Shown here: one piece after another, positions 1 through 64,000 of the stretch
Layout of the letters: the number at the start of each line of letters is the position of its first letter
Position numbering within the stretch: the stretch's first letter is position 1
Assembly (NCBI GenBank): GCA_963576735.1
Contig: OY755198.1
Span: 9,534,535-9,598,534 of the forward strand
Direction of reading: 5' to 3'
DNA length: 64,000 nt
Origin: Bedellia somnulentella
Taxonomy: Eukaryota; Arthropoda; Insecta; Lepidoptera; Bedelliidae
Translations under genes and position numbers: made by a program
Notes under the pieces: generated by a model
What the model saw: only the letters and a program-made list of their open reading frames with translations
Database searches by the model: none
Told to the model about the DNA's origin: nothing

Positions 1-144
1 TAATGAGATAGGATAAGGTTGTGCCCACTCGTACTAAACTCTGTCTATAAGCGTTCTTGAAGATGACTTTGGGGATATATTACTCTTAAGGTAGACAAAA
101 ATATCAAATTCTAGTAGTTATCTAATAGATCCTTTTTAGACAAG

Positions 145-550
145 ATTGTGTTACTTGGGTAGCAAATCTTTCTCCATCTCTCCTCATCCATCAATCTTTT
201 CATTCGTGCATTTTTATGGTTCATACTTATAACATATATATAAGCTGTGTAGTGTCGGCATAGAATAGCACTACCCCATTTCTTCCGGTGGGTGTACGTA
301 AGAGGCGACTAACAGTATTGGGGCTTTTAAGAGATTTTTGGGCAATGGGGTTGAAGACCCATCACCAACAACCTTATTTTACCATCTTTTCCCCACGCAA
401 CTTCAAAAAGTGGCTGAGGAATTTCTGATTTCTTAGCTCTGGCTACCCCTTTTAGGGATTTATAGCCGTGAGTAAATGTATTTATGTATGTATGTACTTA
501 TAACAACCTGCCTTTTTGAGCACACTCTACAGTTAGTCTAAAGTCCGATT
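145..550 (-). mobile_element. RTE LINE fragment interrupted by SINE-A1
   Basis: 145-235 and 506-550 together match the minus strand of the RTE 3' coding end (the KRACMKRLMD region). A SINE-A1 sits between them, and ACTTATAACA is repeated on both sides, a typical target-site duplication. Confidence 0.55.
244..496 (+). mobile_element. SINE-A1, full length
   Basis: It runs from GCTGTGTAGTGTCGGC to TATGTATGTATG. SINE-A has no evident tRNA head, and its last 50 nt resemble the 3' end of the RTE LINE at 7.8-8.9 kb. It has no ORF. Confidence 0.75.
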
Positions 551-769
551 TTTTATTCCAGTCAGAAAAATAACATTTCCAGTGTTGCAGGTTTTTTGTC
601 CCAAATAAATTGTGATGTGTTTGAATCGAGTTTTTGCAATTAAAAGTTAGACCATTTTTTTTATTCAATATCAATATGGGATCATATACCTAAGCAAAAG
701 ATTTTGTATTTTACGGTAATTAGACATAACATATACTCGGTAAGTATTAAAATCAATACATAGTATAAA

Positions 770-2203
770 ACAAAGTCGCTTTCGCTGTATGTCCGTATGT
801 ATGCTTAGATCTTTAAATCTACTTAAATTTCTAATGTGATGTCGTAAATAAGCACGTTTTTTTGCGCTTATATTGCAAACGCTGGCTGAACCCTACGAGA
901 TAGACCAAAATAATGTACTACAGTATTGTTCACCTTAAAAAGTTCAACAAAAAAGTCCGCGATAGTATATGTCTATCTCTTAGGGATAACCCAGCATAAC
1001 CATTTTTATTCTTTGCTAAAAAATGGTTATTTACGAAGTGATTTTAAACAATACAGCATTAATCCTTATCCAATTAAGTACCTTAAATAAATTGTGCATT
1101 TATTATAGATCAATATGCTTTTAACAGCATGTAATTTAAGTGAATATTACCGAAGATATTACAAATTTAAAATGCAGGGTCGTAGTTGTTTGCGCCGGGC
1201 GGCGCGTGCCTATAAATAGCGCGTCGATGGCCGCGCTTCACCTTACCCTATCCGACTTAGCTTCCTATCCGACTTAGCTTAGGTACACTCCTTTGCCACG
1301 CCAGGGCGGCCTTCAGCCGCCCGGCACAACATATTAAGGTGACGCCGCATAGGCTGCAGGGCCAGCAGCACCGAACCGGTGGGATTTTAGTCGGTAAAAG
1401 TCCGACATACCTATGAGGGATCCTATGAGGATTTCCTCACCGGTACACAAAAAAAAAAAACGCTTCGCCGTATAGCACTTTATGATTTGCAGCGATCGCA
1501 CGCGTTTATCGGAGCTCTCTAGCGAGGAAAATATCAAGAATTAATTAAACTGAATAGAATAAGTATCTTTTGTTGTTGATTATCTTTTAATTTTTATTTC
1601 GGAAAACATTTTTGTTTCTCGCCTCTCCCATGGCCGAAAATGAAAATATAAATTTTAAATGGGAGAGGCGGTACTCCCCGACAAAAGCACAGTCGGTCGG
1701 GGTCAGGGAGTCAGGTTCAAGAACCGACGGACGATCCGAGCCGTATCGAGCAGCACCGCTTTCTGCATTTGTGCTGGAACCGACACGCCACAGAAATCCA
1801 ACCGCCTCAAGTTGGTTGCGAGACTGGTTGGAATTAACCCGTTCTATTATATTTTTATTAAATTATTTAATTTTTATTATTATTATTATATTAGTAGTAT
1901 TGTAAGTACATTAGGTTAGATAGGATTAGCTTAAAACCATATTTCTTGGTATTTCTTCCCTTAAGACTTTGATTTGAATTTAGAGTTAAGACATTTAGTA
2001 TTAGGGCGAGAATTTTCAATTATTGAAAATTATAGTTAAGTTCATAGAAGAACTGAATAGAATAGGTATATTTTGTTGTTGATAATCTTTTGTTTTTAGT
2101 CGAACGAATAGTAAATATATTTTACTCCAGCACTAACCAAAAGGACATTCTGTAGTAGGTATATTTTGCATTGCACCCGTGCGTAGCCGGGGCGGGTCGC
2201 TAG
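770..2203 (+). mobile_element. Helitron-like region with 3' terminus
   Basis: The 3' end has a short ACCCG/CGGGT stem (2175-2179 and 2193-2197) followed by CTAG and T at 2200-2204, as expected for a Helitron end. 780-1000 resembles lepidopteran Helitron sequence (GTATATGTCTATCTCTTAGGG). The middle (1180-1330 GC-rich with CTATCCGACTTAGCTT twice, and a 12-bp hairpin of CGCCTCTCCCAT at 1619-1673) is unassigned, and the left boundary is uncertain. The small ORFs here are not convincing. Confidence 0.45.
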
Positions 2204-2995
2204 TACTACATAAAGCATTGTTATTTATTTAGTTAAAAATATCATTATGTCGACTCTTTGAATTTTCGTTTAACTATTAGTAACACTATGGTCATCACGA
2301 GTAATGCTAACGACGCCATTTTGTTTTCATTCTGCTCCCGAATTCCGAAGGCATCAGAAGTGTTTAGTGTCCTCTGCGATTTCTGTTTTATCTGTTTTAT
2401 TTTATTTGTTTCGTTTGTTGTTTTTGTTATCGTTACGTTGTTTTTTTTGTAACTTTGGTGTCTGAGATGGATCCCCAACCATCCACTTCTTAAGAGGGAT
2501 GTCTTCCTCCAAAAAGAAATCGTCGATCAATTGTTGTGAGTGAGAAACAAATGGTTCTCAATGCTTATAATTAATTATGTATGGAATCAAAATGCAGCCA
2601 AACCTCTTGATGTTCCAAAGAAAGATGAGTGTGTATGAAATTTTGGGAATTTCGACAAGATCTGTGTACCGGATGTTGAAAGAACAGAAGGAGAATGTTA
2701 ACAAATCCCAAAAAAGTCTGGACTAAAACTGACATTCAAAGATAAAATCGATGATTTCGACTTTTCGGCGATACGTCGCAAAGTTCACCAATTCTTTTAT
2801 GCAAAGGACCCTCCTACTATTGCCAAGGTATGTAAATCAATAAAATTGTAATACAATAGGTACATAATAGATAATAATTACTACACATTTTCACTGTTTC
2901 TCTGTCTTAGTTAATAAAAAATAAATACCATATATATGATCCTGACTTATTAAATATGTCAAAGAGTACCATGCGAGCAGTATTAAAACACTTAA

Positions 2996-3990
2996 GGCGC
3001 CGTTGGTTCAGCGAAAAATATCATCTCAGGGGGTGCTGCCCCTGCGGGCGTGGGGATGCCAAGATCTAACAATTTACGTGCGTGCGGCGCCGTTAGTGTG
3101 CGAGTGACCTATCTGTATACGATGCGCGTCAATGTAGGCGTGAGAGTGACCGTGCGTACGGTTAGCATTAGCAAATATAAAAGAATTCATTCAATTCATA
3201 GATTGCACTCATTTTTATATTTTATTGTTTAATTTATTGGGAATGGGAAAAAGAACAAAACCGTTAAAGTAACTTCTAATTTCAATCAGTAATATCAAGT
3301 AGTTACAGGTGTAAACTGAAAATTATATACATACATATACTCACGGCTATAAATTCCTTAACAGGATAGCCAGAGCTTTGGAATGAGAAATTCCTGAGCC
3401 ACTTTTGGAAGTTGATTTGGGAATAGATGCTAATAATATATGATTTCGGTGACGGTTCTCCAACCACATCGCCCAAGAATCACTTAAAAAGCCCCTATAC
3501 CCTTAGTCGCCTCTTACGATCACGGGTAGAAATGGGGTAGTGTTATTCTAAGCCGACGCGACACGGCAAAAGTTATGAAATTATCACTGTAATAATTTTG
3601 TATAAACTGACAGGGGTAGACAAATCTATCGTATCATTACATTTTATATTGTAAACGGCCGTGGTAGAAACTATTTTTGAAATTGATAACCTAGGGTAAG
3701 CGATACAGTTTTCGTCACCCTGACTGTTATAACCACTCGTAAATATTTTAGAAAGAATATGTAAATAATCATAAACAAATGTCCGAACCCATACCATAGA
3801 AAATATTTGCGAGTGGCTAAAACTGTCGAGTTGACAATAACTGTATTGCTTACCCTACTGTATGTTTTTGAAACGCGCGCACGCGGCGTCGCGTCGGGGA
3901 GACGGCCGCTCGATCGGCGCGCAGACGCTTCCCCGCGCCCGCGGGGGCAGCACCCCCTGAGATGATATTTTTCGCTGAACCAACGGCGCC
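2996..3990. mobile_element. 995-bp non-autonomous TIR element with TTAA target duplication
   Basis: Inverted ends of about 60 bp begin GGCGCCGTTGGTTCAGCG and include a GC-rich CAGGGGGTGCTGCCCC segment. TTAA flanks both ends (2992-2995 and 3991-3994), which suggests mobilisation by a piggyBac-type transposase. A SINE-A copy is nested inside. No transposase ORF is present. Confidence 0.75.
3327..3567 (-). mobile_element. SINE-A copy nested in the TTAA element
   Basis: It reads from an inverted (CATA)n tail to the GCCGTGTCGCGTCGGC head on the minus strand. Confidence 0.7.
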
Positions 3991-3994
3991 TTAA

Positions 3995-4126
3995 CATAAA
4001 CATAAACATAACATAAACGTTCACGCCGAATATCCCCGAAGGGGTTGGCAGAGGACTTTGTCACCTGGTGTTCAGAGTACCCACGTTTTGCATGGACAGT
4101 GTACTCACGTGATAGGGGTGAAGGTA
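3995..4126 (-). mobile_element. SINE-B, 5'-truncated
   Basis: The tail side (CATAAACATAACATAAACG, then CCCCGAAGGGGTTGGCAG) is present and the tRNA-like head is missing. It directly abuts the right end of the TTAA element. Confidence 0.65.
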
Positions 4127-4765
4127 ATTAAATATTTTTCTATTTACAACTGTATTTATTGAATAGATTTTCATTTTCAAAACTTTGATTGTTAGTGTCA
4201 GTATTCAGGTCATACAACTAGTAAAGTTTGGGTGGACACAACTATAGAATCTTCTAAACAAGCTTTTTCTGAAGGGTCCAACCGGTAAAGGTCGACGCCT
4301 AATAATTTCAAATATAGGCAGTGATGAAGGTTTCGTAGAAGACGGTCTGCTTATTTTTGAATCTAAGAAAAATAGTATGGACTATCATGAAGAGATGAAT
4401 TCGAATTGTTTTGAAGAATGGTTTAAAAGCATTTTGCCAAAATTAAAGCCAAATGCGGTTCTGGTATTAAATAACCGCACCGTATCATCAAGAAAAATCG
4501 AGCGTATCCCCACTTTGAATTGGCTAATATTATTCATTGGTTAAATGAAAAAATAATTCAACATGAACCTACAATGATAAAGGCTCAGTTAATTGAAATT
4601 GTAAAATTAAATAAATCAAATTACGAACGCTATGCTGTGGAAGAGTTGGCCGCTGAATACGGTGTTACAATCCTGCGTCTGCCCCCCCATCACTGTGAGC
4701 TCAACCCAATAGAGTTAATTTAGGCTCAAGCAAAGGGGTACGTTGCAAGGAATATAAAAAATTTA

Positions 4766-5190
4766 AAATAAAAGTCATCACCATCATCATCATCAGCCCA
4801 CACTCGTCCACTGCTGGACATAGGCATCTCCCATGGCGCGCCACCTCTTCCTATCCTCGGCCAGCCTCATCCACCCACTCCCGGCCACCTGCTTTAGGTC
4901 GTCGGTCCAGCGGGCTGGAGGGCGCCCCACACTGCGTCTGCCAGTGCGTGGTCTCCACTCAAGAACTCGTCTTCCCCAGCGGTTATCGGTTCTTCGGCAG
5001 ATGTGACCAGCCCACTGCCACTTCAATTTGCTGATCCGATGAGCTACGTCGGCCACTTTCGTTCTCTGTCGGATCACGTCATTTCTGATGCGATCCAACA
5101 GAGTGATGCCGAGCATAGCTCGCTCCATCGCTCTTTGAGTGACTTTGAATTGGTGGACTAGTCCAGCCGTGAGTGTCAAAATAAAAGTAG
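4766..5190 (-). mobile_element. RTE/BovB-type LINE 3' fragment, family 2
   Basis: A 128-residue minus-strand frame (5179 to 4793) encodes an RT C-terminal region with RIRNDVIRQRTKVADVAHRI, WQWAGHICRR and GRPPARWTDDL. The 3' tail is (GAT)n (CATCATCATCATCA on +). AAATAAAAGT flanks both sides as a target-site duplication. The family differs from the (TATG)n-tailed RTE. Confidence 0.7.
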
Positions 5191-5399
5191 TAAAAAAAAA
5201 ATTTTTTTGAAGAAAGCCTGAAAGAAGTAACGCCTGAAAGTTGGAGACAGTGCATCAACCATGCCATAACAGTTGAAGACAAAATGTGTCAACTCGACCA
5301 CATCGTAGATGAATGTGTGGATTCATTAATTATAAATGTAAATGGTTACGATTCAGAATCGGAATCGGAATCAACAGCAACCGTTGTGAATAAAAGCGT

Positions 5400-5890
5400 A
5401 TAAAATAACTTGTATTGTTTTTTTTGTTTCATAGTACTAATTCCTCTAAGTCTCTTTAAACATTTTTACCTTACCAACATTTTAAAATTGTTTGTAGTTA
5501 GCTCACTTATTCCTCCATTCATATTATAAAATACATACCTACATACTGTATATTCACGATAAAAAAAACCGCTTTGATACCTAATAAAATAAAACATGAC
5601 TAAATGTCTAAGTCTATCGATTGCCGAACATCACTATTGTAGCGGGTCACCCTTTTTTGTATCAGTGACAGTTGCACCTGTCAGTTTACTGACTGAAATT
5701 AAAAATCAGACTTTACAGATCCACAATCTTTTCTTGGCCGGTAAGGGCTGTCGCTGTCATCGATATTAGTATTGCCAGCAAATAAAAAATAACCATTATA
5801 AGGGAAATAACTTTACATCATACAGGCTAATTTATTTATGTATTGAAATGTCTTAATACAACAATTTATATAATATTCATTTAATTAATA
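5400..5890. other. No gene recognised
   Basis: AT-rich sequence. TACAGATCCACAATC at 5714-5728 has an inverted match at 8984-8998, possibly the ends of an old element, but nothing else supports that. Confidence 0.3.
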
Positions 5891-5897
5891 ACTAGTT

Positions 5898-6149
5898 GCT
5901 GTGTAGTGTCGGCTTAAAATAGCACTACCCCATTTCTGCCGGTGGGTGTACGTAAGAGGCGACTAACGGTATTGGGGCTTTTAAGAGGTTTTTGGGCGAA
6001 GCGGTTGGAGACCCATTAACAATAACCTTTATTTTACCATCTTTACCCCACTCAACTTTCCGAAAGTGGCTGAGGAGTTTCTAGTTCCTTAGCTAGGGCT
6101 ACCCCTTCTAGGGATTTACAGCCTTGAGTATATGTATGTATGTATGTAA
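5898..6149 (+). mobile_element. SINE-A1
   Basis: Full-length copy ending in (TATG)n at 6132-6149. Confidence 0.75.
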
Positions 6150-6313
6150 TAGCTATTATTGTAAGTAAACAAGTTCGTTTTAATGTAAGCTAATTATATT
6201 TATTTATTTTTGCCCTTGTCTGGTATGTCTACCCGAATGACTGTGTATCCTAAATTTGATGATCTTACCTCCCAAATGTTGTCTGGAAGCTTTTAGCGAT
6301 AACACTGCCAATT

Positions 6314-6811
6314 TTATTTTTTTTATGTTTTTTGACATGAATTCCTCATGTGGGGATTATTACTCATAAAAAAAACGTATACGTAAACGTAAACGTACGT
6401 ACGACGGGGGCGTATACCCGAAGGTCGCGGGTTCGAACCCCGCCAGTGTCGAAAAATTTTTCTTTCCTTTAATAACATCTTTTATTTATGAGTAATAATC
6501 CCCACATGAGGAATTCATGTCAAAAAACATTAAAAAAAAATTATGTGATAGTTAGGCGTTTCCAACATTTGCATTCTATCTGAAAAGGTAGACAAGGGGC
6601 CGTCCGAATTAGTTAAAATTCGGAGGTAGGAAACGCAAACACTACTTGAACGTGTAAAAAAGAAACAAAGGATAGAGAAATTTCGCGCTGGATGCCAAGT
6701 GACACTGTAGCTCAGTTGGCAGAGCGACGCGGGGGGCGTATACCCGAAGGTCGCGGGTTCGAACCCCGCCAGTGTCGAAATTTTTCTTTCCTTTAATAAC
6801 ATCTTTTATTT
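6314..6811 (+). mobile_element. SINE-C composite insertion with tRNA-like heads
   Basis: It is flanked by a 15-bp target-site duplication, ATAACACTGCCAATT (6299-6313 and 6812-6826). Inside, 6324-6367 and 6485-6530 are inverted copies of one segment (GACATGAATTCCTCATGTGG / CCACATGAGGAATTCATGTC). A second, complete tRNA-like head is at 6702-6776: acceptor arms GACACTG/CAGTGTC, D-arm GCTC/GAGC and T-arm GCGGGTTCGAACCCCGC all pair, while the anticodon arm does not fit a functional tRNA. The target is itself an old LINE 3'-UTR-like sequence. Confidence 0.7.
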
Positions 6812-6826
6812 ATAACACTGCCAATT

Positions 6827-7110
6827 GTACTTTTCTGCAAGCTGTTTCATTATTTTATACTCAAGGATTTGTTATTTGTGACATTTAGAGTTAATAAGTG
6901 GGTAACTACTTAAAATCATTTTTTTAATCCTGTAAATTAGAGGCTTACCTTGTCGTGTACTGTCTTTTACATTTCATATTCACACATAGATCCCCCAAAA
7001 AGGTGGCGCAGAAAAAATAATTCTAAACATCAGATATCGTTTGGGTCATTCATTTTGCTGGGTCAGTGAATTTATGGGCACTTTTTTATTGCTGTTAACA
7101 ACCTTGTTAC
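6827..7110. other. No gene recognised
   Basis: AT-rich sequence continuing the target of the SINE-C insertion. No coding signal. Confidence 0.3.
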
Positions 7111-7111
7111 A

Positions 7112-7459
7112 TATAACATAACATAAACGTTTACGCCGAATACCCCCGAAGGGATTTGGCAGAGGTACTAATACTTCTGAACATCACGTGACTTTGTCAC
7201 CTGGTGTTCAGAGTACCCACGCTTTGCATGAACAGTATACTCACGTGATAGGGGGCAGGACTATCGCCGTTTTCCACGAATACACTGTCACATGACTAAG
7301 TACAACTCAGCCATGTGGGTTTCCTCACCGTTAACGACCGTGATAAATTAACCACACATATGTCTTTAGAAAAGTCAAATTGGTGTAGGCCCGATCCGGA
7401 ATTTGAACACTAGACGCTTGCACGTTAACCGGTGTTCTACCCATTAAGCTATCACGTCG
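7112..7459 (-). mobile_element. SINE-B, near full length
   Basis: The minus-strand tRNA-like head (box B region GTTCAAATTCCGG) is at the right end and the (TTATG)n tail at the left end. Confidence 0.75.
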
Positions 7460-7759
7460 TATGTGCCTTGTATTCTATATGTCAGACAGTTATGACTTAA
7501 GAAATGACACATTGGTACATCCCCGCATTAGGATTAGAACCCACGCATCAGTGTATACGAAGTGAAATCTTATTCAGGAGCATTTCCCAACTTCCCGTAA
7601 CCCGCACCGCATGACTATCGATGCGCGCACAACTTTTCGGACGGTGTTAGCCTACTTAGATAAAATTTAAAAATATAAATAATAATTTTCATGAATTTTT
7701 ATATTGAATACTGGAAATAAAAGCGTTTATCAATAAGCAAAGATACATCATAAAAATAA

Positions 7760-8827
7760 TTGTTTTTGAAAAAAAGTTTCCACTACAAAAAAATATTAAT
7801 GAAAGTGATAATTTATTCTTCTTGTGCATGTGTAAGAATAAATGGGGAAAACACAGACTGGTTCGGTATCTCTAGAGGTGTCCGACAGGGATGTGTAGCT
7901 TCTCCGTGGCTCTTCAATTTGTTCATGGATGACTGTCTGATAGAGTTGCGTGAAAGTGAGTATGGACTGAGAATGGGTGGATTCGTCATCAAATGCCTCT
8001 TATATGCTGATGATCAAGTGTTACTTGCTTCGTCGGTTGAAGACTTGCAAGAGATGATGAATATTGCATGTACGTCGTTTGAAAGAAAAGGAATGAGAGT
8101 GAATGTAGATAAAACCAAAACCATGGTTTTTGAGAGAGAGGAGAATATGACTGAATGCGTGATTGAGATCGATGGTAAGAAAGTGGAACAAGTGAAAGAG
8201 TTCGTATATCTGGGAAGTTTGTTCACTAGGGATGGAAAGTGTGATGAAGACATTGAAAGAAGAGTAAAAAAGGGTAATGCGGTAAATGGAGCACTGGATA
8301 GTCTCATGTCTAGTCAATCGGTGTCCGAAAAGGCTCGAATGGCTGTGCATGATGCTGTCCTCGTTCCTACGCTTATGTATGGTAGTGAATGTTGGGTGTG
8401 GCAGAAGAAGCATGAAAGCAGAGTGAATGCAGTAGAAATGAGGTCCCTCAGAAAAGTTTGTAATGTGAGGTTAAGTGATCGTGTAAGGAATGACGTGATT
8501 CGTGAAAGATGTGGTGTAAAAGATGATATTGTAAGAAAGATAGAGAAAGGAATGTTGAGATGGTTTGGGCATATAGAGAGGATGGATGACAGTAAATTGG
8601 TAAAAGAGATCTATAGAGCCAATGTGGAAGGTAATGTTAGTAGAGGACGACCTCGGAGGACACATTTGGATCAAATAGAAAATGTACTCAAAAAGGCAGG
8701 TGTCCGTAGTACGAAGAATAAAAGAGCATGTATGAAAAGACTGATGGATGTGAATGAAGCTAGAGAGGTTTGCCAGGATCGTATAAAGTGGCGATCGATA
8801 GTCTCTGCCTACCCCAATGGGAACTAA
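7760..8827 (+). pseudogene. RTE LINE reverse transcriptase, C-terminal 355 codons
   Basis: The open frame has RT motifs VRQGCVASPWLFNLFMD (about residue 40) and LLYADDQVLLA (YADD codons at 8003-8014). It continues with DKTKTMVFE, YLGSLFTRDGK, LMYGSECWVW, RNDVIRERCGVK and GHIERMDDSKLVKEIYRA, and ends KWRSIVSAYPNGN. The endonuclease and the RT fingers are absent, so it cannot be autonomous. No stop or frameshift interrupts the part that remains, which suggests a fairly young insertion. Confidence 0.85.
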
Positions 8828-8862
8828 CGGCGTGAGAATATGTATGTATGTATGTATGTATG
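7797..8862 (+). mobile_element. RTE-type LINE, 5'-truncated, with (TATG)n tail
   Basis: It contains the 3' half of the reverse transcriptase ORF, the 3' end GCGTGAGAATATG and a (TATG)n tail. It is the best-preserved member of the RTE family whose fragments recur throughout the window. Confidence 0.8.
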
Positions 8863-9430
8863 ATAATTTATTATATACGTAGGTCACCCTATAATTTTTA
8901 TTTAGTTAAGAACTAACTGACAATGACAGGTCGAAATTTCAAAATGGCGACAGTAGTACCAGAGTCGCCGCTGGCCAAGTTATGATTGTGGATCTGTAGG
9001 TGAGTCCTCCGTGGTGTCCTCTGTTAGTAACTTCCATATTGGCTCTATAAATATATTTTATCAGTTAAAAATCATCAATCTTTTCAGACCATCTTAAAAG
9101 TTTTTATTATTATTATTAACATAAGTTTTTCTAACTTTTTCACAATATGTCTTTCACACCACTCAACCACATAACATTTCATTACAAACTTTTTGAGGGA
9201 CCTCATCTCAGCTATATTTCCTCTACTCGCATGAATCTTCTGCTACCCTTAACACATTTTTAAATGCCAAAGTCTGTCACATTACTAAGTAAATTCTTAT
9301 CACAGGACTGTTTGCGATAACATCAAGCCATGTGATACGGACCATTACGAACTTCAATTATGTCACAAGCTTCCATGTCGACGCTGTCCATAGAGAACTT
9401 AACTATATAGGGAAGAAAGGGATAATGTGT
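8863..9430. other. Mixed sequence with a minus-strand RTE fragment
   Basis: About 9120-9260 matches the minus strand of the RTE ORF (ATTACAAACTTTTTGAGG..). The remainder is AT-rich without recognisable genes. Confidence 0.4.
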
Positions 9431-9435
9431 CGTAC

Positions 9436-9578
9436 CTAGATCAAACTGAGAAAGCATAATGAGTTTCTTAGCCTCAGTTGAAATAAAAAAACAACATCTT
9501 GAGATTTGACCATATGTTTTTAATTTTTATTGCAGCTTAGGCTAAGAAACTCACTATACTTTCTCAGATTGATCGACA
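9436..9578. mobile_element. MITE-G palindrome
   Basis: Arms of about 38 nt: GATCAAACTGAGAAAGCATA on the left pairs with TATACTTTCTCAGATTGATC on the right, and both arms end inside at the TTTCTTAGCC / GGCTAAGAAA pair. The spacer is about 70 bp. Confidence 0.6.
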
Positions 9579-9644
9579 CTTTTTATGTATTCATGGAGAA
9601 CACAAGTGGGTCCAAAAATCTGTACCAAATGAACTTGAAACTGT

Positions 9645-10700
9645 AGTATACGAGGGCATGCCAAAAGAAACTAGATACTCAGAAATTATAAAAATTATTC
9701 TTTATTACAAGTATCGATCTTTTCAAAATATTCACCCTGAGCACTTATACACTTTTCCATACGTCTGAACCAATTGGGAAATACCTGTGACCACTCTTCT
9801 TTAGATACCTCAGAAATCTCGAAATTATAGGCAACCAGCGCATTTTTTTGCTTTCAAACCTCTTCCCCTTTAGTTTCTCTTTGATTTTCGGAAGGCGCTA
9901 GGTAATGGGAATATGGCGGATGAGGGGAAATTGACACATTTTTCGAGTTGAAAAAGTCTAGTGTTCTGGCAGACGTGTGCGGCGCCGCATTGTCGTGGTG
10001 CCAGAGAAGGTGCCGGATTCCTGACTTCGGTCGCTTGTCACACCAAGCTGATATTACTGTTCGAACACAAACTGTCTCATACCATTCGGAGTTCACCGTT
10101 CTTTCATTCTCTAGCACAACAGTAGCAATATGACCCGTTTTGCAGAAAAACGAGGCGACCATTTGTTTCTGTGTGCTTCCTGCACGGTGACATTTCGTTG
10201 GAGTTGTCTCGTCTTCAAAGCACCATACAGTCGACTGTTGCTTTGATTCGGGATTATAGTTATATAGCCATGTTTCGTCATCAGTCAGTATATCATATAC
10301 GTTTTTTTTCTCACCTTCGTTGAATTTATCTATCATGAATAGGCACCAATCCACCCGACGATCTTTCTGCTCATCGGTAAGTTTGTGCGGCACCCATCTT
10401 GAACAACGTTTACGGGGAGAAAGGCGGTCGTGAATTATGGTTTGCATTGCTGCTGATCCAATTCCTAGTTCTCGCTCTAAATCTACATATGTAATTCGTC
10501 GGTTTTCACGAATAAGTTTTTCGACTGCACGAACGATTTCTAGCGTGACTGCGGTTGGCCGCCGTCCTGTCTTCGTTCCATCTTCAAAACATCGCCGTCC
10601 TCTTTTAAATTCAACAAACCAATTCAACTGCTCAAGGTTTGTGATTAATAATCGCGATTTTTAGCACACCTGAACAGTGTAGCTTTGAGATTTTGAAAAA
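9645..10700 (-). mobile_element. Degraded mariner transposon
   Basis: A minus-strand mariner transposase fragment with its 3' region extending to about 9660 (CISAQGEYFEK-like coding near 9720-9760). The terminal repeats were not clearly identified. Confidence 0.65.
9854..10627 (-). pseudogene. mariner transposase, truncated and frameshifted
   Basis: The 257-codon frame begins inside the HTH region (NWFVEFKRGRRCFEDGTKTG). It contains the first catalytic Asp in ILTDDETWLYNY and the second in HHDNAAPHTSA. The expected third site, usually YSPDLAPCD, reads YSHYLAPSE, so the catalytic Asp is lost. After it the frame shifts: the LPKIKEKLKGKRFES block continues in another frame. The N-terminus is missing. 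It is inactive. Confidence 0.85.
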
Positions 10701-10751
10701 AAAAGTCCATCCACTATACTAGCTCATAACTATTTAAAATCTAGTTATGGA

Positions 10752-10996
10752 GCTGTGTAGTGTCGGCTTAGAATAGCATTACCCCCTTTCTTCGAGTGGG
10801 TGTACGTAAGAAGCGCCTAACGGTATTGGGGCTCTTAAGTGATTTTTGGGCGATGCGGTTGGAGACCCATCACCAACAACCTTTATTTTATAATCTTTTC
10901 CTTATTCAACTTTAAAAAGTTGCTGAGGAATTTGTAGAACCCTAGCTACTCCTTCAAGGGATTCATAGAAGTGAGTTTATGTATGTGTGTATGTAT
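10752..10996 (+). mobile_element. SINE-A1
   Basis: Somewhat diverged full-length copy with a short TATGTATGTGTGTATG tail. Confidence 0.7.
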
Positions 10997-11124
10997 TTTA
11001 TAACAGCACAACCGACTTCAATTCACCGCTTCGACGTACCAAAGCGAGTCTTTTTCTGTTTATCTAGCTACTGCCAGTAGCTCTCACATTTATGAAAATT
11101 TAGGATTTATAAAAAAAGGAAAAA

Positions 11125-11487
11125 ACATAAACATAACATAAACATTCACGCCGAATATCCCCGAAGGGGTTGGCAGAGGTACTAATACTTCTGAACATCA
11201 CGTGACTGTGTCACCTGGCGTTCAGAGTACCCACGTTTTGCATGGACAGTGTACTCACGAGATAGGGGGCAGGCCTATCGCCGTTTTGTACGAATACACT
11301 GTCACATGACTAAGTATAACTCAGCCATGTGGGTTTCCTCACGATGTTTTCCCTCACCGTTAACAACCATGCTAAATTACCACACATATGTCTTTAGAAA
11401 AGACAAATTGGTGCAGGCCCGACCTAGGATTTGAACACTAGTCGTTTGCACGACAACCGAGTGTTCTACCCACTGGGCTATCACGGT
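11125..11487 (-). mobile_element. SINE-B, full length
   Basis: A typical copy. The minus strand starts ACCGTGATAGCCCAGTGGGT (box A-like) with box B-like GTTCAAATCCTAGG, and ends in the (TTATG)n tail at 11125. Confidence 0.78.
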
Positions 11488-11517
11488 CAAAGGAAAAAGT
11501 ATAAAGTAACAAGAAAG

Positions 11518-11745
11518 AAGGTAATGTTAGTAGAGGACGACCTCGGAGGACACATTTGGATCAAATAGAAAATGTGCTAAAAAAGGCAGGTGTCCGCAGT
11601 ATGAAGAATAAAAGAGCATGTATGAAAAGATTGATGGATGTAAACGAAGCCAGAGAGGTTTGCCAGGATCGTACAAAGTGGCGATCGATAGTCTCTGCCT
11701 ACCCCAATGGGAACTAACGGCGTGAGAATATGTATGTATGTAACA
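11518..11745 (+). mobile_element. RTE LINE 3'-terminal fragment
   Basis: Matches the last 225 nt of the 7.8-8.9 kb element (GNVSRGRPRRTHLDQIENVL to SAYPNGN, stop, then TATGTATG). Confidence 0.8.
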
Positions 11746-11767
11746 AGAAAGTCCAAGACGCATAGTC

Positions 11768-12006
11768 GCCGTGTAGAGCCAGCTTAAAATGACACTACCC
11801 CTTTCTACCCACGGGTGTCGTACGAGCGACTAAGGGACTTTTTGAGTGGTTTATGGACGATTGAATTGTGGACCCATCACCAATGTCGCTTTATTTCTAC
11901 CATTTTGTCCCCAATCATATTCAGAAAGTGGTTCAAAAGTTTCTTAGTTTGAAGATCTGGTTACCCCTTTTTGAGATTTATGGCCGTGAATATATGCAAG
12001 TATGTA
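11768..12006 (+). mobile_element. SINE-A2
   Basis: A2 subfamily head (GCCGTGTAGAG, then TACCCACGGGTGTCGTA). Confidence 0.7.
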
Positions 12007-12101
12007 AAGTATAAGACATGTCCTCTATAACCAAGCGTGACTCGAATCGCAGAGTTTCAGAATACGACTGTCTCCTACATTCACCTTAGAGTTATTATGG
12101 T

Positions 12102-12312
12102 TATACATACATACATATACTCACGGCCATACATTTCAAAAAGGGGTAGCCAGAGCTTGATAGGGGAGAAGATGGTAGAAATAAAGTACCGCAGGTGACG
12201 GGTCTCAAACCGCATCGCCCAAAAATCACTTAAAAAGCCCCATGTCCTTAGTCTACGACACCCGTGGTGGGTAGAAAGGGGTTGTGTCATTCTAAGCCAG
12301 TACTACACGGCA
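12102..12312 (-). mobile_element. SINE-A2
   Basis: Inverted copy facing the one at 11768, with a TGCCGTGTAGTACTGGC head on the minus strand. Confidence 0.7.
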
Positions 12313-12488
12313 AATGAACTTATTTCCTCCTGAATCATGGTTATATAATACCAAATCGATTCTATTTACATATTCTAATGTGAGTAACAAAAATATTGCT
12401 GCAGTCATCTTATAAATATTATTCTACCGATTCGATATTCTTTCAATTATATTTTACCGGCTTAATGGCTTCAGTTGATGCTCGTGGC

Positions 12489-12702
12489 TTCCCAACGTAG
12501 GACATACATTCATACATATATACATATACTCACGGCTGTAAATCTTAGAAGAGGTAGCCAGAGCTCAGGAAATCGAAATTCTTCTTTCCAAAAGGCTTCC
12601 CCACGTAGGACATACATTCATACATATATACATATACTCACGGCTGTAAATCTTAGAAGAGGTAGCCAGAGCTCAGGAAATCGAAATTCTTCTTTCCAAA
12701 AG
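12489..12702 (-). repeat. Two tandem 107-bp copies of a SINE-A tail segment
   Basis: CTTCCCCACGTAGGACATAC... repeats at a 107-bp period, nearly identical in both units. It includes the (CATA)n tail of an inverted SINE-A. Confidence 0.75.
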
Positions 12703-13128
12703 TTGCCGAGGAATTTTGGCTTAGAATAGCACTTCCCCATTTCTTCCCGTGGGTGATTGTCAAAAGTCAAAAAAAAAAGTCAAAAAGTTTATTTTTCAAA
12801 ATAAAGTTAAATACTAAAATTTTTTGAACGTCAAAGATTTAAATTAATCGTTAATCCGTTGCTTCGGAAGGTGTTCGTAAAGAGAAGAAGCAACAAAGAA
12901 ACTCTTTACATTCACATTTTTGCAAAATATGGTTTGTACAATTTCAGTTTATAAACATGTTTTTACTTTACAAAAGATTTTCTATGCGACCAAACCAAAC
13001 GCTAGTTTGACATAATTAAAATAAATTGTCCATCACAAAAACCAATCACATAACGTGAGAAGAAAAATCCTCACAAGACAATTATTCCTAGGAATAACGA
13101 GGGAAGATTTATAGCTTTACAGACACGG

Positions 13129-14721
13129 TCATGAGCGCGTTGGGTCCTTGTCGTTTAAAAAATCTTGAACACTGTAGTAAGATTTCTTTAAAAGCATGGC
13201 TTTAATTGCCTTTTTAAAAGATGCCACAGGCAATTCCAATATGTCAGAAGGAAGTTTATTGAACATTTTCAGGGATAGTCCCATAAAGGAGTTACTTACT
13301 TTATTAAGTCTCCACTTCGGTACGTTAAGTTTCTCCTTATTCCGAGTGTTAACAGTATGCCTATCACTAACTTTACTAAATTGGCCTGTATTCTTTTTGG
13401 CATACATTAAATTCTCAAATATGTATTGGCAAGGGACAGTTAAAATGCCAATATCTTTAAATTTTTCGCGCAACGAATACCTCGACCTTAACATGTAAAT
13501 AGATCGGATAGCTCGCTTTTGTAAGACAAAAACTTTATGAACATCAGCCGCTTTACCCCATAATAAAATACCGTACGACATAATACTATGAAAATAACTG
13601 AAATAAACAATGCGAGCTGTTTCTATGTCTGCTATTTCTCTAATCTTACGCACGGCATACGCTGCTGAGCTCAGCCTTTTAGAAAGTGTTAGTATATGGG
13701 GTCCCCATTGCAACTTAGAATCGATTATTATCGCTAGTAATTTTGTCTCTTTTACTAATTCTACTTTTTCACTGTCAATAACAATATTGGCGTCAACTTG
13801 CCTAACATTCGGTAAAGTAAATTTAATATATTTAGTTTTTTTGGCATTCAGAACCAGGTTATTTACAGTAAACCAATGCAATACCAGTGAGATAGCTTTA
13901 TTTACGTCGTCAAGAGATGTAGAGGATCTCGCTACATTAAATATTAAAGATGTGTCATCTGCAAACATAACTATCTCAGAATACTTTTGTACCATAAATG
14001 GTAAATCATTAATATAAATCAGAAACAGTAATGGGCCAAGTATAGAACCTTGAGGAACGCCCATCTCTATTTCCGATCCTTTCGACGTGGTTCCATTAAT
14101 ATCTACCTTTAAAGTTCTTTTATCAAGATATGATGCCATTAATTTCAGTGCTTGCTCGTCAAAACCGTAATATTTAAGTTTAGTCAACGCTATTTCCTTT
14201 TTTACACAATCAAAAGCTTTTGTGAGGTCACAAAATATACCTAACGCATCCCGGGAGTTTTCCCATGAATTAAAAATATGTTTCATTAGTGACACTCCTG
14301 CATCTACAGTAGACCTACCTTTAGTAAAACCATATTGCTCGTCATGGAATATATTATTTTTATTGAAATATGAAAGCATTTGGTTGGACATGATTTTCTC
14401 GAAAACCTTACTGAGAACTGGTAAAATAGAAATAGGCCTATAGTTGGTAAAGTCCTGACTATCTCCTGATTTATGTAGTGGGATGAGCCTACTTAACTTC
14501 ATACAGTCTGGAAATTCTCCTATATCTATACATTTATTAAAAAGTATCGTTAAATGGGGAGCGATTATATTTATTATTCTGTTTATGACGAAAACTGACA
14601 TTCCTGTTATGTCTTCGGTTTTTTTAAGATTAATGGTTTTAAAATTTTTAATTATATCATTACTGTCAACATACTTGAAAGAAAACTGTGCTGTTGTTTT
14701 GGTAACATTTTGTTCCAACAA
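13129..14721 (-). pseudogene. LINE ORF2 reverse transcriptase, 530 codons
   Basis: The open frame has canonical RT blocks: PLHKSGDSQDFTNYRPISIL, QYGFTKGRSTVDA, CDLTKAFDCV, GVPQGSILGPLLFLIYINDL and the catalytic VMFADDTSLIF. A C-terminal region follows (VFVLQKRAIRSIYML, HTVNTRNKEKL, NKLPSDILELP). The RT part has no internal stop. The upstream linker and endonuclease are in other frames, so the full ORF2 is broken. Confidence 0.85.
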
Positions 14722-14928
14722 CTCAAGAGCTTTTTGGGGACATGAATTTAATTTCTCTGTTGTCTGAGTGGGGGTATTAATAAAATGATTTTCAAAAATG
14801 TCAGCAATTTGTGATCTTGACTGTATCAGTTCATTATCTAATAATAAATTGAGATCATGCGGGGACTTTAGTTTTCCAGTTTCACTGTTAATTATTTTCC
14901 AGACAGTCTTACTCTTGTTAGAAGAATT

Positions 14929-15216
14929 CTAAATTTTATGTTTTATGCATCTAGATTTAGCTTCACCACAAACTTTTTTGAAAATTTTTGAATAATTTCT
15001 GACATAAATAATAAAATCTTGGTTGAAGTTATAGGACTTTTCTCTATAAATGTTATATAGGTGATCTCTACTTATTCTAATTCCAGCGGTGGCCCATTCA
15101 GCAAAAGAGCATTTTGTATTACATAGTATTACCTTAGTTTTAAAGATTTTGTTAAATTCTGTTTTTAGCTCATTGATGAAAGAAAGACAATTCTCTAATG
15201 TTTCACTGCTTCTCAT
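14929..15216 (-). pseudogene. LINE ORF2 linker fragment
   Basis: A 95-codon frame, Lys-rich (NELKTEFNKIFKTKV, AEWATAGIRISR), between the endonuclease and RT of the same LINE. A TAG/TAA-rich gap to the RT frame shows decay. Confidence 0.6.
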
Positions 15217-15272
15217 TGGGGGGCTGATGCTAGACCTAATATTATTTTCAAATAAGCTAAGTTTTTTTTCAG

Positions 15273-15659
15273 TTATCTGTCTACATACAATTGAATTTTT
15301 TTTTCAATGGTTAATTCTAAATTTATGAATTGTCCCTTGTGGTCTGAGGTAATGCTATCAAAAAGGAAGTGACCAGAGTAGTCACAATTGCAATAAATAT
15401 TATCTAAACATGTTGCAGAGGTCGAGGTAATTCGGGTTGGCTCATTAAATACATTTAGAAGATTAAATGATTGAAAATATATTAAGATTCTCTCCTTTAC
15501 TAGACTCTCACCTAATAAGTCAACATTGAAATCCCCACAAACTACAACCTCTCTGGAGCTGCGGGAAGCCATCCCCAAGGCATCCTCCATCGCTGCTTCA
15601 AAGATGTCATAGTTACCTTTGGGTGGGCGATATACACACAAAATGATATACTTGCTCAA
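15273..15659 (-). pseudogene. LINE endonuclease C-terminal fragment
   Basis: AP-endonuclease-like motifs ILCVYRPP, VVCGDFNVDLL and TCLDNIYCN, then ITSDHKGQFI, correspond to the YRP, GDFN and SDH catalytic blocks. The N-terminal half is absent. Confidence 0.75.
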
Positions 15660-15664
15660 TTGTA

Positions 15665-15846
15665 CGAGGCAGCTAAGGGTACCGGGGCTTTATAAGTGGT
15701 TTTTGGACGATCTCTTAGAAGAATCACAACAGAAACCTTCCTTTTACAATCTTTTCCCCGATCAACTTTCAAAAGTGGCTGAAAATTTTCTTATTGTGAA
15801 GCTCTGGCTACCCTTTGTAGGGATCTATAGCCGTGAGTACATGTAT
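15665..15846 (+). mobile_element. SINE-A2, 5'-truncated
   Basis: Begins in the middle of the head and runs to the CCGTGAGTACATGTATG tail, immediately followed by the next SINE-A1. Confidence 0.65.
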
Positions 15847-15849
15847 GTT

Positions 15850-16083
15850 GCTGTGTAGTGTTGGCTTATAATAGCACTACCCCATTTCTTCCGGTGGGTG
15901 TACGTAAGAGGCGACTAACGGTATTGGGGCTTTTAAGGGATTTTTGGGCGATGCGGTTGGAGACCCATCACCAATAACCTTTATTTTACCATCTTTTCCC
16001 CACTCAACTTACCAAACGTGGCTGAGGAATTTCTAATTCCTTAGTTCTATATTATAGCCGTGAGTATATGTATGTATGTATGT
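15850..16083 (+). mobile_element. SINE-A1
   Basis: Full-length copy inserted directly at the tail of the preceding copy. Confidence 0.72.
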
Positions 16084-16284
16084 TCAACATTCAGTGCTTA
16101 GGTAAGCTGTTGAAAACAATATTTATATGATAAATATTGATGACCGTCTTTTGTCTTGTATGTTATATCTATATTTCTTATGTGTTGAAGGACTTTGAAG
16201 CTTTGCCTTGGGTAAATATGGTTTGGGAAATATAAACAGTAACGGACCATTTATCTTGTCCCTTGGTGACTAATTTGAGCTATA

Positions 16285-16447
16285 ACTAACACGATCACAT
16301 AAGTAAGCACAATTTAGCCATATGGGTTTCATCACGACGTTTTGCCGACGTCACATATGACTTTAGAAAAGGCTAATTGGTGTAGGCTCGACCCCGGATT
16401 TGAACCCTCATCGTCTGGTCGTTATTCTACCCACTGAGTTATCAAGA
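16285..16447 (-). mobile_element. SINE-B, head half
   Basis: The tRNA-like part (GGATTTGAACCC on +) is retained and the tail half is lost. Confidence 0.6.
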
Positions 16448-16558
16448 TTTTTAATTAAATTAAATGTTAGAAAATGGAACTTGTAAGTTAAATATATGTA
16501 GAATTCTTCAGCTGCGTTGTGGTAAACAGTCAGAATACCTTATAAGCCAGTGGTTATT

Positions 16559-16919
16559 ATAACATAACATAAACGTTCACGCCGAATATCCCCGAAGGGG
16601 TTGGCAGAGGTACTAATATTTCTGAACATCACGTGACTTTAGTCACCTGGTGTTCAGAGTACCCACGCTTTGCATAGGCAGTGTACTCACGTGATAGGGG
16701 GCAGGCCTATCGCCGTTTAGTACGAATACACTGGCACATGACTAAGTATAACTCAGCCATGTGGGTTTCCTCACGATGTTTTCCCTCACCGTTAACAACC
16801 ATGCTAAATTACCACACATATGTCTTTAGAAAAGACAAATTGGTGTAGGCCCCATTCGGGATTTGAACAATAGTCAATTGCACGATAACCGGTGTTCTAC
16901 CCATTGAGCTATCACATCG
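16559..16919 (-). mobile_element. SINE-B, full length
   Basis: Tail AACATAACATAAACG at left, tRNA-like head ending CTATCACATCG at right. Confidence 0.75.
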
Positions 16920-17010
16920 CCTTTCCACCTTCCATTACATCCACCTTTAATTACAAATAATAGAACATCACCAGTAAATTTCCATGAGCAACATAAGGAG
17001 TTAGATAAAG

Positions 17011-17095
17011 CATGCATACTCATGGCTATAAATCAGAAAATTCTTCAGCCACTTTTGGAAGTTAAGTGGGGAAAAGATTGTAAAATAAATGTTTT
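17011..17095 (-). mobile_element. SINE-A tail fragment
   Basis: Matches the last third of the family (CATACTCATGGCTATAAATC, CAGCCACTTTTGGAAG). Confidence 0.5.
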
Positions 17096-17234
17096 TCTTT
17101 CAATCATTGGTGTGGGATTGTAAGTAAACGGTTTTTTTATATTTTTTTACGAAGAAACACAGAAAGATATCTACGAATACTTAAGATTTAAGAAATGTGA
17201 TTAATATCTTCCTGATGCAGATCAATGAAATCTC

Positions 17235-17300
17235 ATATTCCAGCAAGATGGTGCTCCGGCTCATAACAGTAGGAGAACAGCCGAGTATGCACCCAATGCA
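17235..17300 (+). pseudogene. DDE transposase motif remnant
   Basis: The + frame reads IFQQDGAPAHNSRRTAEY, the typical second-Asp block of Tc1/mariner-like transposases. Nothing else of the gene was recognised. Confidence 0.5.
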
Positions 17301-17445
17301 TGTAAACATGTATGCATGTAAACGCGATGATGTATTAAGTAAATCTGCGTCATTCAAACGTGCAAAAACGTGCACATGCGTTTTTTACACGCTGTATCAA
17401 CCTCTTAGTCCGACCAAGTATACAGCCACCATAGACAACGTCACA

Positions 17446-18320
17446 TTAGTTTATTCTGGACAATATAAGAGACTCACTTAGTCGAACACGCAAATCCGTA
17501 CTAAGGTAATCTCGCAACAGAATTTTCAGACGAAAGAAACAATTCCTGACTACTTCTAGGATATGGAAATCAAACCTTAGTTCCACGTCCATAATTAAAC
17601 CAAGGTTTTTAGTTTCCGTCACTCTCTCTATGGGTTGGCCCAAAATGGCAATTATTAATAGCGAGGATACCCTGAGCATTACGAATTTGACTTTTAGTAC
17701 CAAGCACTTAGTACTTGGACTTACAGGGATTCAGGACCAGACCTTAAGTTCTTATCAGACCAGGCCGCAAAGTTCCGCATTATTGGCTTTAACAGATTTT
17801 ACTGTATCAGCAGGAGTCGTCGAGGTGTAATGCTGTAAATCGTCAGCATAAAGGTGATAATGACAATATTTAATGCTAGATACTATATTGGAGCTGTACA
17901 GAATAAATAATAGCGGTCCCAGATGCTTCCTTGTGCCACCCCCCTCGTAAATTCACTTAGCAAAGAACGCAGTGAGGTTCCATTTGTCCTACGTAGCTCA
18001 ACCTTTTGCGCCCAATCCTTCAAATAACTGTCAAACCATTTTACCACTGTGTTGTCAAAGCCGTAATACGACATCTAAGATAAAAACAAGGGTCTAAAAA
18101 TGATGTCAAAGGCTCGCGAAATATCTAAAATTATAAGCACAGTACTTTTTCCTACATCTCTAGCTATTAATACATTATCTACTACATCAAATAGTGCAAT
18201 AGCCGTAGAACGACTTTTGCGAAAACCCAATTGTAGTTCTGGCAGAACCTTCCAAATACTTTGCTAGTTGTTTATAAACGACCTTTTCTAATATGTTCGA
18301 TATACAAGGTAAGATACTAA
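17446..18320 (-). pseudogene. LINE RT fragments, same family as the 36.7-38.6 kb ORF2
   Basis: Minus-strand pieces: MSYYGFDNTVVKWFDSYL then FTRGVAQGSI (18074-17883), and a downstream VELRFDFHI..LRVRLSESLILSRIN piece (17703-17446). These align with SKMAYYGFDIATIHWFDSYL and LPRGVPQGSILG at 38.4-38.6 kb. Several stops and shifts. Confidence 0.65.
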
Positions 18321-18336
18321 TTAGGCGGAGTTCAGA

Positions 18337-18495
18337 TTTTTATTTTTATTATATTTTTTATTAAATTTAAACTTTATACTATATGTGTTAAGTAAAATTG
18401 GTTCTCGCGATACAGGCTTAGCCTAGTGCGAGGGCAAATGTAAACTTAAATTGTAAATTTGTATTTTTGGTAAATAAAGAAGTTTTTTTTTTTTA
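18337..18495 (+). mobile_element. Possible LINE 3'-UTR remnant
   Basis: AT-rich start, then GGTTCTCGCGATACAGGCTT, AATAAA and a run of T. It looks like a retroelement 3' end, but the family was not identified. Confidence 0.35.
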
Positions 18496-18602
18496 GATTC
18501 TAAGATAGGATAAGGCATTTTCGGCACAGGAGTTACTGATGCAGTCTTCTATGAAGTCGGGAAAGTATGCGTCTCAATACACCTGTTTATGATCATAAAT
18601 AT

Positions 18603-18832
18603 TACATAACATAAAAGTTCACGCCGTTTATCCCCGAAGGGGTTGGCAGAGGTACGAATACTTCTGAACTCATATGGCAGCGCCATCTAGTGTCCAGAGA
18701 AGGTACCCACGTTTTGCTTAGACAGTGTACTCACGTGATAGGGGGCAGGCCTATAGCCGTTTTGTACGAATACACTGTCACATGACTAAATACAACTCAG
18801 CCATGTGGGTTTCCTCACGATCTTTTCCCTCA
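18603..18832 (-). mobile_element. SINE-B, partial
   Basis: Variant with GGCAGCGCCATCTAGTGTCC in place of the usual CACGTGACTTTGTCACC. The head is missing. Confidence 0.68.
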
Positions 18833-19430
18833 CTAATGTCTCTAATGTCACCTAATGTCTAAAGTTGTGTCTTGTGTAGCATGTCAATAGTTATTTGGTC
18901 AATATCCTTAGCGTTAGTCTTTATTTGAGTCATAATCTTAGATTTATTAGATAAAATCACTGTTTACAAAGTAAAAGTAGAGTTTCCGTATCTGTTATAT
19001 TCAAAGTATTTCATATCTGATATAGTTAAGGAAGTTTTTCCAACAATAAAATAATGCTTATGAGTAGCCCTTTCAAAGGCTATTTTAAAATACATGTAAT
19101 TTTTATATCACTTTCTCTAGGTTCAATTCTCGGTTAAGGTAGGCGATTAAAAAAAACTGTGAATGCAGTTCTACTTATTATTAAAAATAAAACGATGTTT
19201 TCTTTCAGTAAAATAACCTTTAATATTTTAGGTACTTTCCCTCCGTGTGGCATCTTCGTGGGACGCCCGGTATATAGATTATCTTATACTCTTGTTAGAA
19301 ATAACATCTATAACTAAACGCCAAACACCTATATTAATCATTTAAAATATTTAGTCTCTATGACTCTGAACAGCGGTTAATGAATCTTATCAATGAAATA
19401 TTGAGTACCTACTCGCGCAAACTAAATATT
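18833..19430. other. No gene recognised
   Basis: AT-rich sequence without ORFs, motifs or repeat matches that I can support. Confidence 0.3.
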
Positions 19431-19431
19431 A

Positions 19432-19599
19432 AGCAGAATACACAGTGAGCCCGCCGCGCCGGGCCGGAAACATTGCCCAACGACACAACCCGGTCTTCTG
19501 TGTTGAAAGATTTATGTCCAACCTATGTATGAAACTAAAGCGCCGACATAAAGTTACCGACATACGTCGGTGGCCCGGCGGGCTCAATCAGTTTTGCGC
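19432..19599. mobile_element. MITE-D, diverged copy
   Basis: Starts AGCAGAATACACAGTGAGCC and ends with GGCCCGGCGGGCTCA. The internal sequence matches the copies in genes B and C (TGTTGAAAGA, CCTATGTATGAAA). Confidence 0.65.
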
Positions 19600-19805
19600 C
19601 TTAATTGACCGTACTATTCCTAGATCACCGCTACTTTGATTTAGTGAAATTTTCGATCATGTATACCAAAATACACCAACAAAGAACAAAAAACGGCCCG
19701 CCCAAACAGTTCTTTTTTATAAGGTAAGCACTGTTTCACTGACAGAAGCTCTTAAGAAAATGCGGTAAGGTCGATAATTGTAGAAAAATAAATATTTAAT
19801 TGTCA

Positions 19806-20195
19806 AACATACATACATATACTCACGCCGTTGATTCCCATTGGGGTAGGCAGAGACTATCGATCGCCACTTTGTACGATCCTGGCAAACCTCTCTTGCT
19901 TCGTCTACATCCATCAATCTTTTCATACATGCTCTTTTATTCTTCATACTTCGGACGCCTGCCTTTTTGAGCACACTTTCAATTTGGTCCAAGTGTGTCT
20001 TTCGAGGCCGTCTTCTTCCACATTATCTTCCACATTAGCTCTATAGATACCTTTTACCAATTTCCTATCATCCATCCTCTCGATGTGCCCAAACCACCTC
20101 AACATTCCTTTTTCTATCTTACTTACAATATCACCTTTTACACCACACCTTTCACGAATCACGTCATTCATTACATTACATTACAAACTTTTCTG
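19806..20195 (-). mobile_element. RTE LINE 3' fragment
   Basis: Minus-strand coding from MNDVIRERCGVKGDIVSKI through GHIERMDDRKLVKGIYRANV to SAYPNGN, with one frameshift near 19970. The (CATA)n tail is at 19806. Confidence 0.78.
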
Positions 20196-20354
20196 AGGGA
20201 CTTTATTATTATTATTATTGTTAAACAGTCTTATCATTCTGCGGTCCATTTTTGTGCGTTGAATTTGTATGGAGTGCGGCATCTTTGGTATAAATGATCG
20301 AAGAGTGAAACTCTTAAACTACAAAACTATTTTTATTTTACTCTATCTAATTAC

Positions 20355-20498
20355 CAACATACATACATATACTCACCAGCGCCAGACTTTCAGAGCTACA
20401 AACTCCGCAGCCACATTTAAAAGTAGTTAGGGGCAAGTTGGTAGAAATGAAGTACCGTTGGTGATGGGTCTCCAACCACATCACCCAATATAATATAT
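20355..20498 (-). mobile_element. SINE-A2, tail half of an interrupted copy
   Basis: Continues at 21108 after an insertion of about 610 bp. Confidence 0.6.
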
Positions 20499-21107
20499 AA
20501 AAACCTTACCTGTAGATACTGGTAATCCGTTTTATCATTATTTATTTCCTTTTTGCTAGTCTTCTGCGATTTTTATCATTATTTAGTTCCTTTTTGTTAC
20601 TTTTCTGAGATTTGTCGATAGAATCTTTATTTCTGTGTTTTATTTTATTGTTTATATTGTGTTTTTTATTTTATTACATTTTATTTTGTATTTTTTATGA
20701 CAACGACGGAGCTGAGAGTTGGCAAATTTTTATTTTATCTTAAACTTTTCTTTAGTGAACAATTTTATTATTCACTAGTAAATTGAAGAGGACATAGGGA
20801 TTACTATACCCTAATCTGGTGACCTATAATTTTCATCTGGCCTTATATGAAACCGACTTTTGGACACCGCCGTTTTGTGCTGGACTAATCCTTGTCATCT
20901 CTCAAGTACAAGATCACCGCTGGCGGACCATCAGTAAATAATCTTATTACTGTTATTATTATTTATTCTGATATGTTGTGTATATCTAATTTTTAATAAA
21001 CTGGTGTAACTATTTATTTGTTTTATTAGTCTCTGCTCTCCGGGTTTCGTGTCTTAAGTCTTATTTCCGTAAAGGGATTAAGACTTACGACACGTAACGT
21101 TACACCA
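20499..21107. mobile_element. Unidentified insertion in a SINE-A2
   Basis: It splits one SINE-A2 into 20355-20498 and 21108-21192. It contains AATAAA at about 20995 followed by GGGTTTCGTGTCTTAAGTC, and ends near ACGTAACGTTACA, which is compatible with a solo LTR. Termini and target duplication are not clear. Confidence 0.35.
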
Positions 21108-21192
21108 AAAACCACTTCAAAAGTCCCTTAGACACTCGTACGACACCCATGGGTAGAAAGGGGTAGTGACATTCCAAGCCGACACTATACGA
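21108..21192 (-). mobile_element. SINE-A2, head half of the interrupted copy
   Basis: CCACTTCAAAAGTCCC through GTAGTGACATTCCAAGCCG. Confidence 0.55.
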
Positions 21193-21247
21193 TATTTTTA
21201 TTATCTATCTAATCATACTTATCACCAATACAGCTTGATATTTAGCC

Positions 21248-21446
21248 AACATACATACATACATATACTCACGCCATTAGTTCCCATTGGGGCAGGCAGA
21301 GACTATCGATCGCCACTTCGTACGATCCTGACAAACCTCTCTAGCTTCGTTTACATCCATTAATCTTTTCATACTTGCTCTTTTATTCTTCATACTTCGG
21401 ACGCCTGCCTTTTTGAGCACACTCTCAATTTGGTCCAAGTGTGTTC
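21248..21446 (-). mobile_element. RTE LINE 3'-terminal fragment
   Basis: Minus-strand C-terminus (LDQIESVLKKAGVRSMKN to SA..PNGN). ATATTTAGCCAA occurs on both sides, a 12-bp target-site duplication. Confidence 0.75.
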
Positions 21447-21480
21447 AATATTTAGCCAAGAACATAATAATTTAGTTAAG

Positions 21481-21725
21481 CATACATACATATACTCACG
21501 GCTATAAATCCCAGGAAGGGGTAGCCAGAGGAAAAGAATTAGAAATACCTCAGCCACTTTTGGAAATTTTAGTGGGAAAAAGATGGTAAAATAAAGGTTG
21601 TTGGTGATGGGTCTCCAACCGCATCGTCCAAAAATCCTTTCAAAGCCCCAATACCGTTAGTCGCCTCTTACGTACACCCACCGGAAGAAATGGGGTAGTG
21701 CTATTCTAAACCGACACTACACAGC
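21481..21725 (-). mobile_element. SINE-A1
   Basis: Full-length inverted copy ending TGCTGTGTAGTGTCGG on the minus strand, about 430 bp upstream of the gene A TATA box. Confidence 0.75.
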
Positions 21726-22155
21726 AAAATCTTAAATGTTACATAACTTTGTCTTAATTGAAAACTTTGTTTGGGAAGTGAAAGTGAAACATCTAACTAA
21801 TTAGCTTTTTGGTTAGTTTTAAAACTAAATTGTATTTAGGAAACAATTCTTGATAAGACCCGTAATCTATGCCGTAATACTAAAACAAAACATAATATAG
21901 AACCTTGAATACTAAAATCAAAACAATACTAAATCATCACCATTCTAAAACCATGAAGAAACCAGTTTTATTTTGAAAATGAGTTGAAAATGTTTATTTT
22001 AAATTTCATATACTAAAATGCTTTTTAATGTATCACAGATAAAATTGATATGATTTTGTTTCGTTCTAATAATATTTTTGTTTTAGAATCTTAAATTAGA
22101 AAACTGGTTAATATAGAGTTCAGTGCCGTATAGAGTATTAAGCCAAGAGGTTTAG

Positions 22156-22191
22156 TATATAACGAAAAAGATTCAACCATAAGTCATCAGT
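22156..22191 (+). promoter_or_regulatory. Core promoter of silk-like gene A
   Basis: A TATATAA box lies at 22156-22162 and a TCAGT arthropod initiator at 22187-22191. The putative +1 A at 22189 is 33 nt from the start of the TATA box. The TATA-to-initiator spacing is within 1 nt of that in the three paralogues. A further shared element, AATATTTTTGTT, sits upstream at 22071-22082. The role is inferred from conservation among paralogues and standard core-promoter geometry. Confidence 0.75.
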
Positions 22192-22218
22192 TCATTGCCT
22201 CAGCGTGAAATAGAAAAA
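22189..22218 (+). other. Non-coding exon 1 of gene A
   Basis: This is a 30-nt leader from the predicted initiator to a GTAAGC donor at 22219. It begins with the sequence TCAGTTCATTGCCTC, which is also found in gene D. Intron 1 (22219-24838) contains degraded RTE pieces, MITE-E, a 3 x 139-bp tandem repeat and a SINE-B. Confidence 0.65.
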
Positions 22219-22397
22219 GTAAGCTCAGTTTTTTAATAGTTTTGGTTAAAGAAATGTTATATACGACTGGTGTTTTGGTGTGGTGAAATCGGTTATTTTT
22301 GACGATAAAAAGTGATTTGGCAGTGATTTTGAGGTATCGAAATTTGGACGTTTTAAAGAATCTTTTAGATTTCTTGGAAATAAGTAAAAGTTAAGAT

Positions 22398-22490
22398 GGT
22401 TACGGTGATGTGATTGAAGAAAGGAAGGATGATAGTGAGTTGGTTAAAGAGATTGATGTAGGTAAAGTCAAAATTGATGGTAATCTAAAT
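22398..22490 (+). pseudogene. Degraded RTE coding remnant in gene A intron 1
   Basis: Reads DVIEERKDDSELVKEIDVGKV, similar to RMDDSKLVKEIYRANV of the RTE ORF. A second remnant of the same ORF lies at about 23088-23210. Both are badly mutated. Confidence 0.4.
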
Positions 22491-22674
22491 AAAATACCAC
22501 CATAGGGACACTATTTAGATCATAATGAGATTGTGCTAAAAACTGGACATTTACCAGGAGCATCAAGAGTTTTATCAGGGTTGCAAAAAATTCAAAATTA
22601 CATTAAGTTTTTTGTCCCGAATAAAGTACTAGATGCAAAGATTTTTGAAGTAATTATAATTGTGAAAAGACTAA

Positions 22675-22812
22675 CGCCCGATTTCTGAATTGAGTATTTC
22701 AGCTGAGAATAACTTAAGTATCGTTCTGTCGCATTGAAATCTTAACAACTGAATGAGACAAAACGATACTTAAGTCGTTCTCAGCTTGAATATTCAATTC
22801 AGAAATCGGGCG
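22675..22812. mobile_element. MITE-E palindrome, 138 bp, gene A intron 1
   Basis: The arms span most of the element: CGCCCGATTTCTGAATTGAG pairs with TTCAATTCAGAAATCGGGCG, with further pairing through CTTAAGTATCG. TAA flanks both ends. The copy at 49149 is the same length in inverted orientation. Confidence 0.75.
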
Positions 22813-23666
22813 TAAATCAGTTTTTTCGTTCGCTGCCTGAATTAAAATTTTGCTGAATACTTTTTATGTAAGTTACTTTAGTGGAAAATAGGGATTAGGT
22901 ATTTGTATATAGAATATAGTCTTCATGATAATTCAGGTTATTCTATGATGTTGTCTCAATATTTTGTTAAATTATATTTATGATATAGTTTGTTGCATAA
23001 AAGATGTGTTGTGAATTTATTTGGAGATACAAAATTGTAAATATAGCAAAAGTGGACTGTATTATTATTAGAAAACGTTAAAACAAGAAGCTTAAAGGCA
23101 AAAGTTCGAAGTCAGAGGAATAAAAGCGGATGTGTGAAAAGAATAATGAATCTGAAGGAAGGACGATAGAATTGGCAGGATTGTACAAAGTAGCTATTGA
23201 TATTACATGCCAGCCCGGCTAGTACGAGCGGTGTTTAAACTAGTTATCGCGTGGGATAAAGCAGCCATCTCTTATGCACTTACTTAGTATCGTATACTGC
23301 CATCTCATTCTAACCGTTATCGTGTCGATAAAATAGCGCTCGTGCTTGCCCTTCTCCAGTGTCCCTATAGTAGATAATGGCTAAAGTATGAGTAAATGTA
23401 AAGTAAGGCGTATTTTACCACGTTTCCATTCGGTGTCCGTTCTGTAAGTATACATAATCTTCGGTTATCTAAGATTATAATTCAGGATTACGTTTCATTA
23501 AATCACCAACCGTTTCTAATAAGTTTACCTTTGGTTATAACTTCATTCATTTTCTTGAGATTACACATTATGCAAGTATGACTTGCGTAAGACTTTTCAA
23601 TGATAATAATCAACAATTTCAGCAGTTTAGTTGGAAAGAAAGACGCGCTGTTAAAGCGTGAGAAGT

Positions 23667-24083
23667 CGTTTTTTATTCGATGCACAGAAACTGCGCACAA
23701 AAAAAAAGGTCACGTTACTTAAACGAGAGTATGGAATAAGCGTTTAAGCGCCATCTAGTGAGTGATATATAAACTTCCTCTTCTTCTATTTTCGTTTCGT
23801 ATCTTCGTTTTTTATTCGATGCACAGAAACTGCGCACACAAAAAAAGGTCACGTTACTTAAACGAGAGTATGGAATAAGCGTTTAAGCGCCATCTAGTGA
23901 GTGATATATAAACTTCCTCTTCTTCTATTTTCGTTTCGTATCTTCGTTTTTTATTCGATGCACAGAAACTGCGCACACAAAAAAAGGTCACGTTACTTAA
24001 ACGAGAGTATGGAATAAGCGTTTAAGCGCCATCTAGTAAGGGATATGTAAACTTCCTCTTCTTCTATTTTTCTTAGTGGTTTT
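23667..24083 (+). repeat. Three tandem 139-bp repeats in gene A intron 1
   Basis: The unit starts CGTTTTTTATTCGATGCACAG at 23667, 23806 and 23945. It includes AAGCGCCATCTAGTGAG and a pyrimidine run (CTTCCTCTTCTTCTATTTTC). Units 1 and 2 are almost identical and unit 3 has a few changes. No coding. Confidence 0.85.
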
Positions 24084-24202
24084 TATCATGATGCCACGCA
24101 TATGTACACTGTGCTCCTGAGTTGTGTTGATAATAACAATGATGATGACAACAACGTTCTCTTTTGGAACGAGTAAATAGGTTAAAATTATATTTAGTAA
24201 AA

Positions 24203-24638
24203 TAACATAACATAACATAAACGTTCACGCCGTTTATCCCCGAAGGGGTTGGCAAAGGTACCAATACTTCTGAACTCACATGGCAGCGCCATCTAGTGTC
24301 CAGAGAAGGTACCCACATTTTGCTTGGACAGTGTACTCACGTGATAGGGGGCAGGCCTATCGCCGTTTTGTACGAATACACTGTCACATGACTAAGTACA
24401 ACTCAGCCATGTGGGTTTCCTCACGATAGTATTTTCTAAGATTTTCACGATTGCACATTATAATTGAAACAACTATTGATTTTCCTCACGATGTTTTCCC
24501 TCACCGTTACCAATTATGATAAATTAACCACACATATGACTTTAGAAAAGACAAATTGGTGTAGGCCCGACCCAGGATTGGAACTCACGCCCTTCTGTTT
24601 ACGGGCGGGTGTTCTACCCATTGGACTATCATGTCGTC
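24203..24638 (-). mobile_element. SINE-B with internal insertion, gene A intron 1
   Basis: Full-length copy with about 50 extra bases at 24428-24480 between two CCTCACGAT repeats. Confidence 0.7.
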
Positions 24639-24880
24639 ATTTTAGTAAAATGTTTTGATAAATATCATTTTAAATGTGGCAGAAAATGACAGAGATGCAC
24701 AAGTGATTATCGAGAGTCTACCGATAATTTAATGAAATAGTTTTATTTTATAATGTTTGTATGATTTTATTGTCCCTTCATTTCAAATATGTGAACTAAT
24801 AAATATATCAATAAAGGTTGTATTTATCCCTGTTTCAGTATTTTCACGGCTGCCGTTAGAAGAGGTGTGAGCAGAAATAC

Positions 24881-24889
24881 ATGTATTAA
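24881..24889 (+). other. Minimal upstream ORF (Met-Tyr-stop) in gene A leader
   Basis: ATG TAT TAA occurs in exon 2, 35 nt before the main ATG. It is absent from the aligned leaders of genes B, C and D. A start-stop element this short can modestly lower downstream initiation, but there is no evidence here that it acts. Confidence 0.35.
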
Positions 24890-24915
24890 TTTATTTATTT
24901 AAATAGTCACCCGCC

Positions 24916-27900
24916 ATGGGATATATCAGTTTGATCTCTTGTAAGTACTATTTTTACTAGATTTTTAAAGTTATACATACATGCAGATTATTTAAACCTT
25001 GAAGTAAGCAATATAATTACTTGTGCGCTGAGAGATACTAACGCAAAGGCATAAATTTAATTATCTCTAAGTTTTTTACTACTAAAGAGCTTATTCCATT
25101 ACACTTTGTCGTTGCTGAATTCAGACGTCCTTCGAAGTTACTGCCGCAGACGCTTGTTATTCCACTACACAAATTTCAGTTTGAACGTTATTCCACTAGT
25201 CTGAATTCAGATTCTGTGGCTTTCAGATGTCTTCATTCAGACAAATGGAATAAGCTCTTTAACGTAACGTAACTTTTGAGAGAGAAAAAACATCTTTGTT
25301 GAAAATTTTGCTTAACTATTTACTTCTCCTTACCTGAAATCTCTAATAGGGATTATAATGGTTTGTCTTATCAAATGATTGAAATTTTGTTAAATCCTTT
25401 GGATCACTTTCTTTTATCCCATCGTTTAGATTCACATTAATTATCTTTCAATGAACAGCACACACTGTTTATCAGTGTTGCCTTGTTTTTCTTTTAAAGT
25501 ATACCTAATTGATCAGTGATTTCAGTTTTATTGTTTGAAACCTCACAATTGCCATCAAGTTATCTAAAATAATAAATATCCTTCTTTGTTAATTTAGCTG
25601 TGTAGTGTCGGCTTAGAATAGCACTACCCCATTTCTTCCGGTGGGTGTACGTAAGAGGCGACTAACGGTATTGGGGCTTTTAAGGGATTTTTGGGCGATG
25701 CGGTTAGAGACCCATCACCAACAACCTTTATTTCACCATTTTTTCCCCACGCAAATTCCAAAAGTGGCTGAGAAATTTCTGATTCCTCAGCTCTGGCTAC
25801 CTGATTTATAGCTGTGAGTATATGTATATGTTTGTTAATATAAAGAGATTAAAATGTCAAAGAGGATTAGATGCTAGTTTTTTGCCTCTTAAATAATATT
25901 AAATTATCTTATCCTTTTCAGGCTTTTTGGCAATTCTAGCTGCTACCATATGCTGTCCGCCGCCACGCGTAAGTAACGAATATTTTTTTCTTGTAATTTT
26001 TTATGTTAAGTTTCTATGAATCGGATTCTATTTGAAATTGTTAAAGTAAAAAAACAAGTTTTCAATTACATTTTTTAATCTACCTTCCGTGTTTGGTCTT
26101 TTCTTCAAGTCTGTATTACTTTAACTAGAAAAGTTCCGCTCGAACCGTATATTCAATGTATAGCCTATTCTGGATTTTATTATTTAAAATTAGAGAAAAA
26201 CTAAATGAACAAGTCAGTACTAAATTTAAGATTTCATTTGAAAATTATCCAAAGGTTACTGCAGAGGTACAATGGGTTGGGTGATATTTTAAAAGACAAT
26301 CGTGTGTCAGATTTAATAAATACTTCAAATGGTCTGTCCCGGAAAAAAATATTAATGTAAACAAGTATTTATATCAAGATATAGGTACATTATGCTGTCT
26401 ATCCAGTATCGAAGGATAAAAATAGTTTTAATCTTCAAGACATCTATTCTTTTCTCTTCAGGACCCGTGCAGCCCTTGTCATACTCCTGTAGTTCCATGC
26501 GCTCAGCCATGCCAAAAAGTTATACAAGTTATCCTTCTAAACGGATGTGAATCAGAATTACAGCAACTTATGCAAGAACTCAGCTGGTCTAACTCGAAGG
26601 ATGTTGCTGTAGCGTTCTACAATTTCAACGGTGGTGTTAATTTCTTGGGTAACATCGTCACAGGCTACTGGGATCTTCTTCAAAGACTTAATGACCATGA
26701 CTTCTTCTTTACGATCGATTCGGAAGGAGAGTACAATACAATGGTCGTCACTAAAGTAGGAAATCAACAGAGTATAGATTCAATGATTCATATTGTTAGA
26801 GGATTATCTAACGGTATGAATAGTGCGTCTGTCTTTTACGGAACTTCTCCTAGCTATATGTCAAGTTCTACGGGCGGTTCTGGTGGGACAAGAATTGTGT
26901 ATGCATCTCAACCATCAGGGAACGGATTTAGTTCAGCTGGAGGTTTTGGTTACAATATCGTTGGAAATGGTCAAAATATCAACAGTGCACAGTCAGCTCC
27001 TTGGTGGTCGAGTAATGGTGGATCAGGATTTAATATTCAATCGCAACCAACAGTTTCTTTAGTTTACCAACAACCGAGTGGATACTCTGGATCTACCGGC
27101 TATGGAGGATTCAACGGATATATTGGGCGCGGTGGATCATCAAATTTCGTTGGCGGAGGTGGATCGACTGGATTTATTGGGGGCGGTGGATCCACTGGAT
27201 TTATGGGAGGTGGTGGTTCTACTGGATTCATTCAACGTGGTGGATCATCTGGTTACTTAAACGGGGGCGGTTCTTCCAATTACATAAATGGTGGTAGCCA
27301 AAATGGTTACTTCGGAGGCGGTTCAACCGGATATTCCGGACTTGGTTATGGGGGTAGTAGTGGAATAAATAGATTCTCTGGGGGACTAGGCTACCTAGGT
27401 GGCGGGGGGTCGTCTGGTTACATGAGTGGTGGTGGTTCAACTGGATATATTGGTGGTGGTGGATCTGGTTATGGAAGTGGAACTTTCAACGGCTACATGG
27501 GTGGTGGTGGAATCACCAACTTCATGAGAGGCGGTGGATCGACCAATTATATTGGAGGAGGAGGGTCAAGCGGTTTTGGAGGTATTGGGTTAGGTGGCTA
27601 CTCGAGTGGACTAAGTAATTTTAGAGGTGGATCTTTAGGATATTTGAGCAGTAGTGGATCGTCTACAGGAGGAGGCTTTAATAGTCTTTTGGGAGGATCA
27701 GGTTATGTAGGAGGCGGATCTACCGGCTATGTTGGCGGTGGTGGGTCCACTGGTTATTTAAGAGGAGGTCTGGGAGGATATGGTTCAATGAGCAACGGTG
27801 GATTAACGTACTTAGGAGGTGGAGGTTCTACGGGGTACATAAACGGTGGTGTTTCATCGAACATCCTTAGAAGTGGTGGGTCCACTGGCTTTTCTGGCTC

Positions 27901-30781
27901 AGGAGGTTACGGTGGTAGTTTAGGTGGTTTCTCAGGAGGGCTAGGTCGCTGGGGTGGTGGTTTGAGTTCCATCGGTGGTGGAGGAATTGATAGGTACTCT
28001 AGTGGTCTAAATTACCTGGGTGGTGGTGGGTCTACGGGATACTTAGGTGGCGGTGGTTCAACCAGTTACATTGGAAGAGGATCAAGTGGTATTTCTGGAT
28101 TAGGAGGACTTGGATATGGCGGTGGGATAGGAGGATATTCAGGGGGTCTTAGCTACCTTAACGGTGGTGGATCTACCGGGTATTTAGGTGGTGGTGGTTT
28201 ATCTAACTTAATCGGTGGTAGTGGATCATCAAATTATATTGGCGGAGGAGGTTCAAGTGGGTTCTCTGGGCTGAGTGGACAAGGTAACATTGGAATAGGT
28301 GGCTACTCAGGCGGTCTTGGTTATCTAGGTGGTGGTGGTTCGACCAACTTCATAGGCGGCAGTGGATACTTTGGAGGAAGAGGATCAAGTGGGTTTTCTG
28401 GGCAAAAAGGACTTAGTAATATTGGACTAGGAGGCTACTCAGGTGGTCTTAGTTATCTAGGCGGTGGATCTGTTGGATATCTAAGCGGTGGTGGATCAAC
28501 AGGTTACTTAAGGGGAGGTGGCCAAACAGGTTTCTCCGGCCTTGGAGGACTTGGATATGGTGGAGCATCAACTGGTTACCTTAATGGTGGTGGATCTTCT
28601 AGTTTTATTGGTGGTGGTGGATCCACAGGTTATTCTGGACTTGGTGAATTAAGTTATCTAGGAGGGGGAATTTTGGGTGGTTATTCATCAGGCTTTGGTG
28701 GTGGATCCACAGGTTTCTCAGGTCTTAGTGGGTCAGGTTACATGGGAGGAGGCGGTTTAGGTGGTTATTCATCAGGCTTAGGTGGTTACTCAGGGGGACT
28801 TAGATACTTAAGCGGTGGTGGATCCACAGGCTACTCAGGACTTGGTGGATTAGGTTATTTAGGAGGGGGAGGTTCTAGTGGATATTCATCAGGATACGGT
28901 GGTTACTCAGGAGGGCTTGGATATCTAGGTGGTGGTGGATCCACAGGCTACTCAGGACTTGGTGAGTTGGGTTATATAGGAGGTAGCTCAGGTGGTTATT
29001 CATCAGGCTTAGGTGGTTACTCAGGGGGACTTAGATACTTAAGCGGTGGTGGATCCACAGGCTACTCAGGACTTGGTGGATTAGGTTATTTAGGAGGGGG
29101 AGGTTCTAGTGGATATTCATCAGGATACGGTGGTTACTCAGGAGGGCTTGGATATCTAGGTGGTGGTGGATCCACAGGCTACTCAGGACTTGGTGAGTTG
29201 GGTTATATAGGAGGTAGCTCAGGTGGTTATTCATCAGGTTTAGGTGGTAACTCAGGAGGACTTAGATACTTAAATAGTGGCGGATCCACAGGCTTCTCAG
29301 GACTTGGTGGGTCGAGTTATATAGGAGGAGGGGGCTTAGGGGGTTATTCATCAGGGTTAGGTGGTTACTCAGGGGGACTAAGATACTTAAGCAGTGGTGG
29401 ATCCACAGACTTCTCAGGTCTTGGCGGGTCGGGTTATATAGGAAGGAGAGGTTCTAGTGGATATTCATCAGGATACGGTGGTTACTTAGGAGGGCTTGGA
29501 AATCTAGGTAGTGGTGGATCCACAGGCTACTCAGGACTTGGTGGGTTGGGTTATATAGGAGGGGGTGGTTCAGGTGGTTATTCATCAGGCTTAGGTGGTT
29601 ACTCAGGAGGACTTAGATACTTAAGTGGTGGTGGATCCACAGGCTTCTCAGGTCTTGGTGGGTCGGGTTATTTAGTAGGGGGAGGTTCTCGTGGATATTC
29701 ATCAGGATATGGTGGTTTCTCAGGAAGAGTCGGTGGATCCACAGGCTACTCAGGGCTTGGTGGGTCAGATTATTTAGGAGGGGGAGGTTCTACTGGATAT
29801 TCATCAGGATTCGGTGGTTATTCCGGAGGACTTGGATATCTAAATGGTGGTGGATCCACAGGCTACTCAGGGCTAAGTGGACTGAGTTGTTTAGGAGGAG
29901 GAAGTTCACTTGGTGGTTGTGGATGCTCAGGAGGAAGTGGATCGACTGGTTATAGTTGTGGATGTGGTTCCAGTTATCCCAGTTGCGGTTGCGAATCAGC
30001 TAATTATTGGAACCAAGTGATGCCTTGTACAGAAACTATCTATATTCAACCAAGTTGCAGTTGCCCAGAACCCATAATTCCAGAACCTATTATCCCAGAC
30101 CCTTGTTACGTCCAACCCCAAGTAGTAATTTCTCCACCACCCCAACCCCCAGTTTTGTGGACAAACGTTATTGAATCTGAACAATTTTGTGTTCCTCAAC
30201 AAGTTGAATTTGTACCGGATCCTATTATTGTAGAACAACCAAATTATATCCCACAACCGTGCTATTGTATGAATCCTTCACCCATTATTTCCTATACCAT
30301 GCAGCCTCAACCAGACCCTTGTTATACCCCTCCTATTTATGATCCAGCTCCTAATTTTGGATGTAATTGCGGCTCACACGGATGCTCTGATAGTAGTCAA
30401 ATATCAGTCCTTTCACCTCTACCCTCATTCCCATTCTATGATTGCTTAAAACAAAATTCTGCTGCTTCAGGATGCGACAATTTCATCATTGTCAATACTG
30501 AATACCCAGGTCTATACCTAAAAGCATTTTATAATACCAACAAGGTTTTAAGACTGAAAACGTCCTATGAGATCGATGAAGTTTTGACGCTAAATTTTAT
30601 TCCTGTTGTAGAGAATAATGGTTATAATGTTCAATATTTTGAAGACTTAGCTAAGCAATATGTAGCTAAATACTTCGAAGAGCCAGTAGTACTAAGAGAA
30701 CCTACTACAGAAACCGTTTTAGTAGACTATGGCACTAATTTTAACAGCAAAGTTATTCTCTGGCCAATAACTATGTGTTAA
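24916..30781 (+). CDS. Silk-like gene A: large glycine-rich secreted structural protein
   Basis: The CDS has three coding exons: 24916-24940 (exon 2, which starts at 24839 after a TTTCAG acceptor), 25922-25968 (47 nt) and 26462-30781. All junctions are GT-AG and the phases join cleanly, giving 1463 aa. The start codon lies in the strong context CCGCCATGG. Residues 1-19 form a hydrophobic signal peptide (MGYISLISC then FLAILAAT). Residues 20-41 are Cys/Pro-rich. Residues 43-150 form a non-repetitive N-domain with conserved motifs LNGCESEL, FYNFNGG, FLGNIVTGYW and LNDHDFFF. Residues of about 160-1165 are Gly/Ser/Tyr repeats of the GGGGSTGYSGLGGLGYLG type, with almost no Ala or charged residues. 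Residues of about 1166-1347 are Cys/Pro-rich with CGC and CSCPEP motifs. Residues 1348-1463 form a C-domain (PFYDCLKQN, GLYLKAFYNTNKVL, FEDLAKQYVAKYFEEP). Terminal domains around a repetitive core resemble silk proteins in design, but I see no homology to a named silk family. An extracellular fibre, glue or coat role is inferred. Confidence 0.9.
25597..25838 (+). mobile_element. SINE-A1 in gene A intron 2
   Basis: Sense orientation. It ends CTGTGAGTATATGTATATG, 83 bp before the exon 3 acceptor. Confidence 0.75.
28761..29222 (+). repeat. Perfect 231-bp tandem duplication inside the gene A repeat region
   Basis: Units 28761-28991 and 28992-29222 read as identical at DNA level. The period of 231 nt (77 codons) keeps the frame. 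Each unit holds two higher-order blocks, one with YSSGLGGYSGGLRYL and one with YSSGYGGYSGGLGYL. Diverged versions of the same blocks continue to about 29870. Identity including silent sites points to recent unequal exchange or gene conversion. Confidence 0.9.
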
Positions 30782-30990
30782 ACACAGTGACAGCCTCCTG
30801 CCTCTCCTAAGAAACATAAAAGTTAACGTATTCTGAAACTTCTATTGACACTAGCCGTAAAGAAAAATCAGACACTAGATTAAATGTCGTCTTTCAAATT
30901 TTATTAACATTCTTGTTTATTTACAATAGTCTTGAGGAAAATGTATCGTTTTGTCATTTTTCTATGATTTTTAAAAGCATAAGGGACTGT

Positions 30991-30996
30991 AATAAA
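30991..30996 (+). terminator. Proximal polyadenylation signal of gene A
   Basis: AATAAA lies 210 nt after the stop codon in an AT-rich 3' region. A second AATAAA occurs at 31673-31678, beyond the palindromic MITE-F, so a longer 3' UTR containing that hairpin is possible. Confidence 0.55.
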
Positions 30997-31159
30997 AGAA
31001 AATATTTATTTTATAGACTGTAATAGTGCAATAGGTTAGTTTTGGTCATCTCATTATGGTCTTTTTTAATTTTGAAGCTTTAATATTACATCAAGGTTTT
31101 GCTTTTGATTTAAAAAAAAAAATTGTGATTTTTGAATATGTTAATTCTAGTATAGACCG

Positions 31160-31312
31160 TCCCCCTGATTATGTATCTTTAGCGACCGTCGATTGTGTCG
31201 CAAGTTGCACGATTATCGCTGTCAATGTCAAAAAAAGTTGTATGCAATTTGACAGCGACAATATGGCAACTTGCGACACAATCGTGGTTGCAAAAGTTAC
31301 GTAATCAGGGCG
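31160..31312. mobile_element. MITE-F palindrome downstream of gene A
   Basis: Two arms of about 46 nt pair imperfectly. The outer sequence reads CCCTGATTA on the left and TAATCAGGG on the right, and the inner arms meet as TGTGTCGCAAGTTGC and GCAACTTGCGACACA. There is no coding capacity. It lies between the two candidate polyA signals of gene A. Confidence 0.6.
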
Positions 31313-31910
31313 TGTATTAAAATCAGGCAGAGAACAATGATTGCAATGAACTTTAAGTGAATCTGAAAGTCCATAAAAATTTTTACTTAGTTTTACACTA
31401 TACATAAATTAATGTATTATTTTTTTCTAATAATTAATATCTGATGTATATAGTATAAAAACTTTCTAAAACTTAATTAAGTTATTTAACGAGTGATTAA
31501 TTTATTATTTAAGAGTTTTAATTTACTTTATTACAATAATAATTATTGATTGATGTATAACATGATAATGAAAGTCATACATAAATGTAAAAAAAATATA
31601 GTTTTAATAATTTATAAACTTGTTTAATTATTTAATTTATTGCTTTATATTGTAATTAAAATAAGTGAACTGAATAAACAAATATCAAATAATCATTATT
31701 TCATTACAAAACTAATTGTATACCATTTTTTATTCCCATTTCTTTTGTAGTTTTTTAAATTCTATCTGACACTTTTCCATGCAATCAATTTTAGAATTCC
31801 ATTGCCTACTAACGGAATAATCGCGTAACATACATACAATCAAATTAAGTACCTTTTTTTAAAGTCTGTCCAAAAGTCACCGCTCGCATATATATATACA
31901 TATGGCGGGT
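31313..31910. other. Intergenic, no gene recognised
   Basis: Very AT-rich. Carries the distal AATAAA of gene A at 31673-31678 and nothing else that I can support. Confidence 0.35.
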
Positions 31911-31914
31911 GGTA

Positions 31915-32396
31915 TACTTGGTATACTATGTTGGGTGTGGCAGAAGAAGCATGAAAGTAGAGTGAATGCAGTAGAAATGAGATCCCTCAGAAAAGTGTGT
32001 AAGGTAACGTTATGTGATCGTGTGAGGAATGATGTGATTCGTGAAAGGTGTGGTGTAAAAGATGATATTGTAAGAAAGATAGAAAAAGGAATGTTGAGAT
32101 GGTTTGGGCACATAGAGAGGATGGATGACAGTAAATTGGTGAAAGAGATATATAGAGCCAATGTGGAAGGTAATGTTAGTAGAGGACGACCTCGGAGGAC
32201 ACATTTGGATCAAATAGAACATGTGCTCAAAAAGGCAGGTGTCCGCAGTATGAAGAATAAAAGAGCATGTATGAAAAGATTGATGGATGTAAACGAAGCC
32301 AGAGAGGTTTGCCAGGATCGTACAAAGTGGCGATCGATAGTCTCTGCCTACCCCAATGGGAACTAACGGCGTGAGAATATGTATGTATGTATGTAA
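31915..32396 (+). mobile_element. RTE LINE 3' fragment
   Basis: 154-codon open frame from CWVWQKKHESRVNAVEM to SAYPNGN, with TATGTATGTATG tail. Very close to the 7.8-8.9 kb copy. Confidence 0.82.
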
Positions 32397-32606
32397 ACTA
32401 TGTGCCTCTTTGGTATTGAGCAAATTAAATTACGGGGATGTAGTGTATGGGCCTTGCCTTCTCGACCGTACAAAACGTCTCATACAAAGGGTACAGAACG
32501 CGTGTAATAGTTTTGCTACGATTTTGGTTCCAGATCGCATATTCCACCAATTCGGTATGCAAAGTTTTACTAAAGTTTTCTTGGAATTAAATCAAATAAA
32601 GCTATG
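32397..32606 (+). pseudogene. LINE RT C-terminal fragment
   Basis: Reads LCASLVLSKLNYGDVVYGPCLL then RLIQRVQNACNSF. It is the thumb-like region of the same LINE family as the EN-RT ORF at 36.7-38.6 kb. Begins exactly after the preceding (TATG)n tail. Confidence 0.6.
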
Positions 32607-32654
32607 ATGACCTTAATTTTATGAAAAGTTTCGAAGTTGTTGTTTACTGACAAA

Positions 32655-33635
32655 ATGATTACGTGCAGTGCCTGCAACTCAAATGTTATACGCATAGATG
32701 GCGTTAAGTGTCCTAAGTGTGATAATACTTACCACCGCAACTGTGTGAATATAGCGAGCGGAACATCTATTAAAAAAAACTGGAAGTGCCCGGAATGTAC
32801 CCGGTTTACCCCGCGAGATAACGGTGCTGAAACCCCAGTCAAGGGCGTTTACGTCGAACCGCTACCACAAGATGGAAAAACAACCAAACCAGGTGTGTCT
32901 CCTGAGACACAAATCGGGAATTTTGGTTCTGAGCTTCGCTCTTTTATGGAGGAACTTCGGTCAATGAGGGCGGACATTTTAGAATTTTGACGAGATTTTG
33001 CAGATATGAGAGCCGCTATATTGTTGCAGGACTCAAAGATTGAGGCTGTAAACAGACGGCTAGATGATATGGAGAAAAAAGCTGTTTCCGTAGATCGGAG
33101 TCAATCCACTATAGCACTAGAGGAGACTGTTCGTCTGCTGCAAGATCAACTACATGATCGGGTTGAAGAAATGTTGGCGTGTGATATCCAGCTATCCAAT
33201 ATCACGGAGCAGCCGGGAGAAAACGTTGTTCACGTGGTGAAGTTGGTTGGCGCCAAGCTGGGAATCACGTTGGACGAGCGCGACGTCGTCAGCTGCGAGC
33301 GGGTGGGGGCGCGGCGGGAGGAGGGGCGGCCGCGGCCTATCGTGGTACGGCTGGCACGGCGCGTCACGCGGGACGACGTGCTGCGTGCGGCGCGGGTTCG
33401 GCGCGGGGCCACCACCTCCGATCTGGGGCTGCCCGGGGAGCCGCGACGATTCTATGTGAACGAGCGGCTCACCCGGACTAACAGAATACTGTTCCAACAG
33501 GCACGGGAAAAAGCAAAGTCAGCCAACTGGCGGTACGTGTGGACTCGAGAGGGACGGATTTTCGTAAGACAAGTTGAGGGTAAACCATCGCAGCGCATAA
33601 GACGGGAATCAGATATCCCTAATATTTTTAAATAA
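32655..33635 (+). pseudogene. LINE ORF1: PHD finger, coiled coil, RNA-binding-like region
   Basis: The N-terminus has a PHD/zinc-finger pattern (CSACNS, CPKCDNTYHRNC, WKCPECTRF). A Pro/Thr linker and a helical region (FMEELRSMRADILEF) follow. A single in-frame TGA lies at 32988-32990. The frame continues open with a coiled coil (LLQDSKIEAVNRRLDDMEKK) and an L1-ORF1-like block (ERVGARREEGRPRPIVVRL, FYVNERLTRTNRILFQQAR, WTREGRIFVR). 33290-33440 is markedly GC-rich. Proteins of this type accompany CR1/jockey-group LINEs. Confidence 0.78.
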
Positions 33636-33763
33636 TATAGGGTTAGATTGTAATATTATTTTACATATAAAATATTACATTTTGTTTTTTATTTACGGTA
33701 GGTTTAGTCATCTTATTAATTGTATTGTAAAATTAGGCATCAAAATATTTTGTCGTTTATTAA

Positions 33764-36348
33764 CCCTTTCCCTCCTTACGGTACTTATAAGTACCACCTT
33801 CTTTTTCGTCTATCAGATTGAATATGAAAACATTTTGTGCTTTTGCTTTCTGACGATCCTTTAGAGTACCGTTTGCGTAAGCCAATCACAGCGCGCTATT
33901 TGAATTACCGCGAGAAATTGCCGAGTGATTGGAGCAGCAAGTTACAACACGTTGAAGATTCAGTCACTTCGCTGTGCGGTGTTCTAATAAAAGTTTTAAA
34001 AATTGATTATCATAGGTAAGTGCCAATGTTTTTGATAACTTAGCATGGATATATCATCAATGATGCGACTAACAACTTAGAAGATGTGTAACTACGCTAT
34101 TACACATGAATTATTGTCAAAAACTAACGAGGACTACAAAGTACCGTCAGGCAATTTTAGTATCACTGTTTCGTCAGACAATTAAAATTTTCAAGGGGGG
34201 TATTTGGCTGTTACGTCTTAGTATTTTTTTTACTTTATTTTTTTTAATTCTGTTGTACTTCTTTTTGTTTCAGATGTTTTAAAATGGACATTTCAAGTAA
34301 TAAGGCCCTAATTGAAGCCTTGTTATTAGAAGAACTTCCGGAATGTAACGAAGACTCTGATGCAGGTGTTTCCGACGAAGAGATCGAGGAAACTGCTCCA
34401 CCGCCCTCACCAAGAGGCTTTGATGAGGTTTTTGAGGATGCTTTAGACAGAGTTTTGAGCGAAATTCAAGATGCCCCATTACCCACATCTCCAATAACTA
34501 ACTCTAGTGTTGAGATTGACATTCCAACAGCAAATACGGATATCTCTAGAACTAGCCGGCAACAGAGGGTTGTTGAACCAAACCGGAAATGGAAAAAGCG
34601 ACAGTGACAAACAATTTTACCCGAATACGTTGCAGACACTGGAGTAGTAGAAGATATTTTTGCTCACTGTACTAAGCCGACTGACATATTTCTGGTACTG
34701 ATTCAGGATATCTTGGATAATATTGTATACCAAAGTAATCTTTACGCTACCCAAAATGGAAAGGTGTTGAACCTAAAAAAGGAGGAACTCTTAACATTTA
34801 TTGGTATAAATTTCTTCATGGCTTATAATACTCGACCGGCGTGGAGAGACCATTACTCTTCAGCATCTGATCTCAACAATCCGCTCATAGCCAAAACAAT
34901 GCCGAGAGATAGATTCGGTCTCATTCTATCCTATCTACATTGCAATGATAATGCTAAAATGCCTAAAGACTGCAAAGATAAGCTGTATAAAATCAGACCA
35001 ATGATCGATGCACTCAACAAAAAATTTCAAGAAGCTTATCATGGTACTCGCGAGGTGAGCGTCGATGAGTCTATGATTAAATTTAAGGGTAGGTCGGTCT
35101 TGAAACAATATCTTCCGATGAAACCAATAAAAAGGGGTTACAAGTTGTGGTGCCTGGCCGACCAGAGGGGATACATAAAGAAATTTCAAATTTATCAAGG
35201 AAAAGACGAGGAAATGAACACGAAGTTTACAAACTATGGCTTGGGAGAAAAAGTCGTTTTAGAGTTGACGGAACAAGAGTGGGGTAAAGGAAAGATTGTC
35301 TATTTTGACAACTTTTTCTCGTCTGTTGCTCTACTTGAAAAACTGAAAACTGAAAATACGTTGGCGTGTGGCACAATCCGAAGCAACAGAAAAGGGCTAC
35401 CCGGAAACATGCTCGCTGATTCTCAAATGAAAAGAGGTGAAAGTGACCATCGATTTTCCAATTTAGATATTGGGTATTGGAAATGGAAGGATAACAAAAT
35501 GGTTCATATAGTGTCCAATTTTCATGGGAGCGAAGAGGGAACTGTGTCACGAAAAGAAAAGAATGGATCAAAGTCCACAGTAAAATGTCCTGCAGCGGTC
35601 AAGGATTATAACAGTTACATGGGTGGCGTTGACACAGCCGATCGTTTGAGAGCCCTTTACTGTATAGACCGGAAATCTCCAAAATGGTGGCACAGATTAT
35701 TTTGGGGTCTTTTGGACTTAGCATTTGTAAATGCTTTTGTCATTCACGGACTCTTGATGGAAAAAAGTACAGTAAAAGATTTTCGACGGTCCGTGACTCA
35801 AGGTTTGATGACAATGAAAGATGCTGGTCAAAAAAGAAAGACCTCAACTGAAAACGCTTCTAAGGGTGGTCCTTCAAAACGGCGCAAATCTGATTTCTCT
35901 ACTCTGAAAGACGTACGATTGGGTAACAGAGGCATACATTGGCCTACGTTTGTGGATAACAGAGGGAGGTGTGAAGTCTGTAGTTTGAAGAAGATTCAGT
36001 CGAAACCTCACAGCAAATGTTCCCATTGCAATGTTTTTTTGTGTGTAAATGAAAAAAAAAATTGTTTCCTAGAATACCACGACGTCAATGATTGATTTTA
36101 AGTATGTTTTTTGATTAATACTTGTTAAAATTTAGATCTCATTAGTTTTGTATTTTTTACTGAAGTTCCTAACATTGTGATTACCTAAAGTTCCTGACGG
36201 TACTTTTAAGTCTAGGTATTATAAATAATACTTCTAGGTATAATAAAAATCTAAAAAAAATCGGTGCTTTTCTATTTACCTACCCTATTAATAAAATACA
36301 GTTAAAGTGAGAAAATTCGTAAATAATCCATACCCCGGAGGGAAAGGG
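33764..36348 (+). mobile_element. piggyBac-like transposon, 2585 bp, with TTAA target duplication
   Basis: Inverted ends CCCTTTCCCTCC and GGAGGGAAAGGG, flanked exactly by TTAA (33760-33763 and 36349-36352). A subterminal GTACTTATAAGTAC palindrome lies near the left end and a GACGGTACTTTTAAG-like copy near the right. It carries one transposase gene. Confidence 0.9.
34284..36095 (+). pseudogene. piggyBac transposase with one in-frame TGA
   Basis: A 603-codon frame broken only by TGA at 34605-34607 (codon 108). The N-terminus is acidic (ELPECNEDSDAGVSDEEIEE). The core has the expected Asp residues in VSVDESMIKF, IVYFDNFFSS and MGGVDTADRLRALY, with KRGYKLWCLAD and WWHRLFWGLLDLA. The C-terminus has a Cys-rich RING/PHD-like domain (CEVCSLKKIQSKPHSKCSHC). 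The larger part after the stop (from about 34713) is intact, so the element is recently disabled or the stop sits before a usable internal start. Host function (domestication) is not suggested, because the element ends are still present. Confidence 0.9.
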
Positions 36349-36697
36349 TTAAGTAACAAGAAATTAAGATATTATTACGTCACTTTTGTCAATTATTTAG
36401 TAGACATTTTGCATTTATCACGTTCACGTATCATTGATCACATATTAATTTGTCATAGTAAACAATGGCATGTTATAGGTAATTTTAAACGGTTAAATCT
36501 TATTTTGTTTTATATTTGTCCATTTATTCATAGTATGTGTATGTTTACAACTTTATTATTGTTTAGTCTATCCATACAAACATTAAAATTACGTATGTAT
36601 GATAACATTTTATATTTTATTATCGTGGGATTAATCTTGATTCTATTTTATATATTGTGTTATAGATTGCGTAGCTGTGAATCACAATTATTTTCTA

Positions 36698-37285
36698 ATG
36701 CCTCGCAGTAAAAACTTCCAGTTAGGGTTATTTAATGCTGGGTCTTTAGGGACAGGGCACGACGAATTTGTCTCAATAGTTCTTCATACTAAACCGGATA
36801 TTTTGGCAGTGAACGAGACCTGGCTTCGAGCGGGAAAAGAAGATATCGCTCCGTCTGTACCGGGATACCGATTGCGTCACATTCCGCGGTGCAATAGGGC
36901 AAGTGGTCGTTCGCGTGGAGGTGGAGTGGGTTTCTATATTCGGGAGGGCTTAAGTGCTCGGGTGAACGCGCACCCACCAGCCCCGGCAGTCGAGCAAATG
37001 TGGTTACGCACTACTGTAAACCGATGTCGTCTTTTAATAGGTACTGCTTATCGACCACAATGGCAAGACGCTGGCGTGTTCTTTGACGCTCTTACTGACA
37101 AAATAGCATCCTGTTCACACTCTGATAGACTTATATTGATGGGTGACTTTAATATTAATTTTTGTGACTTAAATGACAGTAACTATGCAGCTCTTATGCA
37201 ATTTCTAAATACAATAAATCTCACGCAAATAATTACTGAACCGACTACAATAGATGGAGACTACAATAGATTTAATTTGTACTGA
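36698..37285 (+). pseudogene. LINE ORF2 endonuclease domain
   Basis: ATG at 36698 (MPRSKNFQLGLFNAGSL). AP-endonuclease motifs: KPDILAVNETWL, GGGVGFYIREG, IGTAYRPQ and LILMGDFNINF. The frame leaves at 37255-37285 because of a 16-bp duplication, then continues in the 37254 frame. Confidence 0.8.
37243..37271 (+). repeat. 16-bp tandem duplication causing the ORF2 frameshift
   Basis: GACTACAATAGAT occurs at 37243 and again at 37259, with GGA between. Removing one 16-bp unit would restore EPTTIDLICTDG, so the insertion is the direct cause of the frame break. Confidence 0.8.
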
Positions 37286-38648
37286 CGGCGCGTATATGAA
37301 TATTGGTGTTCGCCACATTCCAGCTCTTGGTCATCATGCTTTTGTTACGGTGGAACTGACTATTAAAAAACCCAAACTTTTACCAAAATCAATAACTTAC
37401 AGACCCTTGACTAAAATTGACTTAGATGTTTTTAACAATGATGTAGTAGGGATTGACTGGGACTCTATTGAACTGATGACTAACGTAGACTTAATGGTGG
37501 AACATTTCGAACATTACATTATTTCGTTGTACGACAAGCATGCGCCACTTAAAGTAGCTGTAATAAAAGAGGGTCCCCAGCCTTGGTTTACTCATAATAT
37601 TAGATTAATGATGAGACTTCGTGACGAAGCTCACGATAACTATAAGAAATATAAACAAGAGTACCAATATAGGTATTATAAAGATCTAAAACATCAAGTT
37701 ACGGAGTCTTTATACAATGAGAAACGGGCTTTTTTTAAACACACCATAAATAACTGCGTAAATGATACCAAAACGTTGTGGAAAAATCTAAAACGCTCAA
37801 TTCTCACAAATAAACGGCAAGATTTGCCAACTCACTTTGTTGATCCGGAACAAATTAATCAGCACTTTAGTGATGTTCCTGGCGCATCTGAAGTGAAACT
37901 ATCTGATTTGAGTTATTTTGAATTCCATAGATATGGAAAGTCTACATTGTGTTTACAAACCGTTTCATCAGATACAGTGGCTAAAATAATAACTCAAATC
38001 AAAACAAAAGCTAAAGGGTGGGATCAAATAAATATTGACATGATATTACTGACATTACCGACTTCACTTAACGCATTGACTGCCATCATAAACAAGAGCA
38101 TTATGACAAATACGTTCCCAAAAAGTTGGAAAGTAGCAAAAATATCTCCTCTACCAAAAAAGCCCAATCCTGTCCTCGTCTCCGATTTGCGAGCAATAAG
38201 TATCCTTCCTTGCGCCTCGAAGATAATAGAAAGGGTTGTGTGCGATCAGCTTGCTAAGTACCTGGATGATAATAATATATTGCCTGAGCTTCAATCTGGC
38301 TTTCGCAAGGGTCGATCAACAGCATCAGCCTTACTTGATGTTGTAGATAATATTCTTAGTGACCAAAGTGAGGGCAAAAGCACAATTTTAACTTTATTAG
38401 ACTTTTACAGGGCTTTTGAGTGTTTGCACAAGCCCCTTCTGTTATCCAAGATGGCATATTACGGCTTCGATATTGCGACGATTCATTGGTTTGATAGTTA
38501 TCTGTCTGAAAGAATGCAGTTTGTCGAACTTTGTAGACGGAATGGTAGTATTCATACATCTTCTATGAAAAACCTACCCAGGGGAGTCCCGCAAGGATCT
38601 ATTTTGGGACCTTTGCTTTTTATTTTATACACATTTACCTTTGCTTAA
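37254..38648 (+). pseudogene. LINE ORF2 linker and RT, 3'-truncated
   Basis: Contains the end of the endonuclease (TTIDLICTDGAYMN, with GHHAF where SDHHA-like is usual) and the RT blocks ISPLPKKPNPVLVSDLRAIS, QSGFRKGRSTASALLD, LLDFYRAFECL, YYGFDIATIHWFDSYL and LPRGVPQGSILGPLLFILYT. It ends before the YADD catalytic motif. Confidence 0.8.
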
Positions 38649-39450
38649 GCTTAAATTGAATTCACTCCTGAACTTACCTAATGCCAAAGATATTAAACTA
38701 TACTTACTAGAACATAGATGGGACACTTCGTACTAAAACCTCTAATCTTGGAAAGAATAACGCCATCTAACGTCCACTGGAATAACTTATGCATTTTTCC
38801 AATATATGAAATAATTCAGCTTTTGTATGTTCGATGGCGTTAGTTGTATTAAGGTACTAGGAATGCTAGTGATGTCCATGGTTATCTAATGTTTTTAAAG
38901 AACTTGTTGAATGTGGTCAAAAAAGATAATTTTTACATTTTTATTTTTAACTTCACATTAAAACTTATTTTACCAAACTAAACTTATCAAATGAGAATTA
39001 AAACTTACTTATAAAATAAAATAAAACGATGGAATAGGAAACTAACAAAACATTTTTTGAGGGACTTGATTCAATGCAATCAGGTCACTTGAAATAAAAT
39101 TAGTTTATGTAAATTCGTCCTAGTTATACAAATTTTAAGGAGTGATTTTTTTCGTTTATTATTTTAGTTATTGTAAATGCGTCATAGTCTTATTTTCTGT
39201 ATAGACTGCAGAATAATCAAACATTATTTAAATAAAAAACGTTATAATATTTCATTAAAACATCAATTCAGATATTTAAACTTATGCGTATTTTAAAATA
39301 CAGTACAAATACAACAACCCAAAATTAATAATATTCCCATCCCTATTCTTACACTGCTATGCAGTGGTAGTAAACATTTGGCTGGTTCATCAAAATGCAA
39401 GTAGGTATACTAATATATCCATACTACCATATTAAACAAATTCATACAAA
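38649..39450. other. Intergenic, no gene recognised
   Basis: AT-rich. AACGCCATCTAACG at about 38760 and CGATGGCGTTAG at about 38831 are partly inverted, but no element can be delimited. Confidence 0.3.
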
Positions 39451-39824
39451 GCGACATGATAGTCCAGTGGGTAGAACACCCGCCCGAAAACAGAAGGACG
39501 TGAGTTCCAATCCTGGGTCGGGCCTACACCAATTTGTCTTTTCTAAAGTCATATGTGTGGTTAATTTATCATGGTTGTTAACGGTGAGGGAAAACATCGT
39601 GAGGAAACCCACATGGCTGAGTTGTACTTAGTCATGTGACAGTGTATTCGTACAAAACGGCGATAGGCCTGCCCCCTATCACATAACTACACTGTCTAAG
39701 CAAACCGTGGGTACCTTCTCTGGAAACTAGATGGCGCTTGCCATGTGAGTTCAGAAGTATTGGTACCTCTGCCAACCCCTTCGGGGATAAACGGCGTGAA
39801 CGTTTATGTTATGTTACGTTATTA
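39451..39824 (+). mobile_element. SINE-B, full length, sense
   Basis: Head GCGACATGATAGTCCAGTGG (box A-like TAGTCCAGTGGG) then GAGTTCCAATCCTGGG (box B-like). Ends GAACGTTTATGTTATGTTACG. It is the reference copy for the family's tRNA origin. Confidence 0.8.
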
Positions 39825-40298
39825 TGTAAACAAATTCCTTTATGAAACCTACAAGAATTAGCTTTTTAAGTATTGCGACACGCGCAACAAACTACGCGGT
39901 TCGTTCAGTTTAAAACGATCGTAGTGTTTATCAGTCATTCAAAATTCCGTTGCTCTAAAAAACGCATTCAATCAAACGACACGCTGTAAATACCGCTACA
40001 TTTATACATATTTTATTTTAAAAAAATACGAAATTTGTAACAACTGACTTTTGTTACATTTACGGGACATAAATTGTTAAGTTAGATATTGACGGAAACT
40101 GTACAAGTTGTCGATTAACAATTGTGAAAATTAGTAAACTTGTTAAAAGCGTTGCTGAAATTATCCCACAGTTTATTATTGTATCAATTTAAAATATTTT
40201 ATTCCTATAGCATAATATTTTTGTTATATCATTATAAATTTGTAAAGGCTTTCAATCATAGTTCAATGTCAATTGGACAATCAAGCAAACAGTTTTTA

Positions 40299-40334
40299 TA
40301 TATAAGGGAACAGTTTTGACAATTTAACATCAGT
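40299..40334 (+). promoter_or_regulatory. Core promoter of silk-like gene B
   Basis: TATATAA lies at 40299-40305 and TCAGT at 40330-40334, with a predicted +1 A at 40332, again 33 nt from the TATA start. AATATTTTTGTT at 40214-40225 ends 74 nt before the TATA box, the same spacing as in gene A. Confidence 0.7.
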
Positions 40335-40360
40335 ACATCTCTTTAACTAGAAAGACAAAA
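40332..40360 (+). other. Non-coding exon 1 of gene B
   Basis: This 29-nt leader ends at a GTAAGT donor at 40361. Intron 1 (40361-41067) is largely two SINE-A copies, both also present in gene C. Confidence 0.6.
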
Positions 40361-40403
40361 GTAAGTTGTGTTGTGTGTGTAATTTTATAGTAAAGTAAAG
40401 TTT

Positions 40404-40634
40404 GCTGTGTAGTGTCGGCTAAGAATAGCACTACCCCATTTCTTCCGGTTGGTGTACGTAAGAGGCGACTAACGATGGCGATGCGGTTTAAGACCCATTA
40501 CCAACAACCTTTATTGTAACATATTTTCCCCACTAAACTTTCCAAAAGTGGCTGACGAATTTCTTATTACGAAACTCTGGCTACCCCTTCTAGGGATTTA
40601 TAGCCGTGAGTGTATGTATGTTTGTATGTATGTA
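40404..40634 (+). mobile_element. SINE-A1 in gene B intron 1
   Basis: Starts 44 bp after exon 1. Orthologous by position to 48357-48556 in gene C. Confidence 0.75.
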
Positions 40635-40732
40635 AAGTAAGTAAAAAAGCTTTTTTAGTCCCTCATAGTGATACAACATGAAAATAATAATCGAACATAT
40701 GACATATACTGAGAATAACATTTATCGGCTTT

Positions 40733-40972
40733 GCCGTGTAGTGTCGGCTTAGAATGTTTCTACCCACGGGTGGTGTAAGAGACTACTAAGGGTTTGGGGC
40801 TTTTAAGTTGTTTTTGGGCGATGCAGTTGGATACCCATCGCGAAAGATACTTTAATTCTACCATCTTGTCCACTATCAACTTCCAAATGTGGCTGAGGAG
40901 TTTCTAGCTCTGAAGCTCTGGCTACTCCTTCTAGGGATTTATAGCTATGAGTATATGTATGTAGGTATGTAA
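40733..40972 (+). mobile_element. SINE-A2 in gene B intron 1
   Basis: Orthologous to 48633-48841 in gene C. Confidence 0.72.
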
Positions 40973-41129
40973 GAAAAGCAACAAGAATTTGTCAGGATTG
41001 CCACTTCAACCACTTTACGTTATGAAAGCTTGTGCATATTAAAAGTATTTAATTACACCTGTTTCAGTATTTGTACGGCTGTCTTTAGAGGTGTGAATTG
41101 AAGAAACAAGTAAAGATAGTATGATGATC

Positions 41130-43625
41130 ATGACATATTTAAGTTTGGTCTCTTGTAAGTATTAAAATATGACACTTTATTACCTTTCTTAGAATGCATG
41201 TATAAAAATAACCCGAAATCAGATGAAAAATTAGAGATTGTATTAGATATTAACTAAATGATAAAGTAAATAAAAATACACATATAAATCACATCACAAA
41301 AAATCTTAGCCGTTTTGATAAAAGTAAAGTTTTGTACACACTTAAAGAAATCAAATTTGGATCCACCTAAACTTCTGTTATAGTGATTGCAGACTAAATC
41401 ATTATACAATGAAATACAGATTTGCTTTTTTACAGGCTTTTTCGCAATATTAGCAACAACAGCTTGTTTACCGACGCCATGCGTAAGTATCAAAATTTAT
41501 TGTACATCTATACTTATAATACATCTGTAGAGAGGTCAATTCTGTACATGAAATATATTTTCGAAAAATCTATCAGTGGGTGATTAGTGATCGATACTAG
41601 TAAAATTTTTGTCTGTCTGTCTTTCGTTTGTATGTTCCTTATGGAAACAAAAAGAACTCGACAGATTTCAACGAAACTTGGCATAATTATTCTTCATACT
41701 CCTAGGCAGGTTCTTGTATACTTTTCAGCAGAGTAGTGAAGGGGAATTTCGGGAAATTTTGGGAAAACGGGAGAAGTTACTCTATTTTCAAGCTTCAGTC
41801 ACGTGTACTGCCTTCATGGTTATAGTTACATAGAAATCATGTATGACGGCAATATTCTTTATAAAATTGTCTAAAAAAAATCCCGCAACAGTATATGTCT
41901 ATCTTTTATGGTTGACTCACAATAACACGTGTAACTCCTGATAGTCTGGCAGTCTATAGTAATCTGGCATAACCTGTCAAGATTGCAGATACATACAGAC
42001 ATCAATATTTTAATAATGACTTTTTATAAATTATATTTTTCATGCCTGTTTTTACGTGCTCATTTTCTATATAAGCTCCTTTTATTGACATTACCATCAT
42101 TTATTTCATTTATTTCACTTTCATTTATTGTTCATTACACAAACCATCTTGCCATTCCTTTTTCTATCATTTTTACAAAACTATCTTGCTCACCGCACCT
42201 TTCACGAATCTCACTATTTCTCAATTCATCACGTCAACCTGAGATTTTTTGTCTTTCCATTTAATTAATTTACCCATAAAGCAAACTTTTAGACTGTCTT
42301 AGTAGCAAATTAAACTCATATTTCATACTATTACATTTGAGGTTACAAAATTAGTTATCTTTCCATGTATGAAGTCAAAAATGTAATAAATATCTATAAG
42401 ACATATCCTTTCTTTACAGGACCCGAGCAGCCCTTGTCACACTCCAGTCATACCATGCGCCCAGCCATGCCAAGAACATATACAAGTCATATTTCTGAAC
42501 GGTTGTGAATCAGAATTACATCAACTAAAACAAGACCTAAGTTTGTCTAATTCTAAGGATGTTTCTGTAGCTTTCTATAATTTCAACGGTGTTGCAAATT
42601 TCTTGGGCAACATCGTCACAGGTTACTGGGATCTCCTGAGAATACTTAATGATCATGATTTATTCTTCATCATCGATTCAGACCATGAGGTTACTACTAT
42701 AGTCGTCACTAAATCACACAATCAACACGATATTAATTCGATAATAAGTTTCGTTAGAGGTTTATCTCACAATGATATTAATGCAGCTGTCTTTTACGAA
42801 ACTTCTCCAAGATTTAGTACAACATCTAATGGTGGTTCTTCTGGTTACATAAATGGTGGCAGATCATCAAACTTTATCACTGGTGGCAGACCATTGGAAC
42901 TTCTAAGAGGATCACCTCTCCATCCAACGGGATCTACTAGATATATTAACAGAGGAGGATTAAGAGACCTTTCTGAAACTGGAAGACTTGGCTGCATTGG
43001 CAGCGATGGATTAAGTTACCTTGAAGGCAGAGGTTCCACTGGCTATTTGAGTGATGAAGGTGCAGCTAACTTCATAACTGCTCATGGATCATCTGGACAT
43101 ACTAGAGGTGGAGGCTTGAATGGAATAAGATGCCATGGTTATGTTGATACTGCTGAATTAGGTAAACCTTCTCGTTATTTAAGTGATTCACCAAACTTCG
43201 TGAGAGGTGGTGAATTAATTGGCCATAATGGAGGAGATGGCTCTAATGGTTACTCTAGTCTTAAAGGAGTAAGATATATTGGTGGTTTCGATGGTTACCC
43301 AGAAGGATTAGGGTACTTAAGCAGCTCTGGATCCAGTGGCTACCCAAGACTAAGTGGACACTCAGGAAGAGGTCCAATCAGTTACATAGATAATTATAGA
43401 AACGATGGTAGAAGAAATCACGGTTATAATGGTAATTTGAGAGGATCACTTGATTTCCGAAACCAATTTGTGCCTACTTCAGAAAATGAAAAATTTAAAC
43501 CAAGTTGCATACATTGCCCAAAGCCTATCGTTTCACAATCTTGCCACGGCATACATCCATGCCCCGCCACTCATTATTGGGTTGAACCTCAACCAGAACC
43601 CGTTCATTCCCATTGTAGAGAATAA
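41130..43625 (+). CDS. Silk-like gene B: truncated paralogue without C-domain
   Basis: Exons are 41068-41154 (coding from 41130), 41436-41482 (47 nt) and 42420-43625, giving 425 aa. In-frame ATGs at 41121 and 41124 could add three residues. The signal peptide (MTYLSLVSC then FFAILATTA) and Cys/Pro stretch are followed by an N-domain retaining FYNFNG, FLGNIVTGYW and LNDHDLFFIID. The Gly-rich region is much shorter and degenerate, with many Arg, Asp, Glu and His residues (ETGRLGCIGSDGLSYLEGRG). It ends in a short Cys/Pro segment and HSHCRE. The TAA at 43623 arises because the C-domain sequence that follows (VENNG..FQDLAK) is out of frame after a deletion. It could be a working short secreted protein or a gene in decay. 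Confidence 0.75.
41508..41962 (+). mobile_element. Helitron fragment in gene B intron 3
   Basis: Typical lepidopteran Helitron sequence: TCTATACTTATAATACATCT, TTTTTGTCTGTCTGTCTTTCG, GTATATGTCTATCTTTTATGG. It is absent from intron 3 of gene C, so it arrived after the B/C duplication. The 3' CTRR end was not found. Confidence 0.65.
41965..42245 (-). mobile_element. RTE LINE fragment, degraded, gene B intron 3
   Basis: Minus-strand match to the RNDVIRERCG..RKIEKGM region. The same fragment, longer, is at 51048-51425 in gene C. Confidence 0.5.
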
Positions 43626-43942
43626 TGGTCGTTATGTCCAATGCTTTCAAGACCTTGCTAAGAATACATCGCTAAATATATTTAAGATCTACTTGTACTG
43701 AAGAAACCTACAGCGCAATACACACTAAGCCCGCCGGGCTGCCGACATTGCCCGGTGACACTACCCGGCAGACTATGTTGAAAGAATTATGTCTAACCTA
43801 TGTATGAAAACTAGACCACTAACAAAAAGTTGCCGACATATGTCGACGGCCTGGCGGGCTCAGTGTGTATTGTGCTTACCAATGACTCTGTTTTGGTAGA
43901 TAATGTTACTAATTTGAACTGCAAAGTTATTCTCTGTAACAT
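43626..43942 (+). pseudogene. Decayed C-domain of gene B, split by MITE-D
   Basis: Sequence after the gene B stop matches the end of the gene A and D C-domain in the wrong frame: a VENNGRYVQCFQDLAK-like stretch, then a lost base, then a GAAACCTAC site holding MITE-D, then a remnant of the LVDYGTNFNSKVIL block at about 43889-43938. The first half of the C-domain (the PFYDCLKQN to FIPV region) is deleted. Confidence 0.75.
43712..43876. mobile_element. MITE-D, 165 bp, in gene B C-domain remnant
   Basis: The terminal inverted repeats begin AGCGCAATACACAC and end GTGTGTATTGTGCT, followed inside by a GC-rich GAGCCCGCCGGGC/GCCTGGCGGGCTC pair. It is flanked by TAC on both sides (43709-43711 and 43877-43879), consistent with a 3-bp target-site duplication. 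Confidence 0.75.
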
Positions 43943-44261
43943 TATTTGGTGATAAACCAACAATGACAATTATTTTACTTTTGTACAAATAGAACTAATG
44001 AACACAATACTAAAGACAAGAATATGTACAAATTTGTTTTATGGTAATCAAACTGCATTACAGTAAAACTTTCTTTACTTGGTTATAAGTTTGTTTTCAT
44101 CTCAGTTACAGTATTGAATGTAGAATACTGAGCAGTTTTTATATTTATATTTATTTATTCGTATAGTATTTAAAAATGTATTTTGAATATCGTGAATCTT
44201 ATTTTAATAGTTCTAAATAATATTTTTTAAAAAATATTTATTTATATTATTATCGTCACTG

Positions 44262-44267
44262 AATAAA
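44262..44267 (+). terminator. Candidate polyadenylation signal of gene B
   Basis: AATAAA occurs in the sequence CACTGAATAAAATGAATG, about 640 nt beyond the stop. Gene C has lost the equivalent site because its 3' region is interrupted by SINE-C at 53391. Confidence 0.4.
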
Positions 44268-44289
44268 ATGAATGAACTAAATGAATGTA

Positions 44290-44775
44290 TATTATTTTTA
44301 TTGTCAAACTTTTATCACCCTATTTATTATACGTCAACAACTCCACACATTTAATAAGTGACAGGAACTATGATCTTTCATTTAATACCATCCTTGCGAA
44401 CATTTTTTTATTTTGCTACACTTTCAATTATTTAATTATTAATAATATCATATTATACAACAATTATAATTTATTTACATACGTTTTCAAACAGACTTTC
44501 CTATAAAGTGACTTTAGCAAACAGATTTCATGAGATATTGAATAGTTTATCGACTTTAATTCTTGTTTTTATTTAGTTGCCTAGCATAACAATAAATAAG
44601 AATTAAATTAATAACTAAGTAAAATAAAAACCATTACTCGTATTATTTTCAATCATTACTTCTTGCTATATAACATACAAATTCTAAACACTACAAAAAT
44701 GATAGTGCATTAATTTTTAATTCTAAAGATTAACGCATATAAACACACACACACTTACACACACGTATACACCTA
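44290..44775. other. Intergenic, no gene recognised
   Basis: AT-rich, ending in a short (CA)n tract (44743-44765) where a truncated SINE-A begins. Confidence 0.35.
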
Positions 44776-44779
44776 CTCA

Positions 44780-44938
44780 TTGGGCGATGCGGTTGGAGAC
44801 CCATCACCAACAACATTCATTTCACCATCTTTTCCCCACTCAATTTTCCAAAAGTGGCTGAGGAATTTCTAATTCCTTAGCTCTGGCTACCCCTTCTAGG
44901 GATTTATAGCCGTGAGTATATGTATGTATGTATGTATA
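44780..44938 (+). mobile_element. SINE-A1, 5'-truncated
   Basis: Starts TGGGCGATGCGGTTGGAG and has an intact (TATG)n tail. Confidence 0.72.
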
Positions 44939-45048
44939 ATTAACAAACTTACTTCAGACATGTTTTATTTATCTGTTTGATTCAAATCTGTCCCATCCAC
45001 TCTCTAATAACGATCAGGTCTAATGTTTTTTTATAGTTAAATTTATGA

Positions 45049-45402
45049 CATAATAAACGTTCACGCCGAATATCCCCGAAGGGGTTGGCAGAGGTACTAA
45101 TACTTCTGAACCTCACGTGACTTTGTCACCCGGTGTTCAGAGTAACCACGTTTTGCATGGACAGTGTACTCACGTGATAGGGGGCAGGCCTATCGCCGTT
45201 TTGTACGAATACACTGTCACATGACTAAGTACAACTCAGCCATGTGGGTTTCCTCACGATGTTTTCCCTCACCGTTAACAACCATGATAAATTAACCACA
45301 CATATGTCTTTAGAAAAGACAAATTGGTGTAGGCCCGACCCAGGATTTGAATACTAGTCGTTTGCACGATAACCGAGTGTTCTACCCACTGGGCTATCAC
45401 GG
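45049..45402 (-). mobile_element. SINE-B, full length
   Basis: Left tail truncated to ATAATAAACGTTCACG; head ends GGGCTATCACGG. Confidence 0.75.
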
Positions 45403-45840
45403 TTGTTTTTCAAAAACATCTGATAAAATTGGTATTAGTGACATAGGACTATAGTTTCGTAAGTTATTTTTATCACCGGATTTATGAACTGGTTAAGTAC
45501 TAGTTTGCTTGAGACGGTCAGGGAATTTACCTTCCAAAAACGAGCTGTTGACAAAGATAGCTAAGAGGTGTTGCACAAATTTTAATTAAAAAAGTGGGAA
45601 TGTTATCATAGCCTGTAGATGAGGTTTTTTTAATAATTTTATATATGTCTTGAGGGTCGGTGGGAGTTAAGAATATAACTAATTTACCGATCTCACCTTC
45701 CAAAGTTTATCTGGAAGAGATCGCTCTAAGCGATAAGACCGCCAATAGTACCTTACTGTAAACCGTTTGATCTTTTTTTTGTAAATTTGTATTTCATGTG
45801 CAATAAAGAGTTACTCTATTCTATTATGATTACGAGAAAT
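45403..45840 (-). mobile_element. jockey-like LINE RT fragment and an abutting retroelement-like 3' end
   Basis: Minus-strand translation gives TDPQDIYKIIKKTSSTGYDN and, in another frame, KSGDKNNLRNYSPMSL then SDVFEKQ, which are RT blocks. 45690-45840 (GATCTCACCTTCCAAAG.. to AATAAAGAG) resembles a separate retroelement 3' UTR; a related stretch is at 6255-6310. Confidence 0.5.
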
Positions 45841-46450
45841 ATCAATATTTTTAAAAATGTCTTTAAAGCTAGCGTCACATGGATTTGTCAAATATGTGAA
45901 ATAATTATTAAATGCATGAAGCTACTAACTAAACAGGAGAGCGTATTCACAAAAATATGGTAAACAAAAATGCAATTTATTACAATGCAATAAAGTAAAT
46001 TATCTTTTAAAAACTGTCAAGCAGAGAAACGTCCTAGAACGAGAGCCGTGTGAGAGAGAAGTGTGTCCCGCTCGCGCGGTTGCCAGTCGAGATTAAGTTC
46101 AAAGAAAAACAAATTCAAACTTATTTATAGGGAATATTTTATAAAAAGCAGGTTATTAACTGTTCCTTTTTTGTATTTTATTTTAATTATTATTGTCACC
46201 TATCGATTTGGAGATAAATAATTGGTTAATTTTGGTAAAAGGGATATTAATATTTGTCACGGGTATCCCCATCGAAACAAGATAAATGTGGTGTCCACAA
46301 TTTATCATCTGTTTGAGTGTTTTGAAGCTTTTATCATTTAATTAAGAAAATAGTGATAAATATGGGTTCATGTTATGGAACAATAAATAAAATAACCTGT
46401 ATCATTTCGAACTTTACCACATGAATGCATTAAACGATTTGAATTTGAAT
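45841..46450. other. Intergenic, no gene recognised
   Basis: AT-rich apart from a short GC-richer stretch at 46020-46090. No ORF or repeat match that I can support. Confidence 0.3.
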
Positions 46451-46453
46451 ATA

Positions 46454-46665
46454 GCTGTGTGGTGTCGGCTTAGTATAGCACTACCCCATTTCTTCCGGTG
46501 GGTGTACGTAAGAGGCGACTAACGGTATTGGGGCTTTTAAGGGATTTTTGGGCAATGCGGTTGAGACCCATCACCAACAACCTTTATTTCACCATCTTTT
46601 CCCCACGCAACTTCCAAAAGTGGCTGAGGTAATTTTAATTCTCAAGCACTGGCTACCCATTATTT
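46454..46665 (+). mobile_element. SINE-A1, tail lost
   Basis: Complete head (GCTGTGTGGTGTCGGC), ends in the CTGGCTACCCA region without a (TATG)n tail. Confidence 0.68.
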
Positions 46666-46785
46666 TATAATCTATTAATTAAGAATAAATATGTATAAAA
46701 AACACGTTGATTTACCAAAAACAATGTATATATGTAAATATAAGTGTTTTTATAATATTTTTTATAATGTATGTATGTAAATATA

Positions 46786-46949
46786 ACTAATAAATAAAGG
46801 ATAAATAAAGGAAAGAAAAATTTCGACACAGGTGGGGATCGAACCCGCGACCTCGGGTATACGGCCCCGTCGCTCTACCAATTGAGCTACCGTGTCAAAG
46901 GCTGCATCAGGTCCCCACATGAGGTTTTCATGAACAAAAACATTCAAAA
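46786..46949 (-). mobile_element. SINE-C, minus strand
   Basis: The tRNA-like head on the minus strand begins GACACGGTAGCTCAATTGG and includes GCGGGTTCGATCCCC. A 12-bp duplication, ATGTAAATATAA, lies at 46774-46785 and 46950-46961. The 5' side carries an inverted piece of the family tail (CCCCACATGAGGTTTTCATG). Confidence 0.7.
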
Positions 46950-47099
46950 TATGTAAATATAAGTGTTTTTGTATCCTTTAGAGGAACTCTTATTAAAACA
47001 CCAACAGATGGTCACCCTACATAAAACGAGACACAGTTCGCTAGTTAGCCATCCTTCTTCAGGACACTTTAGGTCGCCAGCGCGCGTTCCTGTTTAAAT

Positions 47100-47470
47100 A
47101 ATACTTCCATGATTAAATGTTTTTGCTATGTCAGTAGGGCTACTTATTAATTTACCGTTGTATTCTATTTCTTTAATGTCATTACTTTTATTGTAGTCAT
47201 ATTCAGAATTCCATATAATTAAATCCCATGAAGCCTTACCTTTATTGCCTTTTGTAAGTATTTAATATAACTGATTTGTTGAGAAATATCTATCAGTTTT
47301 TTTATAACCTTTTTGTATTTTTTATAATAATAATGGTTTTTTTTTTTATTCAACGGCTCTTGTAAGTGTTTCAAACGTAGTTGTCTCTTTTTAATACAGC
47401 TTCGTTTACTTCCCTTAGATAACCATTTGTTTTTTATCGCCTTTTGTATAATTTGGACTGTTTCCAACGG
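47100..47470 (-). pseudogene. LINE ORF2 linker fragment
   Basis: Minus-strand frame with VQIIQKAIKNKWLSKGSKRS and Lys/Tyr-rich continuation, as in the region between endonuclease and RT of jockey-like LINEs, then the YNKSNDIKEIEYNGKL-like stretch at 47140-47200. Confidence 0.5.
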
Positions 47471-47500
47471 GAAACATAATTCAATTCAATTCATGTCGTC

Positions 47501-47755
47501 TATACATACATACAAACATACATATACTCACGGCTATAAATCCCTTAACGGGGTGTCCAGAGCTTTGGAATGAGAAATTCCTCAGTCACTTTTGGAAGTT
47601 GATTAGGGAAAAGATGGTAATAATAAATGATTTTGGTGACAGGTCTCAACACCACATCGCCCAAAAATCACTTCAAAAGACTCAGACCCTTAGTCGCCTC
47701 TTACGATCACACATGGGTAGAAATGGGGTAGTGTTATTCTAAGCCGACACTACGC
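47501..47755 (-). mobile_element. SINE-A copy
   Basis: Inverted (CATA)n tail at 47501. Head ends GTAGTGTCGGC on the minus strand. Confidence 0.7.
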
Positions 47756-47771
47756 GTCTATCTTCGTCGTC

Positions 47772-47865
47772 TAACAGCGTGAGGAAACCCACATGACTAA
47801 GTTGTACTTTGTCATGTGACAGTGTATTCGTAAAAAACGGCGATAGGCCTGCCTCCTATCACTAC
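47772..47865 (+). mobile_element. SINE-B middle fragment
   Basis: GTGAGGAAACCCACATGAC to GGCCTGCCTCCTATCAC. Confidence 0.6.
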
Positions 47866-47868
47866 AGC

Positions 47869-48064
47869 TTTCTACCCACGGGTGTCGTAAGAGGCAACTA
47901 ATGGTATGGGGTTTTTTAAGTTGTTATTGGGCTATGTGGTTGGAGACCCATCACCAACGATACTTTATTTCTATCATCTTGTCCCCTGTCTACTTCCAAA
48001 TGAGGCTGAGGTGTCTGGCTACGCCTTTTTTGGATTTATGGCCATTAGTGTATGTGTGTATGTT
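47869..48064 (+). mobile_element. SINE-A2, 5'-truncated
   Basis: Ends GTGTATGTGTGTATGT at the exact left edge of the segment duplicated between genes B and C. Confidence 0.62.
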
Positions 48065-48253
48065 ATCGATTAACAATTGTGAAAATTAGTCAACTTGTTA
48101 AAAGCGTTGTTGAAATTATCCCACAGTTTATTATTGTATCAATTTAAAATGTTTTATTCCTATGGCATAATATTTTTGTTATATCATTATAAATTAGTAA
48201 AGGCTTTCAATCATAGTTCAATGTCAATTGGACAATCAAGCAAACAGTTTTTA

Positions 48254-48289
48254 TATATAAGGGAACAGTTTTGACAGTTTAACATCAGT
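48254..48289 (+). promoter_or_regulatory. Core promoter of silk-like gene C
   Basis: TATATAA lies at 48254-48260 and TCAGT at 48285-48289, with a predicted +1 at 48287. AATATTTTTGTT at 48169-48180 ends 74 nt before the TATA box. The upstream sequence from about 48066 is nearly identical to gene B from about 40108. Confidence 0.7.
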
Positions 48290-48315
48290 ACATCTCTTTA
48301 ACTGGAAAGACAAAG
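48287..48315 (+). other. Non-coding exon 1 of gene C
   Basis: This leader is almost identical to that of gene B and ends at a GTAAGT donor at 48316. Intron 1 (48316-50158) holds the two SINE-A copies shared with gene B plus about 1.2 kb of sequence unique to gene C. Confidence 0.6.
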
Positions 48316-48356
48316 GTAAGTTGTGTTTTATATAATTTTATAGTAAAGTAAAGTTT

Positions 48357-48556
48357 GTTGTGTAGTGTCGGCTTAGAATAGCACTACCCCATTTCTGACT
48401 AACGATGACGATGCGGTTGGAGACCCTTCACCAACAACCTTTATTGTAACATATTTTCCCCACTAAACTTTCCAAAAGTGGCTGATGAATTTCTTATTCC
48501 GAAGCTCTGGCTACCCCTTCTAGGGATTTATAGCCGTGAGTATATGTATGTATGTA
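48357..48556 (+). mobile_element. SINE-A1 in gene C intron 1
   Basis: Shared with gene B, but with an internal deletion of about 30 bp after CCCCATTTC. Confidence 0.72.
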
Positions 48557-48632
48557 AAGTAAGTAAAAAAACTTTTTTAGTCCCTCATAGTCGAACAAAT
48601 GACATATACTGAGAATAATATTTATCGGCTTT

Positions 48633-48841
48633 GCCGTGTAGTGCCGGCTTAGAATGTCACTACCCCTTTCTACCCACTGGTGTCGTAAGAGACTACTAAG
48701 GGTTTGGGGCTTGTAAGTGTTTTTGGGCGATGCGACTTGTCCACTATCAACTTCAGAAATTTGTCTGAGGAGTTTCAAGCTCTGAAGCTCTGACTACCCC
48801 TTTTTGGGATTGATGGTTGCGGGTATATATGTATGTATGTT
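48633..48841 (+). mobile_element. SINE-A2 in gene C intron 1
   Basis: Shared with gene B, with a deletion after GGGCGATGCG. Confidence 0.7.
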
Positions 48842-48845
48842 ATCT

Positions 48846-49045
48846 AAACGTTTACACCGTATATCTCCCAAGGGGTCAGCAGAGGTACAAACACTGTGTT
48901 CTAGTAATAGCAGGCAGGCCTTTTTTGTACGAATACACTGTCAGATGACTATAAAACGTAACCATGTGGGTTTCCTGACGATGTTTTTCGCCATATTTAA
49001 TGTTTTAAGAAAAGACAAACTAGCGTAGCTCCGACCCAGGATGTT
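48846..49045 (-). mobile_element. SINE-B, degraded, gene C intron 1
   Basis: Recognisable by AACGTTTACACCG and CATGTGGGTTTCCTGACGATG. Not present in gene B. Confidence 0.5.
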
Positions 49046-49148
49046 CACATTCACAATATCCGGGATATATTTGAAGATAAATTTAAAGTATGTTTGTTTT
49101 TTTTTTGAACTTTAAAGTTGGTTTAATAAACTATCAATAAAAGATATA

Positions 49149-49286
49149 CGCCCGATTTCTGAATTGAGTATTCAAGCTGAGAACGACTTAAGTATCGTTT
49201 TGTCTCATTCAGTTGTTAAGATTTCAATGCGACAGAACGATACTTAAGTTGTTCTCAGCTGGAATACTCAATTCAGAAATCGGGCG
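49149..49286. mobile_element. MITE-E palindrome, 138 bp, gene C intron 1
   Basis: CGCCCGATTTCTGAATTGAG and its inverse, flanked by ATA on both sides. Absent from gene B. Confidence 0.75.
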
Positions 49287-49288
49287 AT

Positions 49289-50025
49289 AGACGTTTCCGT
49301 TGGCTCGAGCATGTGCATCTTATGCACCCACTCGTCTGCTGCGTCGCGTCAAGCTACGCGCAGTTTCGCATGCAAAACGAGACGTTGGGAGACCGCTGTT
49401 GCGCTTCAAAGGCTGCGTTAAACGCGATATGGCAGCTTTCCGAATACAACATCAAATTTGAGAAAAGCTCGCTGAAGATAGAGAAGAGAGGCGTAAACAT
49501 CTAGCCGCTTCCTTACCACCAATAAGTGATTTCCCTTGTTCTAGATGTGGTAGGCTTTGTAGGTCTCGTATTGGTCTGCATAGCCACCAACGTAGGTGCA
49601 GTCAAAACACTGGAGTTACTCGTACTTACGTACAAAATATTTAGTTTCTTAAGAGAAAGCAGTATATTTGTTAGTAATTATTTATGAGGTTATGCCGTAT
49701 GAAAGTAGTTATATATTATATACTAAATTCAATTATTTAAAGAGAATAATAAATACTTTTTGTGTATGTCTGTTAGTATTTTTCTTTTTGTTGTTTTATT
49801 ATTTTTGTATGTTTAACTTATTTATATTAAGTTGTAATATTAGTTTTAGTTATGGCGCTAACTGAAAACCAGCGTATGGGAAATTCATCAACCAACTTGT
49901 TTGACTTTCTCATACACATGCTGCTGAGTTGGTGCCTTTTTGGTGCATTCTTTTTTTTGATGTAAATTTACTCTGTATTTCTTGTTGTGTGCCAAATAAA
50001 CAATTTTTCTTCTTCTTCTTCAACT
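49289..50025 (+). mobile_element. LINE 3' fragment with terminal zinc-finger coding, gene C intron 1
   Basis: The + strand encodes GRPLLRFKGCVKRDMAAF, then KHLAASLPPISDFPCSRC, then GRLCRSRIGLHSHQRRC, a C2H2-type end found in some LINE ORF2 proteins. The frame shifts at least twice. A 3' UTR and a (TTC)n tail at about 50012-50023 follow. Confidence 0.55.
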
Positions 50026-50219
50026 TTTACCAGACACTGTTTAAACCGTCTATCATAGATGTAACAGGCCCATCATGATAATGATGATATCACTTCGACT
50101 ACTTTACGTTATAAAAGCTTGCGCATATTTAAAAAGGCTTCAATTATATCTGTTTCAGTATTTGTACGGCTGTCTTTAGAGGTGTGGATTCAAGAAACAA
50201 GTAAACATAGTTCATCAGC

Positions 50220-52739
50220 ATGAGATATTTAAGTTTAGTCTCTTGTGAGTATTAAAATATGTCACTTTTTTACCTTTCTTAGAATTTATGTATAAAAATA
50301 TCTCAAAAGTCAGATGAAAAATTAAGAGGTGGTATTAGATATAGGTGATAATATAGTAAATTTAACATATACATCACAACATAAAATAATCCTACCCATT
50401 TTGATAAAAGTAAAATTTTGTAAAGACTTAATAGTCCATGCGACATGATAGTCCAATGGGTAGAACACCCGCCCGAAAACAGAAGGGCATGAGTTCCAAT
50501 CCTGGGACGGGCCTACACCAATTTGTCTTTTCTAAAGTCATACGTGTGGTTAATTTATCATAGTTGCTAACGGTGAGGGAAAACATCGTGAGGAAACCCA
50601 CATGGCTGAGTTGTACTTAGTCATGTGACAGTGTATTCGTTCAAAACGGCGATAGGCCTGCCCCCTATCACGTGAGTACACTGTCTACGCAAAACGTGGG
50701 TACCTTCTCTGGAAACTAGATGGCGCTAGCCATGTGAGTTCAGGAGTATTGGTACCTCTGCCAACCCCTTCGGGGATAAACGGCGTGAACGTTTATGTTA
50801 TGTTATGTTACTTAAGTAATGAAAATAAATTTCGATTGCCGTTATAGGGGTGAAACACTAAGTTATATGAAATACAATTTTGTCTTTTTACAGGCTTTTT
50901 AGCAATATTAGCAACAACAGCTTGTTCACCGACGCTATGCGTAAGTATCAAAATTTATTGTACATTAACAATGTAATATATATTCTTCGTGTGCACGCTT
51001 AACTGAGATAACACTTTATGTGTACAAACATTCATTTTATACTCAAAGTATGGGGTAGTCAGAGGCTATCGACTGCAACTTTGAACAAATCTGGCATACC
51101 CTCTCAAGATATATTTGCATACATAAATATTTTAATAATGGCCCTTTATTTCTTGTACTTTCTATGCCTGCCTTTTTGTGCACTGTTTCTAAATGATCTA
51201 AATGTTTCCTCCTGATCGTCTTCTGTTGACATTACCATATTTTTTTGATTTATATGTCCTTTTCGACAATTTATTTTATTTATATTTATTTACATTTAGT
51301 TTATGGGCACAAACTATTTTACCGTTATTTTTTCTATCATTTTTACAATACTATCTTGCGCAACGCACCTTTTACAAATCTCACTATTTCTCAATTCATC
51401 ACGTCAACCTGAGATTGTATGTCTTTCCATTTAATGAATTTAACATTAAAGCAAACTTTTGCACTGTCTTAGTGGCGAATTAAACTAGAAAAAATAGCAA
51501 CCGGCTCTCATATTTCATATTACATTTGAGGTTACATAATCAGTTATCTTTCCATGTATGAAGTCAAAACTGTAATAAGTATCTATAGGACATATCTTTT
51601 TTTTACAGGACCCGTGCAGCCCTTGTCACACTCCTGTCATACCATGCGCCCAGCCATGCCAAAAACATATACAAGTCATCTTTGTGAACGGATGTGAATC
51701 AGAATTACATCAACTAATCCAAGAACTAAGTTTGTCTAATTCTAAGGATGTTTCTGTAGCTTTCTATAATTTCAACGGTGGTGCAAATTTCTTGGGCAAC
51801 ATCGTCACAGGTGACTGGGATCTCCTGAGAATACTTAATGATCATGATTTATTCTTCATCATCGATTCAGACCACGAGGTTACTACTTTAGTCGTCACTA
51901 AATCACACAATCAACACGATATTAATTCGATAATAAATTTCGTTAGAGGTTTATCTAACAATAATATTAATGCAGCTGTCTTTTACGGAACTTCTCCTAG
52001 ATTTAGTTCAACATCTAATGGTGGTTCTTTTGGTCACATAAATGGTGGCAGATCATCAAATTTTATCAGTGGTTGCAGATCGTTGGACCTTCTAAGAGGA
52101 TCACCTCTCCATCCATCGGGATCTACTGGATATATTAACAGAGGTGGATTAAGAGACCTTTCTGAAACTGGAAGACTTGGCTACATTGGCAGCGATAGAT
52201 TAAGTTACCTTGAAGGCAGAGGTTCCACTGGCTATTTGAGTGATGAAGGTGCAGCTAATTTCATAACTGCTCATGGATCATCTGGACATACTAGAGGTGG
52301 AGGCTTGAATGGAATAAGAGGCCTTGGTTATATTGATACTGCTGAATTAGGTAAACCTTCTCGTCATATAAGTGATTCACCAAACTTCGTAAGAGGTGGT
52401 GAATTATTTGGCCATAATGGAGAAGATGGCTCAAGTGGTTTCCCTAGTCTTAAAGGAGTAGGATATATTGGTGGTTTCGATGGTTACCCAGAAGGATTAG
52501 GGTACTTAAGCAGCTCTGGATCCAGTGGCTACCCAAGACTAAGTGGACACTCAGGAAGAGGTCCAATCAGTTACATAGATAATTATAGAAACGATGGTAG
52601 GAGAAATCACGGTTATAATGGTAATTTGAGAGGATCATTTGATTTCCGAAACCAATTTGTGCCTACTTCAGAAAATGACAAATTTAAACCAAGTTGTATA
52701 CATTGCCCAGTGCCCATAGTTTCTCAATCTTGCCACTGA
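50220..52739 (+). CDS. Silk-like gene C: truncated paralogue, sister of gene B
   Basis: Exons are 50159-50244 (coding from 50220), 50894-50940 (47 nt) and 51609-52739, giving 400 aa. The donor after exon 2 is GTGAGT rather than GTAAGT. The signal peptide (MRYLSLVSC then FLAILATTA), Cys/Pro stretch, N-domain and degenerate Gly-rich region match gene B closely. The frame ends at TGA after IVSQSCH. Gene B reads CACGGCATAC here and gene C reads CACTGATAC, so a one-base loss plus a substitution removes a further tail of about 26 residues. The N-domain remains open, so a shortened secreted product is possible. Confidence 0.75.
50440..50811 (+). mobile_element. SINE-B, full length, gene C intron 2
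   Basis: Sense copy, very similar to 39451-39824. The matching intron of gene B lacks it. Confidence 0.8.
51048..51425 (-). mobile_element. RTE LINE fragment, degraded, gene C intron 3
   Basis: Matches GGGTAGTCAGAGGCTATCGA and following on the minus strand. It includes the part replaced by the Helitron in gene B. Confidence 0.55.
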
Positions 52740-53130
52740 TACATCCATGCCCCGCCACTGATTTTTGGGTTGAACCTCTACCAGAACCCGTTCATTGCAA
52801 ATGTAGAGGATAATGGTGGTAATGTCCAATACTTTCAAGACCTTGCTAAGAATACATCGCCAAATATTTCAAAGATCTACTGGTACTGGAGAAACCTACA
52901 GCGCAATACACACTGAGCCCGCCGGGCTGCCGACATTGCCCGGTGACACTACCCGGCAGACTATGTTGAAAGAATTATGTCTAACTTATGTATGAAAACT
53001 AGACCACTAACAAAAAGTTGCCGACATATGTCGACGGCCTGGCGGGCTCAGTGTGTATTGTGCTTACGAATGACTCTGTTTTGGTAGATAATGTTACTAA
53101 TTTGAACTGCAAAGTTATTCTCTATCCCAT
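52740..53130 (+). pseudogene. Decayed C-domain of gene C, split by MITE-D
   Basis: The sequence aligns to the gene B remnant: a Cys/Pro tail out of frame, a VEDNGGNVQYFQDLAK-like piece, MITE-D, then the LVDxxTNLNCKVIL block. The deletion and the MITE position are the same as in gene B, so the C-domain loss predates the B/C duplication. Confidence 0.75.
52900..53064. mobile_element. MITE-D, 165 bp, in gene C C-domain remnant
   Basis: It has the same length, ends and flanking TAC as the gene B copy. Its left inner arm reads CACTGAGCCC, which pairs better with the right arm than the CACTAAGCCC of gene B. Confidence 0.75.
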
Positions 53131-53390
53131 TGTTTGGTGATAAACCAACAATGACAATTATTTTACTTTTGTACGAATAGAACTAATGGACACAATACTA
53201 AAGACAAAAATATGTACAAATATGTTTTATGGTAATCAAACTGCATTACAGTAAAACTTTCTTTACTTGGTTATCAGTATGTTTTCTTCTCAATTACAAT
53301 ATTGAATGTAGAATACTGAGTAGTTTTTATATTTATATTTATTTATTCTTATAGCATTTAAAAATGTATTTAGAATATCATGTATATTTT

Positions 53391-53500
53391 AATGTTTTTT
53401 TGACATGAATTCCTCATGTGGGGATTATTACTCATAAATAAAAGATGTTATTAAAGGAAAGAAAAATTTCGACACTGGCGGGGTTCGAACCCGCGACCTT
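53391..53500 (-). mobile_element. SINE-C fragment in the 3' region of gene C
   Basis: ATGTTTTTTTGACATGAATT then GGCGGGGTTCGAACCCGCGACC. Homology between the gene B and C 3' regions stops exactly here. Confidence 0.65.
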
Positions 53501-53659
53501 CTTAATTTTGTTAAAATTAAAATGTCATTAAAAAATAAAGAAAAGAAAAAAAAAACATAATTATTATACTATAAAGTAAATCAAGGCAACACATGTCAAA
53601 ATATTATATAAACTTTATTACAATTTCAATGTCATAAAAAATAAAAAAAGGAAAAACAT

Positions 53660-54090
53660 AGTTAAAATTTAAAAGTCAAATATTGCAATTTTTAATAAAG
53701 TCATCAATTGTATAGAAACAGTAAATGTCCAAAAGATAATTAAAAATGATAATTTTATGTTTATTGTATGTCAGTAATTTTGTTTCATCTTTTACTAGAT
53801 TATACAGCTTGATCGCCATTTCATAACCGTTTCTCTGACAAATCGATAGACTTTTAATATTTGGTTTAGTTAATTGTATTTTATGGTTTCCTCTTTGTGG
53901 ACTCGATTTTGGCCCAGTTTGTTGAAAAAGTGATCTATGCTTATACACGAATAATAATATTTCGTATATGTAGAGAGATGGCAGTGGCAATATATTAAGT
54001 TTTTTAAATAATGGTCGACAGCTTTCAAGAAAGTCGGCTCCACACAAGATTCTAACGCATTCTTGTCCCCTATCAACTTCTGCATATGTA
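53660..54090 (-). pseudogene. jockey-like LINE RT C-terminal fragment
   Basis: 123-codon minus frame with ESCRPLFKKLNILPLPSLYI and YEILLFVYKHRSLF, then GYEMAIKLYNLV, the standard end of jockey-group RT proteins. 54091-54400 is AT-rich with no gene. Confidence 0.65.
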
Positions 54091-54399
54091 TGTATGTAAT
54101 AAACTACATCTGTTTCTATTTCATATATCTGTGAAATATATCCATTATTTATCTAGTACACTGATTAAGCATTTCAATGGTATTTTTATAAGAGAAGAAA
54201 TTTATAAGCATAGAGTACTCAGAGCTTCGTTATGACATCTCGGACTACAAAGATAATCAAACAATAAATCCGAAAAATAACTCTGGATACGAAATTATTC
54301 GCTTCGCTCCTTTTATCAGCGGCGCGTAGTGTGGTGCATGCCTAGTTAATATTTACATATATACGGACATATTATACACAGATCAAATTAGCCCCAAAC

Positions 54400-55190
54400 T
54401 AACGGCCGATTTCACAATTGAGAATTCAACGATAAAAGCATCTCAAACCGTATTTAAGAACGTACTTACCAAAATTACGTTTCTGAATTGACCAAATATT
54501 GTAATTTAATCAAATTTTGATTGTTTGCTTAAAATGTTGAGCATCAATCAATAAATCGACATAAATGTTGAAATTTGCGTTTCTGAACTCGTTTGACAAT
54601 ACTCAAACGGTAATCATTGCTGATTTGAGAAGGTGAGAGTTAAGTGTCAAATTCGGCGTCTTAAACCGTGCTCCATTTCAAATTTGTGAAGTAAACACAT
54701 TGGTTTCGGCTTTCTGTAGATATCTTCGGATACATAAAATAAAAAAAAAAAAAAAAAAAATTTTATTTGTCTTTTTACACATACAACAAAAATATATATA
54801 CAATAATACAGTGAAAAGAAGTTAAAAAAGAAGAAATAATTAAATAACAATTAAAAAAAAAAGACAAAATGGTTACGAGCTCGGTCTAACCACTTAAAAG
54901 CGGATAGCTCCGGTTTTCAGCTCTAACCAATACTTATAACTAAATGAAACTTAAAAACTAACCTAGAACTAAACACACAAAATAACATACTAGCGTACAA
55001 ATCTACATATTCTTAGCCAATAATAATACAATATGTGGGTAATTTTGGGTACATGCGCCTTATACATAAAAAGATGACATTTACATATATGAAATATTCT
55101 AAACACGTACAATATATTTATAACATAGAACATTTATACATATATACTTACATATAAATATAGAATATACATATACAATACACACAAATA
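54400..55190. other. No gene recognised
   Basis: AT-rich. Includes a 20-nt A run at about 54741-54760 and several (ATAC)-like stretches. Probably LINE 3'-UTR debris linked to the RT remnant at 55380-55575. Confidence 0.3.
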
Positions 55191-55369
55191 TTTACATATG
55201 AAAATTATAGGTATGAAGTATGTTCAAAACAAAAATAAAAACAAATACTCTTTTGCGTCCAAATGAATACTTACACACAGGTGCACATATATAGTTATAG
55301 CACATATGACATACATAATAAATATAGTATATTATATATACATATAAGAAAAAAGAAGAAAAAGAAAAA

Positions 55370-55575
55370 TAAAACTCATTCGATATTGGAAGCACAACCA
55401 TAGGGAACAGCAAATTTATTGAACTGCGATAATAACAGCCATTTGCGTAGTTTTTGTCTGAAAGTATGAATAGACTGAGCATTTTTAATTGGCGGCGGAA
55501 TAACGTTCCAGCATTTTGCGGCTGTTATTTTAAAAGAACCTTTAGTCCTACTAAGTTTGTGCTTCGGTACTAAGT
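55370..55575 (-). pseudogene. LINE RT C-terminal fragment
   Basis: The minus strand reads LVPKHKLSRTKGSFKITAAK, CWNVIPPPIKNAQSIHTFRQ, KLRKWLLLSQFNKFAV and a stop, as at the end of jockey/CR1 RT proteins. Confidence 0.55.
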
Positions 55576-55721
55576 TTACATGTCAGACAACGGCTGTAAG
55601 TCAGACTTTTATCATGGGATACTAACTCAACGATGTATTAAATATTATATACTCAATACTCAACATATAAATAACACCCAAGACTAACAAACAGTCATTT
55701 ATGCTCATCACCTAAATGTTG

Positions 55722-55797
55722 CTCTCACCGGGGATCGAACCCGCAACCTCCGAACCGAGAAGCCAATCACCTATCCACTCGGCCACGACTGTCAAAA
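55722..55797 (-). repeat. tRNA-Ser-like pseudogene or SINE head
   Basis: The minus strand reads GACAGTCGTGGCCGAGTGGA (as the 5' end of tRNA-Ser) and GCGGGTTCGATCCCCGG (T-arm). The acceptor ends (GACAGTC and GAGAGCA) do not pair, so it is not a functional tRNA. Confidence 0.6.
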
Positions 55798-56007
55798 ATT
55801 GCTATAGGAGAATCCGCTGCACGTGGTATATCATCCCAACTATCATAACAACATACTATCAAGGCTACAGTATTAGTATACAACAAGTAGTTAACAATTA
55901 GTTCCGCTAAAGACCGCTTGTAGCGCTGCATGACAAAACAGACCATTTGACATAACACCAATTATAGATGTGATGACAAAACATGATACAAGATATTATA
56001 TAAGATA

Positions 56008-56215
56008 CGGCCATAAATCACGAAAAGGGGTAGCCAGAGCTTCAGTGCTGGAAACTCCTCAGCCATATTTGGAAGTTGATAGGGGACATGGTGGTGGGAA
56101 AAAAAGTATCGCTGGTAATTGGTTTCCAACCGCATCGCCCAAAACCCACTGAAGAAAAGCCCCATTCCCTTAGTCACCTCCTAAAACACCCACTGAAAGA
56201 AAGGGGTAGTGACAT
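56008..56215 (-). mobile_element. SINE-A2
   Basis: Inverted copy truncated at both ends, from ATACGGCCATAAATC to GGGGTAGTGACAT. Confidence 0.65.
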
Positions 56216-56270
56216 ACGTACAATAATAAAAACATTTATTTGTCTTTTATAACCCTTAGTTTCCAGTTAG

Positions 56271-56387
56271 TTAGTCTCCAACCGCATCGCCCATAAATAC
56301 CTTAAAAACCCCTATACCCTCAGTCGCCTCTTACGACACCCGTGGGTAGAATGGGGTAGTGACATTCTAAGCCGGCACTACACGGCA
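56271..56387 (-). mobile_element. SINE-A2 head fragment
   Basis: AGTCTCCAACCGCATCGCCC through AAGCCGGCACTACACGGC. Confidence 0.65.
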
Positions 56388-56512
56388 AATAGTTATTAGA
56401 ATAAACATAACATACATGCACAATCCGACTTAATTCATAGGAATCTTTAAACTGATATAATAATCTTAACATTTAAACTCTTAAATTAAAATTTGAAACA
56501 CTAACAATAAAT

Positions 56513-56957
56513 AGGCTATTTGACATTGCGAGAAATATAGTGTCAATAGCTGTCATCAGTATAAATTAAGAGTTTTAAAATGGTTATTTATTAACGTAAG
56601 TTGAAAATAATAATTGATTTCTTTAAAAATCCATAAATATAAATGCAAATTTTTAAACGTTTGTCACGTGACACAAAACGTTCTTGAATGGTCGAGTTTA
56701 TGATGACGTCACATGCCTGTAAAGAAACCTCGTGGCTCGTTTGTTGCCACAGACCAAATACAGGCAAGTGACGTCACTGACCCGTTTGCAGCGCCATATT
56801 GTCAAAATAGTGTTTTGACGCGCTATTTGAATATTAAGTTTTTAATTTGATATTTTTCAGCTAATGTGCACCAGATTTAAAAAATATAACTTTTACTGGG
56901 TTCCTTAAACTCTACTACATCATATAAAATGGATTTTAAAAACCTGTCAAATAGCCC
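56513..56957. mobile_element. MITE-H, about 445 bp
   Basis: Terminal inverted repeats GGCTATTTGAC and GTCAAATAGCC. Partial internal inverted similarity (TTTTAAAATGG.. and ..CCATTTTAAAAA-type ends, paired GTGACGTCA stretches). No ORF. Confidence 0.55.
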
Positions 56958-56998
56958 ATTGATAAGGAACTTAACAAAAACCGTAGTGCCAGCTTACT

Positions 56999-57242
56999 GC
57001 CATGTAGTGCCGGCTTAGAATCTGACTATCCCCCTCTACCCTTGGGTGTTGTAAGAGGCACTAAGGGTATGGGAATTTTAAAGTGGTTTTTGGGCGATGC
57101 GGTTGGAGACCCATCACCAACGAGACTTTATTTCTACCATCTTCTACCTATTAACTGCTAAATTTGGCTGAGGAGTTTCCAGCTCTGAAGCTCTGGCTAC
57201 CCATTTTTAGGATTTTTGGCCTTGAGTATATGTATGTATGTA
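56999..57242 (+). mobile_element. SINE-A2
   Basis: Full-length copy with (TATG)n tail. Confidence 0.72.
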
Positions 57243-57364
57243 AATGGCCGCGTGGGGTGCTACACACCCTAGATACGCTCTCCAAGCAAAATAGCACAAA
57301 ACTCTGCACCGCTCGCGACTGCTATATGAAATTCACGCACTTTTAGAAAGCTACCAAATGCATT

Positions 57365-57618
57365 ATACATACATACATATACATATTCTCTATATACATA
57401 TTCACGGCTATAAATCTCTAGAAGGGGTAGCCAGAGCTAAAGAACTTGAAGTTCCTCAGCCACTTATGGAAAGTTGAGTGGGGAAAAGATGGCAAAATAA
57501 AGGTCTCCAACCGCATCGCCCAAAAATCCCTTAAAAGCCCCAATACCGTTAGTCGTCTCTTACGAACACCCACCGGCAGAAATGGGGTAGTGTTGTTCTA
57601 AGCCGACACTATACAGCA
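57365..57618 (-). mobile_element. SINE-A1
   Basis: Full-length inverted copy with an extended (CATA)n tail. Confidence 0.74.
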
Positions 57619-58365
57619 TTATTTACATTAGCATGGTAAATTCAAAAGCTCAAAACTTTTACAACTTTTATCACGATAATGACTAATTAAGGGTTAATCA
57701 CATATCATGAAATATGTTATAGTGTTGTCTTAGATCTTAGAGAATGTTTTTTTGTAGTTCGTAGGTGACAAGAGGCAACTAAGTGTTCAATATTAAATGT
57801 TAGTGTTAATCAAACTTAAAACCAATAATTGTTTATTGAAACATCTTTTTAACCGACTTCAAAAAAAGGAGTGTTTTCAATTCGACACTTGTTTTTTTTT
57901 ATTTTTTTATGTTTGTACACCGATTACTTCGCCATTTATGAACCGATTTTGATGTTTTTTTCTAGTTGGAAAGAATGGAATGGTACCATGATGAGGATAT
58001 CAGGGTCTGATGATGGGATCCTGGAGAAATCGAGGGGAACCCGCAAATTTTATAGACACATGTTCCGCGTTTTAAATATTTTCTAAAGTTATATTGGCAA
58101 TCGCTTCTGGAAATCATAATATTATGCTGCTGAGCTGATGATGGAAGGTGTAGGTCCTCAATCACTAGGAGTTAGGAATAGTTCTTTCAACATTCTATAT
58201 AGATTTATACTCCTCTTCATAGCTTTTATGCAGAGAAGTGCAGGTTCACTAAACATTTTCAAAAGTCTGATTTTTCTCCGTCTCTTCATGCCTCTTTATG
58301 AATAACCACTAGGACTGCAAGTAAGTAAGCAAGAAGTAATTTACTTAAAACTCAAACTAAACTCA
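57619..58365. other. Repeat-like sequence without a gene
   Basis: From about 57846 it begins AACCGACTTCAAAAAAAGGA, a motif common in dispersed lepidopteran repeats. Family and ends were not determined. Confidence 0.35.
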
Positions 58366-58366
58366 A

Positions 58367-58567
58367 ACGTTTACGCCGTATTTTTTCGAAGGGGTTGTCA
58401 GAGGTACTAATACTTCAGAGTACCCACGTTTTGCTTGGACAGTATAATCACGTGATAAAGGGCACGCCTATCACCTTTTTCACATGACTAAGTACATCTC
58501 AGCCATGTGAGTTTCCTCGCGATGTTTTCCTTCACCGTTAAAAACCATGATTGGTGTAGGCCCGACC
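58367..58567 (-). mobile_element. SINE-B, degraded
   Basis: AACGTTTACGCCGTA, CCACGTTTTGCTTGGACAG, CAGCCATGTGAGTTTCCTC; head missing. Confidence 0.55.
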
Positions 58568-59066
58568 TTGTCTCCTATCAACTTCCAAATGTGGCTGAGG
58601 AGTTTCTAGATCTAAAGCTCTGGTAGGAATTAAGTATCTTTGATGATGGGTGTCCAACCGCATTGCCCAAAAATACAAAATGAAGCCCATACCCTTAGTA
58701 GCCTCTTAAAGTAGAAAGAGGTAGTGACATGTTGAGGTGCTTTGGGCACATAGAGAGGATGGATGGAAGTAAAGTAGCGAAAGAGATATATAAAGCCAAT
58801 GTGGATGGGATTGTTAGTAGGACGGCCTCGTAAAACGTTTCTAGACCAGATAGAAAACGTTCTTATAAAGGCGGGGGTCCGAAGTGAGAAGAATAGAAGA
58901 GCATGTATGAGAAGAATAATGAATGTAAGGGAAGCAAGAGAGGTTTGTCAAGATCGTACTGAGTGGCGATCGATAGTCTCTGCCTACACCAATGGGAATA
59001 ATTGGCGTGAGTATAAGTAAGTAAGTACGTAAGGTAGTGACATTCTAAGCCGGCAATACACGGCAA
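58566..59066 (-). mobile_element. SINE-A2 interrupted by an RTE fragment
   Basis: Halves at 58566-58734 and 59036-59066. The sequence GGTAGTGACAT is present at both junctions as a target-site duplication. Confidence 0.65.
58735..59033 (+). mobile_element. RTE LINE 3' fragment, variant
   Basis: LRCFGHIERMDGSKVAKEIY, then a frameshift near 58815, then RPRKTFLDQIENVLIKAGVR to SAYTNGN. The tail is (TAAG)n rather than (TATG)n, so it is a distinct subfamily. Confidence 0.72.
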
Positions 59067-59295
59067 TATATTAATTTATTTTCATAAACACACGTTTCTT
59101 TATAATTTCACACCGACCGATTTACGAAAATACAACATTGTAGAAAACGTAATTGCCCTCATCACATTATCATATCAATTAACAATATTTGATTGCTGTA
59201 TAATAATATTTTTGTTTTACGATCACAAACCAGAAGAGGCTTTCAAAGTTCATATAATAGATGTATAGTATGAAGAATAGAGCAAAGAGGTGAAG

Positions 59296-59330
59296 TATAT
59301 AAGGTTAGAGTTTGGACGATTGTCATCAGT
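59296..59330 (+). promoter_or_regulatory. Core promoter of silk-like gene D
   Basis: TATATAA lies at 59296-59302 and TCAGT at 59326-59330, with a predicted +1 A at 59328. The AATATTTTTGTT element is at 59205-59216, 80 nt before the TATA box. Confidence 0.7.
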
Positions 59331-59354
59331 TCATTGCCTCCGCTGAAATATAAA
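59328..59354 (+). other. Non-coding exon 1 of gene D
   Basis: A 27-nt leader (TCAGTTCATTGCCTCC..) runs to a GTAAGT donor at 59355, closest to that of gene A. Intron 1 (59355-60343) contains two SINE-A copies. Confidence 0.6.
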
Positions 59355-59474
59355 GTAAGTCTAGTTTCATAGTCTTCACAAAGCTACCTCGTGAGTATCT
59401 TAGTTATATTTACGTCTCACTTGGAAGATATTTTGATAATGAAAATTTTTATGCTTAATTTTGACACAAGTTTT

Positions 59475-59618
59475 ATACATACATACATTCTCGTACATAT
59501 ACTCACAGACATAAATCCCAAAAATGGCCCATAGCTTAAGATCTAGAAACTCCTCAGCCACATTTGGAAGTTGATAAGGGACAAGATGGTAGAAATAAAG
59601 TATCGTTGGTGATGGGTC
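59475..59618 (-). mobile_element. SINE-A2 tail half, gene D intron 1
   Basis: (CATA)n tail then CTCACAGACATAAATCCC to GTTGGTGATGGGTCT. Confidence 0.6.
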
Positions 59619-59688
59619 TAAATTAGTAACCCAGTTTTTCTAAGAATCTTCTCTTTTGCCGTGTGTTTTCAGCCTATTGCAGTATTGA

Positions 59689-59936
59689 GCTGTGCAGGCT
59701 TAGAATAGCACTACTCCGTTTCTTCCGATGTGTGTACGTAAGAGGCAACTAACGGTATTGGGGCTTTTAGGGGATTTTTGGGCGATTTTGTTCGAGACCC
59801 ATCACACACAGCCTTTACTTTACCATCATTTCCCCACTCAATTTTCCAAAAGTGGCTGAGGAATTTCTAATTCCTTAGCTCTGGCTACCCCTTCTAGAGA
59901 TTTATAGCCTTGAGTATATGTATGTATGTATGTGTG
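59689..59936 (+). mobile_element. SINE-A1, gene D intron 1
   Basis: Full-length sense copy with a 3-bp gap in the head (GCTGTGCAGGC). Confidence 0.72.
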
Positions 59937-60420
59937 TTGCAGCCTAGAAAATCAACACTCCTTTACTTCCCACGGGAATTGTAAAAGGTGACAGAGATAT
60001 TAACAGTAAATGGGCAGTAGCATTACTGCAACAATACTGACATGTGATGTTCAGATGTGTTAGTATTATTTATTATGTATATTTGAATATTGAGTAAAAA
60101 GTCAAGTTTTTTTTTTAATATTTCACGAAATTTAAAAAGGCGAAGGCATGGTTTACCATAAAGCTAAAGTATATAAAGTTACTTTTTGAATGTCGGTTTA
60201 TTTTTTCTTTGCTATCTCCTACATAATTATTTTATAAATTGCCAGGAACTTTTAAATTTTGAAACCACTGCCAGTTAACCATTTTTTTTGTTGTTTCTCC
60301 ACTATAACAACTTTAAATAATAAACATATGTTTTCTGTTTTAGTATTCCAAAAGCTGCCTAGGGAGGAGTGTGACCAAACATTATTTTTATAAATCAAAC
60401 CATTCTCATAGTCATTCGCC

Positions 60421-63240
60421 ATGGGATACAGCAGTGTGGTCTTGTGTAAGTATTTTGCTTTCTTTAACAATAGTTATTTTGTATACGTTTTAACTCTATT
60501 AATTGCAGGTTTACAAAGGATCTCTTATTAAAAAAGTCAAGGAAGCAATTTTTAAAATAAACGCACATACCCACGGCTGTAAATCCCTAGAAGGGGTAGC
60601 CAGAGCTAAGGAATTAGAAATCCCTCAGCCACTTTTGGAAATGTGAGTGGGGAAAAGATGGTGAAATAAAGGTTGTTGGTGATGGGTCTCCAACCGCATC
60701 TCCCAAAAATCCCTTAAAAGCCCCAATACCGTTAGTCGCCTCTTACGTACACCCACCGAAAGAAATGGGGTAGTGCTATTCTAAGCCGACACTACACAGC
60801 GTTTTTAAATATCTTTTTAGTAAATCTCTTACCAAGTTCAATGTGTCCCATGTATACACACATACATACATACATATACTCACGCCGTTAATTCCCATTG
60901 GGGTAGGCAGAGACTATCTATCGCCACTTCGTGCGATCCTGGCAAACCTCTCTTGCTTCGTCTACATCCATCAATATTTTCATACATGCTCTTTTATTCT
61001 TCATACTTCGGACACCTGCCTTTTTCCCATGAATATTAAATATTATTTAATTTCTTTTTAGGTTTACTGGCAATAATAGCTACTACTATAAGTTCACCGA
61101 CGCCGTGCGTAAGTATCGATGTTTTTCTCTGTTTAAAATTTTACTCTTTTAATTTGACAAAGTAACTATTTAAATTTCATTGATATAGTGTTTACTGCTT
61201 TCTACTCCTAGTATTGTATTGTGAAATATTCCGTACTGCAACATTAACATTTTGCCGCGACACGTTACGGGGAAATAATTTTGTGAAAGTAGCGGATACA
61301 TTGTATTATATTAATTAACTTGAAAATAACCCAAAAGACAAGCAACAGCGCTTTAGTTCATAAAGTACTGTAGGGGTCTAAAATATTAAACAATTCTGCA
61401 AATAAATAAATTATCGTTTATTTGTTACCGTCCTTACAGCGAACGAAACCAAAAAATAAATAAAGAATAAATAAAGGAAAGAAAAATTTCGACACAGGCG
61501 GGGATCGAACCCGCGACCTCGGGTGGACGCCCCGACGCTCTTCACCCGAGGTCGCGGGTTCGATCCCCGCCTGTGTCGAAATTTTTCTTTCCTTTATTTA
61601 TTCTTTATTTATTAGTAATAATCCCCACATGAGGTTTTCATGAACAAAAAGATTAAAATTACGAAACCAAAAAAGATCGGGTAAATGTCTAAAGAGATTC
61701 ATTTTGGGACTAAGTAACAAAAACATGAGAAATCCAGTTCCCTAAACGGCTTTATTATATATGTGTCAATCCATTATATTTCTATCCACAGAACCCAAGC
61801 AGACCCCACATCACTCCGGCCACACCTTGCACCCAGCCCTGCCACAGACCTGTAAAAGTTATTCTTCTTAATGGAATTGAAACAGAATTACCTCAACTGA
61901 TTCAAGAATTAAGTTGCTCTCATTCAAAAGATGTTGCTGTAAGCTTCTACAGTTACAACGGTGGTGCTAATTTCTTGGGCAACATCGTCACAGGTTACTG
62001 GGAACTCCTGAGAACACTTAATGACCATGATTTCTTCTTCACTATCGATTCAGACCACAAGTTTACTACCGTGGTCGTCACTAAATTATGTAATCAACAC
62101 AATATAGATTCGATTATAAGTTCCGTTAGAGGTTTATCTAACAATGTCAATAGTGCATCTGTCTTTTACAGAACTTCTCCTAGATTTATTTCAACATCTA
62201 ATGGTGGTTCTTTCGGTCACGTAAATGGGGATGGATCAACAAACTTTATCAGTGGTGGCAGGTCGTTGAACTTTTTAAGTGGCGGTGGATCTACTGGATA
62301 TATTGGAGGAGATGGATCAAGTGGCTTCTCTGGTATAAGAGGACTTGGCTACATTGACAGCGGTTTAGGTTACCTAGAAAGCAGAGGTTCCGCCAGCTAT
62401 CTAAACGGTGGAGTACCATCTAATTACATAAACGGTGGTGGGTCTATTGGATATATTAATGGAAGAGGATCGAGCGACCTCTCCGGTTACCCACAAGTAG
62501 GATATGTTGGAGGGATTGGAGATGCTGGATACTCTGGGAGACTTGGTTACCTTGGGAGTGGACCTTCGGCTTTTGTCAGCGATGGTGGTTGTTCTAGACA
62601 TGGCAGCTCAAACGAAGTTGGAAGACTTGGTTGCCTTGGGAGAGGTGGATTAAGTTACCTAGAAGGCAGAGGTTCCAATGGCTATTTAAGTGGTAGATAT
62701 TCAGCTAATTTCATAAGTGGTGGTGGATCATCTGGTTATATTAGAGGTGGAGGCCAAAGCGGCTTTGGAGACACAAACAGCTATTTTGACGGCAGCCACA
62801 TAGCCGTTCTTACACCGTCACCATCATTCCCATTCTATGATTGTTTAAAACAAAATTCTGCACCAACATCAGGCTGCGACAATTTCATTATTGTCAATAC
62901 CAACCACCCCGGTCTATACCTGAAAGCTTTTTATAACACCAACAAGGTTTTAAGACAAAAAACGTCATATGAGGTCGATGAAGTTCTAACTCTCAACTTC
63001 ATTCCCGTTGTAAAGAGTAATGGTCACAATGTCCAACATTTTGAAGACCTCGCAAAGCAGTACGTCGCGAGACATTTCGAAGAACCTGTGGTGCTGAGAA
63101 ATCCATCTACTGACATCGTTCTGGTAGACCATGGTACCAATTTCAACAGCAAAGTCGTTCTCTGGCCTGTTACTTGCGTTAAATCGCCAATGAATAATTG
63201 TCTGCCTGCATGCAAACAACACATATGGAAGTTGTATTAA
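60421..63240 (+). CDS. Silk-like gene D: short form with intact C-domain
   Basis: Exons are 60344-60445 (coding from 60421), 61062-61108 (47 nt) and 61792-63240, giving 506 aa. The signal peptide is MGYSSVVLC then LLAIIATT. The Cys/Pro stretch has fewer Cys than gene A. The N-domain keeps FLGNIVTGYWELL and LNDHDFFFTIDSD. A Gly-rich region of only about 210 residues (GGGSTGYIGGDGSSGFSG type, mixed with Asp, Arg and Ser) leads directly into a C-domain from about residue 371 (PFYDCLKQN, GLYLKAFYNTNKVL, FEDLAKQYVARHFEEP, TNFNSKVVLWPVTC). About 20 extra residues with two more Cys follow. The Cys/Pro linker of gene A is missing. It is the only paralogue besides A with a complete C-domain, so it is the most likely of the other three to be fully functional. 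Confidence 0.87.
60563..60800 (-). mobile_element. SINE-A1, gene D intron 2
   Basis: Full-length inverted copy ending GCTGTGTAGTGTCGGC on the minus strand; the tail is reduced to GTATGTGCG. Confidence 0.74.
60860..61025 (-). mobile_element. RTE LINE 3'-terminal fragment, gene D intron 2
   Basis: (CATA)n tail, then the minus-strand end of the RTE ORF up to CACCTGCCTTTTT. Its inner end lies about 35 bp before the exon 3 acceptor. Confidence 0.72.
61457..61660. mobile_element. SINE-C hairpin insertion, gene D intron 3
   Basis: Two inverted arms of about 58 bp (through AATTTCGACACAGGCGGGG and CCCCGCCTGTGTCGAAATT) surround a loop of about 20 nt. A 14-bp duplication ACGAAACCAAAAAA lies at 61443-61456 and 61661-61674. 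Confidence 0.75.
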
Positions 63241-63432
63241 AAACAAAAATAGTTCTAGATTGTTTTACAAGAAACAAACTCCTTGAATGTGAAACTTCCT
63301 ATACTTATAATAAGCTATTTATTTTCTTCTAAGTTATTTTTTTTATGTCAAAAATGTATTAGTTTCGTATTTATTTTAATTTATTACCACATTATTTATT
63401 TGTTTCGCACAGCATGATAAAGAACTAAAATT

Positions 63433-63438
63433 AATAAA
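63433..63438 (+). terminator. Candidate polyadenylation signal of gene D
   Basis: AATAAA in TTAATAAACTGAATTAACC lies 193 nt past the stop codon in an AT-rich region. The extent of 63241-63580 otherwise shows only this 3' UTR-like sequence. Confidence 0.55.
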
Positions 63439-63587
63439 CTGAATTAACCATATAAAAATACACTTTTTATTACCAAACCTTAACCCTTTTGTTGATAAAA
63501 ACATTTTCTTTTACTATTAAAGTCAACTGTGTAGAAATTTGCCACTGAAAGGGTTGAAATGGGTATTTTGTATAGATAAATATAATT

Positions 63588-63641
63588 GGTACCCTTCTAG
63601 GGAAATATAGCGGTGAGTATATGTATGTATGTATGTATTTA
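63588..63641 (+). mobile_element. SINE-A tail fragment
   Basis: GGTACCCTTCTAGGGAAATA then (TATG)n. Confidence 0.5.
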
Positions 63642-63854
63642 TGTACCAATATTAGTAAAGTTGTGGACAATATATATTTTGTATCTATGCTTAACTCGAA
63701 AAACATTTACACTCCGCGATGTGGGAATATGAGTGAGACGCTGCTATGTGCGAGTGAGTCCGCTGTAGTGTGCGCTCTAACATGACTCCCACAGAATCAA
63801 CCATATGATAGTGTATTCAAACTTTCAGCATTTGGTGTCTTTAAAACGTTGCAA
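63642..63854. other. No gene recognised
   Basis: AT-rich with a short GC-richer segment at 63715-63790. No motif supported. Confidence 0.3.
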
Positions 63855-64000
63855 TGATGTGTCGTAAGCGGCAACTAAAGGTTCGGTACTTTTTGAATGT
63901 ATTTTGGGCGATGCAATCGGAGACCTATCACCAACGATACTTTATTTCTACCATCTTGTCCTCTATCAATTCCAAATGTGGATAAGGAGATTCTAGCTCT
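63855..64000 (+). mobile_element. SINE-A2, running off the window
   Basis: GTGTCGTAAGCGGCAACTAA to the window end at GATTCTAGCTCT; head truncated. Confidence 0.65.

Follow-up and report, generated by a model that had tools for sequence, protein, structure and literature searches.

What do four neighbouring and visibly related genes of the moth Bedellia somnulentella encode, and do their products belong to a recognised family of silk, eggshell or cuticle proteins? We addressed this question in a window of 64,000 nucleotides (the whole stretch of DNA that was analysed), of which the genes span positions 22156..63438. On the sequence evidence, our best reading is that they encode lineage-restricted secreted structural proteins with putative terminal assembly domains and a silk-like build, which would lie outside the silk, chorion and cuticle families tested. 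That these are secreted extracellular structural proteins, most likely the products of a lepidopteran exocrine gland (silk/labial or accessory gland), has in our view an even chance of being right.

Four genes on a common plan

Our analysis bore out the sequence-only reading that four paralogous genes, hereafter A, B, C and D, lie side by side on the + strand, where all features given below are also found. The limits it had given are correct, since the span starts with the TATA box of A and ends with the final base of an AATAAA located 3' of D. Alignment of the four paralogous promoters revealed a TATA box and a CATCAGT initiator in all of them, with TATA-to-TSS spacings of 33, 33, 33 and 32 bp. 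Together with the non-coding exon 1, these elements occupy 22156..22218 in A (TSS at ~22189, 33 bp from the TATA box, and exon end at a GTAAGC donor), 40299..40360 in B, 48254..48315 in C and 59296..59354 in D. The exon plan is the same throughout: a non-coding exon 1, two short exons for the putative signal peptide, and one large exon. All four genes show a GTAAG donor at intron 1, with a candidate acceptor ahead of TATT, while the second and third introns are bordered by GT..AG and lie in phases 1 and 0, identical across A-D. In A, the coding part of exon 2 (24916..24940, candidate exon start at 24839) comprises 8 codons and the first base of a Cys codon, followed by a GTAAGT donor in phase 1. 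Exon 3 (25922..25968) carries the remainder of the putative signal peptide, and exon 4 (26462..30781) encodes the Cys/Pro stretch, N-domain, Gly/Ser core, Cys/Pro linker, C-domain, and stop. The corresponding coding parts of exons 2 to 4 in the spliced models are 41130..41154, 41436..41482 and 42420..43625 in B, 50220..50244 (with a GTGAGT donor), 50894..50940 and 51609..52739 in C, and 60421..60445, 61062..61108 and 61792..63240 in D, whose candidate poly(A) signal AATAAA is at 63433..63438.

The resulting proteins have 1463 (A), 425 (B), 400 (C) and 506 (D) residues. All four appear to start with a hydrophobic, signal-peptide-like segment, as judged by eye on hydrophobicity, and contain a Cys/Pro stretch, an N-domain, and a Gly/Ser-rich core. 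The C-domain is intact in A and D. These motifs are as had been described, including the occurrence of the C-domain in two genes. The claim that four genes follow one plan is correct for the shared plan but overlooks that B and C are C-terminally truncated, after an N-domain and a degenerate core, and that the long repeat core (1016 aa) is found in A only. In D, the large exon encodes the N-domain, a short core, and the C-domain (from 62794) with ~19 extra C-terminal residues. None of the four proteins has an N-glycosylation sequon; in A, 0 of the 63 Asn residues lie in one, against a shuffle mean of 11.7.

The core of A (26864..29911) consists of 42.5% Gly, 18.7% Ser, and 9.3% Tyr, with a strongest period of 39 aa. 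A regular 117-bp tandem array covers 34% of it, and the motif GGGS[TS][GN][YF] occurs 28 times where shuffled sequences have 0.18 on average. By contrast, B, C and D have degenerate cores of ~200 aa, in which GGGS[TS] occurs 0, 0 and 2 times. The cysteines of A are concentrated at its end: 21 of 29 are found from residue 1167 onward and one only within the core. The Cys/Pro-rich linker of A (29912..30394) has several CXC motifs, the last at residues 1325-1327 of 1463, ahead of the C-domain, and the C-terminal end of D has no CXC.

Comparison with known families

Searches for relatives gave no clear match to a named, characterised family in Pfam, NCBIfam or PDB; the outcome that the sequence-only reading had named as refuting it, a clear HMM match of this kind, thus did not occur. 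The four full proteins matched 0 Pfam families at E up to 1, scans of the separate domains gave two Pfam matches below cut-offs (E 0.042 and 0.048), neither to a silk family, and the best E values in the three databases were all sub-threshold (0.042, 0.051 and 0.085). In the protein database, with an E limit of 1, no match emerged for the N-domain of D among 71 candidates of the 278-885 aa length class or for the C-domain of A among 112 candidates of the 805-2560 aa class. As a control in the same database, the piggyBac-type transposase frame of the window was compared with 6598 candidates and had 618 matches with E of 0.001 or lower; its best named matches, among the 120 listed, were from butterflies and moths. 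This shows that lepidopteran proteins are present but does not gauge completeness, and a transposon is an easy target. The control matches also suggest a lepidopteran source of the window, although transposons can move between species. Among viral contigs, 39 and 41 stretches fitted the search pattern and 0 were relatives. Six family motif strings were absent from the literature searched, which is a weak result because sequences often sit in figures or supplements. The suggestion that the family may be undescribed thus holds within the searches run, at one length class per domain.

Fibroin heavy chains (FibH) and spidroins have a signal peptide and non-repetitive ends around a long low-complexity core. 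The genes studied here resemble them in combining a putative signal peptide, a non-repetitive N-part, a long low-complexity core, and a non-repetitive C-part with cysteines, but differ in having no sequence match to them in Pfam or PDB. This silk-like plan is complete in A, present with a short degenerate core in D, and lacks the C-domain in B and C. The structure of the FibH N-domain has been solved, and among the PDB entries found with our N-domain at E up to 10, by single sequence and by profile, there was no silk chain. An Ala/Gly beta-crystalline core is also absent (AA 0 and GA 1 among the dipeptides of 1016 residues in A), which makes the core of A unlike that of such fibroins. Fibroin heavy chains are further characterised by a disulfide-linked light chain and by expression in the posterior silk gland. 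The dissimilarity of the core is a point against our main reading. Spidroins were rejected for want of any Pfam spidroin terminal domain in A-D. The short first coding exon followed by one very large exon is another likeness to FibH: according to PMC9684489, the first exon of Yponomeuta FibH codes for 10 signal-peptide residues and the second exon of H-Fib for 5753 aa, compared with the 1463 aa of A, which belongs here to a four-gene cluster.

The genes of sericins and other silk coats likewise encode secreted repetitive proteins, occur in clusters and were duplicated recently (PMC9745057), and the several CXC motifs in the linker of A recall sericins, but A-D are Gly-rich rather than Ser-rich. 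Ser1 is recognised by CXCY near the C-terminus (PMC9684489); here, Ser-rich repeats and a C-terminal CXCY are both lacking, given the composition of the A core and the position of the last CXC of A. Zonadhesin-like silk protein was rejected too, as there are no TIL or EGF domains (no Pfam family). Valine-rich midgut proteins (VMPs) are similarly secreted, low-complexity, multigene, and reported from Lepidoptera only. Yet, they are described in PMC3843731 as Val/Pro-rich (Val 19-31%), Cys-poor proteins of 16.4-28.8 kDa with the motif (S/A)PLVQIIV(N/K), whereas A-D are Gly/Ser-rich and Cys-bearing, and we rejected them. A Zygaena defence-droplet peptide (Trp and eleven Gly) was considered and dismissed.

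Glycine-rich secreted proteins are also found in cuticle and other matrices, and the core of D is degenerate, two observations that count against our main reading. The genes might encode cuticle structural proteins of an unclassified glycine-rich or 'hypothetical' family (CPG/CPH type), made by epidermis, scale or trachea cells, which we consider unlikely. The Gly-rich core and the secreted start would fit, CPG are Gly-rich secreted structural proteins of Lepidoptera, so far reported from this order only (PMC10138643), and CPH have no defining motif, hence sequence cannot set them apart. However, GGxGG is rare in the core of A (7 occurrences; mean of shuffled sequences 32.8), GGYGG occurs there once (mean of shuffled sequences 2.9), and both are absent from B, C and D. 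By these motif counts, we rejected CPG for lacking multiple GGYGG/GGxGG repeats. A and D also have two conserved, Cys-bearing terminal parts, whereas CPG are without a highly conserved domain according to PMC10138643. Finally, Pfam revealed no chitin-binding domain of the RR or CBM14 kind, such as would mark CPR and CPAP.

A reproductive or egg-associated secretion, either an accessory-gland egg glue or an eggshell component, seems to us improbable. Secreted proteins rich in Gly, Ser and Tyr and bearing Cys would suit an adhesive, sequence does not separate glands, and the egg-glue literature, by title, turned up louse nits and a leaf insect. But chorion genes are arranged in divergent pairs, and here we found a single same-strand array. 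Chorion proteins were rejected because Pfam gave no chorion match.

Conserved ends and truncated members

The Cys/Pro stretch and N-domain of A (aa 25-155, 26462..26854) were delimited by paralogue comparison. The N-domains of B, C and D are 66-73% identical to that of A (E 1e-59 to 2e-66 in a search within the window), with dN/dS of 0.29-0.34 between A and each of them. The C-domain of A (30395..30778) is 81% identical to that of D (E 3e-70 within the window), with dN/dS of 0.12 at dS 0.93. These similarities far exceed chance. Both terminal domains are, by these rates, under purifying selection between A and D. Profile comparison revealed no kinship between the N- and C-domains (probability 0.5%).

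The C-domain remnants of B (43603..43934) and C (52791..53131) were identified by comparison with A and carry common lesions, namely an insertion and a change of reading frame by one base. Between B and C, dN/dS is 0.63 in the N-domain and 0.78 in the rest, and Fisher tests on approximate counts do not distinguish these values from neutral (p 0.40 and 0.43). Their alignment has 0 gaps in 1126 coding bases and 7 gaps in 1349 bases of four other stretches compared, and both frames stay stop-free in 8-17% of neutral simulations. The lack of coding gaps and the stop-free frames hint at constraint, but are suggestive only. That most of the cluster is the decaying remains of a family that was functional in the past, with B and C dead and A and D recently lost, would fit the lost C-domains, the B-C rates, and the degenerate core of D, but is very improbable given the low dN/dS of the A-D C-domain, the frames open throughout A and D, and, suggestively, the intact B-C coding stretch.

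A possible working of the cluster

The sequence evidence agrees with the earlier proposal of a structural-protein family whose non-repetitive ends flank a repetitive core. Of its four members, B and C are truncated. The control of assembly by terminal domains is a main idea in silk biology. If our main reading of secreted structural proteins is correct, the terminal domains may hold the stored protein soluble and then trigger ordered assembly, the cysteines of the Cys/Pro stretch and the linker and the two of the C-domain could form disulfides that cross-link the chains, and the flexible GGGSTGY-type core might produce an extensible matrix or fibre. A would be the principal long-chain product, part of its core having probably expanded by tandem duplication of the 117-bp unit, and D a short form with two domains. 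One ancestor of B and C presumably lost its C-domain and was then duplicated, and its descendants would be either decaying or yielding short N-domain-only chains. More tentatively, the cluster might represent a lineage-restricted silk or glue class that evolved separately from fibroin, sericin and spidroin. Such a class would have two globular assembly domains of its own, and its members would vary in chain length and C-domain presence (long two-domain, short two-domain, and N-domain-only). If true, such an independent terminal-domain pair in Lepidoptera would test the convergence of silk architecture, and the cluster would offer natural length and domain variants for comparison. It may also bear on moth silk proteins such as the five 'completely unknown' ones of Pseudoips prasinana (PMC8347419).

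The predicted folds provide one further lead. AlphaFold2 models were poor, with mean pLDDT of 53 for the N-domain (4 sequences) and 43 for the C-domain (2 sequences). The weak N-domain model had 573 Foldseek matches at E up to 10 and none at 0.001 or below. Among the best 50 of these 573, RsmI-/tetrapyrrole-type methyltransferases appear repeatedly among the leading entries (E from 0.012 upward, query TM-score <=0.47), and DNA polymerases and designed proteins are also included. We left the methyltransferase-like lead out of the evidence because confidence in the N-domain model is low; if real, it would point to an enzyme-like fold of the N-domain and away from a purely structural role.

Gene models and conserved ends of the four paralogues

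The window contains four related open frames on the + strand (stop-to-stop), which belong to the paralogous genes A, B, C and D. We built full models from the upstream blocks that locus-to-locus comparison showed to be common to the four loci. All share a TATATAA box, located 33, 33, 33 and 32 bp from the transcription start in A, B, C and D, and a CATCAGT initiator. Exon 1 is non-coding and ends at a GTAAG donor. Exon 2 opens the coding sequence with eight codons, the start codon included, and one further base; exon 3 carries the remainder of the putative signal peptide, and exon 4 is the large exon. In 4/4 genes introns 2 and 3 are bounded by GT..AG and lie in phases 1 and 0, respectively, and intron 1 has a candidate acceptor. 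The proteins have 1463, 425, 400 and 506 aa (A to D). A sequence-only reading had placed the cluster at 22156..63438, and these limits coincide with the TATA box of A and a candidate poly(A) signal of D.

The Cys/Pro stretch and the adjoining non-repetitive N-domain are 70% (B), 73% (C) and 66% (D) identical to A, and the C-domain, intact in A and D, is 81% identical between them. Nei-Gojobori dN/dS of the N-domain is 0.29 (A-B), 0.30 (A-C) and 0.34 (A-D), and 0.47 (B-D), 0.50 (C-D) and 0.63 (B-C) in the pairs without A; the A-D C-domain gives 0.12 (dS 0.93). These values indicate that selection kept both ends of A and D, above all the C-domain. Synonymous distances suggest that A branched first, D next, and B and C last.

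Repeat cores and the nature of the proteins

Judged by sequence, the family has the architecture of a silk-type structural protein. The core of A (1016 residues; 42.5% Gly, 18.7% Ser, 9.3% Tyr) has its strongest period at 39 residues, and a tandem array (117-bp unit, 8.9 copies) makes up 34% of it. It contains 28 matches to GGGS[TS][GN][YF] (shuffle mean 0.18) and no AA dipeptide. B, C and D have cores of some 200 residues, which are mutually alignable and show no regular repeat. A likely course of events is that the ancestor had a short core, which later expanded in A; decay in B, C and D is a possible alternative.

All four proteins lack N-glycosylation sequons (0/63, 0/27, 0/29 and 0/37 Asn after residue 19 in A to D; shuffle means 11.7, 3.9, 4.4 and 5.9). 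For whole proteins, a fraction of 0 to 0.015 of 2000 shuffles came out as low, so nearly all lie above the observed count, while in the five single domains tested the lack is not significant (0.12 to 0.24). Perhaps selection acted against glycosylation of an assembling protein, or perhaps the absence is a by-product of repeats and shared ancestry.

No Pfam or NCBIfam family reached its own cut-off, solved structures gave no convincing match (best E 0.085), and neither viral contigs nor a protein database (5.8 billion proteins) yielded a relative. The database searches covered one length class per domain, had a sensitivity limited by word-sharing and may omit records very near this genome. A control query with the window's transposase frame matched 618 proteins in the same database; several named butterflies and moths are among the 120 matches listed, so insects are represented there. 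Our claim of novelty is limited to what these Pfam, NCBIfam, solved-structure, protein-database and viral-contig searches and the literature searches covered.

Tests for membership in silk, chorion and cuticle families placed the proteins in none of them. The best reading, which may well be correct, is a structural protein of a matrix or fibre, secreted by a gland, for which we infer the tissue, a role of the terminal domains in assembly, and cross-linking. Structure models of the terminal domains were of too low confidence to serve as evidence. The Foldseek list for the N-domain, obtained with such a weak model and headed by RsmI/tetrapyrrole-type methyltransferases (E 0.012 and up), is a lead that does not favour this reading. 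A cuticle protein ranks lower and seems rather unlikely: GGxGG, the signature of glycine-rich cuticular proteins (CPG), is rarer in the core of A than in shuffled sequence (7 against a mean of 32.8). A reproductive glue or eggshell protein is less probable still, given the chorion result.

Truncation and possible constraint in B and C

Pieces of the C-domain persist in B and C. The two remnants share a frame change of one base as well as an insertion, so this damage predates the split between B and C. The insertion (within 43706-43905 in B; about 52916-53065, after C) has ends that by eye resemble the terminal inverted repeats of small transposons. The stop comes earlier in C than in B. The coding parts of B and C diverge by 4.9% and align over 1126 bases without a gap. 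Four other stretches (promoter plus exon 1, the region of exon 3, a portion of intron 3, and downstream sequence) have 7 gaps over 1349 aligned bases; 5/7 lie in intron 3, so the gap rate is uneven. In 3000 runs of a neutral simulation both frames stayed stop-free in 17, 11 and 8% at 4, 5 and 6% divergence. The gap-free, stop-free frames hint at some constraint, while the B-C dN/dS values of 0.63 and 0.78 (site counts approximate) are indistinguishable from neutrality. That the cluster consists mostly of relics of a once functional family is the least likely reading, and the selection that kept both ends of A and D speaks against it.

Transposons and tandem repeats in the window

Positions 1-22000 hold mainly transposon-like frames, named by eye, including reverse transcriptase frames (7760-8827; 13129-14928) and a mariner-like frame (9854-10660); by eye, none of the 43 ORFs of at least 75 aa is clearly a host gene. 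This part also contains two copies of a 108-bp unit with 99% matches (12486-12702), and intron 1 of A contains 2.9 copies, 98% alike, of a 139-bp unit (23666-24070). The interval between A and B holds a piggyBac-type transposase frame (34608-36095, + strand) that is open over 495 aa and has up to 88% identity to database proteins. One annotated Danaus chrysippus relative (P0006) has a second Pfam domain, PF00352, and bears the name TATA box-binding protein-like 1.
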